Of a stretch of DNA of 64,000 nucleotides, positions 1 through 64,000 are shown piece after piece. The stretch is from Luteibacter aegosomaticola (GTDB lineage: Bacteria > Pseudomonadota > Gammaproteobacteria > Xanthomonadales > Rhodanobacteraceae): the NCBI RefSeq assembly GCF_023078475.1, contig NZ_CP095741.1:2232001-2296000 (forward strand). The letters run 5' to 3'. A model generated the notes under the pieces. It was not told the DNA's origin. It was given only the letters and a program-made list of their open reading frames with translations, and did not search any database. The position numbers and the translations under genes are program-made. Each line of letters begins with the position of its first letter. Position 1 is the first letter of the stretch.

Positions 1-1
1 T

Positions 2-466
2 TTCTCAGCTCGCGATATCGACGGTAACGAGCGCTCGCTCGCCGAGTGGAAGGGCAAGGTGTTGCTGGTGGTGAACGTCGCCTCGAAGTGCGGCTTCACG
101 CCGCAGTACAAGGGCCTCGAGGAGCTGCAGAAGGAATACGGCCCGCAGGGCTTCGATGTGCTGGGTTTCCCCTGCGACCAGTTCGGCCACCAGGAGCCGG
201 GCGACGAGGCGGAGATCCGCAATTTCTGCTCGCTCACCTACGACGTCTCGTTCCCGATGTTCGCCAAGATCGACGTGAACGGCGACAAGGCCCACCCCCT
301 CTACAAGTGGCTGAAGGCCACGAAGAAGGGCTTCCTCGGCACCGAAGGCATCAAGTGGAACTTCACCAAGTTCCTGGTGAGCCGCGAGGGCGAGGTGGTG
401 GAGCGCTTCGCCCCGACCGACACGCCCGAAAAGATCGGCAAAGACCTGCCCGCACTGCTGGGCTGA
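2..466 (+). CDS. Glutathione peroxidase, 5'-truncated by window edge
   Basis: Thiol peroxidase of the GPx family, reducing hydroperoxides in the cytoplasm with glutathione or thioredoxin. The reading frame is open from base 2, so the true start lies upstream of the window; 154 codons are visible. Family signatures seen are VNVASKCGFTPQ with the peroxidatic residue as Cys rather than selenocysteine, the second motif PCDQFGHQEPG supplying the catalytic Gln, and the WNFTKF motif supplying catalytic Trp and Asn. The C-terminus ends a few residues after PALLG, as usual for bacterial BtuE/GPx proteins. It is followed by two palindromic repeats and a convergent gene, so it is probably the last gene of its transcript. 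Confidence 0.93.
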   Translation, partial: FSARDIDGNERSLAEWKGKVLLVVNVASKCGFTPQYKGLEELQKEYGPQGFDVLGFPCDQFGHQEPGDEAEIRNFCSLTYDVSFPMFAKIDVNGDKAHPLYKWLKATKKGFLGTEGIKWNFTKFLVSREGEVVERFAPTDTPEKIGKDLPALLG

Positions 467-518
467 TCGCGCCCGGCGCCACGCTACGACGCTGGGCTCC
501 GGTACGACCACCGCTCTT

Positions 519-607
519 GTAGGAGCCCACCCTGTGGGCGACGCCGTTCGCGAGAGGGCCACACGAGCTTTGTCGCGAAAGATGTCGCCCACAGGGTGGG
601 CTCCTAC
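519..607. repeat. REP-like palindromic element, copy 1
   Basis: An 89-bp imperfect inverted repeat: the left arm starts gtaggagcccaccctgtggg and the right arm ends acagggtgggctcctac, with an inner ttcgcga/tcgcgaaa pair. It lies between convergent genes. A near-identical copy follows 45 bp later. Such elements are typically non-autonomous and mobilised by a RAYT transposase, none of which is seen here. It could also act as a bidirectional RNA hairpin terminator. Confidence 0.85.
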
Positions 608-651
608 CGCGCGTGGATGGCGTTAGGCGCTGCGGTGCGAGCGCCGCTCTT

Positions 652-740
652 GTAGGAGCCCACCTTGTGGGCGACGCCGTTCGCGAGAGGGCTACATGAG
701 CTTTGTCGCGAAAGATGTCGCCCACAGGGTGGGCTCCTAC
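652..740. repeat. REP-like palindromic element, copy 2
   Basis: Second 89-bp copy, almost identical to the one at 519-607 and in the same orientation, with a tgcggtgcg/ccgctcttgt spacer also partly repeated. Two direct copies of an inverted-repeat element form the kind of arrangement described for clustered REPs. Together the two copies fill most of the 343-bp gap between the peroxidase gene and dacB; I see no gene in the rest of that gap. Confidence 0.85.
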
Positions 741-809
741 GGTGTGTGGTTGGTGTTCGGTGGCGCGGTGCGACACCGGGCTGACCGCGTTCGGTGCCGC
801 GGTTCGTGG

Positions 810-2332
810 TTAGAGGTGCTCGGGGGTTTCGGCGAGCATGACCGCGATGGCGTCCACTTCCGACGAGACAGTCGCAGCGCCTTGCGTGGGTTTGTAGTTG
901 TTGAGGATCACGGAGAACGCCAGGCGCTGGCCGCTCTTCGTCGTGACGTATCCGGCGAGCGCGTTGACGTAGCTCATGCTGCCCGTCTTCGCCTGCACAT
1001 TGCCCTCGGCGGCCGTGCCCTTCATGCGGCGGGCCAGGGTGCCATCGGTACCTGCCACGGGAAGAAGCGCGCGGAATGCCGGGGAATCGACCGTGGCCAG
1101 CAGGTGGGTGAGCGAGCCCGCGGTGGTGAGGTCATGCCGGGACAAGCCGGTGCCTTCTTCCAGTGTGGTCGCCGAGGGGCCAATGCCGTGGCCGCCGAGC
1201 CATGCTTTGAGTCCGGCGGCTGCACGGTCCTCGGTGAGCGGGGCCGTCTGGTCGCTCGCTTCCGCGCCCGTCAGCAAGAACACGCTTTGCAGGTACATGT
1301 TCTGTGAGCGCTTGAGTCCAGCAGACAGGATCTCGCTTAGCGCGGGCGAGGCCAGCGTGGCGACGGGCGTGCCCGTCGGGGCGGGGATCGGCCAGTGGAC
1401 GCTGCGGGCGTCTTTTTTCACCGTGACGCCCCGCTTTTCCAGCGCCGATGTAAGGCGGCGGGCGGCGATGAGGGCTGGGTCGGGCAGGGAAAGCCGGCTC
1501 TTGCGCGGCTGCGCGCCAAGGACATGCAAGGTCGAGCTGCCGGGCGGTCGATAGAACGCCGGGGTGTCCGACGGCTGTTCGGCCAGGGTGAGCGCCGCAT
1601 CCGTCGGCGTGACGGTGACCGCGTTGTCGCGGACGTCAGCGACGAGGGTGTTTTCATCCACGGTGAGCCCGCTGGCGGTCGCGCCGTAATACTCCTGCAG
1701 GTCGGAGGCCTCCCAGCCGCTGCCGATAGGCGGGCCGGCGAACGCGGTGTCGTCGCCGACCACGGCGCCGTCGATCCGGGTCACCCCTGCGGCGGCTACC
1801 TGCTGGGCAAGCTGGTCGGCCCAGGCATCGCCCGTAAGGGTCGGATCGCCTCGTCCGCGAAGAACGAGATCGCCACGCAGGCGGCCGCGGCGGATCTCGC
1901 CCGCTGCCAGCACGTCGGTATGCGTGCGGTACTCGGCGCCGAGACGATCAAGCGCAAAGGCCGCGGTGTAGAGCTTGGCGGTGGACGCCGGAAGCATCAG
2001 CTTGCCGTCGTCGTGGCCGTACACCACGCGCCCGTCATCCAGCGACACCACGCTGATGCCCCAGGAAGCCGCGGCGAAGCGCGGGGCGTCGATGTGGGCG
2101 TCGATCGCCTGGCCCAACGCAGACGCATGTCCCGCGCCAGCAAACCCCAAAAGCACGAGACCGACCACCGTAGGAGCCCACCCTGTGGGCGACGCCGTTC
2201 GCGAAAGGCTGGGGGCGTGCGGCAGGCCTTTGGGAGGTTGTCGCGAAAGATGTCGCCCACAGGGTGGGCTCCTACGGAGGCCGAGGAGTCGCGTGGCGAG
2301 GGCCTCGCGAAAGGGTGTGGGGTGGCTTTGGC

Positions 2333-2345
<13 letters not shown>
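810..2345 (-). CDS. dacB: D-alanyl-D-alanine carboxypeptidase/endopeptidase, PBP4 (class C) type
   Basis: Periplasmic peptidoglycan DD-carboxypeptidase/endopeptidase of the S13 family. The three penicillin-binding motifs are intact if counted from the ATG at 2345: SxxK as STAK (Ser121, Lys124), SxN as SQN (about 337-339) and KTG (about 453-455). The hydrophobic core VVGLVLLGFAGAGHA followed by SALGQ is a credible Sec signal. Residues about 24-59 ahead of it are encoded by a palindromic repeat (2170-2275), giving an unusually long n-region; the frame stays open through it. The ATG overlaps the end of the upstream hydratase by 13 bp, which suggests translational coupling. A GTG start just after the repeat is possible but has no ribosome binding site. 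Confidence 0.93.
2170..2275. repeat. REP-like element inside the dacB signal region
   Basis: A 106-bp copy of the gtaggagcccaccctgtggg family with matching inverted ends (last bases gggtgggctcctac). It lies inside the dacB reading frame, directly before the hydrophobic core of the signal peptide, and is translated as a Pro/Arg-rich stretch that includes SPPCGRHLSRQ and SPTGWAPT. The residues on either side (ATRLLGL and VVGLVLLGF) look like two pieces of one signal peptide. Confidence 0.85.
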
Positions 2346-3118
<773 letters not shown>

Positions 3119-3136
3119 GAAGGATCTCCGAAAGAT

Positions 3137-3155
3137 GTAATGCGAATCATAAACG
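3137..3155. promoter_or_regulatory. Candidate Fur box upstream of feoAB
   Basis: The 19-mer TGTAATGCGAATCATAAAC matches the Fur consensus GATAATGATAATCATTATC at 13 of 19 positions, including both AATG and AATCAT half cores. It lies in the divergent region between the hydratase gene and feoA, about 110 bp before the feoA start. Fur control of feo is established in related bacteria; the site itself is inference. Confidence 0.45.
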
Positions 3156-3267
3156 GCCGGTCTGTAGGCGTGGGCCCCGAGCCTGATCAGTCGAAACCCT
3201 ACGTGAGATGCAGGGGATCAGGTAAAAGGAATACAATGCGACGCGTTCTTATTTGAGAAATTCCCCA

Positions 3268-3513
3268 GTGCGCCTGTCCGACGCGCCGAAAGGTGCCCAA
3301 GCCGTGGTCCAGTCCGTCACCGATGCCCATCCCGCCGATCCCATCGCGCAACGCCTGCGCGACCTGGGCTTCGTGGCCGGCGAGCCGGTGCGCCTGATAG
3401 CCCGCGGGCCCCTCGGCGGCGACCCCTTGCTCATCCAGATCGGCTCCACGCGGTTCGCGTTGCGCAAGACGGAAGCGGCGCGCGTGGATGTCCTTGTGGA
3501 TGGTGCGGCATGA
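3268..3513 (+). CDS. feoA: Ferrous iron transport protein A
   Basis: Small cytoplasmic SH3-like protein needed for FeoB-dependent Fe2+ uptake. The GTG at 3268 is chosen because it yields the usual FeoA opening (MRLSDAPKG); an in-frame TTG at 3253 would add five residues. The DLGFVAGEPVRLIARGPLGG and DPLLIQIG stretches match the family, with the final segment TRFALRKTEA forming the last strands. Length 81 aa is normal. The stop overlaps the feoB ATG (ATGA), so the two are translationally coupled. Confidence 0.92.
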   Translation: MRLSDAPKGAQAVVQSVTDAHPADPIAQRLRDLGFVAGEPVRLIARGPLGGDPLLIQIGSTRFALRKTEAARVDVLVDGAA

Positions 3514-5354
3514 GTGCAGCAACGATGCGCGTAGCCCTGGTCGGCAACCCCAACTGCGGCAAGACGGCGCTGTTCAACCAGCTGACCGGCGGCCGCCAGA
3601 AAGTGGCGAACTACGCCGGTGTCACCGTGGAGCGCAAGGAAGGCCGCTTCACCGCGCCCTCCGGTCGCACGCTGCAAATACTGGACTTGCCGGGTGCCTA
3701 CAGTTTCGACGCCACCAGCCCGGACGAGGCGATTACCCGCGATGTCTGCCAGGGCCGCTATCCGGGCGAAGCAGCACCTGACCTGATCGTCTGCGTCGCC
3801 GACGCCACCAATCTGCGTCTCCACCTTCGCTTCGTGCTCGAAGTGCGCCGCCTCGGCCGCCCGGTGGTGCTCGCGTTGAACATGATGGACGCGGCGCGCA
3901 AGCGCGGCATCGTCATCGATGTGCAGAAGCTTTCCCAGCGCCTTGGCGTGCCGGTGGTGGAAACGATCGCCGTCCAGCGCGGTGGCGCGAAGGCGCTCGT
4001 GGACCGCTTGGATGCGGCGGTGCCGGAAATCGTGCCGTCGCCGATCGACGAGGCCACGGTCGATGGCCTGCATGCCGAAGTTCGCGCGATCCTGGCCGAT
4101 GCCGTCACCAGTACGCGCAACACCGCGGCGATCGACGATGCGATCGACCGCTGGGCACTGCACCCGGTTTTCGGCCTCGCCATCCTGGCGGTGCTGATGT
4201 TCTTCATCTTCCAGGCGGTGTTCTCCTGGGCGCAGCCGGTGATGGACGCGATCACCGATGGCATCACCGCACTGGGTGCGTGGGCCACCAGCTTCCTGCC
4301 GGGCGATAGCGCGCTGCACAGCCTGCTCAACGATGGCGTGTTCGCTGGCCTGGGCGCGGTGCTGGTGTTCCTGCCGCAGATCCTGATCCTGTTCCTCTTC
4401 ATCCTGATCCTCGAAGAATCCGGCTACCTGCCGCGCGCGGCCTTCCTGCTCGATCGCATGATGTTCAAGGTGGGCCTGACCGGCCGTGCCTTCATCCCGT
4501 TGCTGTCGAGCTTTGCCTGCGCGATTCCCGGGATCATGGCGACGCGCAGCATCAACGACCCGCGCGACCGTCTCACCACGATTCTGGTGGCGCCGCTGAT
4601 GACCTGCTCGGCGCGTCTGCCGGTGTATACGCTGCTCATCGCCGCGTTTATCCCGAATCGCAGCATTGGCCTGTTCAACCTGCAGGGCATCGTGCTGTTC
4701 GTGCTGTATTTCGCAGGCATCTTCAGCGCGCTGGGCGTGGCGTTCGTGATGAAGCGCTTCCGCAAGGATCGCAGCGAGCATGCGCTGATCATGGAGCTGC
4801 CCTCGTACCGCCTGCCGAACGTGCGCGATGTAGCGCTGGGCCTGTGGGAGCGCGCGCTGATCTTCCTGAAGCGTGTGGGCGGCATCATCACCGCGCTGAC
4901 CGTGCTGCTGTGGTTCCTTTCGAGTTTCCCCGGTGCACCGGAAGGCGCGACGGGTCCGGCGATCGATTACAGCCTGGCGGGCATGCTCGGCCGTGGCCTG
5001 CAGTACGTGTTCGCGCCGATCGGCTTCAACTGGCAGATCTGCATCGCGCTGGTGCCGGGCCTGGCCGCGCGTGAAGTCGCGGTGGCCGCGCTGGGCACGG
5101 TGTACGCGATGTCGGGCACTGACGATGCCGTGGCTACCCAGCTCGGGCCGGTGATCGCGCATTCGTGGTCGCTGGCCACGGCGCTGTCGCTGCTCGCGTG
5201 GTACGTGTTCGCGCCGCAGTGCATGTCGACCCTGGCGGTGATCCGCCGCGAAACCAATTCCTGGCGCAACGTGGCGATCGCCGCGGGCTATCTGTTCGGC
5301 CTGGCGTACCTCGCTTCGCTCGCTACCTACCAGATCGCGAGGGCGCTTTCGTGA
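3510..5354 (+). CDS. feoB: Ferrous iron transporter B
   Basis: Inner-membrane Fe2+ permease with a cytoplasmic GTPase domain. G motifs are visible: G1 GNPNCGKT (residues 12-19), G2 in GVTVERKEG, G3 DLPGAYS and G4 NMMD. A helical region follows, then the membrane domain with the Gate-type segments containing SFACAIPGIMATR and PLMTCSARLPVYTLLI, both carrying conserved Cys. At 614 aa it is the short FeoB form found in xanthomonads rather than the ~770-aa enterobacterial form. It overlaps feoA by 4 bp and the next gene by 4 bp, giving a three-gene operon. Confidence 0.96.
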   Translation: MSAATMRVALVGNPNCGKTALFNQLTGGRQKVANYAGVTVERKEGRFTAPSGRTLQILDLPGAYSFDATSPDEAITRDVCQGRYPGEAAPDLIVCVADATNLRLHLRFVLEVRRLGRPVVLALNMMDAARKRGIVIDVQKLSQRLGVPVVETIAVQRGGAKALVDRLDAAVPEIVPSPIDEATVDGLHAEVRAILADAVTSTRNTAAIDDAIDRWALHPVFGLAILAVLMFFIFQAVFSWAQPVMDAITDGITALGAWATSFLPGDSALHSLLNDGVFAGLGAVLVFLPQILILFLFILILEESGYLPRAAFLLDRMMFKVGLTGRAFIPLLSSFACAIPGIMATRSINDPRDRLTTILVAPLMTCSARLPVYTLLIAAFIPNRSIGLFNLQGIVLFVLYFAGIFSALGVAFVMKRFRKDRSEHALIMELPSYRLPNVRDVALGLWERALIFLKRVGGIITALTVLLWFLSSFPGAPEGATGPAIDYSLAGMLGRGLQYVFAPIGFNWQICIALVPGLAAREVAVAALGTVYAMSGTDDAVATQLGPVIAHSWSLATALSLLAWYVFAPQCMSTLAVIRRETNSWRNVAIAAGYLFGLAYLASLATYQIARALS

Positions 5355-5644
5355 GCACGTTCCAGCTGGTCCAGGGCGTCATCATCGGCGTGGTCGTGCT
5401 GGCCAGCCTGTATGTCGCGTTCCGCAAGCTGCTGCCGAAGACGTCGACGCGGGTGTTGGCCGGCGTCTCCGCCAGCCTGAACCATGAAGGCCGCTCCGGC
5501 GTGATACGTGCGATCGGCAAGAAAGTGCAGCCGGCCAGCGCCACGGGCAGCTGCGGCGATGGCTGCGGCAGCTGTGGCACCTGCGGTCCGGCGCCGGTAG
5601 CGCATAACGACGCGCAGCCGTTGACTTTCAAGACGAGGCGTTAA
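5351..5644 (+). CDS. FeoB-associated Cys-rich small membrane protein
   Basis: A 97-aa protein starting at a GTG that overlaps the feoB stop. It has one N-terminal membrane segment (about residues 6-25, LVQGVIIGVVVLASLYVAF) and a Cys-rich tail (SCGDGCGSCGTCG) with five cysteines in 12 residues. It occupies the place of feoC and resembles the FeoB-associated Cys-rich membrane proteins by layout; it is not the winged-helix FeoC. A role in iron binding or handover at FeoB is inference. Its last 17 bp overlap the convergent epimerase gene tail-to-tail. Confidence 0.78.
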   Translation: MSTFQLVQGVIIGVVVLASLYVAFRKLLPKTSTRVLAGVSASLNHEGRSGVIRAIGKKVQPASATGSCGDGCGSCGTCGPAPVAHNDAQPLTFKTRR

Positions 5645-6479
5645 CGTCGCCCAGTGGGCGCCACGTGGCGGGCTCGGGTCGAAAAGGCCGCGCCTGGATG
5701 CCCAGTAGTGCCTCCAGCGCGGTGTTGTCCGCGGTGAGGTCTTCGTCGAGGCGGCGCAGTGCGCCGCGCAACTGCGGGCGCAGCGCACTCGCGAGTTCAA
5801 GCACGAACCGCGGCACGGGTGCGGGGATGGTCAGGACCCCTGCGCTGCGCCGCGCGCGGCGAAACATGGCTGCCGCGGTGAGGCGCTCGCCGCCGCCCAT
5901 GTCGAAGGTCTTGCCTCGTGCCTGTGGCATGGCCAGCGCTGCGACGAATGCGGCCGCGATATCGTCGGCGTGCACGGGTTGCCGCAGCCCGCGGCCGGCC
6001 GGCAACGGGAAAATATGGCGGCGGATGGCCGCATGGACGATCGGCGTGATGCTGCGGTCCATGCCCGCACCATAAACGAGCGTGGGCCGGAACAACGTCC
6101 AGGGCATGCCGCGCGATGCGCAGGTGGCGCTGAGCGCGGTTTCCGCATTCCGCAGCCGCGCCGCCAGTTCGCGTTCGTAAGGTACATCGGAATCGCGCTT
6201 GGATTCGGCGCTCATCGACGATGTTGCGATGATGTGCGGGGTGCCTTCCAGGCGGGTATGGCTGAGCCATTGCGCGAGCAGGTCCAGCGGCCCGGTGGAG
6301 AGGATCGCTTTGACGGGGGGTAACGGCGGCATCATGTCGGGGACCCGTCCGCTCAGCCATCGCGCGTCGTCCGGCGGCGGGGTGCGGCTCAGGCCTAGCC
6401 ATGTATGGCCGGCGGCCTCCAGCCGAGGGAGGAGGAACCGGCCGATCTGGCTGGATGCGCCGATGACGAGGACGCTCAT
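5628..6479 (-). CDS. NAD(P)-dependent epimerase/dehydratase family protein
   Basis: A 283-aa Rossmann-fold protein of the extended SDR type. The N-terminal nucleotide-binding loop is VIGASSQIGRFLLP, a variant of GxxGxxG. The expected TSSMSAESK stretch and a YERELAARLRNAE segment sit where the catalytic Ser and YxxxK usually fall, but the Tyr-x3-Lys pair is not intact (Y-E-R-E-L), so catalytic competence is doubtful. FRPTLVYG and HADDIAAAF are typical of sugar-nucleotide epimerases. The ATG overlaps the upstream membrane-protein gene (ATGA). It is the last gene of a three-gene operon with a GT2 glycosyltransferase, which suggests a lipid-linked sugar role. Confidence 0.8.
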   Translation of the reverse strand: MSVLVIGASSQIGRFLLPRLEAAGHTWLGLSRTPPPDDARWLSGRVPDMMPPLPPVKAILSTGPLDLLAQWLSHTRLEGTPHIIATSSMSAESKRDSDVPYERELAARLRNAETALSATCASRGMPWTLFRPTLVYGAGMDRSITPIVHAAIRRHIFPLPAGRGLRQPVHADDIAAAFVAALAMPQARGKTFDMGGGERLTAAAMFRRARRSAGVLTIPAPVPRFVLELASALRPQLRGALRRLDEDLTADNTALEALLGIQARPFRPEPATWRPLGDVNASS

Positions 6480-8101
6480 GGCTTGCTCCTTGCGGCCACC
6501 ACCTTGCAGAGCCGCAGGCCTTCGGCGAGGTCGCGTCTGCGGGGCGTCAGTTCGAGCCCGCTACGTATCGGGGAACAGCTATCCATGCGGGCGCCGGGAA
6601 GGATATCCGTGAGTTGCCCAAGCGAACCGTCGGCAGCGGCTGTATCGCGCAGGATGGCGTAGATCGGCCCCTCGTGTCCCTCGATCGCTGCGCGTACCCG
6701 TTGATCGAACTCATGGTGCTGGCTTAAGACATTGAGCCAGGTGAGGCTCACGAAGGTCGCTTCTTCGGCGTTCGGGACGAACGGAATAACGTAAGCGTTG
6801 GGCGCGGAGAGGACCACGACCAGGCTACCCGGGGTAACCGCCGCTGCTTCGACGGCGAACGGCGTTTTGGCGAAGGGGGCATGACCCCAGTCGGTGTAGC
6901 GGGTGGTGGCGAGCGTGATGAGCAGGGTGGCTCCGATCACGGCGGCCGTAAGGCGGCTGCGTGGCCGGTCGAGCGCTTCGGCAACGAGCGATGCGGCGGC
7001 CAGGACGGTCAGGCCGGTGAGCATCTCGATGGGCACGGCGTAGCGCAGGATCGAGTAGAGCGCTAGCCACAGCACGTACGCGGCGCAGACGAAGGTAAAC
7101 AGCATGCGCCGGACGGGGTTGCTGGCGGCACCTGGCCGGCGTCGCGCCAGTGCAATCGCGCCAGCGCCGAGTAGAGCCAGCATGGCGAGCGCATAACGTG
7201 CGTCGGCAAAGGTGTTGCCACCTTGGGTGTCGTTCTTCCTGAGCCACCAGAACGGATAGAACAGCGTCTGGAGGACGGACTTCGGCATGAACTGCCGGTC
7301 CGTGCCGCCCGCATCCGGCATCCACGGCGAATGGAAAACCTGGTTGAACATCGGAAAAATGGGGTTGCCCGTAAGGTGCCAAAGGCTGTAACCCCAACTG
7401 CCGTAAGCGGCAAAAAAGCCGAAGAGGGCGGCAACTCCCAGTGTGACGGCCTCGGTCAGGCCCGCCAACCTGAACCCGCGTGCCGCCCACACGGCAAACC
7501 CCAGCGCAGGCGCATAGACGATGGCGGTTGGCTTGAGGCCGGCGGCGAGGCCACAGAGCAGCCCCGCCAGGGCCGCGCGTCCGAGTAGTGTTCCCTCCCG
7601 CTGGGCCGCCAGGGGCATGGCCACCAGGTAGCCAGCCATGACGAGGACGGCCAGCGGGAGCTCGTTCGTCGACATTCCTGCCTGGGTGAGGGTCATGGTG
7701 CCCGTGGCGCCGATGAAGATCGCGGCGAGATCTGTCCATGCCGGTGCACGGCCTTCCTGCCCGGCGAAACGCCGGACGATCAGGCAAAGCAGGAACACCG
7801 CGCCTCCGTACCACAGCCCCTGAAGCGCGGCCAGCACGCGTGGCGAGGTGGAAAGGGGGCCCGTGCCCAGCCAGAAGTAAGGTAGGTCCAGGAGTGGGTT
7901 GAAGTAGCTTTGCAGGCTAGCCGGGGCCAGGTCGATGCCGAGCCGGCCGTGGAAAAAGGCCCACGCGTTGTACAGGTGGTAATTCTTGAGATCCCACGCG
8001 GCATCCTGGCCGCGCGATACGGCAATCGCCGCGCCGAGGAGCAGGAGGGCCGGAAGCAGGAGGCGGTGGCGCAGTACGCGTTCGGAGAAGGTCATCGTCA
8101 C
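6476..8101 (-). CDS. Polytopic membrane protein, putative GT-C type glycosyltransferase
   Basis: A 541-aa protein with about ten hydrophobic segments. The first periplasmic loop carries DAAWDLKNYHLYNAWAF, an acidic loop after TM1 like the catalytic loop of GT-C enzymes that use polyprenyl-phosphate sugars. The C-terminal ~120 residues are soluble. It starts at a GTG overlapping the stop of the GT2 gene upstream. The pairing with a polyprenol-phosphate sugar synthase-like GT2 supports transfer of a lipid-linked sugar on the periplasmic side. No exact family could be assigned. Confidence 0.65.
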   Translation of the reverse strand: MTMTFSERVLRHRLLLPALLLLGAAIAVSRGQDAAWDLKNYHLYNAWAFFHGRLGIDLAPASLQSYFNPLLDLPYFWLGTGPLSTSPRVLAALQGLWYGGAVFLLCLIVRRFAGQEGRAPAWTDLAAIFIGATGTMTLTQAGMSTNELPLAVLVMAGYLVAMPLAAQREGTLLGRAALAGLLCGLAAGLKPTAIVYAPALGFAVWAARGFRLAGLTEAVTLGVAALFGFFAAYGSWGYSLWHLTGNPIFPMFNQVFHSPWMPDAGGTDRQFMPKSVLQTLFYPFWWLRKNDTQGGNTFADARYALAMLALLGAGAIALARRRPGAASNPVRRMLFTFVCAAYVLWLALYSILRYAVPIEMLTGLTVLAAASLVAEALDRPRSRLTAAVIGATLLITLATTRYTDWGHAPFAKTPFAVEAAAVTPGSLVVVLSAPNAYVIPFVPNAEEATFVSLTWLNVLSQHHEFDQRVRAAIEGHEGPIYAILRDTAAADGSLGQLTDILPGARMDSCSPIRSGLELTPRRRDLAEGLRLCKVVAARSKP

Positions 8102-9054
8102 TCGCTGGCGTGCCCGGCGATGCGGCGTGGGCTATGAAGGAGGTACGCAGCATATTTCTGCTCCCGACGTCCGAGTGAAACCGTGTCGAGAACGAGGCCG
8201 CAGACGAGGAAGATGCTGCCCAGCAAGGCGAGCGAGGCACTGAGGATGGCCGTCGGGAATCGTGGCACGAGGCCCGTCGCCACGTAGGTCTGCATCAGCG
8301 GTATGGCCAGGCCGATGGCGAGTGCGACGCACATGGCGCACGCGACGGAGAAGAAGGCCAGCGGCTTGCCGTTCTTCGCCATGCGGATAATGGTCTTGAG
8401 GATTCGCCAGCCGTCCCGATACGTGCTGAGTTTGCTGTGCGATCCTTCCGGGCGCGCGAAATACGCCGTGGGCACCTCGGCGGTGCCGAGACGAAGTTCG
8501 AGGGCATGCACAGCCAGTTCGACCTCGGTATCGAAGCCCTGGGCGTGCGCCGGGAATGATTTGACGAAGGCTCGGGACATGACGCGGTAGCCCGACAGCA
8601 TGTCGTTGAACGACTGCCCGAAGATCCAGCTGGTGAGGCTGGTCAGCGCCCAGTTGCCGAACTTGTGCCCGGAACGGTACGCCGCATCCTCCTCGGTTGC
8701 GCGGGAACCGACCACCAGGGCAAGGTCTTCCTCCAGCAACCGCGCGACAAGCGTGGGCGCGGCGGAAGCATCGTACGTGGCGTCGCCGTCGACCATGATG
8801 TAAACATCGGCGTCGACCTTGGCAAACATGCTACGCACCACGTTGCCCTTGCCTTGCATGCGCTCGGTACGCACCTCCGCGCCATGCTTCCGTGCGACGT
8901 CCGCGGTTCCATCCGTGGAGTTGTTGTCGAACACCACGATCCGTGCGCCGGGAAGGTGGCGGCGAAAGTCATCGATGACAGTACCGATGGCCACGGCTTC
9001 GTTGAAGCACGGGATCACCACCGCGATCGCCGGCGTCAGGTGCCCCGTACTCAC
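8098..9054 (-). CDS. Glycosyltransferase family 2, polyprenyl-phosphate sugar synthase-like
   Basis: A 318-aa protein with an N-terminal GT-A fold: VVIPCFNEA at the start, then NNSTDGTADVA, and the DXD-equivalent MVDGDATYD. The QGKGNVVRSMF segment resembles DPM1/ArnC-type enzymes. Two membrane helices follow near residues 230-290. The likely reaction is transfer of a hexose from a nucleotide sugar to undecaprenyl phosphate; the sugar is unknown. The start is GTG. First gene of a three-gene operon with a GT-C-like protein and an SDR protein. The 178-bp gap upstream shows no gene. Confidence 0.85.
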   Translation of the reverse strand: MSTGHLTPAIAVVIPCFNEAVAIGTVIDDFRRHLPGARIVVFDNNSTDGTADVARKHGAEVRTERMQGKGNVVRSMFAKVDADVYIMVDGDATYDASAAPTLVARLLEEDLALVVGSRATEEDAAYRSGHKFGNWALTSLTSWIFGQSFNDMLSGYRVMSRAFVKSFPAHAQGFDTEVELAVHALELRLGTAEVPTAYFARPEGSHSKLSTYRDGWRILKTIIRMAKNGKPLAFFSVACAMCVALAIGLAIPLMQTYVATGLVPRFPTAILSASLALLGSIFLVCGLVLDTVSLGRREQKYAAYLLHSPRRIAGHASE

Positions 9055-9232
9055 GCCAGGCTACCGCTTGGCGAGCATGAGGGCTGGGCCGGCATGCGGT
9101 CTGGCGTTACATGGGTGATCGGTTCGGGCATGGAATTCTCGGATGCTGAGCACAGGCACATGGGGCGCGCGCCGGCCCCAGCTCGCCATGGTAACCGCCA
9201 CGCGCCCGGATTCGCAGTCCCGGCTGCCCGGC

Positions 9233-10696
<1,464 letters not shown>

Positions 10697-10781
10697 GGGC
10701 GGAGTTTATCGATGTCCGGCATGGAATCCGCGTGAGACCGCCACGTGAGATCCAGTTAGGGCGGCTGTCATGGGCTTGCGC

Positions 10782-10787
10782 TAAAAT
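10782..10787 (+). promoter_or_regulatory. Candidate -10 element of ispG
   Basis: TAAAAT lies 8 bp before the ispG ATG, matching TATAAT at 5 of 6 bases. Its -35 partner is weak. If used, transcription would begin at or next to the start codon, giving an almost leaderless mRNA; no Shine-Dalgarno sequence is present between the element and the ATG. Confidence 0.35.
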
Positions 10788-10795
10788 GACCCGCT

Positions 10796-12052
10796 ATGAC
10801 CGACGACCTGACCCGCCCGCGTCCCGCGGAAGCCGAAGCCCGCCGCCCCAGCACCGGGGTCCACATCGACAAGGTGCAGGTGGGTGGGGGCGCGCCCATC
10901 GTGGTGCAGTCCATGACCAATACGGATACCGAAGACCCGGTATCCACGGCCAAGCAGATCGCCGAACTGGCCCGCGCCGGGTCGGAAATGGTCCGCATCA
11001 CGGTGAACACGCCGGCCGCCGCGGCCGCCGTGCCGCGCATCCGCGAGCGCCTGGAGATGATGGGCGTCTCGGTGCCGCTCATCGGCGATTTCCACTACAA
11101 CGGCCACCAGCTGCTGGAAGGCGAGCCGGCCTGCGCCGAGGCCCTGGCCAAGTACCGGATCAACCCCGGCAATGTCGGCTTCGGCAAGAAGAAGGATGCC
11201 CAGTTCGCCTCGATCATCGAGATGGCCATCCGCTACAACAAGCCCGTGCGCATCGGCGCCAACTGGGGCTCGCTCGATCAGTCCATGGTCGCCGCGCTCA
11301 TGGACGAGAACGGCCGCCGCGCCGATCCGTGGGATGCCGGCCACGTGGCCCGCGAGGCCCTCATTCGCTCGGCACTCGATTCCGCCGCCCGCGCCGAGGA
11401 TCTTGGCCTGGCGCGTGACCGGATCATCCTGTCCTGCAAGGTCTCCGGCGTACAGGAATTGATCGCGGTGTATCGCGATCTGGCCCGTCGTGGTGATTAC
11501 GCGCTCCATCTGGGCCTCACCGAAGCCGGCATGGGGTCGAAGGGCATCACGGCTTCGGCCGCGGCGCTGTCCGTGCTGCTGCAGGAAGGCATCGGCGACA
11601 CCATCCGTATTTCGCTCACCCCGGAGCCGGGGCAGTCGCGTACGGCTGAGGTCATCGTGGCGCAGGAACTGCTGCAGACGATGGGCCTGCGTGCGTTCAC
11701 GCCACTGGTAACGGCATGCCCGGGTTGCGGCCGTACGACGAGCGAGTTCTTCCAGGAGCTGGCGAAGACCGTGCAGGGCCACGTTCGCGAGCGCATGCCG
11801 GAATGGCGCGTGAAATACGATGGCGTGGAGAACCTCACGCTGGCGGTCATGGGTTGCATCGTGAATGGCCCGGGTGAGTCCAAGCACGCGAATATCGGTA
11901 TTTCGCTGCCGGGCAACGGCGAGGCGCCGTCGGCACCGGTGTTCATCGATGGCGAAAAGGCCACGACGCTGCGCGGCGAGAACATCGCCAACGAGTTCGT
12001 CGCCATCCTCGATAACTACGTCGAAACGCATTATTCCGCGCGCCACGATTAA
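10796..12052 (+). CDS. ispG: 4-hydroxy-3-methylbut-2-enyl diphosphate synthase (flavodoxin)
   Basis: Seventh-step enzyme of the MEP isoprenoid pathway, converting MEcPP to HMBPP with a [4Fe-4S] cluster. Cluster ligands are seen as CPGCGR (Cys308, Cys311) and GCIVNGPGE (Cys354, Glu361). The N-terminal TIM-barrel signature [15 protein letters not shown] and the internal [10 protein letters not shown] segment match the family. At 418 aa it is the bacterial short form. The ATG at 10796 aligns with the family start although no ribosome site precedes it. The reductase gene follows after 74 bp. Confidence 0.97.
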
Positions 12053-12126
12053 GCCATCACGCCTTGCATGCGGGGCCATCCATCACCATGGTGGATGGTT
12101 TCCCTCACTCCCCAAGGAGACATGGC

Positions 12127-12957
12127 ATGGCGAACTCCGTCCCGTTGTTAAGCCTGAACGATGGCCGCAAGGCCCCGCAGCTCGGCTTTGGCGTCTTCCA
12201 GATTCCCGACGATGAAACCTCGCGCGCCGTCCAGGAAGCGCTGAAGGCGGGTTACCGTTCCATCGACACCGCGGCGATCTACAAGAACGAAGCCGGCGTG
12301 GGCGATGCGCTTGCGAAGTCCGGCATTGCGCGTAGCGATATCTTCCTGACCACCAAGTTGTGGAACGCGGAGCAGGGCTTCGACTCCACCTTGCGTGCGT
12401 TCGATGCCAGCATGAAGAAGCTGGGCACCGATTACCTCGACATGTACCTGATCCACTGGCCCACGCCGAAGCACGACCGCTACGTGGATACGTGGAAGGC
12501 ATTCATTCGCCTGCGCGAGGAAGGCCGCATCCGTTCCATCGGCGTCAGCAATTTCCAGCCGGCGCATCTGGAACGAATCATCAAGGAAACCGGCGTAGCG
12601 CCGGTGGTGAACCAGATCGAAGTGCATCCGGACTTCGCGCAGAACGACGTGGTCGCCGCGAATCGCCAGCACCAGGTGATCACGGAAGCCTGGAGCCCGT
12701 TGGGCCAGGGTGGTGACCTCCTGAAGAACGACACGCTCGTGCAGCTTGGCAAGAAGCACGGCAAATCGCCTGCGCAGGTGGTGTTGCGCTGGCATGTGCA
12801 GCTCGGCTACATGGTGATCCCGAAGTCCGCCACGCCGGAGCGTATCCGCTCGAATATCGACGTATTCGATTTCGAGTTGAGCAGCGAAGACATGGCCGCG
12901 ATCGCGAACCTCGACAACGGCAACCGCATGGGCCCGGATCCCGAAAAGCTCAACTAA
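12127..12957 (+). CDS. Aldo/keto reductase, 2,5-diketo-gluconate reductase-like
   Basis: A 276-aa NADPH-dependent oxidoreductase with a TIM barrel. The catalytic tetrad is visible: Asp47 and Tyr52 in SIDTAAIYKNE, Lys77 in TTKLWN and His110 in YLIHWP. The NADPH-binding motif IPKSATPERIRSN is intact near the C-terminus. The ATG at 12127 is preferred over upstream in-frame codons because AAGGAGA ends 6 bp before it. Substrate is not determinable; small carbonyls such as methylglyoxal are common for this group. Confidence 0.93.
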   Translation: MANSVPLLSLNDGRKAPQLGFGVFQIPDDETSRAVQEALKAGYRSIDTAAIYKNEAGVGDALAKSGIARSDIFLTTKLWNAEQGFDSTLRAFDASMKKLGTDYLDMYLIHWPTPKHDRYVDTWKAFIRLREEGRIRSIGVSNFQPAHLERIIKETGVAPVVNQIEVHPDFAQNDVVAANRQHQVITEAWSPLGQGGDLLKNDTLVQLGKKHGKSPAQVVLRWHVQLGYMVIPKSATPERIRSNIDVFDFELSSEDMAAIANLDNGNRMGPDPEKLN

Positions 12958-12964
12958 CCCCGTC

Positions 12965-13092
12965 GCGCGCATCTACATGATGCCGTTAACCGCCCCGCCG
13001 AACGCCTCAACATGAGGCCGTTAATCACCCCTCCGCGCGCATCAACATGATGCCGTTAATTACCCCTCTACGCGCATCAACATGATGCCGTT
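12965..13092. repeat. Imperfect 35-bp tandem repeat, about 3.7 copies
   Basis: The core catgatgccgtta recurs at 12976, 13011 (catgaggccgtta), 13046 and 13081, exactly 35 bp apart. Each unit also shares the preceding gcgcatcaa and the following accgcccc/atcacccc segment. The last copy is cut after 23 bp by the start of a palindromic element. No coding potential or promoter is apparent. Confidence 0.85.
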
Positions 13093-13187
13093 GTAGGAGC
13101 CCACCTTGTGGGCGACATCTTTCGCCTTACCGCCGCAGGACTTGATGGCTTTTGGCGAAAGATGTCGCCCACAGGGTGGGCTCCTAC
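13093..13187. repeat. REP-like palindromic element following the tandem repeat
   Basis: A 95-bp inverted repeat from gtaggagcccaccttgtggg to gggtgggctcctac with inner arms gacatctttcgcc/ggcgaaagatgtc. It begins exactly where the fourth tandem unit stops, suggesting insertion into that array. Confidence 0.85.
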
Positions 13188-13190
13188 AGC

Positions 13191-13265
13191 GGCGTTTTGG
13201 GTCAATCGGTCACGACGATGTCGATAGGGGGCGTTTTGGGTCAATCGGTCATGGAGATGTCGATT
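13191..13265. repeat. Direct duplication of about 36 bp at the 3' end of a gene
   Basis: The segment starting ggcgttttgggtcaatcggt occurs at 13191 and again at 13230 (period 39 bp). The second copy contains the stop and the last codons of the secreted-protein gene at 13241-13606; the first is a diverged non-coding duplicate. Confidence 0.75.
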
Positions 13266-13606
13266 TCCATGGGGTAGGGGTTCGGGCTTCTTGGTGGTGC
13301 GGGCAGCGTCCAGTTCGCAAACTGGCCGGCGAAACACGTGGCCACGGGCGTCGCGGGCTGCACGGCTACGTTGCTTGATTGACCTTTCGCATCCACCCCT
13401 GCCACGAGCGTGAACGCCCGCTTATCGGCCGGCGCGTTGCTGGCGATACAGCCCTTCAGCGCATCCGTGGCCGGGTTGCCGATGCGATCCCAAAGCTGCT
13501 CCTGCCACGCCTTACCCTCGGCCTTCGCTTCCAGTGCCTTCGCGGCCTGCACACGCGCATCGAAACCGTCGGCACCGGCGAAAGCGAACATCAGGGCAAG
13601 CAGCAT
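13241..13606 (-). CDS. Small secreted protein of unknown function
   Basis: A 121-aa protein not recognised. The ATG at 13606 has GGAGAC 6 bp upstream. A short hydrophobic N-terminus (LLALMFAFAGADG) suggests export. Two cysteines (in KGCIASN and ATCFAGQF) could form a disulfide, and the C-terminal NWTLPAPP...YPMEIDI resembles the end of periplasmic domains that take up beta structure. The last codons lie in a duplicated segment. Nothing nearby indicates a pathway. Confidence 0.6.
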   Translation of the reverse strand: MLLALMFAFAGADGFDARVQAAKALEAKAEGKAWQEQLWDRIGNPATDALKGCIASNAPADKRAFTLVAGVDAKGQSSNVAVQPATPVATCFAGQFANWTLPAPPRSPNPYPMEIDISMTD

Positions 13607-13720
13607 CGGTTGTCTCCGGAATGGGAAGGCCCGAGCCTAGCAGGGAGGCGGGCCGTTCACATGAGCGGCGTTAGCGTAAGAACCCTCGCGCCCCTGGGCG
13701 CGCTGCCTGGTGATACCGCC

Positions 13721-14116
13721 ATGCGCTCCTTGCTTACGCTCACTTTCCTCGCCGTAACGCCCGCCGTCTTCGCCCAAACGGCCATGCCTAAGGCTGGTCC
13801 CACGCCCCCGGTGCGGCCGGTGAGCACACAGGCGTCGAATCCGGGCTCGCCGCAGCTTGCGAAGCCGTCGTCGTCCGGGATGCCGGCCAACCCGGCGATG
13901 GTGCCCCCGCAGACGAACCCCGCTTCCGCGCCGCTGCAGCCTGCTTCCAACGCGGGTGCTAGCGAGCGAGGTTTGGCCCCGGTGCAGCCGGCTACTGGCG
14001 TGACACCCCAGGTACGCCACGCGGCGAACCATGACACCGATGCCGAGGGGCATACCCTGGATCCGCATGGGAAGCCTGTGGGGCAGGCGCCAGCGGTGCC
14101 TTCGACGGTGCATTAG
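13721..14116 (+). CDS. Secreted Pro/Ala-rich protein of unknown function
   Basis: A 131-aa protein with a clear signal peptide (MRSLLTLTFLAVTPAVFAQ, cleavage after AQ or FA). The mature part is low-complexity, rich in Pro, Ala, Ser and Gly (for example PTPPVRPVSTQ), without recognisable domain, and ends with HTLDPHGKPVGQAP. The start is chosen for the signal peptide; longer in-frame starts overlap the divergent gene. The ribosome site is weak, so expression is less certain. Confidence 0.5.
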   Translation: MRSLLTLTFLAVTPAVFAQTAMPKAGPTPPVRPVSTQASNPGSPQLAKPSSSGMPANPAMVPPQTNPASAPLQPASNAGASERGLAPVQPATGVTPQVRHAANHDTDAEGHTLDPHGKPVGQAPAVPSTVH

Positions 14117-14137
14117 GGCAGGGACCGGCGAGAACCC

Positions 14138-14208
14138 ATCGCGCGCAAGCGCGCTCCTACAAGAGCGGGGGCGTGCGGGGCCTTTGTAGGAGCGCGCTTG
14201 CGCGCGAT
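14138..14208. repeat. Second-type palindromic repeat (aggagcgcgcttgcgcgc), paired inverted copies
   Basis: Two inverted copies of a 23-bp unit (atcgcgcgcaagcgcgctcc... and gtaggagcgcgcttgcgcgc...) separated by about 25 bp form a 71-bp hairpin. The right edge overlaps the first base of the antiporter stop codon. It may serve as a terminator between the two convergent genes. Single copies of the same unit occur inside the PKS/NRPS gene at 61233 and 62181. Confidence 0.85.
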
Positions 14209-15740
14209 CAGCCTTCCACGATCTCGCGATCGTCGGGGCTGGTGACCGCCAGCTCGCTCCAGTCGAGCTCGTTTTCGAGCAGGTGGAACAGGTCGTCTTC
14301 GATCTCGCCCTTGTGGCGCATCTCCAACAGGCGCATGCGTTTCGCCTGCAAACCTTTGCGCTTGAGCTCCGACATGCGCGTACCCGTGACCGGATCGCGG
14401 CCAGCTTCAGCTTCGTGGCGTGCATCGGCGTAATGCTCGCGGATACGCCGGGCTGCTTCATCCGTTTCGCCATCCAGCGTGGCTTCCGCGGCATCGAGCA
14501 ACACCAGTCGCGCTTTCGAAGCATCGTTGCGCAAGGTAGCGTCGCGATCGAAGTCCAGGTAACGCACGAGCCAGGCCAGGGTCGTGCCCTGGAACACAAG
14601 GGTGCCCACGGTCACCGCAAATGCGGTGAGTACGATGAGATCGCGCTGCGGGAAACTGTCGGGCAAGCCCAGCGCAGTAGCCAATGTCACCAGCCCACGC
14701 ATGCCACACCACGCGACGACGAGACCTTGTTGTGGCGTGGGATTGGGCTGGTTCTTGCGAAACCGGCGTAGCAACACGTTGTAGATCATGACCCAGGCGA
14801 AGCGCACCACGATGCACACACCGAGCACGGCACCGGCGAACCACAGCGCATGCGCCAGCTGTGGGCCCTGCAGCCGCGCGATGATGTTGCGCGATTGCAG
14901 GCCCACCAGCAGGAACGCCATCACGTTGGAAATAAAGACGACGGCGGCCCACACCGAATAGGCATGCACGCGATCGCGTGGTGGCGTCTCGCCAGGCATC
15001 ACGTGGGCGATGGTCATGGCGAAGGCGACGACGCACAGGATCGCCGAGACATGCAGGTACTCGGCCACCAGCCATACGCCGAACACCGCCGCGAACTGCG
15101 AGAGCGTCGCGCTGAGGGTGCCGCGCGTCTCGCGGGCCAGGTGGATGAACAGCCGGCCGAAGATCCAGCCGAGCAGCAAGCCACCGGGCACGGCCAGGAA
15201 GAGCAGCGGGACGGTATGGCTCAGTCCATCCGCCGACATGGCCGTGCGCACCGCGACGCCAAAGATCAGCAGCGCTGAGGCATCGTTGAGCAGGCTCTCT
15301 GCGGTAAGCACCTGCACCGTGCGCCGTGGAAGGTTCAGGCGCGAAAGCATCGCGGTGGCGGCACCGGCATCCGGCGGCGCCACGATGGCACCCATGGCCA
15401 CGGCTACCGCGACCGGCATGCCGGCCCACGCCACGCCCAGCCAGGCGACCGCGGCGGTGGTGAAAATCACCGCGACCACGGCCAGGGAAATGGTGGGCAG
15501 CCAGAACCGGCGCAGGGTGCGTGGCGGCATGTCGAAACCCGCGTCCATCAGGACGGGGGCGATGAACAGCACGAGGGCCAGCTTGGGATCCATCGAGATA
15601 TGCGGCGCCCACGGCAGCGCCGCGACGGCCGTGCCGGCCCCGGCCAGGATCGTGGGGTAGGGCAACGCGAGGCGCCGCGACAGGCGCAGCAGCACGACCG
15701 CCAGGAGCGACAGCAGGATCATGCTTTCGAACAACGCCAT
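14208..15740 (-). CDS. Na+/H+ or K+/H+ antiporter, CPA1 family
   Basis: A 510-aa inner-membrane cation/proton exchanger with about 12 hydrophobic helices and a charged ~110-residue cytoplasmic tail. The ion-binding Asn-Asp pair is in AESLLNDASALLIFG (Asn152, Asp153). The TM4 unwound motif, usually TDP, reads PPDAGA (Asp124), a known CPA1 variation but unusual. The ATG at 15740 has GGGGAGG upstream. Na+ versus K+ preference cannot be read from the sequence. It is monocistronic, flanked by a palindromic hairpin. Confidence 0.9.
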   Translation of the reverse strand: MALFESMILLSLLAVVLLRLSRRLALPYPTILAGAGTAVAALPWAPHISMDPKLALVLFIAPVLMDAGFDMPPRTLRRFWLPTISLAVVAVIFTTAAVAWLGVAWAGMPVAVAVAMGAIVAPPDAGAATAMLSRLNLPRRTVQVLTAESLLNDASALLIFGVAVRTAMSADGLSHTVPLLFLAVPGGLLLGWIFGRLFIHLARETRGTLSATLSQFAAVFGVWLVAEYLHVSAILCVVAFAMTIAHVMPGETPPRDRVHAYSVWAAVVFISNVMAFLLVGLQSRNIIARLQGPQLAHALWFAGAVLGVCIVVRFAWVMIYNVLLRRFRKNQPNPTPQQGLVVAWCGMRGLVTLATALGLPDSFPQRDLIVLTAFAVTVGTLVFQGTTLAWLVRYLDFDRDATLRNDASKARLVLLDAAEATLDGETDEAARRIREHYADARHEAEAGRDPVTGTRMSELKRKGLQAKRMRLLEMRHKGEIEDDLFHLLENELDWSELAVTSPDDREIVEG

Positions 15741-15843
15741 GGTGCCTCCCCTTCGTACCGCCCAAACCCCATGCTACCCGGCTCGCATCGTTTTGCGAGG
15801 GTGGGTTACCATCCGGGGCATGCCTTTCGACACCGGGGTGCCG

Positions 15844-16158
15844 ATGAAACGTCTGATCGCCGTGACCGCCATCGCCATCGGCCTTGCCGGTTGCCAGGGC
15901 ATGGCCTCGAAGATCTCCCGGCTGGAGGTCGGTACGCCGCGTGAAGACGTCCTCGAGCGCCTGGGGCCGCCCGATTCCGATCGTTCGATCATCGGCTACG
16001 AGGTGATGAGCTGGCTGTCTCGCCGGCCGGGCCGGTTCTCCTTCTCCCATAAGGACTACACCGTTGTGCTACAGGACGGGAAAGTCACCCAGTTCGGGCC
16101 TGGGCTGATCCGCCGCGACAGCAAGACCACCTTGCAGATCGAGACCGGCGATCCGTAG
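15844..16158 (+). CDS. BamE/SmpA-like outer-membrane lipoprotein
   Basis: A 104-aa lipoprotein: MKRLIAVTAIAIGLAGC has a typical lipobox (LAGC) with Cys17 as the lipidated residue. The segment LEVGTPREDVLERLGPPDSD matches the SmpA/OmlA (BamE) repeat, in which LGxP starts a small alpha-beta fold. It is smaller and probably not the core BamE itself. The ATG at 15844 is chosen for the signal peptide; an upstream in-frame ATG would spoil it. Confidence 0.75.
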   Translation: MKRLIAVTAIAIGLAGCQGMASKISRLEVGTPREDVLERLGPPDSDRSIIGYEVMSWLSRRPGRFSFSHKDYTVVLQDGKVTQFGPGLIRRDSKTTLQIETGDP

Positions 16159-16251
16159 CAACCCGCGGGAAGACGGATCAAGCCGCTACAAGCGTGGCGG
16201 CGGCGGGTGGCGCTAGGTTCTGCCTAACGCGCCTGACGGGAGCCTCCCGCG

Positions 16252-16557
16252 ATGCCAAACGCCCAGCCCCAGCCATCCCCGACGTTTGCTGCCTTATCCA
16301 GTGAACTGACCCGCCTGCACGATGCCCGCGAAGCGGCGATCGGCCGGGCCCTCGATACCCTCGAAACCAGCCACCCGCCGCTCGCCCAGCTGATGCTGTG
16401 TTGTATCGGTGACCGCCAGCGTGCCGCGCGCTGGCTGGTGATGCCGCAACGCGCCTTCGCCGGGCGCAGCGCCTGCGACATGCTTGCCGACGGCGATGTG
16501 GATGCCGTCTGGGACCAGGTGGTCTACAAGGAGTTCGGCGCCGTCGCCGCGCTCTAG
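16252..16557 (+). CDS. Orphan MbcA/ParS/Xre-type (DUF2384) antitoxin-like protein
   Basis: A 101-aa protein whose second half (ARWLVMPQRAFAGRSACDML then ADGDVDAVWDQV) follows the W-L..P...L.G.SP.DLL..G pattern of the DUF2384 toxin-binding domain. It lacks a recognisable helix-turn-helix, and no RES-domain toxin is next to it, so it may have another regulatory role. GGGAG is 8 bp before the ATG. The neighbouring genes are unrelated in function. Confidence 0.6.
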   Translation: MPNAQPQPSPTFAALSSELTRLHDAREAAIGRALDTLETSHPPLAQLMLCCIGDRQRAARWLVMPQRAFAGRSACDMLADGDVDAVWDQVVYKEFGAVAAL

Positions 16558-16562
16558 GCCGT

Positions 16563-17276
16563 TCAGATCCAGCCGCGCCGGCTGTAGACCCATAGCGCCA
16601 CGTACTCGCGCAGGCAGCGCGCCGTCAGGGTGAGTGCCGAGCGCCGGGGTAGCCAGCCGGCCGAGGCGGCCAGCGCTGCCTGGTCGTCGTCATCGGCCGG
16701 CGTGGGTGCGACGTCGATGCCCTCGTGCCGGAAGGCGGCCGCGGCGCGTCGCATGTGGATCGGCGAGGTCACCAGCAGCACGTCGCCAAGGCCGCCGGCC
16801 CGCAGCAGGGCGGCGGTGTTGCGCGCGTTCTCGTGGGTATTCGTGCTGGTGTCATCCACCCGCAGGTCGCTGGCGGGGACGCCTAGCCGCTGGTAGCCCC
16901 TCGCGAGCTTATGCGCCTGGTCACTGCCCGAGACCAGCATCAACGGCGCATAGCCTTCCTGCCACAGGGTGAGACCGGTGCCGGCGCGTGAGCCGCTGTC
17001 CTGCCAGGGGCCTTTGGGGATGATGCCGCCGCCGAGCACGACGATGGCGTCCGCGTGGGCCACCGCCGCCGGTGTGGTCGATACCAGGCCCTCGCGAAGG
17101 CGCAGGGCAAGCGCGGGCGTGGACGCCACCCAGATCCACGCCACGGCGAGGATGCCGGCGGCGAGGCCCGCGCGCGGCTTGCGGCGCCACACGCACGCGA
17201 CGGCGAACAAGCCAAGCAACAGCGCCTGCACGGCAGGGTGCAGCAGGAGCGTGACGATGAATTCCAGCAAGGCCAC
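16563..17276 (-). CDS. YdcF/ElyC family (DUF218) membrane protein
   Basis: A 237-aa protein: two N-terminal membrane helices (FIVTLLLHPAVQALLLGLFA and the next segment) and a DUF218 domain. Signatures are ADAIVVLGGGIIPKG, LMLVSGSD, DTSTNTHENA and VTSPIHMRRA. ElyC relatives affect envelope polysaccharide assembly through undecaprenyl-phosphate metabolism, which would suit the adjacent divergent exopolysaccharide operon, but this link is inference. The start is a GTG at 17276; longer frames run into the neighbouring operon. Confidence 0.82.
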   Translation of the reverse strand: MALLEFIVTLLLHPAVQALLLGLFAVACVWRRKPRAGLAAGILAVAWIWVASTPALALRLREGLVSTTPAAVAHADAIVVLGGGIIPKGPWQDSGSRAGTGLTLWQEGYAPLMLVSGSDQAHKLARGYQRLGVPASDLRVDDTSTNTHENARNTAALLRAGGLGDVLLVTSPIHMRRAAAAFRHEGIDVAPTPADDDDQAALAASAGWLPRRSALTLTARCLREYVALWVYSRRGWI

Positions 17277-17433
17277 CCGGTCCGGATCGAACGTTGCGCG
17301 GGAAGGCCATGATCGCGCAAACCGCGCGCTCGCACCGTCGGTCAAACGGCATAGGCGGGCTGTTGGAATGGACGCGGCACGCCATTGAAATGACGATACC
17401 GGCCGAGTGAACACACAGGGGCGGGTCGTCATC

Positions 17434-18057
17434 ATGAAGCGTTGGAATCGCGTCGCCATCATCATCGCCGCCATGCAACTGGCAGCTTGCGCCACCGGCG
17501 GCAGCACGCTCCCGCCGCCGAAAGCCGATGCCACGGCGCCTGTCGTCGAGGCCTACCTGATCGGTGTCGACGACCAGCTGCAGATCACCGTATGGCACAA
17601 CCCTGATCTCAGCGTGAGCGTGCCGGTGCGCCCGGATGGAAAGATCACCGTACCGCTGGTGGGTGATATCCCCGCGGGCGGACGCACCACCGACCAGGTC
17701 GGTGCCGAGATCCAGCAAAAACTCGCGCAGTACATCCGTGATCCGCAGGTGGCGGTGATCCTTACCGCGCTACGCAGCCATGAGTACCTGTCACGCGTAC
17801 GCGTCACCGGTGCGGTGCGAAGCCCGATCTCGATCCCGTACCGCCAGGGCATGACCGTGCTCGACGCGGTGCTGGCCGCGGGTGGCACCACGGAATTCGC
17901 GGCACCCGATCGCACGGAGCTCTATCGCCATACAGGCGAAGGCACGTCGCAGGCGTATTCGGTGCGGCTCGAAAAGATCCTGCAGCAGGGCGATATCGCG
18001 AACAACTACCCGGTGCAGCCGGGCGACGTGATCACCGTTCCGCAGCGTGCATTCTGA
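17434..18057 (+). CDS. Polysaccharide export lipoprotein, Wza/GumB/EpsA type
   Basis: A 207-aa outer-membrane export protein. The ATG at 17434 gives MKRWNRVAIIIAAMQLAAC with lipobox LAAC (Cys19); a GTG at 17407 would add nine residues ahead of the signal. The Poly_export signature YLIGVDDQLQITVW, then RPDGKITVPLVGDI, and a SLBB domain (RVRVTGAVRSPISIPY) follow. The last motif, VQPGDVITVPQR, is typical. Its small size and lack of extra SLBB domains match the GumB/XrtA-associated class. First gene of a ten-gene forward operon; the chain-length gene is 39 bp downstream. Confidence 0.93.
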   Translation: MKRWNRVAIIIAAMQLAACATGGSTLPPPKADATAPVVEAYLIGVDDQLQITVWHNPDLSVSVPVRPDGKITVPLVGDIPAGGRTTDQVGAEIQQKLAQYIRDPQVAVILTALRSHEYLSRVRVTGAVRSPISIPYRQGMTVLDAVLAAGGTTEFAAPDRTELYRHTGEGTSQAYSVRLEKILQQGDIANNYPVQPGDVITVPQRAF

Positions 18058-18096
18058 CCGACCGCCCGGCCATGCCGGGGGCAAGAGGGTAAATCG

Positions 18097-19629
18097 ATGA
18101 GTGGGGAACTGGTTCCTTTCACGGGCATGCTGCCCGCCCTGGTGGGTGAAGCTCGCCGGCGCCGCCTGAGCATGGGCATGGTGTTCGCCGTGATCGCGCT
18201 GATCGCGCTCGTGGCCGGCATGATGTGGCCGAAAAAATACGAAGCCTCGGTGACGATCCTGGCACAGGATTCCAGCATCATCACCCCGTTGATGGAAGGC
18301 GCCGCCTCGGCGACCGGTACCAAGAACCGCGCAGGCATCGCGCGTGATGTGATCTTCAGCCAGAGCGTGCTCGACAAGGTGCTGAAGACCGGTGGCTGGG
18401 CCGCGACGAATCCCACGCCGATTGAGCGCGACAAGCTCATCGAAGGCATCAAGGCGCGGACGAAGATCGTCAACACGCGCGATAACCTGATCACGATCAG
18501 CTATTTCGACTCCGACCCGCACCGCGCCTTCGAAGTGACCCGTGCGTTCGGCCAGCTGTTCATCAGCGAGAGCCTGGCGTCGAAGCAGCAGGAAAGCCGT
18601 GACGCGTACGAGTTCATCAACAGCCAGGTGGAGGCGTACCGCACCAAGCTGACCGATGCCGAGGACAAGCTGAAGGCCTATCGCGACGCGAACGCCGATG
18701 CGCGTCCCGGTAGCGAGACCGACACCAATTCGCGGATCAGCCAGCTGCGTACGCAGATTGAAAGCAACCGCATGGACTACATGCAGAAGGTCTCGCAGGC
18801 CTCCGCGCTCAATTCGCAGATCAGCGGCGAATCCGAAGTGAATGCCGTGCAGACCGTGGGCGGGGTCTACCAGACCCAGCTTGCCGACCTGCAGGGCCAG
18901 CTCGACAAGCTGCTGCTGAACTACACCGATGACTACCCGGATGTGATCCGCCTGCGCCACCAGATCGAAGACGTGCGCCGGCAGATGGCATCGGCCGATG
19001 CCACGCGCGCCGCCGGTGGCGCCGCGCCGGTGGACCACACCGTGGCGATGAACCCGGTGTACCAGCAGATGCGCATCCAGCTGGCGCAGACCCGCGCTGA
19101 CGCCGCCGCGAGCGCGGCACGCGTGGGTGCCAGCGAGTCGATGCTCCAGGCCGAGCTTGAGCGCAGCAAGCGCATCGCCAACTCCGAGAACGTGGTAGCC
19201 GAGCTCACGCGCGATTACACCGTGAACCGCGACGTGTACCAGGATCTCCTGAAGCGCCGCGAGAACGCCCGCGTGTCGATGAACCTCGACGCCGAGCAGC
19301 GCGGCCTGACCTTCCTGGTGCAGAACCCCGCCGTGCTACCGCTGGTGCCGTCGGGTCTGCGCTTCATGCACTTTGGCCTCGCCGGCCTGGCGCTCGCCTT
19401 CGCGGTGCCGCTGGGCCTGCTGTTCGCCGTCGTCCGCTTCGATCCCCGCGTGCGTTCCATCGCGCAGCTGGAGCGCGCCACGGGCTTCGCGGTGCTGGCC
19501 ACCGTGCCGTTCTACCCGACACCGCGCGACCGCCGCCGCAGCCACCTGCACAACATGATGCTGGCGATGATCGTGCTGGGCGTAGGCATGGTGTACCTCC
19601 TCGTGATCTGGTTCCGCCTGAAGGGCTAA
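18097..19629 (+). CDS. Wzz-type polysaccharide chain-length determinant (XrtA/EPS system-like)
   Basis: A 510-aa inner-membrane polysaccharide co-polymerase. One membrane helix lies at about residues 27-46 and a second near the C-terminus (MMLAMIVLGVGMVYLLVIW), with a third around 420-445. The periplasmic middle has long heptad-rich coiled coil (for example QVEAYRTKLTDAEDKLKAYR). There is no fused kinase domain; that function is in the next gene, as in EPS systems of the exosortase-associated type. Works with the export lipoprotein to set chain length. Confidence 0.88.
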   Translation: MSGELVPFTGMLPALVGEARRRRLSMGMVFAVIALIALVAGMMWPKKYEASVTILAQDSSIITPLMEGAASATGTKNRAGIARDVIFSQSVLDKVLKTGGWAATNPTPIERDKLIEGIKARTKIVNTRDNLITISYFDSDPHRAFEVTRAFGQLFISESLASKQQESRDAYEFINSQVEAYRTKLTDAEDKLKAYRDANADARPGSETDTNSRISQLRTQIESNRMDYMQKVSQASALNSQISGESEVNAVQTVGGVYQTQLADLQGQLDKLLLNYTDDYPDVIRLRHQIEDVRRQMASADATRAAGGAAPVDHTVAMNPVYQQMRIQLAQTRADAAASAARVGASESMLQAELERSKRIANSENVVAELTRDYTVNRDVYQDLLKRRENARVSMNLDAEQRGLTFLVQNPAVLPLVPSGLRFMHFGLAGLALAFAVPLGLLFAVVRFDPRVRSIAQLERATGFAVLATVPFYPTPRDRRRSHLHNMMLAMIVLGVGMVYLLVIWFRLKG

Positions 19630-19641
19630 AGGACATTCGAG

Positions 19642-20400
19642 ATGGCCGTGAACAACATCGAACTCGGCGACGTCGTCGCCACCGCCCACGACGAGAGCCA
19701 CGTCCACCCCAGCCATTCGATCGCGCGGATGCGCGAGGACAGTGGATCGCTGAGTCCGGTGGATTGCGAGCGGAAACGCCTGATCCACCGCGAGGAATCG
19801 GTTCGCCAGCAATCGGATGCATTCCGCGGTATCCGTACGCGCTTGCTCGAGATGGGCGGGGATAACAACTTCATCACCCTGGTCTGCTCGGTGAGCCCGC
19901 GCTCGGGCGGCAGCTTCGTCTCGCGCAACCTCGCCACGGCCTTCGCCTTCGATGAGTCGAAGACCAGCCTGCTCATCGACTGCAACCTGCGCTATCCGAA
20001 CCAGCACAAGGCGCTCAGCGTCGAACCGTCGACGGGTGGCCTGGTCGATTTCCTCGAGCACCCGTCGCGCGGTATCGCTTCCATCATGTACCCGACCGGC
20101 GTGCCGCGCTTGCGCATGATTCCCGCCGGCAAAGCGCGCGAGAACAGCAGCGAATACTTCTCGTCGTTCCGCATGCGTGCGGTGCTCGATTCGTTGCGCT
20201 GCCGCTATCCGGACCGCTACCTGTTCCTCGACGGCCCGCCGGTAAAGGGCGCGCCGGACGCACGCATTCTTTCCGATCTCGCGGATTTCGTCGTGCTGGT
20301 GGCCGGTTACGGCCGCGATACGCCGGCGGCCATCAACCAGGCCGTTGCCAATTTCGATCCCGCCAAGCTCGCGGGCGTGGTGTTCAACGAGTCACCGTGA
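19642..20400 (+). CDS. BY-kinase-like (CpsD/EpsG) P-loop protein with degenerate Walker A
   Basis: A 252-aa protein aligned in layout with bacterial tyrosine autokinases of EPS operons: RQQSDAFRGIRTRLLEM, then LVCSVSPRSGGSFVSRNLA, then SLLIDCNLRYPNQH, and DRYLFLDGPP. The Walker A position reads RSGGS (about 87-91) with no Lys, where family members have GEGKT/S. Walker A' keeps Asp113 and Arg117. No Tyr cluster is present at the C-terminus. It is therefore probably not an active kinase, perhaps a structural partner of the Wzz protein. It sits 12 bp after the Wzz gene. Confidence 0.8.
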   Translation: MAVNNIELGDVVATAHDESHVHPSHSIARMREDSGSLSPVDCERKRLIHREESVRQQSDAFRGIRTRLLEMGGDNNFITLVCSVSPRSGGSFVSRNLATAFAFDESKTSLLIDCNLRYPNQHKALSVEPSTGGLVDFLEHPSRGIASIMYPTGVPRLRMIPAGKARENSSEYFSSFRMRAVLDSLRCRYPDRYLFLDGPPVKGAPDARILSDLADFVVLVAGYGRDTPAAINQAVANFDPAKLAGVVFNESP

Positions 20401-20423
20401 GCCTCGGCTCCAGGGGAGGGAAC

Positions 20424-21794
20424 ATGCCGGCAGTGAAGAGGCTCACCCATGCGGTGTTGTTGGGCCTGGTGTGCGCGGCGCCGGCGGTAAGCCAGGCGGG
20501 AACGCTGGACTACACGCTCTATGCCGGCCTGGAGCACAGCAACAACATCACGCTTTCATCGGATAACCCGGTGAGCGAGAACGTGCTGACGCCGGGCGCG
20601 ACATTCCAGTTCACCCAGATGGGCTCCACGTTCCAGGCCAACGTGGCCGGTACGCTCGAGTACCGCAAATACCTCGAAAACCACTTCGATTCACAGACCC
20701 AGACGCAGCTGGCGGGGCAGGGTAACTGGACGATCATGCCCGACCGTCTGGATTTCGCCGTGGAAGACTACGCGGGCGTGCAGCCCGTGGACCAGCTCTC
20801 CTCGAACTCCCCGGGTAACCAGCAGCAGACCAATGTGATTGCGGCTGGCCCGACGCTGCACATGCGCTTCGGTGATTCGACGCGCGGGCAGGTGGAGCTG
20901 CGCTACATCAATAGCTACGCCTCGAAGGTCGACGACTTCAATTCGAACCGTGGCATGGCGGCGTTCCGTCTGTTCCGTGACCTGACGCCGACGGATACGC
21001 TCTCGGGCAACCTGGAATACCAGGATGTGAACTTCCAGAACCAGCCAAACAGTGCCGACTACAAGCGCGAGGAAGCGTACCTGCGCTATACGAGCCAGCT
21101 GGCGCATTTCGATGCGGACATCATGCTCGGTGGCACGCGGCTGAGCTTCAAGGAAGGCAGTGATCGCAATTCACCGCTGCTGCGCCTGCAGTTGGGCTGG
21201 CAGCCGACGCTGCGCAACTCGCTGACCGTTTCGGGTGCGTACCAGTACGCCGACGCCGCCACCGACATCCTCACCGCGCCTACGGTGTATGGCCTGGGCG
21301 CCTCCGACAATGCCAGCCGTGCGGAAGCGCTGGATCCGTTCGCGAATACCGGCGGCCTCGGCCGCGGCAGCCTCTCGGGCATTGGCGTGGGCAGCGCGGT
21401 GATCGGCTCGCAGGTCTACAAGGAAAAGCGCTTCGAGGCCACGTGGAACTGGAAGAGCGAGCGACTGACGATCACCGTCTCGCCCGCGTGGAACAAGCTG
21501 CGCTACATCGACGACGACACCTTCAACCAGACCGGCAAGGGCATCAGCGTGGGCGTGGGTTACCGCGTGACGCCCACGATGACGCTGTCGGGCTTTGCGA
21601 CGGGCGACAGGCTCACCTACGACACGATCGACCGTCGCGATAACACGGTGCGCCTTGGCCTGGACCTGGGCCAGCAGTGGAACCGCCACTGGAGCTGGCA
21701 CGCCGCCGTGGCGCGCGAACGTCGCACCAGCGATGCGGTGGGCCAGAGCTACCGCGAGACGGAATTTTTCATTGGCGTGGTGTACCGGAGGTAA
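20424..21794 (+). CDS. Outer-membrane beta-barrel protein of the EPS operon
   Basis: A 456-aa exported protein. The ATG at 20424 is preceded by a strong GGGAGGG site; the signal ends near PAVSQAG. The mature chain is made of alternating amphipathic strands with aromatic ends and terminates ...ETEFFIGVVYRR. This matches the EPS-associated outer-membrane barrel group found in exosortase-type clusters (EpsL / TIGR03016-like by layout). A role in export or modification at the outer membrane is inferred from its place between the kinase-like and hydrolase genes. Confidence 0.8.
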   Translation: MPAVKRLTHAVLLGLVCAAPAVSQAGTLDYTLYAGLEHSNNITLSSDNPVSENVLTPGATFQFTQMGSTFQANVAGTLEYRKYLENHFDSQTQTQLAGQGNWTIMPDRLDFAVEDYAGVQPVDQLSSNSPGNQQQTNVIAAGPTLHMRFGDSTRGQVELRYINSYASKVDDFNSNRGMAAFRLFRDLTPTDTLSGNLEYQDVNFQNQPNSADYKREEAYLRYTSQLAHFDADIMLGGTRLSFKEGSDRNSPLLRLQLGWQPTLRNSLTVSGAYQYADAATDILTAPTVYGLGASDNASRAEALDPFANTGGLGRGSLSGIGVGSAVIGSQVYKEKRFEATWNWKSERLTITVSPAWNKLRYIDDDTFNQTGKGISVGVGYRVTPTMTLSGFATGDRLTYDTIDRRDNTVRLGLDLGQQWNRHWSWHAAVARERRTSDAVGQSYRETEFFIGVVYRR

Positions 21795-21796
21795 GC

Positions 21797-22573
21797 ATGC
21801 GCACGGACCCGGAACTGCCGTTCTTCTTCGGTGCCGATAGCGGGTTGTTCGGCATGTACCACGCGCCGGCTTCGACGCCGCGGCGCGCGGTGCTCATGTG
21901 CCCACCGCTGGGGCAGGAGCTTATCCGTACACACCGGTTGTACCGCCAGCTCGCGCAACAACTCGCCGCGCAGGGCGTGGCGGTGCTGCGCTTCGATTAC
22001 CACGGGACCGGCGATTCAGCCGGCGGCAGCACCGAGGTCGATTGGCAGCGCTGCATCGGCGATGCCGTGACGGCCGCGGGCGAGCTGCGCTCGCGGGCTG
22101 GCGTGGATCGCGTCGTCGCGTTCGGCGCCCGCCTGGGTGGAAGCATCGCGCTGGGCGCCGCCGACCGGGCGCGCTTTAGCGAGGTCATCGCCTGGGATCC
22201 GGTGATCGACGGGGACGACTACGTGGCGGCACTCGACGCCATGCAGGGCGCGTTGCGCGAGGATGCCGACCGCTTCAACCAGCCGCGCAGCCATGCGGAC
22301 GTGGCCGAGCAGTGGCTTGGCTTCGATATCGGCGATGGCCTGCGCAAGCAGATCCAGGGGTTGCACGTGGCGCCGGCCAACGTGCCGACCCTGGTGCTCG
22401 ATTCGCTGCCGCCGGATGCCACGCCACGCTGGGAGCATCTGGTGTCACGCCGCGGCAAGGTGGCATCGATTTCGCCGCCCACACCCTGGGGTGACCTGCG
22501 CCGCCTTGAGTCGGCGATTCTCTCGCACCCGCTCATCCAGGCCGTGACCGGCCGCCTGACGGAGGATGCGTGA
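21797..22573 (+). CDS. Alpha/beta hydrolase, exosortase A-associated hydrolase 2 type
   Basis: A 258-aa protein with alpha/beta-hydrolase features: LMCPPLGQELIRTHRLYRQL, RFDYHGTGDS, and the nucleophile-elbow segment FGARLGGS. The position normally held by the nucleophile Ser is Arg112 (GARLGG), which resembles the GLRLGA form I recall from exosortase-associated hydrolase 2 proteins. It may therefore not be a classical esterase. The next gene encodes the companion hydrolase; their stop/start overlap (TGATG). Confidence 0.82.
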   Translation: MRTDPELPFFFGADSGLFGMYHAPASTPRRAVLMCPPLGQELIRTHRLYRQLAQQLAAQGVAVLRFDYHGTGDSAGGSTEVDWQRCIGDAVTAAGELRSRAGVDRVVAFGARLGGSIALGAADRARFSEVIAWDPVIDGDDYVAALDAMQGALREDADRFNQPRSHADVAEQWLGFDIGDGLRKQIQGLHVAPANVPTLVLDSLPPDATPRWEHLVSRRGKVASISPPTPWGDLRRLESAILSHPLIQAVTGRLTEDA

Positions 22574-23403
22574 TGCGCGAGGAAGCATTCCGTTTTGGCC
22601 GTGCGCGGCACCTGGTCGGCATCGCCGGCGTACCCGAGGGTTCGCTGGGCGAGACCGGTGTGATCGTGCTGAATGCCGGCCTCGTCCACCGCATTGGCCC
22701 GTTCCGCCTGCACGTGGACCTTACCCGCCAACTAAACGCGGCGGGCTACCCGACACTGCGTTTCGATCTGTCGACCCTAGGCGACAGCGGTGCGAGCGGG
22801 GGCGGCCTCACGCGCACCCAGCAAGTCTGCGCCGATGTGGATGATGCGATGAAGCTGCTGGCGGAGCGCGCTGGTTGCGAACGTTTCGTCCTGGTCGGCC
22901 TGTGCTCGGGCGCGCAGAACGCGCACACCGTCGCGGCGAGCGACCCGCGCGTGTCCGGTGCGGTCTTCCTCGATGGCTACGCCTACCAGACGCTGGGCTA
23001 CAAGCTGCGCCACTACCTGCCACGCATGTTCGACGCGGCACGCTGGGCGCGCTTCCTGCGCCAGCGTGCCAGCGGCGGTGCCACGGAGAAGCCGGCGTCG
23101 GAACCGGTGTTCTCCGTGGCGCCGGCGCCACGCGAAGAGGTGATCGCCGACTTCACCGGCATGGTGGGGCGCGGCATGAAGCTTTACCTCGTCTATTCCG
23201 GCGGCATCAGCTACTGCTTCAACCACGCACGACAGTTCCGCGAGTGCTTTGGCAAGGTCATGGATCATCCGGCCATCACCACCAGTTACCGCGCGGAAAC
23301 CGACCACACCTACATCCTTAGCGGCGACCGTGCGCGGCTCGTCGACGGCATTGGCGGCTGGCTGGCGCGGAACTTCCCGCCGGCCGCGGGGAGGCACGCA
23401 TGA
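22573..23403 (+). CDS. Alpha/beta hydrolase, exosortase A-associated hydrolase 1 type
   Basis: A 276-aa alpha/beta hydrolase. Core segments are IVLNAGLVHRIGPFRLHVDL, RFDLSTLGDSG and VLVGLCSGAQNA, where Cys111 lies at the nucleophile position (GLCSG). C-terminal ETDHTYI provides a likely catalytic His. The Cys elbow fits the exosortase-associated hydrolase 1 type. Substrate unknown; adjacency to EPS export genes suggests acyl or polymer trimming. It overlaps hydrolase 2 by one base and galE by four. Confidence 0.82.
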   Translation: MREEAFRFGRARHLVGIAGVPEGSLGETGVIVLNAGLVHRIGPFRLHVDLTRQLNAAGYPTLRFDLSTLGDSGASGGGLTRTQQVCADVDDAMKLLAERAGCERFVLVGLCSGAQNAHTVAASDPRVSGAVFLDGYAYQTLGYKLRHYLPRMFDAARWARFLRQRASGGATEKPASEPVFSVAPAPREEVIADFTGMVGRGMKLYLVYSGGISYCFNHARQFRECFGKVMDHPAITTSYRAETDHTYILSGDRARLVDGIGGWLARNFPPAAGRHA

Positions 23404-24401
23404 GTACGGTCCTGGTCACGGGCGGCGCCGGCTATATCGGCAGCCACACCGTGCAGCAACTGGTGGCCCGCGGCGAGCGGGTGGTCGTGATCGACAACCT
23501 TTCCACGGGATTCCGCGAGGCCGTCCGCGGCGCAGCGCTGGTGGAAGGCAACGTGGGTGATTGCGATCTGGTGGCGCGCACGCTCGAGACCTACCGCGTT
23601 GATGCGGTGCTGCACTTTGCCGCGCATACGGTCGTGCCCGAGTCGGTCAGCGATCCACTGAAGTACTACGGAAATAACACCTGCAATACCCGCAACCTGT
23701 TGGCCTGCTGCGCGGCGGCGGGTGTCGACAAGTTCATCTTTTCCTCGACGGCCGCCGTGTACGGCACGACGGCCGACGGCGTGGCGGACGAAAATACCGC
23801 CACCCAGCCGATCAACCCGTACGGCACCTCGAAGCTCATGTCCGAGACGATGCTGCGCGACTGGTCGGCTACCGGGGCGATGCGCCACGTGATCCTGCGC
23901 TACTTCAACGTGGCCGGGTGCGATCCGGAGGGCCGCATCGGCCATTCCACGCCGCATGCCACGCTGCTGATCAAGGTGGCGTGCGAGCACGCGGTGGGCA
24001 AGCGTGATTGCCTCTACATCTACGGCACCGACTACGACACACCGGATGGCACGGGCGTGCGTGATTACATCCATGTGGATGACCTGGCCGCCGCTCACCT
24101 GCGAGCCCTGGATCACCTGCGCGCTGAGGGTGGGTCGTTAACGCTGAATTGTGGTTACGGCCATGGCTACAGTGTCCGCGAAGTGGTGGATGCCGTGGCG
24201 CGCGCCAGTGGGCACGCACTGAATGTCGTGGAGTTGCCGCGCCGTCCCGGGGATATCCCGCACCTCATTGCCTGCAGCGACAAGCTCCGCGCCGTGCTGG
24301 GCTGGGAGCCGCGTTACGACGACCTCGATTTCATCGTGCGCACCGCGTTGAGCTGGGAGTACCAGCTTGCCGAAGCCAGCCCAATCGCGTCGGTCGCATG
24401 A
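23400..24401 (+). CDS. galE: UDP-glucose 4-epimerase
   Basis: A 333-aa extended SDR enzyme interconverting UDP-glucose and UDP-galactose, or a close sugar nucleotide. NAD-binding GGAGYIG is at 8-14; the catalytic Ser/Thr group is in FIFSSTAAVYG (115-117) and YxxxK is YGTSK (Tyr141, Lys145). The motifs RYFNVAGCDPEGRIG and RDYIHVDDLAAAH are diagnostic of GalE. It probably supplies galactose units to the polysaccharide. The ATG overlaps the hydrolase stop (ATGA). Confidence 0.94.
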   Translation: MSTVLVTGGAGYIGSHTVQQLVARGERVVVIDNLSTGFREAVRGAALVEGNVGDCDLVARTLETYRVDAVLHFAAHTVVPESVSDPLKYYGNNTCNTRNLLACCAAAGVDKFIFSSTAAVYGTTADGVADENTATQPINPYGTSKLMSETMLRDWSATGAMRHVILRYFNVAGCDPEGRIGHSTPHATLLIKVACEHAVGKRDCLYIYGTDYDTPDGTGVRDYIHVDDLAAAHLRALDHLRAEGGSLTLNCGYGHGYSVREVVDAVARASGHALNVVELPRRPGDIPHLIACSDKLRAVLGWEPRYDDLDFIVRTALSWEYQLAEASPIASVA

Positions 24402-24493
24402 CCCGCTCCATGGCTCGCGTGCGTGTTTCGAGCGCTTCCGTCTGGGCGCGTTCGGGCGCGCGGGCGTCTTCTTCGCCGTCTCCTGCGGGTGCC

Positions 24494-26092
24494 ATGACAC
24501 GTCACTTCCTCTTCCTGCTAGCCTGCCTGCTAGCCCTGGCTTCGCTGTGCGGTCCTGACGTGGCGGATGCGTCTGCGTTGCCACCGGCGGCGCAGAAGAT
24601 TGAGGTCAAGCGCGTCGCCGGGCAGGGCGATGCGTTGCCCGTGTCGGTCGGCATTCCCTTCGCCCCAGGCGCGCTGCGTGACGCGCACGATGTCCGCATT
24701 CTTGATGCGCATGGCGATGAAGTGGCTGCCGACATCAAGCCCATGCTCACCTGGCATTTTCGAGACGGCAGTATCCGCGCGGTACGCGCACAGTTCCGTG
24801 GTGCGCAAGGTACGTATTACTTCGCCCTGGGCGAACCCCGCCAGAAGTCGGCGCCGGGCTGGCCGTATGCCGACGGGCTGGTGAAGGGTTCGCCGGCCGC
24901 CGTGGCCACGCTCACGCCGGCATGGCTCGCCGCCTCGCTCATCGCGGGCCCGCAAAGCGTGGCCGCGAAAGGCGAGGCGTATGCGGGTTACGTGGATGCC
25001 CAGTTCGAGTGGGCGCGCACCATGCCAGTGAAGGATACGACGGCGTGGCTGTTCGATCGGCCTTCGACACTGTTCAAGGCTTATGTGCGCACCGGCCGCG
25101 CGGATTACCTGCAGGCCGCGGAAGAGAGCTACCGCTGGTACATGGCGGGCATCAAGCGCGACGGGTTCGCGGCGAGCCCCTCTTGCGGCGGCGGCTGGCT
25201 GCCGGACGGCAAGCCCTGCGATGTGAAGTACGTCTACATCGAGCCGATCCTGCTGGCGGTTGGCCTGACGGGCGATGACAGCATGCACGACGCTGCGTTG
25301 GTCACGAAGATGGCTGATCTTTGGGCCAGCGGTGGCTGGAATAATGCGCCAGGGCCTTACGACGGGCCGAAGGATTACTTCACCGAACGTCTTGCCGGGC
25401 TCGGTCTGATTGAAACGGTGGCTGCCTACGAACTGACGGGCGACAAGCGCGATCGCGCGCGCATCGACGAACGGGTGGGCTGGCTGGAAGCGCACCAGCG
25501 CCATAACCCCGATGGGCTCGGTGATGACGGATCCTGGCGCAATAGCTGGAACGTGCATGAGAACGACCCGCACGGCGCCGATGACGTGCGCGGCGCCTCG
25601 CCGTGGATGAGCGAAAACATCATCGATGGCCTGTGGCATGCGTGGCTGGTGACGAAGGATGCGCGGATCCCGCCGATGATCGTGGATTTCGGCCGGTACC
25701 TGGAACGGTATGGCTGGATCGATCCGAAGTACCTGGTGTCACCGCATAACTGGCGCAACGATTGTTCCGGCCCGGGCGGGCAGATCGCCTGGTACTGGTC
25801 GTCCTCGCAGGCGCCGGTCGCCGCGATCATGAAGATCCAGGAGAGTGAGGGTTGGTATAGCGACGGCCATACCGTGGAGTTGGGGCTGCCGGTCGCGGCC
25901 GCGTATTACTTCACGAAGGATCCGGCACAAGCCGCCGCCCTGAAGAAGCGCTTCGCCGCCATTGCCGATTCCTACGCCCCTGCGTGCGCCGCCATCGCAG
26001 ACACCATCCGCCGCTTCAACTGGAACAACCGCGGCGCAGGCGTCGCCCAATGGATGATGGCCCAGCCCGCGGGCGCCGGAGCCGCGCCATGA
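24494..26092 (+). CDS. Secreted polysaccharide lyase/hydrolase-like protein
   Basis: A 532-aa exported protein of unclear family. The ATG at 24494 gives a signal peptide (MTRHFLFLLACLLALASLCG); an upstream ATG at 24398 overlapping galE would add 32 Ser/Arg-rich residues and bury the signal. The N-terminal ~120 residues are beta-rich (VSVGIPFAPGALRDAHDVRI, then HFRDGSIRAVRAQF), like the first domain of exo-rhamnogalacturonan-lyase-type proteins. The rest looks like an alpha/alpha toroid, with NSWNVHEND and SSSQAPVAAIMKI. Within an EPS operon a polymer-trimming or release role is plausible. Confidence 0.6.
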   Translation: MTRHFLFLLACLLALASLCGPDVADASALPPAAQKIEVKRVAGQGDALPVSVGIPFAPGALRDAHDVRILDAHGDEVAADIKPMLTWHFRDGSIRAVRAQFRGAQGTYYFALGEPRQKSAPGWPYADGLVKGSPAAVATLTPAWLAASLIAGPQSVAAKGEAYAGYVDAQFEWARTMPVKDTTAWLFDRPSTLFKAYVRTGRADYLQAAEESYRWYMAGIKRDGFAASPSCGGGWLPDGKPCDVKYVYIEPILLAVGLTGDDSMHDAALVTKMADLWASGGWNNAPGPYDGPKDYFTERLAGLGLIETVAAYELTGDKRDRARIDERVGWLEAHQRHNPDGLGDDGSWRNSWNVHENDPHGADDVRGASPWMSENIIDGLWHAWLVTKDARIPPMIVDFGRYLERYGWIDPKYLVSPHNWRNDCSGPGGQIAWYWSSSQAPVAAIMKIQESEGWYSDGHTVELGLPVAAAYYFTKDPAQAAALKKRFAAIADSYAPACAAIADTIRRFNWNNRGAGVAQWMMAQPAGAGAAP

Positions 26093-27636
26093 CCCGCCGC
26101 CTCGACGTCCTGCGCAGCGTCGGCATCGTGACGGTGTCGACCTACATCGAATACGCCCTCGGCCTGCTGATGAGCGTATGGATCGCCCGTTCGCTGGGCC
26201 CGGCCGATTTCGGCCGTTACGCCTTCACGGTGTGGCTCTGCGGCTGGCTGATCGTCTGCTCCAATCACGCGCTCACGACCTCGTCGACCAAATTCATCGC
26301 CGAAGCCGATGGCATGGGCGACCCGCAACTGGCCTCGAGCCTGGCGGCACGATTCTCGCGGATCCAGGGATGGAGCTCGCTCGTGGTGATCGGCCTGTTC
26401 GCGATCGTCGCGCTGGTCTTCCGCCCTGCGGAGTGGGACCAGTCGTTGTTGCCGATCATGCTGCTTGTCGTGGTGGCCGTCGTGGCCAAGGCGAATTACG
26501 CCATGCTCGTGGCGATCGGCAAGGGGCAGGAGCGGTTCGAGCCCGAAGCCGTCGCGACCGTCGTGGGCGGTGTCCTCGGCATGTTGCTCGTGCTGGGTGC
26601 CATGTTCACCCACGCTGGGCTGCTCTCGTTCGTTGCGTTGTTCACGATTGCCTGCCTGGTGCTGAACCTGATCAACCGGATCATGTACCGGCGGCTATGC
26701 CGTCCGTATGCGCCAGGTGAGGTGCCCGAGGCGATGACGGTGCGGGTCAATCGCCACCTCAAGCTCACCGCCATGCTGGTGCTCATGGGTTCGTTCCGCA
26801 CCGGTACCATCGAAGTGTTCCTGCTCAACACGTTCACCGGTTCCGTCGCGGTGGGGTACTTCGCCATCGCAGGCACGCTCACGCGTGGTGCCGTGCAGCT
26901 GTTCTCCGTCGGGCTTACCTCAACGCTGCTGCCCTACATGGCCAAGACCTTCGGCGAAAGCGGTACGGCGAAAGCGGCGCGCTTCCTGTCGGAGGCCACG
27001 CGCTTCTACTGGGCGGTGGGCATCTGCATCGCCGGACTCGGCGTGGTCACGACCCCGGAGATCGTGCGCCTCATGTATGGCACGCGGTACCTGGATGCCA
27101 TCCCGGCGATCGAGGCGACCCTCGTGCTGGGTGGTTTGTTGCTCATCGGTAACGGTATTGCTGCCTTCCAGACCGTCGTGGATCGGCAGGACGACCGTGT
27201 GCGGATCGCCGTCGTGGCGCTTGCTGCCAATGCCATCGTGGGTGGGGTGCTCATCCCGCCCTTTGGGCTCGTAGGCGCCGTGGGTACGTACGCCACTACC
27301 CGTGTCGTGGAGATGATTCTGGCGGTGCATTACCTCCGCAAGGCCACGCACGGCGGCCTGCCACTGGCGGCGATGGTGCGCTTGTTCGTCGTGGGCCTGG
27401 TGGCCACGGGTGCAGCCTGGGTGGCTACGGAAGCGACGCCGTCCCGGCTCGGCTTCCTCGTGGGCGCCGCGGCCTTCATGGCGATCTATGTCCCCGGCAG
27501 CGCCTGGGTGCGCTACTGGTCCAGCGATGACCTCCAGCTGATGGCAGGTATAAGCCGCCGGCTCGGGCCACCAGGACGCGTCTTCTCCCGTGTACTCGCC
27601 ATGGTGCCGCCCGCGGCGGCGAAGGCCACCCCATGA
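26089..27636 (+). CDS. Wzx-type lipid-linked oligosaccharide flippase
   Basis: A 515-aa protein with about 12-14 membrane helices of the MOP superfamily. The opening IVTVSTYIEYALGLLMSVWIARSLGPADFGRYAF is typical of polysaccharide_synt proteins, and LYGTRYLDAIPAI-like segment (MYGTRYLDAIPAIEA) marks the second half. It would move undecaprenyl-linked repeat units across the inner membrane for polymerisation by the Wzy-like protein at 45977-47236. It overlaps the lyase-like gene and the next gene by 4 bp each. Confidence 0.9.
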   Translation: MTRRLDVLRSVGIVTVSTYIEYALGLLMSVWIARSLGPADFGRYAFTVWLCGWLIVCSNHALTTSSTKFIAEADGMGDPQLASSLAARFSRIQGWSSLVVIGLFAIVALVFRPAEWDQSLLPIMLLVVVAVVAKANYAMLVAIGKGQERFEPEAVATVVGGVLGMLLVLGAMFTHAGLLSFVALFTIACLVLNLINRIMYRRLCRPYAPGEVPEAMTVRVNRHLKLTAMLVLMGSFRTGTIEVFLLNTFTGSVAVGYFAIAGTLTRGAVQLFSVGLTSTLLPYMAKTFGESGTAKAARFLSEATRFYWAVGICIAGLGVVTTPEIVRLMYGTRYLDAIPAIEATLVLGGLLLIGNGIAAFQTVVDRQDDRVRIAVVALAANAIVGGVLIPPFGLVGAVGTYATTRVVEMILAVHYLRKATHGGLPLAAMVRLFVVGLVATGAAWVATEATPSRLGFLVGAAAFMAIYVPGSAWVRYWSSDDLQLMAGISRRLGPPGRVFSRVLAMVPPAAAKATP

Positions 27637-28766
27637 ACTACCTCTGCTCGATCCTGCATACTCTGGACGCGCTGCGTGCAGCGCGCGATGAAATGGCCGC
27701 CCTTGCCGAGCAGCCGGGTGGCTGTGACGGCATCGTGCAGCACCCGGACTGGATCGCCTACGAAGTGGAAAGCCGCACGGACGGGACGGCACCGCACGTC
27801 GTCGTCGTTCGGGACGGCGCGGGTCGCATGGTCGGCTACGCACCGCTGCTCGCCATCCGGCATATCGCGCGGCTCGACCTGGCCGGCCGACGGGTCAGTC
27901 TGTATCGCGGCGAAGCGCTGCGGATGCTGGGTGCGGGCGTCGTCTGTGCGGCCGAGGATCAGGCTACGGTGAGCATTGCAATCGTTCGTCAGTTGCACGG
28001 CGACGCGAATATTCGCGTATTGCGCATCCAGGAGAGCGTGCTACCGAATCCGTTCGCCGTATCGCTGGGGCACGGTGGCGATATGCGTGTCATCCCCGCC
28101 AATCTGCTCGAGCAAGTGCAATGGACCATCCGCGACCAGCCGTCGTCCGACGCCTGGCTCGCGCAGATGGACAAGAAGCGCCGCACCGATCTCACCCAGC
28201 GGGTGGGCCGCGCCTATCGCAAGCTGGGTGGCGACGCGGCGCTCCATACCTTCGATACGCCCGAGGCCATGCCCGAGTATTGCCGGCTGATGCATGAGGT
28301 CTACGCGCGCACCTGGCATCACGACGACTTGCCGACGCAATGGGACGACCCGCTGCGCGTGGCCCTGTTCCAGCGGCTCGCTGCGTCGGGTCTCATCATT
28401 GGGCATGTCGTGGTGCGTGACGGCAAGCCGCTGGCGTACGTCCATGGTTACCGGGTGGCAGGTACCTACCTCGTTGACGACCTCGGCTACGACGAGGAAG
28501 TTTCGAAGGTGGGCATCGGCTCCGTCGCCGTGTTCCAGGCGATCAAGGCGTTGCTCGATCGCTTCCCGGGTGAGCAGGTGAGTTTCGGTTACGGCGATAA
28601 CCAGTACAAACGGCTGCTCGCGACGCATTGCGAGCCCTGCGGTTCGCTCTACATCGTGCGTGCCACGCGCGCCACCGCGGGGTTCCGGATGTATGCGCCC
28701 GTACGCTGGATCTACCGTGGCCTGCACCGCGTTCGCGAGGATATGCGCGCGCGGAAACGCGGTTGA
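27633..28766 (+). CDS. GNAT-fold acyltransferase, FemAB/BcsL-like (Acetyltransf_6)
   Basis: A 377-aa cytoplasmic protein of the FemAB/CelD-BcsL group. The central DKKRRTDLTQRVGRAYRKLG and the later YRVAGTYLVDDLGYDEEVSKVGIGSV and YGDNQYKRL are characteristic. Members in EPS or exosortase clusters transfer acyl or aminoacyl groups. Here it ends the forward EPS operon and lies near a thioesterase-less NRPS, so transfer of an NRPS-bound or aminoacyl group to the sugar is a conceivable role, though purely inferential. Confidence 0.82.
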   Translation: MNYLCSILHTLDALRAARDEMAALAEQPGGCDGIVQHPDWIAYEVESRTDGTAPHVVVVRDGAGRMVGYAPLLAIRHIARLDLAGRRVSLYRGEALRMLGAGVVCAAEDQATVSIAIVRQLHGDANIRVLRIQESVLPNPFAVSLGHGGDMRVIPANLLEQVQWTIRDQPSSDAWLAQMDKKRRTDLTQRVGRAYRKLGGDAALHTFDTPEAMPEYCRLMHEVYARTWHHDDLPTQWDDPLRVALFQRLAASGLIIGHVVVRDGKPLAYVHGYRVAGTYLVDDLGYDEEVSKVGIGSVAVFQAIKALLDRFPGEQVSFGYGDNQYKRLLATHCEPCGSLYIVRATRATAGFRMYAPVRWIYRGLHRVREDMRARKRG

Positions 28767-28775
28767 GCCACGGCA

Positions 28776-30404
28776 TCACCAGCCCAGGGTGAAGTTATCG
28801 ATCTGCGCGGTGACCTTGCGGAACATGCCTTCCGTATCCTTGCGTACCACGATCGAGCCGATCCGTTCGCCGTAGTCCTTCGCATGCAGCTGGATCCAAA
28901 GGCCCGGGAGGCCGGTCACCGGCACGGTGTAAACCGCTTCGCCGATCATGTCACCGTGCCGGCCGTAGATATCGACGCAGACGATCGAGCCATTGCCGCC
29001 GGGACCGTTGGCGCCGTAGCCGAACCGCACCGACGTGCAGGATTGGGAGAAGACGATGCGCAAGGCCGCCTTCTCATCGGCGCAGCTGAGGAAGGTGCCA
29101 TCGTGGAACGGCGGGATGCCGTCCCGCCCGCCGCGGATGGCCCACTGGCCCAGCGTCGGTGTAAACGTCAGGTACGCGCGGCGCAGCGTATCGATGCGGC
29201 GGTAGGTCAGGCCGTTCAGGTCATCGGTAACGACCATGGACGGGGATTTGGTGGTTTGTACGCGTAGCGAAAGCCACTCCGATTCGAGCGTGTGCAGCAC
29301 CTCTCGCTGGACGTTCTTTTCGTTTTCGACATCCGCACGGACGGTCACGCGGTACGCCACGCGTAGCGAGCCGCCGTCGAGCCGCCGGACCTCGTCGGCG
29401 GGCACGGGGAACGTCAGGCACTCGCGCTCGATGGCCTCGCGACCAGTCGCCGTTTCCGTGTAGGTCGCCACGGTGCCGTCGGGGCCGGTGCCTTCCCAGA
29501 TCAGTACGCACTCATCATCCGCGGCGGCACCCGGCCACAGCGGTACGTCGACCGACGCGCCACCCGCCGCATGCTGGGGGTCGAGGACCGCACCGTCCAG
29601 CTGCTGGATGACCGGGGCGATGAAGCGCACCGGTGCGCCCGTGACATCGACGCGCCGCCGCACGGAATCGCGCGGTGCGATACGCGGCGCACTGATGGTG
29701 TAGTGAAGCACGCAGCAACCGCCGATGGCGCGGCGGAAGAGATCGTAGGGGAGGTGAAAGTCCAGCGTCTGGCCGTCACGACCCACGCGTACCTGGTTCG
29801 ACTCCCAGCTTTCCGTCCGCCCCGTCGCCATGATGGTGTCGCAGCGAAGGATGACGCGGTCGCCCATCGACGCGACATGGCCCTCTACACGAACGATGGG
29901 ATCGTTGCGGGAAAGGCGCGACACCTCGAAGACGCGCCCGAGGTCACCGTCCGTGCATTCGAGCCAGGGTGTCGGAGCGTAGGAGCCGGAGCAGCGCAAG
30001 GGCGCATAACTGGCCGGCGCCCAGCGAGACCAGGAGCCGTCCGGGTGAAGTACCTGCCAGGTGATGCGCACATCGCGGGTGGCCGAGAGGTCGCGCATGG
30101 CCTGCTTGATCGTCACGCCCAGCGGCATGCCAAGTTGTTCCTCGGTCACCGGCGGCAGGGCGATGAGCCGTTTCTCCCAGGCAACCGTCACGCGATCGCC
30201 GACCATCATGGGTTCGTACGGTGGAATGAGAATTTCTGCCCTTGCCCGGCCGCCGCCAACGAATGACCGCAGCACGGCGGTTTCCAGGTTGGCGGACGCA
30301 AAGGGGTCGTCGTCATCGATGCGGTGGCTGCAGAGCACCTGCAGCTCGGCGATCGTCCGTCGACGGTGCGGGCGGCGCTTGCGATGTTTGGTAAAGCCGT
30401 TCAT
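28776..30404 (-). CDS. Modular beta-rich protein, paralog family member 3 (unknown function)
   Basis: A 542-aa protein not assigned to a known family. The ATG at 30404 has GGGAGA upstream. The N-terminus is very basic (KHRKRRPHRRR) with no signal peptide. At least three ~120-residue modules share the pattern GDxVxxxW...GVTI...DGSWSRW; two match modules of the next gene (compare VPADEVRRLDGGSLRVAYRV with VPAEEVVRLAGGKLRVRYSV). The final ~110 residues form a separate beta-sandwich-like module ending VTAQIDNFTLGW, shared with the protein at the right edge. Last gene of a three-gene reverse operon; convergent with the EPS operon. Confidence 0.75.
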   Translation of the reverse strand: MNGFTKHRKRRPHRRRTIAELQVLCSHRIDDDDPFASANLETAVLRSFVGGGRARAEILIPPYEPMMVGDRVTVAWEKRLIALPPVTEEQLGMPLGVTIKQAMRDLSATRDVRITWQVLHPDGSWSRWAPASYAPLRCSGSYAPTPWLECTDGDLGRVFEVSRLSRNDPIVRVEGHVASMGDRVILRCDTIMATGRTESWESNQVRVGRDGQTLDFHLPYDLFRRAIGGCCVLHYTISAPRIAPRDSVRRRVDVTGAPVRFIAPVIQQLDGAVLDPQHAAGGASVDVPLWPGAAADDECVLIWEGTGPDGTVATYTETATGREAIERECLTFPVPADEVRRLDGGSLRVAYRVTVRADVENEKNVQREVLHTLESEWLSLRVQTTKSPSMVVTDDLNGLTYRRIDTLRRAYLTFTPTLGQWAIRGGRDGIPPFHDGTFLSCADEKAALRIVFSQSCTSVRFGYGANGPGGNGSIVCVDIYGRHGDMIGEAVYTVPVTGLPGLWIQLHAKDYGERIGSIVVRKDTEGMFRKVTAQIDNFTLGW

Positions 30405-30440
30405 GGCATGAATCTCCCAAGTCATGGGTCCAGGTAAAGC

Positions 30441-30465
30441 GCGTGCCGCCGGGGCGGCGGCACGC
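30441..30465. terminator. Perfect hairpin between two genes of the modular-protein operon
   Basis: Arms GCGTGCCGCC and GGCGGCACGC (10 bp, perfect) with a 5-base loop lie in the 74-bp gap between the second and third genes. There is no T-run, so it may be an attenuating or mRNA-protecting hairpin rather than a full terminator. Confidence 0.4.
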
Positions 30466-30478
30466 GCCATTCGAAGGG

Positions 30479-32500
30479 TCAGACGGTCGGTGCGGTGACG
30501 CACCACACCCACGCCACGCCCAGCGGATTGCCGAGGCCAAAGGCCTTACGGGCCTCGCGGGCGCCGGTGTTCGGGTAGACAACGTAGTTGTCGAACTTGT
30601 CGATCTGGTGGCTGCTCCAGGCAGCATCGGCTCGCACGTCCGGTGCGCCGCCATACGCTGCGCGCATGGCGTCCCACTCGGCCAGCGACGGTTGGCGGCC
30701 GCCGCGTTTCCTTGCTTGCCCATTGCCCAAGGCGTAAGTCGTCTGAACCACCAGGTCGGTGAGATGCAGGACGTTACTAACCTTCACCGGATAAGACACG
30801 GTGGCCCCCTTGGCATCGGTCGCCGTCACGATGGCATTGCCATTGCGTAGTGAGACAACCCGTCCAGTGGCCGCGTCAACCTCGACGGCGCCGCTGGAAG
30901 CGCTGTAACGATACGGAGGAACGCCACCGGATGCCACGCGCGCCACAAAAGCGCCCGCCGGCGGGACAGTTACGCGCTTCTCGAGACGCACGATGAGGCT
31001 GGCGAGTGCGGCGGGGCTTGAGTCGATACTCAAAGGTGCGACCTGGGCTTCGACGGCCAACTCAAGCCATGGCGAGGAGATATGCACCAGCGGCTCGCTA
31101 CGCAGCCCATGTTCAGAGCGCACCTGGGTGTGCACTGCCACGCTGTAACGGACGCGGAGCTTGCCGCCGGCAAGGCGGACGACTTCCTCGGCGGGCACCT
31201 CGAATACCAGCCGGTTGTCCGGGCCGACATTCGCTCCTGTCAGAGCCGCGTTGAAGAAGGTCGGCTGACCGTCTTTGCGTTGGCCTACCCATTCGAGGTA
31301 GCAGCGGTCGTCATCACGGAGGCCTGGCCAGCCTGCGACTTCCACGTGCACGACGGTGCTGAGGTCGCTCGGGGCAATAATCAGGCCTTTCGCCTCGCGG
31401 ACGGTCGGCGCTTGCAGCTCCTGAGGTTTTCCAAGAACAGCCAGGCGTCGACGGCGGGAGTGAGTTGCCACCCCGTTCGACGTGAATACGTAGCTCGCAG
31501 CGCCTTCGCCTCCGGCAAGCTCAGTGACTTGTCGATTGGGAATGCTGAAGTCCAGAACCTGACCCGGACGATGTACTTTCTGGTCGGGAGAGCGGTAGGT
31601 GAGGGCTTTCCCCGTTGCGGTTACGCCATCCCACACGGCGGCGACCATCGAACCTACCGGTGCCGGATTGTTCTCGACACGAACGACGAGGTCGTTGCTG
31701 CCGATCGCCGACGCATCGATCGTGGCCCCGAGATCGTTCACCGTGCCGACGACCCAAGGGGCAGTCGGGGCGGAGCTATCATCTGAGGGCACCTCGACCT
31801 CAACGTGGACGGACCAGCGAGACCAGTTGCCCACCACGTCATACACCTGATATCGCACGATTGCCGCTTGGCCCGAAGCGCTCAGAACCGTATCGCGATC
31901 GATAGCGATACGCACTGGGTGACCGACTTCGCTCTCGGCTAGCGAGGGGCGCGAAACCGCCAAGCCATGCCAGCTAACGGTCAGCGAGTCGCCAGCGGCC
32001 ATATTCAGGTACGGAGGGACGACAACGACAACGCCGTTGAAATCGTCGGGCATGGGTAGCGGTTCGATGGCGGGCTTGTCGAGAAGTTCGTTCAGATACG
32101 GCGTATTGGGGTCAGGATCCAATCCACCGGGAATTGCGTACTTGACGCGTACGGTGGTGGGTTCCGATTGCTTGATGTTGCCAGTGTCCACGTCCGTCAG
32201 CCGGGCGGCGCATTGCATGGACCCTTCGCCGAACTGCCGGATCATGGTCACATCGATCTTGATGATCGGTGCTTGATCGTCTTCGTTTCGATAGACGTGG
32301 CGTGCAATGGGGTGCAAATTTGGCCCCCAGAGGACATCGATCACATCACCGCTAACCAATCGCCCCCAATCGACGATCTGTGCATTTAAGTGACCCCACG
32401 GATTTTCAATGATGTCCGAGTAGCCAAGGCCCCCGTCGTCGGCCTCTCGAATCATTGGGGGCGTTAATACAAAGTCGCGCGTGTTATTCGTAATGTTCAT
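30479..32500 (-). CDS. Modular beta-rich protein with Ig-like domain, paralog family member 2
   Basis: A 673-aa protein of unknown function. AAGGAAGAAG precedes the ATG at 32500. No signal peptide (MNITNNTRDFVLTPP). About four ~115-residue modules share the motif AAGDSLTVSWHG ... VVGNWSRWSVHVEV. A Big_2-like domain follows near 525-600 (SGGVPPYRYSASSGAVEVDA, then TGRVVSLRNGNAIVTATDA), closely resembling the repeats in the gene at the right edge. The last ~90 residues (SLAEWDAMRAAYGG ... GVAWVWCVTAPTV) are distinct. It lies 18 bp after member 1, so they are co-transcribed. Confidence 0.78.
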   Translation of the reverse strand: MNITNNTRDFVLTPPMIREADDGGLGYSDIIENPWGHLNAQIVDWGRLVSGDVIDVLWGPNLHPIARHVYRNEDDQAPIIKIDVTMIRQFGEGSMQCAARLTDVDTGNIKQSEPTTVRVKYAIPGGLDPDPNTPYLNELLDKPAIEPLPMPDDFNGVVVVVPPYLNMAAGDSLTVSWHGLAVSRPSLAESEVGHPVRIAIDRDTVLSASGQAAIVRYQVYDVVGNWSRWSVHVEVEVPSDDSSAPTAPWVVGTVNDLGATIDASAIGSNDLVVRVENNPAPVGSMVAAVWDGVTATGKALTYRSPDQKVHRPGQVLDFSIPNRQVTELAGGEGAASYVFTSNGVATHSRRRRLAVLGKPQELQAPTVREAKGLIIAPSDLSTVVHVEVAGWPGLRDDDRCYLEWVGQRKDGQPTFFNAALTGANVGPDNRLVFEVPAEEVVRLAGGKLRVRYSVAVHTQVRSEHGLRSEPLVHISSPWLELAVEAQVAPLSIDSSPAALASLIVRLEKRVTVPPAGAFVARVASGGVPPYRYSASSGAVEVDAATGRVVSLRNGNAIVTATDAKGATVSYPVKVSNVLHLTDLVVQTTYALGNGQARKRGGRQPSLAEWDAMRAAYGGAPDVRADAAWSSHQIDKFDNYVVYPNTGAREARKAFGLGNPLGVAWVWCVTAPTV

Positions 32501-32518
32501 TTACTTCTTCCTTGTAAA

Positions 32519-34546
32519 TTAGATGTTTTTAGTCAAGAACCGGACGCGGATGCCCACCCCGGTGCGCGGAGACGCGCCAGTCCCGGTTTCGTTAGTCGCT
32601 TTGTGCGTGTACTCAATTCGACCATGCGCTACCGCCTTTGCCGGTTCGATAGGAAAGTCAACGTCGAAGTAGACGACCTGACCAGTTTCGGGATCTGGGG
32701 TTGTCTTGGGGACGACGTCTCGGTCAGTCACAACGTGAGAGAGCTCTCCGTCAGCACCAGGGACCCGTTCGCCATCATCAAATCGATCGAAACCCTCGTA
32801 CATGACACTGACCCGATCGCCCGGCTTCATGTTTGTGTAGCCAAAGACTCGGAGCTGGGTGATCCCGTCGGTAAAGTCCTGGGCATAGAGACCGTAGGTT
32901 CCGTTAGTGCTTTCTCGGATGCGTGCCTTTAGGAAGACGGCCGCTTGGAGTGGCTTACCCGATCCGGGGAGATTCTCAGCGGAGTCAATGCGTACGGTTT
33001 GAGTTACGGAGCGGGCAACGGCAACGTGTGGCTTCGTCTGCAGTTCGCGCTCCACATCGTAGCTAAGCTGCTTCACGCCAGCGTTGGCATTTAGGTCAGC
33101 CGCCGAGATGGCGACGGCGATCGGGTATGAACCATCGTGTACTACGTGCGTCGGTCCGACAGCGTTGTCGTCGAGCTTCACCGTGATTTTGTCGCCCGCG
33201 ATGATAGTGTGACTGGCTCGGGAGTCTGAGCTCGGCTCGCCGATGTACACAGTCGCCGGAAGCGTGGAGTCATCGAAACCGATGACGTTGTCAAGAAGAC
33301 CCGTGGCGCCTCGCAACACGGGCTTGGCTAGTGCCTCGTTGGCGTCCGTTTCGGGAAGCGGGTCCCAGCCACCGGGCAAGGTCAGATCGAACGCATAAGT
33401 CCCCGAGTCAGATTTACTCGGGACGTTCTCGCGTCGATGGACGTAGCGGATCTCCTCTTGAAAAGTCACGGATGCCGCAGCTTCGGCCAGACCTCTCGTC
33501 GTTGTGTAATCCACGGAAACGGTCTTTAGCGGACCGTCGCCTATATCCGAGGCGTAGATGTTGATAGGCGCGAAGACCTTCTGGCCGATGAAGAGCTGAA
33601 TCGTGTCTCCCTCACGAGCCGAAGGTTCGAGTTGGGGGATCCGCACAACGAGTTCGGGTCTGGCGTAGGCGTCTGTAATGAGCCCGTCCTCTGCGGCTAC
33701 CACTTCAGGAGCCGGGAGGATTTCAGGGCTGCTAAGGATGGAGATGTTGAGGGCGGTTGCCGTTGAGAAATCGCTCGTTGATCCAAGGGCGTCGACGACG
33801 CGATAGAAAAAGTCGACGCGCCCCGGCGAATCGATCTTTTCCAGGATGGCTCGACTCAAGCCTACGGTCATCGGTCGGCCATCGGTTGCGGCAGCCACGG
33901 TACCTGCGGGGATTGCGAGGTCGGTGCCGCGGCGTTGAATGAATACATGGATCGTATCGAGGGGGTCCACGTCCGCATAGTCAGGAATGATGCCGACGAG
34001 CGTCGCGTCAGGAAGGGACAGCAAGGTCGTCAGTGCAAGACCATCGATTTCCAGCGACTCGTGAAACACGATGCGCGGAAGATAACGTCCGCCAGGCGGA
34101 ACGCGGTCAAGGACGAGTCTTGTCCTGCCTGAGAGAACGACATCGCCGAACGGTCGCGGGACCGTGCGGAAGGCAAGCGCATGGATTCCATCTTCGATGG
34201 AATCGAGCGTCGCCTTCGGGATCTTCAGTTCGACGAACGCCTCTTCTTCGTTCTTGTACGTAACGGTCGTTTCGTCGAGGCGGACATCGTTCAAGACAGC
34301 CTGGAACAGGTCGCCGACTTCGGTAATGTATCCGGGAGTGTCGACGATAGGAGCTCGTACGATGAGGTGTGGATCAAGGGAGCTTAGTGGAACGCGTCCA
34401 TCCGGAAGGGCGGCAGGGATCGTGGGCCTGAGGTAGTCAATGATCGTGTCTTCAACACGGATTTCGCGGAGCATGACGCTCGCGTTGCTATCCGCATCGG
34501 CCATGTTCGTCGCTGAGCGTTCGCGCTGGTTTGTCGGGTTGGGCAT
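32519..34546 (-). CDS. Modular beta-rich protein, paralog family member 1
   Basis: A 675-aa protein of unknown function, first gene of the reverse three-gene operon. The ATG at 34546 has GAGAGG upstream; an earlier ATG lacks a site. No signal peptide. Five modules are visible: an N-terminal pair (LDPHLIVRAPIVDTPGYITE and PRIVFHESLEIDGLALTTLL followed by LVGIIPDYADVDPLDTIHVF) that recurs in the genes at 37317-38117 and 38454-39320, and three later modules each built on GDxIxxx. Base composition is lower in GC than the flanking operons. The autotransporter gene diverges from its promoter region. Confidence 0.78.
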   Translation of the reverse strand: MPNPTNQRERSATNMADADSNASVMLREIRVEDTIIDYLRPTIPAALPDGRVPLSSLDPHLIVRAPIVDTPGYITEVGDLFQAVLNDVRLDETTVTYKNEEEAFVELKIPKATLDSIEDGIHALAFRTVPRPFGDVVLSGRTRLVLDRVPPGGRYLPRIVFHESLEIDGLALTTLLSLPDATLVGIIPDYADVDPLDTIHVFIQRRGTDLAIPAGTVAAATDGRPMTVGLSRAILEKIDSPGRVDFFYRVVDALGSTSDFSTATALNISILSSPEILPAPEVVAAEDGLITDAYARPELVVRIPQLEPSAREGDTIQLFIGQKVFAPINIYASDIGDGPLKTVSVDYTTTRGLAEAAASVTFQEEIRYVHRRENVPSKSDSGTYAFDLTLPGGWDPLPETDANEALAKPVLRGATGLLDNVIGFDDSTLPATVYIGEPSSDSRASHTIIAGDKITVKLDDNAVGPTHVVHDGSYPIAVAISAADLNANAGVKQLSYDVERELQTKPHVAVARSVTQTVRIDSAENLPGSGKPLQAAVFLKARIRESTNGTYGLYAQDFTDGITQLRVFGYTNMKPGDRVSVMYEGFDRFDDGERVPGADGELSHVVTDRDVVPKTTPDPETGQVVYFDVDFPIEPAKAVAHGRIEYTHKATNETGTGASPRTGVGIRVRFLTKNI

Positions 34547-34837
34547 GTGTGTTACCTCTCTCGTGTGGAGATGCAACTTTATGAGCCCGCCTTCCTCGCG
34601 TATGTCAGGGCTTTCGGCCGCGCTTGGTCCACGTGGTACGACTTGAAATGTAGGCGAAGCCTCATTTGTTGTGAGGTCATTCTTACAGCCGAGGTGGACT
34701 ACATTGTCGTCGTCCCACGCCTACACGCGACGTTGGTCATCGCCTACGCAGGTGGCTCACTCTTGGGCGTCTAATGGCTTGGTGCGTGGCACTTGTGCGT
34801 GGCGCACGGACGATAGTGCGAATCTCTTGGAGAACTG
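34547..34837. other. Divergent intergenic region with no gene seen
   Basis: About 290 bp separates the reverse modular-protein operon from the forward autotransporter, so promoters for both should lie here. I see the autotransporter ribosome site (GGAGAA at 34829-34834) but no convincing sigma-70 hexamer pair or palindromic operator. Confidence 0.5.
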
Positions 34838-37228
34838 ATGGATATGAGTCGTTTGGGGCATCGCCTTGCTGGCGTTGTCGCGATAGCGGGCGGATTCGGA
34901 GCGGTGGATGTAAGCGTTGCGCGTAGCCTTGCAGAAGACGAGGTGGCGGTCGTAGAGGGGGGTGCCGGCCCGCCGGAGCCGTGGGTCGTAAATGATCGAG
35001 CGAGGTTGTTCCTTACGAACGGAGCGCGTAGCGACTATGTATCGGTCGATGGCGGCTCGCTCACGGCTCGCTCTGCATTCGTTAAGTCAGAGGTCTGGGG
35101 AATCTCTTCACGTCAAGGTGTTATCGACATCGAAGACTCGCGGATCGAATCGCCAGGTAGTGTTGGGATTCGTCTCGAAGGCCGACGTACGGATCTGTCA
35201 TCGGATCTGTCGTCGTTGGCGCGAATCAGTGGGAGTGTCGTGCGAGGCGGCGTCGCGGGCCTTTCTATCGATGCGAATAGCTCGGTTCTGGCATCGTCGT
35301 CGTTGATTGAATCGAGCGAGCGCGGCGGGATGGGCATTGTCCTGGCTTCTGGCTCGGCAACGGTGACCGACCGAAGTGAAGTTCGCGGGGATGCGTCTGG
35401 CGTATATATCGGCTCGCAGCCGAGAGTTCCGGATGGTGGCGCTACTAAGTTGATCGTAGATGGTTCCTCGGTGGTTGGCGTTAATGGCCCGGGAATCCAG
35501 ATGGGAAAGACCAAGGGCACAGATTCAAGTTCCTTTGTATGGCTGCACTCTGGATCCACCTTGACGTCTGGTATAGGCGTCGCCGCTGCAGTGGCTTCCG
35601 GAGCGAGTCTGAGCCTTCAGGTCGACTCATCGCGGGTGATGGGTGATGTGATCATTGACGACGGGGCTACCGCTGAAATAGGGCTCAGTCAACGCGCGTC
35701 GCTCACTGGTAACGTCAATGGGGACGCAGCGGTGACCGTCGGGGATGCTGCTAAGTGGAGCCTCACTGGCGACAGTTCTATTCGAGCCCTTGGCGTGTCA
35801 GGCGGTTATGTAGGATTCGACCCCGGAGCCACCGCTGGTAGACGCCTGATGATCTCGCACGATGTAGTAGGTGAAGGTGGCCGGTTCGATCTTCGTGTCG
35901 AAACTGCTGCTCTTGGCGGTGCACGGGATCGAGGCGACCAGATCCTTGTTCGCGGCGACGTCAATACGTCCAATCCCGTCCTGATCGAAGTGGCGCTGTC
36001 GGGTAACCCGATCCCAACCGATTCGAACGGCAATCATGTGGCCGATAGCAATGAGGGCGCGTCACTCGTCCAAGTCGGCGGTTCTTCTGCCCACGGTGCA
36101 TTCCAGTTGACCGGGAAGTACCTGACGCTTGGTGCATACCAATATGAGCTCAAATCATTCGGACCCGATGAGGTTGACCAGACGCAAAACTCGCTAGAGG
36201 ACAGTGCCATCAAGTGGGACTACCGCCTGGTGTCCCGAGAAGTGGGGTCGGGCGGTGGCAGTGCCGAGCGCCCGGCAGTGGCCCCTCAGATTGCGTCATA
36301 CATCTCAGCGCCCGCGGCGGTATTCGCCTATGCGGACGGCATCACCACCAGTTTGCATGAACGACTTGGTGAGCTGCGTGATCACGCATTCGAAGGGTCG
36401 GTTGGTGCCGAAATGTTCGCCAGGTACTCGTCGAAAAATCAGCGCTATAGCAGTGGCGTGGCATTCAAGAACTATGGATACGACTTCGATGAGAGCATGG
36501 AGGCGTGGCAGTTGGGTGGCTCGCTCGTCGGCCTTGATGGTGACAACGGATCGCTTCGAGCTGGCTGGGCAGTGGATCGGGGGCGTTCCTCGATCGTGCC
36601 GCGTGCCGTCGATGGTGAGAGTGTGACGAGACTCAAGGCCAATGGCTCGTCGGCGTGGGTCACATGGCGTAGCGGCGACGGCTTCTGGGCGGACTGGGTC
36701 GTGAGCCGCCAGCGGATGAGCGGCTGGACGGACACCACGCTTTCGGGCCCTGGCGTCGGCAGGATTCGCGCTACCTCGACTGGCGTTTCAATGGGTAGCG
36801 GGTTGCCATTCCAGGTGGGAGGGCTGTGGACAGTCGAACCGCACGCTCTGCTGTCGACCCAATCTGTTGCGATCAAGTCTCTTCGCGAAGAGGGTGGTTT
36901 GCGTGTGCGTTTCGGAAACAGACGTTTTGTGACGACGGCCGCGGGTGTCTCTGTATTTCATCACGGGCGCGTCTACATTCCTTTCGTACGGCTGGATGTG
37001 CGTAGGACCTCTGGGGGCGGTGCCCTCCGGGCGGGTGTAGACGGAGGGCAGGTTGCCGCGCGCTTCGAGATGGGCCGCGGCGGTTCGGAGTACTCTCTGG
37101 CGAGTGGTTTGACCGCTCAGATTACGCCGCGTGTCCAAGCATTTGGCGAAGGGGCCTATCGGCATTTCGTCGGATCGGGCGGATTTCAGGGATGGTCGGG
37201 CAACGTCGGCATGCGTGTGACGTTCTGA
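34838..37228 (+). CDS. Type Va autotransporter, pertactin-like passenger
   Basis: A 796-aa outer-membrane autotransporter. The N-terminus has a signal (RLGHRLAGVVAIAGGFGAV, cleavage probably after SVA). The passenger (about 30-470) is Ser/Gly/Val-rich with short repeating turns such as VDGGSLTAR, IDIEDSRIES, SGASLSLQVDSSRVMGDV, as in right-handed beta-helices. A pertactin-like junction (LGAYQYELKSFGPDEVDQTQNSLEDSAIKWDYRL region) precedes the barrel domain (about 520-796) starting near RLGELRDH and ending NVGMRVTF with the expected terminal Phe. No catalytic triad of serine-protease or lipase passengers is seen, so adhesin is likely. Flanked on both sides by the modular paralogs. Confidence 0.9.
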   Translation: MDMSRLGHRLAGVVAIAGGFGAVDVSVARSLAEDEVAVVEGGAGPPEPWVVNDRARLFLTNGARSDYVSVDGGSLTARSAFVKSEVWGISSRQGVIDIEDSRIESPGSVGIRLEGRRTDLSSDLSSLARISGSVVRGGVAGLSIDANSSVLASSSLIESSERGGMGIVLASGSATVTDRSEVRGDASGVYIGSQPRVPDGGATKLIVDGSSVVGVNGPGIQMGKTKGTDSSSFVWLHSGSTLTSGIGVAAAVASGASLSLQVDSSRVMGDVIIDDGATAEIGLSQRASLTGNVNGDAAVTVGDAAKWSLTGDSSIRALGVSGGYVGFDPGATAGRRLMISHDVVGEGGRFDLRVETAALGGARDRGDQILVRGDVNTSNPVLIEVALSGNPIPTDSNGNHVADSNEGASLVQVGGSSAHGAFQLTGKYLTLGAYQYELKSFGPDEVDQTQNSLEDSAIKWDYRLVSREVGSGGGSAERPAVAPQIASYISAPAAVFAYADGITTSLHERLGELRDHAFEGSVGAEMFARYSSKNQRYSSGVAFKNYGYDFDESMEAWQLGGSLVGLDGDNGSLRAGWAVDRGRSSIVPRAVDGESVTRLKANGSSAWVTWRSGDGFWADWVVSRQRMSGWTDTTLSGPGVGRIRATSTGVSMGSGLPFQVGGLWTVEPHALLSTQSVAIKSLREEGGLRVRFGNRRFVTTAAGVSVFHHGRVYIPFVRLDVRRTSGGGALRAGVDGGQVAARFEMGRGGSEYSLASGLTAQITPRVQAFGEGAYRHFVGSGGFQGWSGNVGMRVTF

Positions 37229-37232
37229 GGTA

Positions 37233-37266
37233 GACCCGGCGGCGGGAACCTTCCCGCCGCCGGGTC
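37233..37266. terminator. Perfect 16-bp stem hairpin between convergent genes
   Basis: Arms GACCCGGCGGCGGGAA and TTCCCGCCGCCGGGTC around a CC loop start 5 bp after the autotransporter stop. It has no T-tract on either strand but is very stable and sits between convergent genes, so a bidirectional termination or transcript-stabilising role is likely. Confidence 0.65.
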
Positions 37267-37316
37267 CGATGGACTGCGCGTGCCTTCGGGGTCGACCTTG
37301 CTCATCGCTAGGTCCG

Positions 37317-38117
37317 TCACGCGCTCTTGTGGAGCGATATGTGGATTGGCGTGGGATATGACGCCTGGCTCGTGAGGCCGGCGGCATCGATCACTCTATA
37401 GTAAAAGTCTACTTGACCATCCATCGTCCGAAGCTTGGCAATATCAAACGACGCCATCATTGGTTCCCCATCTGTATACGCACTAACGTAGCCCGAGGGA
37501 ATCTCGATGTAGGTCTCGCGTGGCCTCATGAATAGGTGGAGGGTGTCACGTGGATCGATGTCGGCATAGTCAGGAATGATGCCGGCCAGCGTCTCGTCTT
37601 GAAGATCTTTTAGTGCGTTGGCGGACAGCCCGGAACGCTCGATATTCTCCGCAAAGATGATTCGGGGGAGACAGCGGCCCCCGGCGGGCTTGCGGTCGAG
37701 GCGTATGACTGTCGTCCCGCAGTTTATGGATCGTACAAACCCGATAGGGTGCACGCGATAAGAGAGAGCGTGCTTTCCGTCTTGGAGAGCTTCTACTTCC
37801 GATGCAGCTATCTCGAGCTTCATATACGGACCATCGCCGTCCGCGTATTCACGTCGAGAGTGGAGTACCGGCTGGTCATCGATATATGCCTCGAACACAT
37901 CGCCAGCGATAGTCAAGAACCCCTGGACATCCACAACCGGCGCGTGAATGAGAAGGGCTGGGGACAGTGCTGCGATGGGAAGAAGTCCATCGGAGTAGGC
38001 GGCGGGCACAACTGGCAGCAAGTGGTCGAACGTCGGTTCGTTGCGGACTGAGCGGGCTCGCTGAGATGGCTGGCCGTGCCCGGGCGTGCCGCGGTGGTGA
38101 CGTGGCTTGTTGCGCAT
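37317..38117 (-). CDS. Modular beta-rich protein, short paralog (member 4)
   Basis: A 266-aa protein of unknown function. AAGGAG lies 6 bp before the ATG at 38117. The N-terminus is basic and His/Arg-rich (MRNKPRHHRGTPGHGQ) without signal peptide. The body equals the first two modules of member 1: LSPALLIHAPVVDVQGFLTI matches LDPHLIVRAPIVDTPGYITE, and LAGIIPDYADIDPRDTLHLF matches LVGIIPDYADVDPLDTIHVF. It lacks the later modules, so it is either a natural two-module form or a shortened duplicate. Convergent to the autotransporter. Confidence 0.75.
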   Translation of the reverse strand: MRNKPRHHRGTPGHGQPSQRARSVRNEPTFDHLLPVVPAAYSDGLLPIAALSPALLIHAPVVDVQGFLTIAGDVFEAYIDDQPVLHSRREYADGDGPYMKLEIAASEVEALQDGKHALSYRVHPIGFVRSINCGTTVIRLDRKPAGGRCLPRIIFAENIERSGLSANALKDLQDETLAGIIPDYADIDPRDTLHLFMRPRETYIEIPSGYVSAYTDGEPMMASFDIAKLRTMDGQVDFYYRVIDAAGLTSQASYPTPIHISLHKSA

Positions 38118-38453
38118 GCGATCTCCTTGGTGCGTTGAGGAGCCGATAGTTTGAGTGTCACATCGGCCAGTCAGAAGCGGCGCTGGCTTCAATCGCTGTG
38201 GTGTCTTGGGCGATCGCTCGCGTAGGCAATGCCTTACAAATCCATGTGGATCTGACGTGTGGTGTGGCTGGCAGCGGCTTTGATATGGACCAGCTCAGCC
38301 CTCGCGGGCACCACCCACACAGCCCCAGCCAACGCCTACAAAAGTGACCCGAAAAACGCCCCCAAACGCGAGGGCGATACCGATACCTCGCCTCGAGCTC
38401 GACGACTAACGTAGCGACCTCCATCAACGCGACAGCAACGTAAGGAGAGTCCA
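38118..38453. other. Divergent intergenic region with no gene seen
   Basis: 336 bp between two divergently oriented modular paralogs. Apart from the ribosome sites (AAGGAG near 38123-38130 on the minus strand; AAGGAGA just before 38454) I recognise nothing. The start and end are AT-richer than the average of the window, consistent with promoters. Confidence 0.5.
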
Positions 38454-39320
38454 ATGATTCGTCGACGTGTTACTCGAGAGGCCAACGATCTGATGGCCGA
38501 GCTTGACCCGGAGCTTCTGGCCGTCGGTGCGGCTCGTGGCCTGCGCGGCAAGGCGGTGCGTATGTTGGCGTTATATAGGGCAGGTGCGCGGCGCGAGCTG
38601 AACGCGATCGTGTTCCCTGCCAAGCTTCAGCGCGAGGGGTTGTCGCTCGCGGCGCTATTGTCCATGCCCCAGCAGGAGCTGGTCGGTGTGATTCCGGACT
38701 ACCAGGGGCTGCGGGAGGGCGATACCGTGACGGCGATCATCCACCATCGGAGCGCTTACCGCACGGCGGTCGTGGGTACCATCTGTGTGTGCAATGCAAC
38801 CGGCCCGCTGACGTTTCGCTACAGCCGCGAGGTGCTTGAGCAGTTCGGCATGAACGGGCGTCTGGAGTTCAGCTACGAGATCGTCAATGCCAAGGGCGAT
38901 GTGACGGAGCGCTCTCCGACGACGACCCTGATGGTCCGATTGCACGATATGCAGGAGCGTCTCTCGGCACCGCAGATCAGCTGCAGCAGTGATGGCGTGG
39001 TGCGCGAGGTCGATATCGTCCCGGCGCTGGCGGTAGATATCCCGCTGGCTATCCCTGAGTTCCGCCCCTCGGATCGCGTTCACCTGCGCATCGGTGATGG
39101 CTGGTTCGAGCCGCTGAAGGTCGGTCGGCCTGACGGGAGCGGTGTCCGCGCAGCAACGCTCCTGGTGCCCTGCGATGACGTCTTGAGGATTCTCGAGGTG
39201 CAGGGTACGGGAACGTTCTCGCTCGAGGCCGCTTATGACATCGAGACGGGCGGCGTTCTCATCCCGTCGGAGGTCGCGGTCGTGACCTTTGATCTCAGCG
39301 GGCTGACCGCCGGCGGCTAA
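38454..39320 (+). CDS. Modular beta-rich protein, paralog (member 5)
   Basis: A 288-aa protein of unknown function. AAGGAGA precedes the ATG. The N-terminus is Arg-rich and helical (MIRRRVTREANDLMAELDPE). The central module (NAIVFPAKLQREGLSLAALL, then QQELVGVIPDYQGLREGDTV) matches the second module of members 1 and 4, and a third module includes FRPSDRVHLRIGDGWFEPLK. It converges with the reverse NRPS/EPS operon and overlaps its last gene by 4 bp. Confidence 0.75.
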   Translation: MIRRRVTREANDLMAELDPELLAVGAARGLRGKAVRMLALYRAGARRELNAIVFPAKLQREGLSLAALLSMPQQELVGVIPDYQGLREGDTVTAIIHHRSAYRTAVVGTICVCNATGPLTFRYSREVLEQFGMNGRLEFSYEIVNAKGDVTERSPTTTLMVRLHDMQERLSAPQISCSSDGVVREVDIVPALAVDIPLAIPEFRPSDRVHLRIGDGWFEPLKVGRPDGSGVRAATLLVPCDDVLRILEVQGTGTFSLEAAYDIETGGVLIPSEVAVVTFDLSGLTAGG

Positions 39321-40510
39321 AGTGCCTCGGCCGCCGGAGCCACTTGCGTGACGGGTGCATGCCCCGGCGGCGCAAGTTCGAAGTCGCGGTAGATGTTAGG
39401 GTTTCCGCGCATACCGGCTTCGGCGGCCTTGGCGATGTTGTACATCTCCCGGGCCGTCACGTAGTGCAACGCGTACTTCTCGCCGTCGTTGTAGCGGTCT
39501 TCGAGGTACGTGTGCATGGCATCGATCGGGGCACCCAGCAGGGTGTCCATGTCGCGTTCCTGGGTGCCGTGGGTATGGATCTTGACGAAGATCCATTCCG
39601 GACGCCCCTCGACGTGGATGCCCGTGTCGATCCACTGGTCCACGCGGTCGCGCGTCGGTGGGCAGGCTTTACGGATATCGGAGTTCTCGATCCGCGGGAT
39701 GATGCCGAAGCGCCGGTTCTTCCAGTTGAGGCCGAGGACGCCCTGGATGATGAGGAGATCGCCGCTCGGCTTGCCGCCCACGCGCATCGGCACGCCGGTG
39801 TCGTGGCCCTTCGGCTTGCCGTGGCTGTCCTCGGCGTAATAGATCGCATTGGACAGGCGCGTCTGGGTGTCGCTGGGGGCGGAGGGTAGGGTGAAGTCCG
39901 CATAGCAGCCTAGCTTGCGTAATAGGCCTAGCTCTTCGTTGATGCCGCACCAACGGCCATCGGGCCGGCTGTTGGCGAGGCACCAGTTCCCATGGATGAA
40001 CGCGAACTTCAACTGCCCTGTGACGGGGTCGCGCGGGAGCGCGCCATGACGCTCGTGAAGCAAGCGGTTAAACCGATCGATAGTGGTAACGAAGTTCTCA
40101 GGCGTATCGTCGTCGTGGTGCAGGTGGATTTCGATCTCGCCGTATCCGTCGGCACAGAGGCTCGCGATCTTGTCCAGGTGCTCCTCGACGTACTCTTCTT
40201 CCGGATAGAAGAAGCCGTGCTGGGGTGGCTTGCCATCGGCGTCGCGGTGGCGGCTGGCCATCTCGCGGTATTCCTTGCACCAGCGGTCGACGCGGTAGCG
40301 CTGCCGGTCCATGTCCACGCGGCCCCAGTTGGGTTCGAAGTGGTCGACAAAGCAGAACAGCACGTGGCGGGTGCCCTCGACCTTCGGCGGCTTGCGCCGG
40401 GTCAGGTAGCCCCATAGCCAGTACTGCATGTTTCGAGCACGAATGGCGACGGTCACGGCCGCAGCGAACAGCGCGACAGCCCCCAGGGCGACAAGAAGGG
40501 CGAGCATCAT
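39317..40510 (-). CDS. Membrane-anchored NodB-like deacetylase-related protein
   Basis: A 397-aa protein, last gene of the NRPS/EPS operon. One N-terminal membrane helix (MLALLVALGAVALFAAAVTVAI) followed by a soluble domain. VLFCFVDHFEPNWG provides an Asp-His pair and IEIHLHHDDDTPEN a His/Asp cluster, consistent with a metal-dependent beta/alpha-barrel deacetylase fold, though the canonical FDDGP and HxxxH motifs are absent. The ATG at 40510 overlaps the upstream glycosyltransferase stop. Probably modifies sugar residues at the inner-membrane face or periplasm; activity is inferential. Confidence 0.6.
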   Translation of the reverse strand: MMLALLVALGAVALFAAAVTVAIRARNMQYWLWGYLTRRKPPKVEGTRHVLFCFVDHFEPNWGRVDMDRQRYRVDRWCKEYREMASRHRDADGKPPQHGFFYPEEEYVEEHLDKIASLCADGYGEIEIHLHHDDDTPENFVTTIDRFNRLLHERHGALPRDPVTGQLKFAFIHGNWCLANSRPDGRWCGINEELGLLRKLGCYADFTLPSAPSDTQTRLSNAIYYAEDSHGKPKGHDTGVPMRVGGKPSGDLLIIQGVLGLNWKNRRFGIIPRIENSDIRKACPPTRDRVDQWIDTGIHVEGRPEWIFVKIHTHGTQERDMDTLLGAPIDAMHTYLEDRYNDGEKYALHYVTAREMYNIAKAAEAGMRGNPNIYRDFELAPPGHAPVTQVAPAAEAL

Positions 40511-41706
40511 GCGGTAGCTCCCGTCGGCACCAGCGTGAGCAGCTGCTCCGCGTTGTTGCGCCATTGGCGCTCGCTGGCGATGTATTCCCGTGCGGCCAGG
40601 CCGACCCGGCGGCGCTCTTCGGCTTCGCTGGCCAGGGCGAGTACGCGCTCCACGCAGGCGGTAGCGTCGCCGCGCGGGAACAGCCAGCCGGTGTGGCCGT
40701 CGGCGATGACCTCGGCGACCGGGGCGTAATCAGGTGCGACCACGGCGACGCCCATCCCCATCAGCTCAAACAGCTTCATCGGCGAGCCGTAGTGGTTGGA
40801 GTTGGGCAGGACGGCGTAATCCATGCAGGCGATCCAGCTGGCGATCTCGCTGTGCGGCACGCGCCCCGGCAGGAGCACGCGATCGCTGAGTCCGCGAGCG
40901 GCGACCAATTCGCGCACGGCGGGCAGCGTCTTGCCGTCGCCGACAAAGACCAGCGCCAGGCCTGGCGCTTGCGACAGCCGATTGGCGATCGCTTCCACGA
41001 AGGCATCCACGCCATGCCATTCCGCGAACACCCCGATATGCCCGCACACGGCGAGCCCGGTGAGCCCCCGGGCGGCGCGCAACGCATCGCGATCGAACTT
41101 CGACGGATCGAAGCTCGGCAGGTCGACGGCATTGGGCGAAATCACCGATGGCGCGATTTCGCCATAGGCTTCCACCGCCTTGTCACGAAAATAGGTCGAG
41201 ATGAACACCAGTCCCGTGGCGTGCCGAAAGCACCAGCGCTCCACGTGCCGTGCCAGCCGACGCAGGGTGAGCGGCCGCACGCGTTGCACCAGGGCGGAGT
41301 CGTTGATCTCCAGCACCACGGGAATACCGCGCCGGCGGGCCATCCAGATCGTGGCGAACAGGAACAGCGAATACCGCTCATAGATCAGCCGCGGTGGCTC
41401 GCTACGCCACGCCCGCCGCATCCGCACGAAGGTCACAGCGTTATAGATCAGCTCGAACATCTCGAAGACAATGCCCGGCAGCTTCGTCACCAGGCTCGCG
41501 AGCCCGCCACGTCCGGACGGAGCGCCCGAGGCTGTCGCGACCCGAACGCCGGCCACAGCACCCTCATGCTCCCGCTCCGGATCCGCCCCAGGAAACGACA
41601 TCACCGTCACCGAATGCCCCAACTCCCGCAGCGCATTCACGATCCCACGGATATGCACGCCCTCGACATGGCGCCCCCGGGTGCGGTGGTGGTAGAGGAT
41701 GTTCAC
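40507..41706 (-). CDS. Glycosyltransferase family 4 (GT-B)
   Basis: A 399-aa retaining glycosyltransferase. The GTG at 41706 gives the common opening MNILYHHRTRGRHVEGVHIR and overlaps the deacetylase stop (GTGA). The Rossmann segments GLAVCGHIGVFAEWHGVDAF and ALVFVGDGKTLPAV, and the E-x7-E-like MKLFELMGMGVAVVAPDYAPVAEV, are those of GT4. It adds one sugar to the lipid-linked repeat unit on the cytoplasmic side; donor unknown. Confidence 0.9.
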   Translation of the reverse strand: MNILYHHRTRGRHVEGVHIRGIVNALRELGHSVTVMSFPGADPEREHEGAVAGVRVATASGAPSGRGGLASLVTKLPGIVFEMFELIYNAVTFVRMRRAWRSEPPRLIYERYSLFLFATIWMARRRGIPVVLEINDSALVQRVRPLTLRRLARHVERWCFRHATGLVFISTYFRDKAVEAYGEIAPSVISPNAVDLPSFDPSKFDRDALRAARGLTGLAVCGHIGVFAEWHGVDAFVEAIANRLSQAPGLALVFVGDGKTLPAVRELVAARGLSDRVLLPGRVPHSEIASWIACMDYAVLPNSNHYGSPMKLFELMGMGVAVVAPDYAPVAEVIADGHTGWLFPRGDATACVERVLALASEAEERRRVGLAAREYIASERQWRNNAEQLLTLVPTGATA

Positions 41707-42341
41707 GCGTGGCTTCCCGGCAGGGCTTCGAAGCGCATGCCCTTGGCGAGCCACTCCGGTAGCAAGGTATCCAGGGCATCGGCCGCCTTGTCGCTGTCGT
41801 CGTGCATCAGCACGATATCGCCCGCTGCGGGCGGATCGTTACGCAGGCGGTCGATCAACCAATCGATCGGTTTGTCCTGATAATCCAGGCTGTCATACGA
41901 CCAGTACACGAAGCTGCGCCGCCGCCGCGCGAAATGCATCAACAGCTGGGCTCCGATATAGCCATGCGGCGGCCGCATCCGGTGGTGCGGCCGGTCATCG
42001 AACAGGCGGAGCAGGGCGTCGGTGCGGTACACCTCGTCCAGCTGCTTGCGCAGGTTCATGTTCCGGAACGACCAGTGGCTGTAGGAGTGGTTGCCGATCA
42101 TGTGGCCTTCGCCGACGATCCGCTGCACGATCTCCGGGTACTGCTCGATCTTCTCGCCGACGAGAAAGAAACTCGCCTTCACCCCGTGCCGCGCGAGCAC
42201 ATCCAGCAGCTTCGGCGTGTGCCCGGGCTCCGGGCCATCGTCGAAACTGAGGTAGCACACCGGGTCCCGCTTGGCCCGCGTCATCAGCAGGTGTTCGGGG
42301 AAGAGGCTCAGGAGTTCGTGTTTCTTGGGTCGGCGGATCAT
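41703..42341 (-). CDS. Polysaccharide deacetylase (CE4, NodB domain)
   Basis: A 212-aa metal-dependent N-acetyl-sugar deacetylase. Motif 1 is SFDDGPEPGHT (Asp34 base, Asp35 metal ligand), motif 2 HSYSH (His85, His89), motif 3 RPPHGYIG, and a late motif VLMHDDSD. All key residues of CE4 are present. No signal peptide or membrane helix is seen, so it may act in the cytoplasm on a lipid-linked intermediate. Overlaps its neighbours by 3-4 bp. Confidence 0.93.
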   Translation of the reverse strand: MIRRPKKHELLSLFPEHLLMTRAKRDPVCYLSFDDGPEPGHTPKLLDVLARHGVKASFFLVGEKIEQYPEIVQRIVGEGHMIGNHSYSHWSFRNMNLRKQLDEVYRTDALLRLFDDRPHHRMRPPHGYIGAQLLMHFARRRRSFVYWSYDSLDYQDKPIDWLIDRLRNDPPAAGDIVLMHDDSDKAADALDTLLPEWLAKGMRFEALPGSHA

Positions 42342-43510
42342 GCATTCATACTCACGTGAGCCGGCGCGCCGGCGGCGACGCGCTCGAGCATGCGCTCGAG
42401 CCGGTCGATGTTGTCATCCCAGCGGAACGTGCCCGCATGTGCGGCAATGGCCTCGGCATCGACCGGGCGGCCAAGCATCTCGGCCAGCGCTTTAGCGAGA
42501 AGATCAGGGTGGTGCGCCGGCACAAGCATCCCGGCGAACGACGGCACCACTTCAGGAATGCCGCCCACGGAAGTGGCGACCACCGGCGTGCCGCAGGCCA
42601 TGGCCTCAAGCACCACGTTCGGCACGCCCTCGTTATGGCTAGGCAGGCATAGCAGGTCGGCCGCGCGGAACCAGTCTGCCAGGGCGCCATGGGCGACGGA
42701 GCCCATGAAATGTACCGAAGCCCCGCAGCACAGCGAGGCAGCGCGGCTCTCCAGGGCGGACGCATCCGGACCGTCACCCACGAAGTACAAGCGCGCGTCA
42801 CGACGCGTCCGCGCCAGCATGGGGAACGCATCGATGAGGTCGGCGCAACCCTTACTCACTTTAAGGTTCCCGGCGTACAGCACCACGGGCTCGTGCGGTG
42901 GCAGGCCCAGGCGTTCGCGTGCCGCCTGGCGGTCGCCGCGACGGAACATCCGCCCATCGACGCCGTTGTAAATCGTCTCGACGGTCTCTGGCCGTGCGCC
43001 AATCTCAACAGCCTTGGTCGCCAAAGCCTTACTCACCGCCAGCACCGCCCCCGCGCCACGCAGCGCATGGCGGATCTGCGGCCGGCGCAGCCGCGAGGCC
43101 GCTTGGACATTTAGGTCGCTGCCATGCACCTTCACCACGTAAGGCACGCCCAGCAGCTGCGAGATCCACGCGGCGGCTGCGGCATCCGGGTAAGCCCAGC
43201 TGGCCAGGATCACGTCGTATCGTGCACGGCGCAGCTCGCGCCCGCGCTGCCACATCACGCAGGCGACGTAGCACAGGGCGTTGAGGAACCGGCCGATACC
43301 CGGCGGGTGATAAAAAGTGAAGTGATCGCGCTGCACATGCGGCACGTGAACCTGTCCCTGAGCCCCGGCCATGCGCTCGCGGAAATCCACGGCGGTCAGT
43401 ACATCCACTTCATGCCGCTCGCCCAACCGCTCGAACTGCTGCCGGTTGAAGGTGCCCCGGCGTGGATCCCACGGCGTGGGAAACAGGTTGGTGAGCACCA
43501 GGATTTTCAC
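42338..43510 (-). CDS. Glycosyltransferase family 4 (GT-B)
   Basis: A 390-aa GT4 enzyme. The GTG at 43510 overlaps the previous stop and gives MKILVLTNLFPTPWDPRRGT, typical for the family. KVHGSDLN, VLYAGNLKVSKGCADLI and the EGVPNVVLEAMACGTPVVAT signature (E-x7-E) are clear. Similar enzymes are recurrent in exosortase-associated EPS clusters. Donor and acceptor unknown. Confidence 0.92.
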   Translation of the reverse strand: MKILVLTNLFPTPWDPRRGTFNRQQFERLGERHEVDVLTAVDFRERMAGAQGQVHVPHVQRDHFTFYHPPGIGRFLNALCYVACVMWQRGRELRRARYDVILASWAYPDAAAAAWISQLLGVPYVVKVHGSDLNVQAASRLRRPQIRHALRGAGAVLAVSKALATKAVEIGARPETVETIYNGVDGRMFRRGDRQAARERLGLPPHEPVVLYAGNLKVSKGCADLIDAFPMLARTRRDARLYFVGDGPDASALESRAASLCCGASVHFMGSVAHGALADWFRAADLLCLPSHNEGVPNVVLEAMACGTPVVATSVGGIPEVVPSFAGMLVPAHHPDLLAKALAEMLGRPVDAEAIAAHAGTFRWDDNIDRLERMLERVAAGAPAHVSMNA

Positions 43511-44625
43511 GGCAGCGCCTCCATGTTGCCGAGGTACAGCCGCGTATAACGGGCCGCCATGGCCTGCAGCGAACCGTTCTGTTCTACCCACGAGCGTGCG
43601 GCACGGCCGAGCGCCGAGGCCTGCTGCGTCGTTTGCAGAAGCTCCAGCATGGCATCCGCCAGGGCCGGGGCATCGCAGGAAGGTACCAGCCGGCCGGTGG
43701 CGCGGTCCCGCACGATCTCGGCATTCCCGCCCACATCCGTCGCCACGATCGGCAGGCCAGCCGCGCACGCCTCCAGCAGCGCCATCGAATAGCCTTCGGT
43801 CACCGAGGACAAGGCGAACAAGTCGAGGCCCTGCAGCAATTCATGGACATCATCGCGGTCACCAAGGAAGTGCACGCATCCCGCGATACCTTCATCGTAG
43901 GCGCAGGCGCGCAAGGTCTCGCGCAGCTCGCCATCGCCGATCAGCACCAGCACGGTATCGCGCCGCTGGTGGCGCACGGCCCGGAACGCGCGAATCAGGC
44001 TGGCCTGGTCCTTGGCCCAGTTAAGCCGGCCAACCGTACCGATGATCCGGGTGCGCGCCGGCACGTTGAGCAGGCGCGCGAGGCGTTCGTGCATGGCGTC
44101 GTTAGCCACGTCGAACCCATCGAGTCGGATGCCATTCGGCACCACGCAACATTTACGCGCGGGGAACATGCCGCGATTCACCGCGTCACGGCGCGCCGCT
44201 TCGCATACCGCCACCACGGAATCCGTCGCCGCCATGGCCCTGCGGAACAGCCACTCGCGTCGCCCCGGCTTGCGCGTAGCGCCCATGCCGTGGCGTGTGT
44301 TGATCACCTGGCGGATGCCCATGCCGACCGTGGCGAGCACGGCCTGGTAGTGCGCCACCGCATTATGCGTATGCAGCACCTCGGTATGGTGGCTGTCGAT
44401 GAACTGCCGAGCCAGGCCGATGGCCCGCAGATCGAAGCCAGTGCGTTTCTCGCAGGCACGCACCGGGATGCCCTTGATCTCCAGCTCGGTCGCCATGGCG
44501 CCGCGCTCGAACAGGCACACCACCTGCACCTTGTGGCCTTCGCGGTGCTGCTGGGTGACAAGGTCGATGACCATGCGCTCCAGGCCACCGCGGTTCAGGT
44601 TTTCGACAACGTGGGTAATGTTCAC
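43507..44625 (-). CDS. Glycosyltransferase family 4, XrtA-associated type (TIGR03088-like)
   Basis: A 372-aa GT4 enzyme: opening HVVENLNRGGLERMVIDLV, nucleotide-binding IIGTVGRLNWAKDQASLIRA, and SSVTEGYSMALLEACAAGLP with the paired Glu. The NLNRGGLERMV start closely resembles the sugar transferases of PEP-CTERM/XrtA polysaccharide clusters. ATG overlaps the CapK-like ligase stop by 4 bp. Confidence 0.9.
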   Translation of the reverse strand: MNITHVVENLNRGGLERMVIDLVTQQHREGHKVQVVCLFERGAMATELEIKGIPVRACEKRTGFDLRAIGLARQFIDSHHTEVLHTHNAVAHYQAVLATVGMGIRQVINTRHGMGATRKPGRREWLFRRAMAATDSVVAVCEAARRDAVNRGMFPARKCCVVPNGIRLDGFDVANDAMHERLARLLNVPARTRIIGTVGRLNWAKDQASLIRAFRAVRHQRRDTVLVLIGDGELRETLRACAYDEGIAGCVHFLGDRDDVHELLQGLDLFALSSVTEGYSMALLEACAAGLPIVATDVGGNAEIVRDRATGRLVPSCDAPALADAMLELLQTTQQASALGRAARSWVEQNGSLQAMAARYTRLYLGNMEALP

Positions 44626-45980
44626 GAATCGAGCTCCGAGACGGTGACACGCAGCTTGCCGCTACGGGTAAGCGGGATGTCGTCGACGAAATGGCAGTGC
44701 AGCTGCGCACTGTCGCCCAGCACCTTCGCCACTTCGCGCTGGATGTACGCGAGCGACGCGTCGTTGAAGGCTTCGCCACGCACGATGGACAGGTCGAGGC
44801 GATCGATCGTGCGCTGCACGAGCTGGAAGCGCGTGAGCCCCGGCACATCCTTCAGCATGTGCGGGAAGAACTCGCCCGGCAGCACATGGCCCGCCGGCGT
44901 GCGTATCGCATCCAGCTTCCGGCCATCGACGCTGGCCAGCAGCGGCAACCCACGGCCGCACGCGCACAGCCCATGGAAGGGCGTGGCCATATCGCCGTTG
45001 ACGTAACGGATGAACGGCATGCCGTAGTTGAAAAGATCGGTGATGGCGACTTCGCCACTACCGTGCGTGCAAGGCTGGCCATCCGCAGAAAGCGTCTCCA
45101 CCATGAGGTGGTCGGCATTCACATGCAGCCCGTCGCGATGCTCGCATTCCGAAGCGATGAGCATGAACTCGCGGCAGCCATAGGTGTTGTACACCGGAGC
45201 GCCAAAAGCACGTTCGATCAGCTCACGCTGGAACGGATGCAAGGCCTCAGCCGCGCCGATGATGCTGACCGGGCGATGCGAGAGATGCCGGCCCGTATCA
45301 ACAAGAAACTGCGCGAGCCGCACCAACGGCCCCACATACGACACGATCACCTCGGGCCGGTAGGCCTCGACGGCGTCCGCATACGAAGAAAGATTGGCCT
45401 CGGTCATCGCAAAGCTGTTAAGCACCTTGCGCGCGAACACCGCGTTGTACACCTTGTCCTTGAACTGATGCGCCGCCGTAGGCGAACCCACCGCGCCACC
45501 CCACAGGAACAGCGTCCGTCGGCCCATGCGCGAACCGGCCCAGCCGTATCCACGCCACATCACGGCTACACGACGGTCATTGCTCTCGCGGGTATAGCCA
45601 AAGCGCAACGGCTCACCCGTGGAGCCGCCGGTGGCTTTATAGGCAAGCGTGTCCTTCAGCGAAGCCGCCTTCAGCGCATCACCCGCGGAACGGATATCCG
45701 CCTTCGTCAACACCGGCAGCAAGGCAACATCCGCAGGCGTGCGGATATCTTCCACAGACAACCCCATCTGCGCCCACCGGTCCCGATAGAACGGCACCTC
45801 GCGCTGGCACCAGGCCAGCAGCTTCTTCAACCGGCGGAACTGCAACTCGCGCAGCGCGTCGGCGGAGAGCCACTGCGTCTCGGCATACGAACGCAGGTGC
45901 CGCGGCGTTTCGCGGCGGCGCAGGCCGCCTTCATACGCGGGCCACAGCACGTGGCGGAGCAGGGGCTCGTAGAGGCTCAT
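44622..45980 (-). CDS. PaaK/CapK-like adenylate-forming enzyme
   Basis: A 452-aa AMP-forming enzyme of the phenylacetate-CoA ligase/CapK group common in capsule and EPS operons. ATP-binding motif YKATGGSTGEPLRFG and the later NTYGCREFMLIASECE and DLFNYGMPFIRYVNGD segments are typical, as is a C-terminal SGKLRVTVSE. Four Cys in CEHRDG and LCACGRG may bind zinc. It may activate an acid for attachment to the polymer or supply acyl groups to the NRPS line. ATG at 45980 overlaps the polymerase gene stop. Confidence 0.88.
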   Translation of the reverse strand: MSLYEPLLRHVLWPAYEGGLRRRETPRHLRSYAETQWLSADALRELQFRRLKKLLAWCQREVPFYRDRWAQMGLSVEDIRTPADVALLPVLTKADIRSAGDALKAASLKDTLAYKATGGSTGEPLRFGYTRESNDRRVAVMWRGYGWAGSRMGRRTLFLWGGAVGSPTAAHQFKDKVYNAVFARKVLNSFAMTEANLSSYADAVEAYRPEVIVSYVGPLVRLAQFLVDTGRHLSHRPVSIIGAAEALHPFQRELIERAFGAPVYNTYGCREFMLIASECEHRDGLHVNADHLMVETLSADGQPCTHGSGEVAITDLFNYGMPFIRYVNGDMATPFHGLCACGRGLPLLASVDGRKLDAIRTPAGHVLPGEFFPHMLKDVPGLTRFQLVQRTIDRLDLSIVRGEAFNDASLAYIQREVAKVLGDSAQLHCHFVDDIPLTRSGKLRVTVSELDS

Positions 45981-47236
45981 TGGGTTCGCAGCAGCACGGC
46001 CACCAGCACGAACAGGCCGGCGACACCACAGAAGGCGGCCGGCACCCAACGCCAGCCATCGCGGGAGAAGCGGAATGCGGGCAGCTCGGGCCAGCGGCGA
46101 CGGGCGCCCACATAATGGCCGGCGACCACGGCGGCGATCAGGTACAGCACCACCATGTAGCTGCGGCTCAGGAAGAACGCGGCGGCAAACAGGCCGCACA
46201 GCGAGAGCAACAACGTGAGGGCCAGCTGCCTTTCCATTGCCCATTCCGCCTCACGCCCCGGTTCGTTGCCGGCAGTATGCGGATGGCGGACGATCGTCAA
46301 CATCATCCAGAAGCCATAGCCTACAAAGGCAAGCCAGAGGATAAAGCCCAGGAAACCGGTCTCGGCGAGCACCAGCACGAAGGAGTTATGCGCGGTGAGC
46401 TCGTTGTACTCGGTGAAATTACCCGGGCCGACGCCCAGCAGGGGGCTGTCGCGGAACATCTCCAGGCCCGCGTACCAGGCATCCACGCGGCCGGCGGCGG
46501 ATTCTTCACCCGCATCCAGCTCGTCCATGCGCGAGGAAAGCACCTTCAGCGCCGCCAGGCCGATCACGCCCAGGGTGCCCGCCACCATGATCCCCTTGCG
46601 GTACCAGATATAGCAGCCCGCCACGACCAGCACGGCCAGCATCGCGCCGCGCGAGTTCGTCAGGTAGGTGCCGTAGAGCAACAGCACGGCGCAGGCCAGC
46701 CACAGCCAGCGCCCCGGTGCGCCACGGCGACCCAGGAACACCGCCATGGGCAGGGTGGCCGCGAAGAGCAGGCCCAGGTCGTTGGGGTCGTTGAAGATGC
46801 CCACGTACTGGATGCGGTTGCCCTCGCCAATCGGGATGCCCGTCCAGCCCATGCCCGTGCGCGCCTGCTCCACGCCGTGGAGGGCGAGCACGGCGGCGCA
46901 GGCCACGAACACGCCCATCGCCACGCGTACGCGCCGCTGGGTGGTGCAGCACGCACCCACGATGAAAAAGGCGATGACCACTGGCCCGAAATGAGACAGC
47001 TCATCAATGGCGCCGCCGGTCCAGCCGTTGCTTACCTGCGACACCATCAGGATCAGCAGGAAGCAGGGCAGGATGATGAATTGCGGGGCTTCGAAGGTTT
47101 TTTCGCGCGAGGTCAGCCAGGCCAGGAAAGCGAGGCCGAGCACCGCCGGCAGGATCGGCACCAGATCCAGCCCGGGGATGTAATCCTGCGGGCGGATGAT
47201 GGTGAGCACGACATACAGGAGGATCAGGGGGAACAT
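45977..47236 (-). CDS. Wzy/O-antigen ligase family membrane protein
   Basis: A 419-aa protein with about 11 helices. The Wzy_C region is seen as GVGPGNFTEYNELTAHNSFV, with the conserved His in AHNS. YLTNSRGAMLA is another family motif. It can be the polymerase that joins repeat units delivered by the Wzx flippase, or an O-glycosylation-type ligase as in exosortase-associated clusters (TIGR03097-like). It overlaps the deacetylase gene upstream by 13 bp. Confidence 0.87.
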   Translation of the reverse strand: MFPLILLYVVLTIIRPQDYIPGLDLVPILPAVLGLAFLAWLTSREKTFEAPQFIILPCFLLILMVSQVSNGWTGGAIDELSHFGPVVIAFFIVGACCTTQRRVRVAMGVFVACAAVLALHGVEQARTGMGWTGIPIGEGNRIQYVGIFNDPNDLGLLFAATLPMAVFLGRRGAPGRWLWLACAVLLLYGTYLTNSRGAMLAVLVVAGCYIWYRKGIMVAGTLGVIGLAALKVLSSRMDELDAGEESAAGRVDAWYAGLEMFRDSPLLGVGPGNFTEYNELTAHNSFVLVLAETGFLGFILWLAFVGYGFWMMLTIVRHPHTAGNEPGREAEWAMERQLALTLLLSLCGLFAAAFFLSRSYMVVLYLIAAVVAGHYVGARRRWPELPAFRFSRDGWRWVPAAFCGVAGLFVLVAVLLRTQ

Positions 47237-48333
47237 GCCTGCTCCTGCGGTCCCTGGGTCTCATGGGCCGCGGTGGGGTAGCTCATCAGCTGGGGAAGGG
47301 CCAGCATCGCCGCGAACCAGCCCGGGCCCATGTTCGCTTCCACCGGCAGGCGGTACAGCGAATAGCGGTTCTCGGACGGCTCGGGATTGGTCCCGCAGAC
47401 ATAGCTGCAGGCCAGCTGGAAGCCCGCCTTGCGCGTCGCGGCGATCACCGCTTCGTTGTAAGCGCGGTCGCCGCCCACGGGGTACGACATGAGGATCGCC
47501 GGGTTGCGCAGTTCGCGATCGAGCGTGCGCTTGGATTCCAGGATCTCGGCTTCCATTTCCTCCACCGGCAGGCGGGCCAGCATGCGGTGGTGCACGCCAT
47601 GCGAGCCGAACTCCAGGCCTGCCGCTTCCATCTCACGTGCCTGGTCCCACGTCATCGGCCGGCAATCGACCGGGCGGGCGCCTGCGGAAGGCATGTTCCA
47701 CTCCTGCTCCAGCCGCTCGGTCATGGCGCTCTGGCCGTGCGCGTCGAGCCATTTCATGCGCAGCAGCACGTTGCCTGCGATACGCCGGCGCAGCGAGCGC
47801 TCGGCAGGCAGCGCGATGTCGATGCCCAGCTCGGGCAGCACCAGGCGCGGCGCGCGCGTCATCAGGATCATATGGACCAGCCAGTCGTACAGATACGGCG
47901 TGCCGGTATCGATATGGCCGGTGGAAACGAAGAACGTGGCGGGCACGCCCACTTCATCGAGGATCGGCGCCGCGATGCGGTAGTTATCGTCGTAGCCGTC
48001 GTCGAAGGTCACGGCTACCGTATCCGGCGGCAGTGCTTCACCGGCGTCCAGCGCGGCCACGATATCGGTCAGGCGCATGGGCCGGAAATACTTCTTCAGG
48101 CGCCGCATCTGCTCGCGGAATTCGTCCGGCGGCGTGCTGATCAGCTCCATGTCGAACGGATAGGTTTCCGGGTCCGGCACCGGCATGACGCGGTGATAGG
48201 CAAGGATGCGCAGATCGCGCTGCAACCACGAGCGCACGCGTTGCAGCGAGTGCAGCAAGCCGCTGGAATAACACAACTCACCAAGCCGGCCACGAATGCC
48301 GGGAGCGCCACGTTGGTTCATATCGATCACCAT
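47224..48333 (-). CDS. Polysaccharide deacetylase family protein (XrtA-cluster-like)
   Basis: A 369-aa CE4-type protein. AVTFDDGYDDNY carries the catalytic Asp pair (Asp111, Asp112), ATFFVSTGHI follows, and EFGSHGVHHRML supplies the His motif; ILMSYPVGGDRAYNE and LYRLPVEANM close the domain. A 50-residue inset around 140-220 is longer than in minimal CE4 enzymes. No signal peptide. An ATG at 48321 is an alternative start; the one at 48333 overlaps the glycosyltransferase stop, which suits the operon. Confidence 0.88.
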   Translation of the reverse strand: MVIDMNQRGAPGIRGRLGELCYSSGLLHSLQRVRSWLQRDLRILAYHRVMPVPDPETYPFDMELISTPPDEFREQMRRLKKYFRPMRLTDIVAALDAGEALPPDTVAVTFDDGYDDNYRIAAPILDEVGVPATFFVSTGHIDTGTPYLYDWLVHMILMTRAPRLVLPELGIDIALPAERSLRRRIAGNVLLRMKWLDAHGQSAMTERLEQEWNMPSAGARPVDCRPMTWDQAREMEAAGLEFGSHGVHHRMLARLPVEEMEAEILESKRTLDRELRNPAILMSYPVGGDRAYNEAVIAATRKAGFQLACSYVCGTNPEPSENRYSLYRLPVEANMGPGWFAAMLALPQLMSYPTAAHETQGPQEQACSP

Positions 48334-49457
48334 AGGTGCAGCCTGCGGTTACGGGCGAAAGCAAGCAGGGCCTGCGCCGCGAAAAGGTTGAGGTAGAAGA
48401 ACGCTACGGCGATCCGCGCCGGCAGCCAGCTGCCGACACCGGGACGCAGGCGGGCCAGGCCCACCAACAACGCACCCGCGCCCAGGCCACAGAAGGCCAG
48501 GGCATACATCGGGTGACGGTTGAACAAAAAGCCCGTGCTAAGGAACAGCGCCACGATCAGCCAGGGTGCGAGTAGACGCAGCACTTTGTGGCTCATGAAA
48601 CAGAACCACAGCGGATTGCGGATGGGCGAAAGCAGCCAGGGGGCTAGCTGCAAAAGCTGGTAATTGCCGGCGAGCGTGCGGATCTTGCGGCGGCGCTCGG
48701 TTTCAGGTTCCTGCGAGGGCTGGTCCCACGCCATAGCGCGCGGCTCGAACACCACGCGCTTGCCCTGCGCGGCGACGCGCATGGGCACCATGACATCATC
48801 CAGCACGGTGCCGAGCGGCATCGGCGTGAACAGCGAGCGGCGCATCGCGTAGATCGCGCCGGTCACGCCGATCATCGAGCCTGCGGTGCTCTCCGCGTGG
48901 CGGATCATCTTCTCGTAGCGCCAGTAGAAATCCACGCCCTGGGCGAACCCCGTGCGAATGTTTTCCATGTGCAGTTCGCCGCTCACCGCGCCCACGGCAG
49001 GATCGGCCAGGTTGGCCACCAGCTCCTTCAGGGCCGCAGGTGAAAGCCGCTGGCGGACATCCGTCATCAGCAGCACTTCGCCGCGGGTGAGCGCGACGGC
49101 GTCGTTGACGCAGGCGGCCTTGCCGCGGCGGTTCGGGAAATCGAGCACGGTCAGCCGAGGGTCGGTGCTACGCCGGGCGACGGTCACCGTGTTGTCGTGG
49201 CAGCCATCGCAGGCGATCACGATATCGATGAGCTCGGCCGGGTAATCGAGGCCCTGCAGGTTGGCGAGCTTGGTACGGATGTGGCGCTCGCCGTCGTGCA
49301 CGGCCACCACGATGCTCACCGTCGGTAGCCACGCCTTGCGGGCCACCGGCCGCGGCCGCAGGCGCGCCCACAGCCAGATCAGCAGCGGGTAGCCCACGAA
49401 CACGTGGGCGAGTAGCAGCGCCGAGCCCCAGCAGGCCAACCAGACGATGTGTGTCAT
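48327..49457 (-). CDS. Membrane-bound glycosyltransferase family 2
   Basis: A 376-aa inner-membrane GT2. One N-terminal helix, then VSIVVAVHDGERHIRTKL, ACDGCHDNTVTVA and LLMTDVRQRLSP (DxD-equivalent), a GAIYAMRRSLF segment, and LDDVMVPMRV as the ED-type acceptor motif; QPSQEPETERRRKIR takes the place of QxxRW. Three C-terminal helices. Such proteins are processive or single-transfer enzymes adding sugars at the membrane. It follows the NRPS gene by only 28 bp, tying the NRPS and EPS genes into one transcript. Confidence 0.9.
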   Translation of the reverse strand: MTHIVWLACWGSALLLAHVFVGYPLLIWLWARLRPRPVARKAWLPTVSIVVAVHDGERHIRTKLANLQGLDYPAELIDIVIACDGCHDNTVTVARRSTDPRLTVLDFPNRRGKAACVNDAVALTRGEVLLMTDVRQRLSPAALKELVANLADPAVGAVSGELHMENIRTGFAQGVDFYWRYEKMIRHAESTAGSMIGVTGAIYAMRRSLFTPMPLGTVLDDVMVPMRVAAQGKRVVFEPRAMAWDQPSQEPETERRRKIRTLAGNYQLLQLAPWLLSPIRNPLWFCFMSHKVLRLLAPWLIVALFLSTGFLFNRHPMYALAFCGLGAGALLVGLARLRPGVGSWLPARIAVAFFYLNLFAAQALLAFARNRRLHLW

Positions 49458-49485
49458 GACGTCTCCCCCTTTGTCGACGTCGTGC

Positions 49486-55868
<6,383 letters not shown>

Positions 55869-55872
<4 letters not shown>

Positions 55873-58800
55873 GCGGTAACCCTCAGGTACTTGCCCGGCG
55901 CATCCGGGTTGGGAACGAACCACGCGGGCTGGCCATCCGGATCCTTGCCCAGCCGTGCCCCGGGTACGGGCGGCTGGTTCGGGTCGAGCGTGGCCGTGTC
56001 GCGGTGGCGCGGCAGGAATTCCGCTTCCTGCATTTCAAGGATGGATTCGCGGAACGCGCTCGCGATGGCTGCGAAGTCTTCCTCGCGATGCGCGGTGGTG
56101 AAGAAGCAGGGGAAGTTGTCCAGGATGTGGATGCCGCGGCTGCGCATCATCGCGAACAACAGGTCCTGCAACGGATGGTCTTCGGTGAACGTGGTCTTCC
56201 ACACCGAGGCGAAGTGAACGATCTTCACCGGCGCGCCTACGCTGGCGCAGAAGGCGTTGAGCTCTTCGGCCATGGCGGTGACCTTGGCGTTGAGCGTGGC
56301 CTGCAGGTCGGCACCGTGGTTCGTGAGGTGAGTGAGCACCGCATGCGCCGCGGCCAGGGCCAGCGGGTGGCGCACGAAGGTGCCGGCGAAGTAGGTGACG
56401 CCGACCGTCGGCACCGAGGCATCCCCGAAGCGCCAGTCGCCGCCATCCAGCGCATCCATGAAGCGCCGTTTGCCAGCGATGACGCCGATCGGGAAGCCTC
56501 CGCCGACGACCTTGCCGTACGAGGCCATGTCCGCATCGATGCCCAGCACATGCTGTGCGCCGCGCGGGTGGGAGCGGAAACCGGTGACCACTTCGTCGAA
56601 GATCAGCAGCGAACCGGCTTCTTCGGTAATGGCGCGCAGTTCCTGCAGGAATTCGATCGGCTGGAAATCAGGGCGGCGACTCTGCACCGGCTCGACCAGC
56701 ACCGCAGCGATCTCGTGCGCGCGCTCGCGGATGATCTGCAGCGATTCGGGCGTGCCGTAATCCAGCACCAGCACGTGTTCGGAGGTGTTGCGCAGGATGC
56801 CCGGTGCAGCCGGCACCGACTTCAGCTTCTTGGTGCCGCGCACGATCACTTCGTCGAAGATACCGTGGTACGAGCCGGTGAAGATCACCAGGGTGTCGCG
56901 GCCGGTGACGGTGCGTGCGACACGTACGCAGCCCATCACCGCTTCGGAGCCGGTGTTGCACAGGGCGGCGCGGTCGAAGCCGGTGAGGTCGCAGACCTGC
57001 TTCGCCACCGTGCCGGCGAGCGGGTGCTGCGGGCCGATCTCGTAGCCGGCGTCGAGCTGGTCGCGCACTGCATCGAGCACGAAGTCCGGCTGCCAGCCGA
57101 AGAGGTTCATGCCGAAGCCGTTGAGCGCATCGACATATTCGTTGCCGTCCAGGTCCCATACCTTCGGGCCCTTCGAGCGTTCCACCACGATCTGGTAGAT
57201 GATTTCCTTGAGCAACGGGCGGAAACCGTTGACCACGCGCGGGTCGGCCAGGTGGGCGCGGTGTTCGGTGGTGTAGGCCTTCGAAGCCTTGGTGCGCTCG
57301 ATGTAGCGGCGCATGAAGGCATCCAGGCGGGCGCGCTGGCGATTGCTGAGGTCGGTGCCGCCGGAGTGGATGCGGGCGATGGCGCCGAAGGCTTTTTTGA
57401 CGTCGTAGGTGGTGTGGGTTAGGGCGGCTTCTTCGGCGTCGGTGGGGGTTTGTGCGTTTTGTGTGGGGCTGGGGCGAAGGGCGTCGCCCACAGGGTGGGC
57501 TCCTACGGGTGCTGTCGGTGTGGGGGTGGAGATCACTGCCGGGGCGGCGGCGCCCGACAGCAACGCCAGCTGGTCCCGCATGATCTGCATCTGCTGCGCG
57601 ATCACATCCTGGATCAACCCACCACCGGCGGCGATAGGCGCCACCGGTGCCGCCGCCATGGCCGGCGCGGCGACAGGCGCCGGCGTGGCCACGGGTGCCG
57701 CCGGCGTGGTGTCCGCCGGCAGGAGACGATCGATATGCGCCGCGAGGCGCTCGAACGAGGAGCAACCATCCATCAACTCGCGGAAGGTGATCTTCAGCGC
57801 GTAGGTTTTCTGCAGCTGCAATGCCACCTGGGTCAGCGAAAGCGAATCCAGGCCCAGTTCCACGAAGTTGGCACCCGGGTCGATGTTGTCGAGTTCGGTG
57901 CCCGATACATCTTCGAACAGGGCGACCAGTTCACTCACGAGACGCTGCGGACGGGCGGAAGCGGCGGGCATCGGCATGGCCTCCAGGGCCTGAAGCAAGG
58001 TAGACAAGGGTTCAACGTAATCGCGTTCGCGCGCATCGAGCCGCGCGCTCTGTGTGGCATAGGTATCGGCATACGCACTCCCCACAAGGCTGCTATCCCC
58101 CCCTGTAGGAGCGTGCTTCGCACGCGATCCGCCGGTTTCACCGGCGGCCGGCTGCGAAAGAGGCAGCCCGGCAGCAATCGCCGTGACCGAAGCCGCAGGC
58201 CGGGCTTCCACCCAATGCCGCTTCCGTTCAAACGGATACGTCGGCAGGCGGACACGGCGGCGGTTGGCGCGGTGATCAAAAGCATCGACCTGCACGCCAA
58301 CACCCGCGGCCCATAGCGCACCGGCGGCATTCAGCAGCGCAGCACGCTCTTCGCCCGCGTTATCACCCAGCGAGGCGATGAACGTCCGGCCGCGCGCCTG
58401 CGCATGCTGCCGACCCAACTGGGTGAGGCTGCTGCGCGGACCCACTTCGACGAAGGCATGCGTGGCCTCATCCAGCGCATGCAGCAGCGCGGGGGAGAAG
58501 CGCACGGTGTCGCGCAGGTGGCGGGTCCAGTAGTCGGCCGAGAGGGCCTCGGCGTCGGTCAGCGGTGTGCCGGTCGCGGTAGAAATGATCGGCAGCCGCG
58601 GTGCATGGAGCGCGATGGCGCCGACCTCGGCGCGGAACGCGTCCAGAGCCGGATCCATCATCGCCGAATGGAACGCGTGTGAGGTATGCAGGAGCCGGCA
58701 GGCGACGCCATCGGCTTCCAGTACCGCCCGGAACGCATCGACATCAGCGTGCGTGCCCGAGGCCACCGTGGCGTTCGGAGCGTTCTCGGCCGCGAGAGAC

Positions 58801-61800
58801 AAAGCACCCGGGAGCCGCGCCCGCAGTTCGGCGGCGCCCAGGCGAACGGAAAGCATGGCGCCGGACGGCAGCGCCTGCATCAGGCGGCCGCGGCGTGCGA
58901 CAAGGCGGGCGGCATCCGCCAGCGACATCACACCGGCCAGGACCGCCGCAGTGAATTCGCCGACGCTATGGCCGATCATCGCCACCGGCTGCACGCCCAG
59001 GCTCATCCACAGGCGGGCGAGCGCGTATTCCAGTGCGAAGGTCGCAGGCTGGGTGAGGGCGGTCGCCTTGAGCGCTTCGGCGTCGTCATCGAACATCCGT
59101 TCACGCAGGTCGAAGCCGAGTTCATCACGCAGCGCGCAGGCCACCTCGTCGATCGCCGCGCGGAACACGGGTTCGGTGGCATGCAGTTCGCGGCCCATGC
59201 CGGCGTACTGCGAGCCCTGTCCCGGGAAGAGGAAGACCACGCCCGGTGCCGGGTTGCTCGATGTGTGGCAGATGGCAGCGGCGGCGATATCGCGCAGGCG
59301 CGCTTCGGCATCGGCGGCGGACACCGCGACGACATGCGTGCGCTGGCCGAAGGCCTTGCGGCCACGCGCCAGGGTGAACGCGGTATCGGCGAGGTTGCCG
59401 TCCGGGTGCGTAGTGAGGTGGTCGGCCAGACGCGCGGCAGCAGCAGCGAGGGCGGCCGGCGTGCGTGCGGAAAGGGTCAGCAGCTGCGGGCCCGTCGCGG
59501 CGTCCGAGGGCGTGCGTGCCGGGGCTTCCTCGAGGATCACGTGCGCATTGGTGCCGCCCACGCCAAACGAGCTCACACCCGCCAGCAACGGGCCGGCGCT
59601 CTGCCACGGCCGCAGCGTGTCGTTGACCACGAAGGGCGACGCGGCGAGGTTCAGGCGCGGGTTCGGTGCGGTGAAGTGCAGGGAGGGCGGCAAGCGGCGC
59701 TCGGCCATGGCCAGTGCGGTCTTGATCACGCCCGCCGCACCGGCCGCCATGACCAGGTGGCCCACGTTGCTCTTCAGCGAGCCGATGGCGCAGAAGCCGT
59801 TGTCGTTCGTGGTCTGGCGGAACGCCTGGGTGAGGCCTTCGATTTCGATGGGATCGCCAAGCGGCGTCGCGGTGCCGTGGGCTTCGATATACGAGATATC
59901 GCGCGCTTCGACACCGGCGTTATCCAGTGCCATGGTGATCACCGCGGCCTGGCCGGCGGCGTTCGGTGCGGTGAAGCTGGCCTTCACGGCGCCATCGTTG
60001 TTGATCGCGGCACCGCGGATCGTCGCGTAGATCGGATCGCCGTCGCGCAACGCATCGGAGAGGCGCTTGAGCAACACCACGGCCGCGCCGTCGCTGAACA
60101 CCGTGCCCTGCGCGTTCACGTCGAACGTGCGGGTATGGCCATCCGGCGACAGCATCGAGCCTTCCTGCGCGATGTAGCCGCTATTGGGCGGACAGGCGAT
60201 GGACGCACCGCCGGCCAGCGCCATGTTGCAACGGCCAGCGCGCAGCGCGTCGAATGCCTGGGCGATCGCCACCAGCGAGGTCGAGCAGGCGGTGTTCACG
60301 CTGATCGCCGGGCCGGTGAGGTTGAGCTTGTGCGCCACGCGGGTGGCGACGTAATCCTTCTCGTTGCCCAGCATCACCTGGAAGGCACCGAGCTTTTCAA
60401 TCAGGTCCGGGCGGCCGCTGATGTGCTTCTGGTAGTAGGTGGCGTTGTGCATGCCACCGAACACGCCCACCGGCACGTCCTGGCCATCAGGCACGTAACC
60501 GGCGCGCTCCATGCATTCCCAGCACAGCTCCATGAACAGGCGCTGCTGCGGATCGGTCAGTTCGGCCTCGCGCGGCGACATCCCGAAGAACGGCGCATCG
60601 AAATCACCGGCGTTATCGACGATGCCGCGGGCGAAGACATAGCCCGGGTCATCGCGGTCGCTGGCCGGTACCGCGGGGTCGAGTTCTTCCGGCGTGAAGA
60701 ACCGAATCGATTCACGGCCTTCGCACAGGTTGTCCCAGAACGCTTCCACATCCGGCGCACCCGGGAAGCGGCCGGCCATGGCGATGATCGCCACCGGTTC
60801 CCCGCCCGCCGGCGCGCCACTCGCCAGGCGTCCCGCCAACGCCTGCCGGGTAGCGCGCCCTTCAACCGTGGCCGCGATCGCGGCCGGGGTCGGGTCCGCG
60901 AAGAAGCCGACAAGGGTAGGGGTGGCGGAGAGCTCGGCATGGATGCGCGCCATCGCACGCGTCGCCAGCAACGAGTTACCGCCCAGGTCAAAGAAGTTGT
61001 CTTCGCGGCCGACGCGTTCCACGCCGAGGGTTTCCGCGAAGACGGTGCAAAGGGCAAGCTCGGTGGCACCCCGCGGTGCCACATACGGCGCCGCCAGCTC
61101 CGGCCGGGCACGGTCCGGCGCAGGCAACGCCTTGCGATCCAGCTTGCCATTCGCATTGATGGGCAACGCCTCCATCCGCAGCCAGGCGGTAGGCACCATG
61201 TACTCAGGCAGCGCGGAGGCCAACGCATCCCTGTAGGAGCGCGCTTGCGCGCGATCCCCCGCACCGTCAACCGGCACGTAATAAGCCACCAACCGCTTAT
61301 CCCCAGGCACATCCTCCCGCGCAATCACCGCAGCAGCAGCAACCCCCGGAAGCGCCCGCAACGCAAACTCAACCTCACCCGTCTCAATCCGATACCCACG
61401 AATCTTCACCTGCCCATCCACGCGGCCGATAAAGGCGAGATTCCCATCCGGAAGAAAACGCACGAGATCACCCGTGCGATACAACGTGCCGTGCTCGGAA
61501 GCGACAAACCGCTCCGCCGTCAGCTCCGGGCGGTTGAGGTAACCACGAGCCACGCCCGTACCACCGATATAAAGTTCGCCGATCTCACCTTCAGCGACAG
61601 GCTGGCGGTTCTCGTCCCACACATGCAGGGAGGTCTCACCGATGGGCATGCCAATGGGAATAGAGCCGGTATCAGCGGGAAGCTCATGCGGAATCGTGTA
61701 CGTGGTGGTGAACGTCGTGCACTCGGTGGGGCCATAGCCGTTCATCAGGGTGGTGGCCGGCAACGCCGCGAGCGCCTTGCGCACGTGCGGTACGGAAAGC

Positions 61801-62627
61801 GCCTCACCACCGGTCAGGATGCAACGCAGACCCGCCAGCTTCGTCGCGTCATCATCGACGATGGCATTGAACAGCGCAGCCGTCAGCCACGCGACCTCGG
61901 CGCCATGTTTCTCCACCGTACGGGCAATCCCGCAACCGGTCGGCACGCGCTCCTGGTAAACCACGCAGGTACCGCCATTCAACAGCGGCCCAAAAATCTC
62001 CAGCGTCGACGCATCAAACCCCAGCGGCGCCGCATGCAAAACCTTAGGCGCATCAAAATCGATGTAATCCGACTTCAGCACCAGGCGAAGAATCGACTTA
62101 TGCCGAATCTCCACGCCCTTGGGCGTCCCCGTAGACCCCGAGGTATACATCGCATAAGCAAGATCGTCGGCGGCGCCGTTGTAGGAGCGCGCTTGCGCGC
62201 GATGGGAGCCCGGCTCGGCCGAAAACTCCCCCATCCCAAACACCGGAACCTCAACCTCCCCAACGGCGCCAGGCTCATCCGCCACCACAGCAGCCACATC
62301 CGCATCCCGCAACGCAAACCCCACGCGCTCCTTCGGCCAGCTCCCATCAATCGGCAAATAAGCCGCACCCGCCTTCAACACACCAAACACGGCCACAAGT
62401 GCCAGCGCCGAACGTTCCATCAGCAGCGCAACATACGAACCCGGTTCCACCCCAGCCGCGACCAGCCCATCGGCAACCGCATCACTACGCGCATCAAGCT
62501 CGGCATACGTCAGCGTCAGATCATCCGAAGCAATCGCGACCCGCTCCGGATACTCGGCCACCATGAGCGCAAAGCGCCCCTGCACCGTGGCATCCCGCGC
62601 GCTATCAAGGAGAAACCCGTCATTCAT
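55869..62627 (-). CDS. Hybrid NRPS/PKS with aminotransferase domain, A-T-KS-AT-ACP-AMT
   Basis: A 2252-aa megasynthase. Domains: adenylation ([10 protein letters not shown] near 162, [20 protein letters not shown] near 399, NGKLDRKAL near 493), carrier (LGGNSLL, Ser about 551), ketosynthase (active Cys about 781 in [18 protein letters not shown] near 914; KSNVGH near 952), acyltransferase (GHSVGEF, Ser about 1221; HAFH motif predicts malonyl-CoA), carrier (LGLDSLS, Ser about 1595), Ala/Pro linker, and class III aminotransferase (about 1710-2180, [21 protein letters not shown] Lys about 2039 in YGKVVGGG). This order resembles MycA/ItuA-type beta-amino acid modules. No ketoreductase or release domain. 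Palindromic repeats are encoded in frame at four places. First large gene of the reverse operon. Confidence 0.95.
57481..57506. repeat. Half REP-like element inside the megasynthase gene
   Basis: The 26 bases ending cagggtgggctcctac match the right arm of the 89-106 bp elements seen at 519, 652, 2170 and 13093. They are read in frame as [11 protein letters not shown] in the Ala/Pro/Thr-rich linker between the second carrier and the aminotransferase domain. Confidence 0.75.
58105..58128. repeat. Variant second-type palindrome inside the megasynthase gene
   Basis: gtaggagcgtgcttcgcacg is a compensated variant of the gtaggagcgcgc unit with its arms changed together (gcgtgc/gcacgc). It is translated as SRAKHAPTG in the linker after the acyltransferase domain. 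Confidence 0.75.
61233..61255. repeat. Second-type palindrome inside the adenylation domain (copy 1)
   Basis: A 23-bp exact unit beginning gtaggagcgcgcttgcgcgc, read on the coding strand as DRAQARSY at about residues 458-465, between the VAYYVP strand and the ALPEYMVP motif. The same peptide occurs in copy 2. Confidence 0.85.
62181..62203. repeat. Second-type palindrome inside the adenylation domain (copy 2)
   Basis: Identical 23-bp unit, in the same orientation and reading frame, giving HRAQARSY at about residues 142-149, shortly before the ATP-binding loop [10 protein letters not shown]. Both copies therefore add the same basic octapeptide-like loop to the domain. Confidence 0.85.
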
Positions 62628-62772
62628 CGCCGTGCCCCGTGCTAACGACCGGGCGGCAGGGCGGCATAGGCCGAATGGCCAGGGGGGCGAAAACAGCACC
62701 GGCCACAAAGGCCAGCACGCCTTCCGGAACCCCCTGAGCCTTCACGCCCTGCATCATCCCATCCGCCTTCAT
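62620..62772 (-). CDS. Possible small leader protein ahead of the megasynthase
   Basis: A 50-codon frame with ATG at 62772 preceded by AAGGGGG (a better ribosome site than that of the megasynthase) and ending 8 bp inside the megasynthase start, so translational coupling is possible. The product ([18 protein letters not shown], then a hydrophobic [14 protein letters not shown]) has one potential membrane segment. It is not an MbtH-like protein. Whether it is expressed is uncertain. Confidence 0.4.
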
Positions 62773-62913
62773 GTGATCCCCCTTGGCCTGGCGCCGGGCT
62801 GGAAGCACCGGCGCTCATGGGATCATTTATAGACTTCGAGTGAAGGCGGGCCTATACAACCAGCGCGCTAGCCGGGGGTGGGCGTTTGGCCGATGGCGCG
62901 GTCCATTCGCAAG

Positions 62914-62943
62914 AAAAGCCCCGCCAGTGGTGGCGGGGCTTTT
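62914..62943. terminator. Rho-independent terminator (bidirectional)
   Basis: aaaagccccgcc and ggcggggctttt are perfect arms around agtggt, with an A-run on one side and T-run on the other. It lies 78 bp downstream of the right-edge Ig-like protein gene, on the same strand, and upstream of the megasynthase operon, so it separates the two reverse transcripts. The remaining 62773-63020 sequence shows no gene and must hold the megasynthase operon promoter. Confidence 0.85.
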
Positions 62944-63020
62944 CGAGGTGATTATGTTAAGACCTGACCTGCGATCTGTCGCTCATGACGCTTCGATGTG
63001 ATCGGGTGCATCGTGTTCTT

Positions 63021-64000
63021 TCATTCGGCTTTGATGCTGAAGTTGTCAACCCCGAGTCCATAGTGCGGCGAGGAACTGGAGATCGTAATTGAGCCGATGA
63101 AGCCACTTGCGATCCGATAGGTGATCCACTCCTTAGTCGCGAGAGGGTACATAGTCTTCACCACCACACCTGCGGTATTGCGGAATGTGTAGCTCAGAGA
63201 CTTATCCTGCGTGGAGGTCGCGCTCGAGCCGAAGCGAACTTCCTTCACGGGGCGTTTGAAGTCCACTCGTGCGATCGCCCCAGGCGGCACGAAAAAGTGT
63301 CGACCCGTTAACTGCGGCGCGAAGTTCTCTCCCACCATCGCGATACCTGCGGTTCCGACTGCGGAAGATATCGTAGTAATTGACAGTAGACCGTTAGACG
63401 TTGTCAGGGTCTTCCCGGGGGGGAGTTTTCCCAAGCGTAAATCATCAAGATCCGCAACGTTTGGGTCTTCAACGATCACGGTGTAGGTCTTTCTTGCAGC
63501 TGGGACACTGGAGTCGGACGCCGTGACAATGGTGGTTCCAGGATTTTTTCCGGTGACCTTTCCCGTCGCGTCAACCGTAACGATCGCGCCAGGACTCGCT
63601 ACAAACGCGTACGGTGGGCGACCACCACTGGGTTTCCGTATCTCGCTGCCGCCTACCTGGAGGGTCATCGTCAAGGGGTCGATGTAGAACGCTTCGGACA
63701 CGACGACCGGATAGGTGCCCGTTTTCGCTGGATCGGACGAATCGCTCACCGTGATGACAGCCGAGTCGGCTTTGATCGCCGTGACCTTGCCGTTGCTGTC
63801 CACCGTGGCGACGGCGGCCTTGCTGGAGCGGTAGGTGTACGGCGTGCGTCCGCCGGTAGGCTTACGGGTGGCGCTGGAGCCCTTGGTTAGAGCCATCTCG
63901 CTGGGATCGATCCTGAAGTCTGCCACATGCGACACGGTGTAAGTGGTCTGCGGGAAGAGCACGGCGTGCGATTTATCTGTGGACTTGTCGAAGGTCACCC
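63021..64000 (-). CDS. Ig-like (Big_2-type) repeat protein, 5'-truncated by window edge
   Basis: The reading frame is open to the right edge, so only the C-terminal ~325 residues are visible. Two near-identical ~80-residue repeats (KPTGGRTPYTYRSSKAAVAT...GKVTAIKADSAVITVSDSS and KPSGGRPPYAFVAS...GKVTGKNPGTTIVTASDSS) match the single Big_2-like domain of the protein at 30479-32500. The C-terminal ~130 residues form a beta-sandwich-like module (VRFGSSATST, FIGSITISSSS, VDNFSIKAE) that corresponds to the end of the protein at 28776-30404. It is followed by a strong terminator. Surface adhesin or matrix protein is a plausible but unproven role. Confidence 0.8.
   Translation of the reverse strand, partial: VTFDKSTDKSHAVLFPQTTYTVSHVADFRIDPSEMALTKGSSATRKPTGGRTPYTYRSSKAAVATVDSNGKVTAIKADSAVITVSDSSDPAKTGTYPVVVSEAFYIDPLTMTLQVGGSEIRKPSGGRPPYAFVASPGAIVTVDATGKVTGKNPGTTIVTASDSSVPAARKTYTVIVEDPNVADLDDLRLGKLPPGKTLTTSNGLLSITTISSAVGTAGIAMVGENFAPQLTGRHFFVPPGAIARVDFKRPVKEVRFGSSATSTQDKSLSYTFRNTAGVVVKTMYPLATKEWITYRIASGFIGSITISSSSPHYGLGVDNFSIKAE

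Follow-up and report, generated by a model that had tools for sequence, protein, structure and literature searches.

Why do two megasynthase genes share an operon with polysaccharide genes in Luteibacter aegosomaticola, and where does their product go? We addressed this question in a stretch of 64,000 nucleotides (the window), for which an earlier note had proposed a peptide or lipopeptide attached to, or exported with, a surface polysaccharide. The analyses indicate that a conserved assembly line inside the polysaccharide genes probably builds a small amine-rich peptide, and they suggest a polysaccharide decorated with a PKS/NRPS peptide.

Organization of the operon

Eleven open reading frames on the minus strand fill positions 39317 to 62627, with neighbours that overlap or lie 28 bp apart (Table 1). 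The PKS gene starts at the ATG at 62627 and shares an ATGA overlap with the NRPS gene at 55869-55872. The 28 bp between the NRPS stop codon and the start of the next gene, g9, contain a ribosome-binding-like stretch, GGGGGAG, and no visible hairpin. Between 44 and 64 kb, a scan yielded no promoter-like site, against 2.6 expected from shuffling, and 10 sites resembling terminators, as many as shuffling predicts (10.0). The stretch between the NRPS gene and g9, where the earlier note had considered an internal terminator or promoter at 49.46 kb separating two transcripts, contains none of the sites listed. The description of two megasynthase and nine polysaccharide genes on one strand holds for the strand, the overlaps and the 28-bp gap; as to content, one of the nine codes for a PaaK-like enzyme and the last one for a protein without family match.

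TABLE 1 Features of the window
Feature	Position	Strand	Basis
Polysaccharide export protein, PF02563	17407..18057	+	Profile search
XrtA-type chain length determinant, TIGR03007	18097..19629	+	386.9 vs cut-off 278.85 bits
XrtA-type tyrosine kinase, TIGR03018	19642..20400	+	Below cut-off
Outer membrane protein, TIGR03016	20397..21794	+	Below cut-off
hydr2, alpha/beta-hydrolase, TIGR03101 relative, probable pseudoenzyme	21677..22573	+	Below cut-off; Arg at nucleophile place
hydr1, alpha/beta-hydrolase, TIGR03100 relative	22570..23403	+	Below cut-off; Cys112 nucleophile, His246
UDP-glucose 4-epimerase GalE	23400..24401	+	Profile search
Wzx-type flippase, PF01943	25984..27636	+	Pfam
GNAT/FemAB-like acyltransferase, PF13480	27633..28766	+	Pfam
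Protein without family match, last gene of run	39317..40564	-	Family searches; relatives in some Luteibacter/Dyella loci
GT4 glycosyltransferase	40507..41754	-	Domain search
Polysaccharide deacetylase, NodB/PgdA-like	41703..42341	-	Domain searches
GT4 glycosyltransferase	42338..43768	-	Domain search
GT4 glycosyltransferase, TIGR03088-like below cut-off	43507..44625	-	Domain searches
PaaK-like adenylate-forming enzyme, not a polysaccharide enzyme	44622..46244	-	Matches below curated cut-offs
Wzy/O-antigen-ligase-type membrane protein, PF04932	45977..47236	-	Domain search
Polysaccharide deacetylase, PgaB-like stretch below cut-off	47224..48333	-	Domain searches
GT2 glycosyltransferase	48327..49457	-	Domain search
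NRPS, C-A-T-C-A*-T, thioesterase domain not found	49486..55872	-	Pfam, motifs
Degenerate second A domain (A*) of NRPS	49804..51291	-	Motif missing, faster divergence
PKS, A-T-KS-AT-ACP-aminotransferase, starter A code DALWLGGTF (valine-type)	55869..62627	-	Pfam, motifs, code
Class III aminotransferase domain of PKS, MycA-like	55989..57341	-	Solved-structure comparison

Predicted product of the assembly line

Pfam reproduced the domain order previously read in the PKS, with an aminotransferase of class III. With 403 bits for TIGR01733 (cut-off 317.4), the loading domain is recognized as one that adenylates amino acids, and because its code is of the valine type, a beta,gamma-diamino acid is expected rather than a lipid tail. 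Of the amino, aryl or acyl starter predicted in the earlier note, an amino acid is favoured, and a lipopeptide is not expected. The single malonyl extension agrees with the HAFH motif of the AT domain, which we take to denote malonyl specificity, and the predicted transamination is consistent with the closest solved relative of the aminotransferase, mycosubtilin synthase subunit A (6kfm, E 4.6e-121). Starter A codes vary among lineages, being of Val, Pro, Thr or Ser types, a rule that chemistry could therefore check.

In the NRPS, Pfam recognized C, A-type and T domains, two of each, in line with the two condensations proposed earlier. The second A domain has lost the ATP-binding motif, which had been overlooked, and it evolves faster than its neighbours, with 82% identity to its counterpart in locus L014 versus 92-97% for the remaining NRPS domains. 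This domain is decayed or gone in many relatives, as typed in 56 of the 57 loci with an abutting aminotransferase PKS. The locus omitted from the typing is L064, whose NRPS is short and without a second A motif. In L027, L029 and L040, typed as "present without motif", the domain may in fact be absent and the NRPS end in a C-terminal extension. The missing motif and faster evolution could mean that the entire line is decaying and has lost its role. We consider this highly improbable, because the frames are open, the C1, A1, C2, T1 and T2 domains are 84-97% identical to those of the close relatives L014, L013 and L005, and loci wholly without a second A domain keep C-A-T-C and usually also the T motif. 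Loading of the second T domain by the PaaK-like enzyme, in place of the dead A domain, was rejected as well, since relatives of that enzyme also occur beside an intact second A domain (Dyella/Rhodanobacter loci L017, L018, L020, L036, L050, L062 and L067).

Because the second A domain is dead, the first one probably loads both NRPS carriers. Its code in the window, DIMQVGGVY, has drifted from a Gly code; in several Burkholderiales this domain is of the Ser or Thr type. Taken together, the A-domain codes suggest a Val starter followed by Gly-like modules, i.e., a beta,gamma-diamino acyl dipeptide. The PKS A domain would load Val, the KS-AT would add one malonyl unit, the MycA-like aminotransferase would convert the beta-ketone to 3,4-diamino-5-methylhexanoyl-ACP, and the NRPS would add two small residues, predicted to be Gly-like.

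A candidate release step

The chain would end on the last T domain, as no thioesterase domain was found by Pfam in the PKS and NRPS of the window; likewise, no GxSxG motif is present in the last 350 residues of any of the 55 NRPSs with two C motifs. XrtA-type export genes, also overlooked in the earlier note, are located at 17-29 kb, about 11-22 kb beyond the operon end. They include the hydr2/hydr1 pair, on the opposite strand and approximately 26 kb from the NRPS gene. Among 50 loci, hydr1 and/or hydr2 adjoin the 3' end of the NRPS gene in 24, about half, and neither directly follows it in 26. Given this proximity and the lack of a thioesterase in the NRPS, we propose that the pair probably performs the missing release step.

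Hydr1 reaches 79.4 of the 168.45 bits required for TIGR03100 and hydr2 79.1 of the 202.75 bits required for TIGR03101, families that NCBIfam names hydrolase 1 and hydrolase 2 only through association with exosortase A. Residues at the nucleophile place were taken from alignment columns, as a plain GxSxG regular expression is misleading for these proteins. They are Cys in 38/38 hydr1 and Arg in 38/39 hydr2, both in the alignment column that contains the catalytic Ser in solved hydrolases and placed at the elbow turn in structure models. The pairs of XrtA loci carry the same residues (Cys in 21/21 hydr1, omitting L100; Arg in 20/20 hydr2, omitting L100, a fused frame, and L104, at a contig edge), and they are preceded by a carrier-like frame, a free ACP, in 19/21 loci. 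Asp135 of hydr1 is replaced by Asn in all 21 XrtA hydr1. A Cys nucleophile alone fails to tell transfer from hydrolysis.

No exosortase gene (PF09721) is present in the Luteibacter genome, and a role for an exosortase there was therefore rejected. The family is also absent from 32 of 40 genomes with the assembly line (loci chosen from the best 80 of at least 584 relatives).

Conservation of the linkage

Conserved linkage to GT/Wzy-type genes, a check set beforehand, holds in Luteibacter, Dyella and Rhodanobacter and in a survey of 97 genomes of the family, queried with the aminotransferase domain of the PKS. The operon deacetylase (at least 50% identity) occurs in 31 of the 97 genomes, 28 of which have the PKS aminotransferase, at most 30 kb away in 27 (Fisher p = 1.8e-9 for the co-occurrence, with the caveat that related genomes are not independent). 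Both are found in 7/7 genomes of the genus, and 17 of the 45 family genomes having the PKS aminotransferase are without the deacetylase. In the 40-genome set, TIGR03007 exceeds its cut-off in 34 genomes; for the 33 with TIGR03007 and the line, the two are 12-50 kb apart on the same contig in 23 and on different contigs in 10. In L064, TIGR03007 and TIGR03018 genes, both over cut-off, directly precede the PKS gene. Genes in high-GC loci were picked by codon-position score. A class-wide search at E <= 1e-150 retrieved 4 of 369 genomes, Luteibacter included; absence there is weak evidence because the threshold was strict and at most four candidates were scored per genome.

The core also occurs elsewhere. 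Using tblastn of EPS queries against loci L066 and L121-L124, Pfam for 10 ORFs across both genera and NCBIfam for three L066 ORFs, no recognized EPS gene was detected near it in Corallococcus (G135), nor, save one GT2, in Variovorax (G128). It consists there of PKS, NRPS, hydr2 and hydr1, and in Variovorax it includes a PPTase-like gene and adjoins an RND pump. Such cores would fit an assembly line that makes a free diffusible diamino peptide (a signal, metal binder or antibiotic), with hydr1 as a conventional thioesterase that works in trans and with EPS genes that are neighbours of long standing, perhaps co-regulated; the hydr1 model, which resembles esterases and the thioesterase DcsB, points the same way. 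Two observations speak against a free peptide, which we regard as somewhat unlikely: in Xanthomonadales the line stays tightly linked to genes for deacetylase, Wzy-type and chain-length proteins, and no dedicated exporter was seen among the window operon genes.

A proposed model for polysaccharide decoration

Our best explanation, which we advance tentatively, is that the PKS/NRPS supplies the thiotemplate portion of an EPS locus that resembles the XrtA type but has no exosortase. The sequence itself shows the gene layout, the domains, the dead second A domain, the Cys and Arg residues and the conserved linkage, whereas the identity of the residues, the loading of both carriers by the first A domain, the transfer by hydr1 and hydr2 and the attachment to the polysaccharide are inferences. 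Hydr1, with its Cys nucleophile, and its Arg-bearing pseudo-partner hydr2 would take the chain from the carrier and transfer it, most likely to polysaccharide amino groups freed by the two operon deacetylases, with the nearby Wzx, Wzy, chain-length and export genes carrying out the remaining steps. The pair might instead serve another acceptor, such as a lipid carrier, a glycolipid or a protein of the locus, given that in XrtA loci it serves a carrier protein and that the locus has further acyltransferase-type genes (PF13480). This is quite unlikely in our view, as the two deacetylases would provide amino groups as acceptors.

The Variovorax and Corallococcus cores, the genomes without deacetylase, the loci without adjoining hydrolase (the window among them), the drifted A1 code, the Ser or Thr type of A1 in several Burkholderiales and the Asp135 replacement run counter to transfer onto the polysaccharide.

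A possible but doubtful extension of the polysaccharide model is a new decoration class, in which a beta,gamma-diamino acyl dipeptide is moved from carrier to sugar by a Cys hydrolase and an Arg pseudo-partner, the same pair serving the ACP cassettes of XrtA/PEP-CTERM loci. If true, non-ribosomal peptide synthesis would be joined to EPS assembly, and amine-rich, peptide-bearing matrices would be predicted in many soil and water Xanthomonadales. The model also offers a testable function for hydrolase 1/hydrolase 2, as a Cys enzyme and a pseudoenzyme beside a carrier protein.

Comparison with known systems

No published description of such a PKS/NRPS-EPS locus was found in the open-licence literature searched. 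The Luteibacter PKS has in common with MycA-type modules, whose relatives include the microginin and microcystin lines, a KS-AT-ACP followed by a class III aminotransferase and the passage of a beta-amino acyl chain to an NRPS. Whereas the MycA loading domain is a fatty-acid loader, the Luteibacter line has an amino-acid starter A domain with a Val code, no thioesterase, and an EPS locus around it.

With XrtA/PEP-CTERM EPS loci, the Luteibacter locus shares a TIGR03007 protein over cut-off and the hydr2-hydr1 pair with its Arg and Cys. It differs from them by the lack of an exosortase in the genome, by hydr1 and hydr2 scores below the family cut-offs, and by the presence of the PKS/NRPS line. 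No member of TIGR03098 or TIGR03099 over cut-off was detected among the window proteins scanned. To our knowledge, the function of the ACP-based cassettes in XrtA/PEP-CTERM loci is unexplained. A 2011 study by Craig et al. reportedly concerns N-acyl amino acid synthases encoded close to PEP-CTERM loci.

Short peptides are attached to the sheath polysaccharides of Sphaerotilus and Leptothrix. PMC11087309 gives the sugar composition of these amino-sugar polysaccharides and cites a title that names a thiopeptidoglycan lyase. They resemble the product proposed for the Luteibacter locus, an amino-sugar polysaccharide bearing a peptide.

Organization of the putative operon and domain content

The genome (5.09 Mb, single contig) gave two condensation-family matches in a profile search, both inside the NRPS of the window. 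ORF coordinates bear out the earlier note's description of megasynthase and polysaccharide genes on one strand, in which each gene overlaps the next or is followed by a gap of 28 bp. The end of the PKS gene and the start of the NRPS gene share an ATGA, and the 28-bp gap between the NRPS and GT2 genes contains a ribosome-binding-like stretch, with no hairpin visible on inspection. A scan of 44-64 kb for the internal signals that, according to that note, would split the transcript returned no promoter-like site, and terminator-like sites were in no excess over shuffled sequence. From this layout we infer that the genes probably form one operon. A GC-rich hairpin followed by T's, read by eye and absent from the terminator scan list, lies upstream of the PKS gene.

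Coordinates of the features discussed
Feature	Coordinates	Strand
Putative operon of eleven genes	39317-62627	minus
PKS gene	55869-62627	minus
NRPS gene	49486-55872	minus
GC-rich hairpin followed by T's	~62940-62912	minus
Big_2 (Ig-like) repeat protein, upstream of PKS	63021-63998	
Three large proteins without family hits, and autotransporter barrel	28776-34576 and 34838-37228	
hydr2, relative of TIGR03101	21677-22573	plus
hydr1, relative of TIGR03100	22570-23403	plus
hydr1 residue 135	region of 22974	

The Big_2 protein runs past the window as a 1238-aa ORF (L003:3022-6738), possibly a surface adhesin. The two halves of the EPS locus are separated by a possible insert made up of an autotransporter barrel and the three large proteins, of which two show lowered GC at third positions.

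The A-T-KS-AT-ACP-aminotransferase order proposed for the PKS was recovered by Pfam; the KS carries the motif NTACST, and the AT carries GHSVG and HAFH. Along almost its full extent, the aminotransferase matches that of mycosubtilin synthase subunit A (E 4.6e-121). As for the two-condensation NRPS, HHxxxDG is kept in each C domain and GGHS in each carrier (T) domain, but the second A domain lacks the TSGSTGxPKG motif, a point that the earlier note missed. A Pfam search of the window PKS and NRPS found no thioesterase domain.

Conservation of the linkage to EPS genes

The operon deacetylase is present at ≥50% identity in 31 of 97 family genomes (weaker matches in 36 further genomes, the next best at 33%, were excluded from this count), and the PKS aminotransferase at E ≤ 1e-80 in 45. 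Both occur in 28 genomes, always on the same contig (27 within 30 kb, one at 107 kb), the deacetylase alone in 3 and the aminotransferase alone in 17 (Fisher p = 1.8e-9, shared ancestry ignored). The linkage by which the earlier note proposed to judge its reading is conserved in this survey: 28 of the 31 deacetylase genomes have the aminotransferase as well.

Further relatives were drawn from the best 80 of at least 584 NRPS loci, among which the closest to the window are Luteibacter NRPSs (L014 best, 90% identity). TIGR03007 scored over cut-off in 34 of 40 such genomes, the others being G125, G128, G130, G131, G132 and G135; in 33 genomes it accompanies the aminotransferase, on the same contig at 12-50 kb in 23 and on different contigs in 10. 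In a Burkholderiales MAG (L064), the PKS comes directly after TIGR03007 and TIGR03018, both over cut-off, while the NRPS is followed by a PPTase-like gene that scored below cut-off.

Variovorax (G128) and Corallococcus (G135) possess the PKS, the NRPS and the hydr1/hydr2 pair, and tblastn with the operon EPS queries recognized no EPS genes in the stretches examined near these cores. Pfam/NCBIfam scans of a few ORFs there identified an RND pump with an HlyD partner, a single GT2 (Variovorax, within about 20 kb) and, in Corallococcus, a LuxR-type regulator; the Corallococcus contig ends about 5 kb beyond the NRPS. Judging by these two genomes, the core can stand apart from EPS genes, or else may act in trans for an EPS locus. 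In Variovorax sp. J22R133 (L121), the RND efflux pump and its HlyD-type partner adjoin hydr1/hydr2 on the other strand; this pump could export a free product.

Adenylation codes and decay of the second A domain

Nine-residue codes were read off an alignment whose code columns came out the same with either of two reference domains, and the residue types are those that we assume for these codes. The window PKS starter code, DALWLGGTF, belongs to the valine type of Luteibacter and Dyella, DA(L/F)W(L/M)GGTF. Proline-type starters were found in six loci with abutting PKS (DVQF(I/V)AHVV; L019, L021, L023, L030, L038 and L066) and in L040 (DVQFIAHVI), and threonine-type starters in L048, L053 and L058 (DFWNIGMVH) and L043 (DFWNIGMVF); L027, L029 and L080 gave no readable type. 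The first NRPS A domain (A1) is glycine-like (DILQ...) in most loci, with a drifted form, DIMQVGGVY, in the window and most Luteibacter. It is of Ser type in L035, L037, L050-L055 and L064 and of Thr type in L057 and L058; L048 has no assigned type.

Among 56 abutting-PKS loci from the same best 80 (L064 left out), the second A domain has an intact motif in 19, is present without it in 16 (a few of which may lack the domain altogether), is lacking in 20 and is truncated in one. All 19 intact domains carry a glycine-type code, next to an A1 beginning DILQ in 17 and of Ser type in two (L037 and L050). The window second A is 82% identical to that of L014 (other domains, 92-97%) and 64-65% identical to those of L013 and L005 (other domains, 84-92%). 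The simplest reading is that A1 would load both carriers, at no cost wherever the two receive an identical residue. In Burkholderiales whose A1 is of Ser type, losing the second A would instead alter the second residue. In five lines whose second A motif is not intact (L027, L028, L029, L040 and L043), the NRPS frames extend a few hundred residues past the usual end and may carry an extra terminal domain.

The hydr1/hydr2 pair

An aminotransferase PKS abuts the NRPS in 57 of the best 80 loci, 50 of which offer at least 4 kb of downstream sequence. At the NRPS 3′ end of these 50 we found hydr1 and/or hydr2 in 24 (both in 23), the operon deacetylase in 19 and neither in 8; one locus, L044, counts in both of the first two groups. 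Among the latter, L028 has the pair before the PKS, L050 has a Wzy-type gene instead, and in L080 the pair lies on the strand opposite the NRPS, where tblastn placed two sets. The pair comes after the export genes in the window, as it does in Rhodanobacter sp. L36.

The nucleophile-elbow residue of hydr1 is Cys in 38/38 proteins, including that of the window, and the same position of hydr2 is Arg in 38/39. The exception, L059 (an Archangium MAG), has its pair opposite the NRPS strand. Profile alignments place both residues at the position of the catalytic Ser in solved hydrolases. In the predicted models (mean pLDDT 87.8 for hydr1 and 87.1 for hydr2), Cys112 of hydr1 and Arg114 of hydr2, trimmed by 38 residues, sit at the strand-helix turn. 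Structures matching the hydr1 model, most of them at TM-scores of 0.5-0.6, include numerous alpha/beta-hydrolases and esterases as well as the thioesterase DcsB; the predicted fold is a common one, and fold alone would not separate transfer from hydrolysis.

Comparison with XrtA loci

TIGR03100 scored over cut-off in 22 of 274 class genomes (L093-L114), and alignments took in 21 hydr1 and 20 hydr2 from exosortase A (XrtA) loci. The Cys and a His are kept in 21/21 XrtA hydr1, and the Arg in 20/20 hydr2. Residue 135 is Asp in 24 and Glu in one of 25 NRPS-linked hydr1; it is Asn in 21/21 XrtA hydr1, and the two groups may use different catalytic acids. Residue 245 is Asp in 25/25 NRPS-linked hydr1; the XrtA hydr1 divide into 11 with Asp and 10 with Asn at this position.

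An open frame before hydr2 carries a carrier motif in 19 of 21 XrtA loci, by a motif scan without shuffled control; of the others, one is cut off and one lacks the motif. Two such frames checked against the family were both PF00550, and in two loci annotated further (L115 and L118) TIGR03098 and TIGR03099 scored over cut-off nearby. In XrtA and NRPS loci alike, the pair thus tends to follow a carrier protein, and hydr1 may move the chain off the carrier. The window is not an XrtA protein-sorting locus, since the exosortase is absent from this genome and from 32 of the 40 line-carrying genomes drawn from the best 80 of at least 584 loci.

The association of EPS genes with an assembly line for a predicted diamino peptide is real and conserved, and its best reading is that the polysaccharide may be decorated with the peptide. 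More tentatively, the locus might represent a new decoration class, in which a PKS/NRPS-made beta,gamma-diamino acyl dipeptide would pass from carrier to sugar by a Cys hydrolase with an Arg pseudo-partner; we consider this less likely than not, with the counter-examples and the replacement of Asp135 in XrtA hydr1 weighing against it. No description of such a union was found in the open-licence literature searched; its closest kin are MycA-type modules, on the one hand, and XrtA-type EPS loci, on the other.
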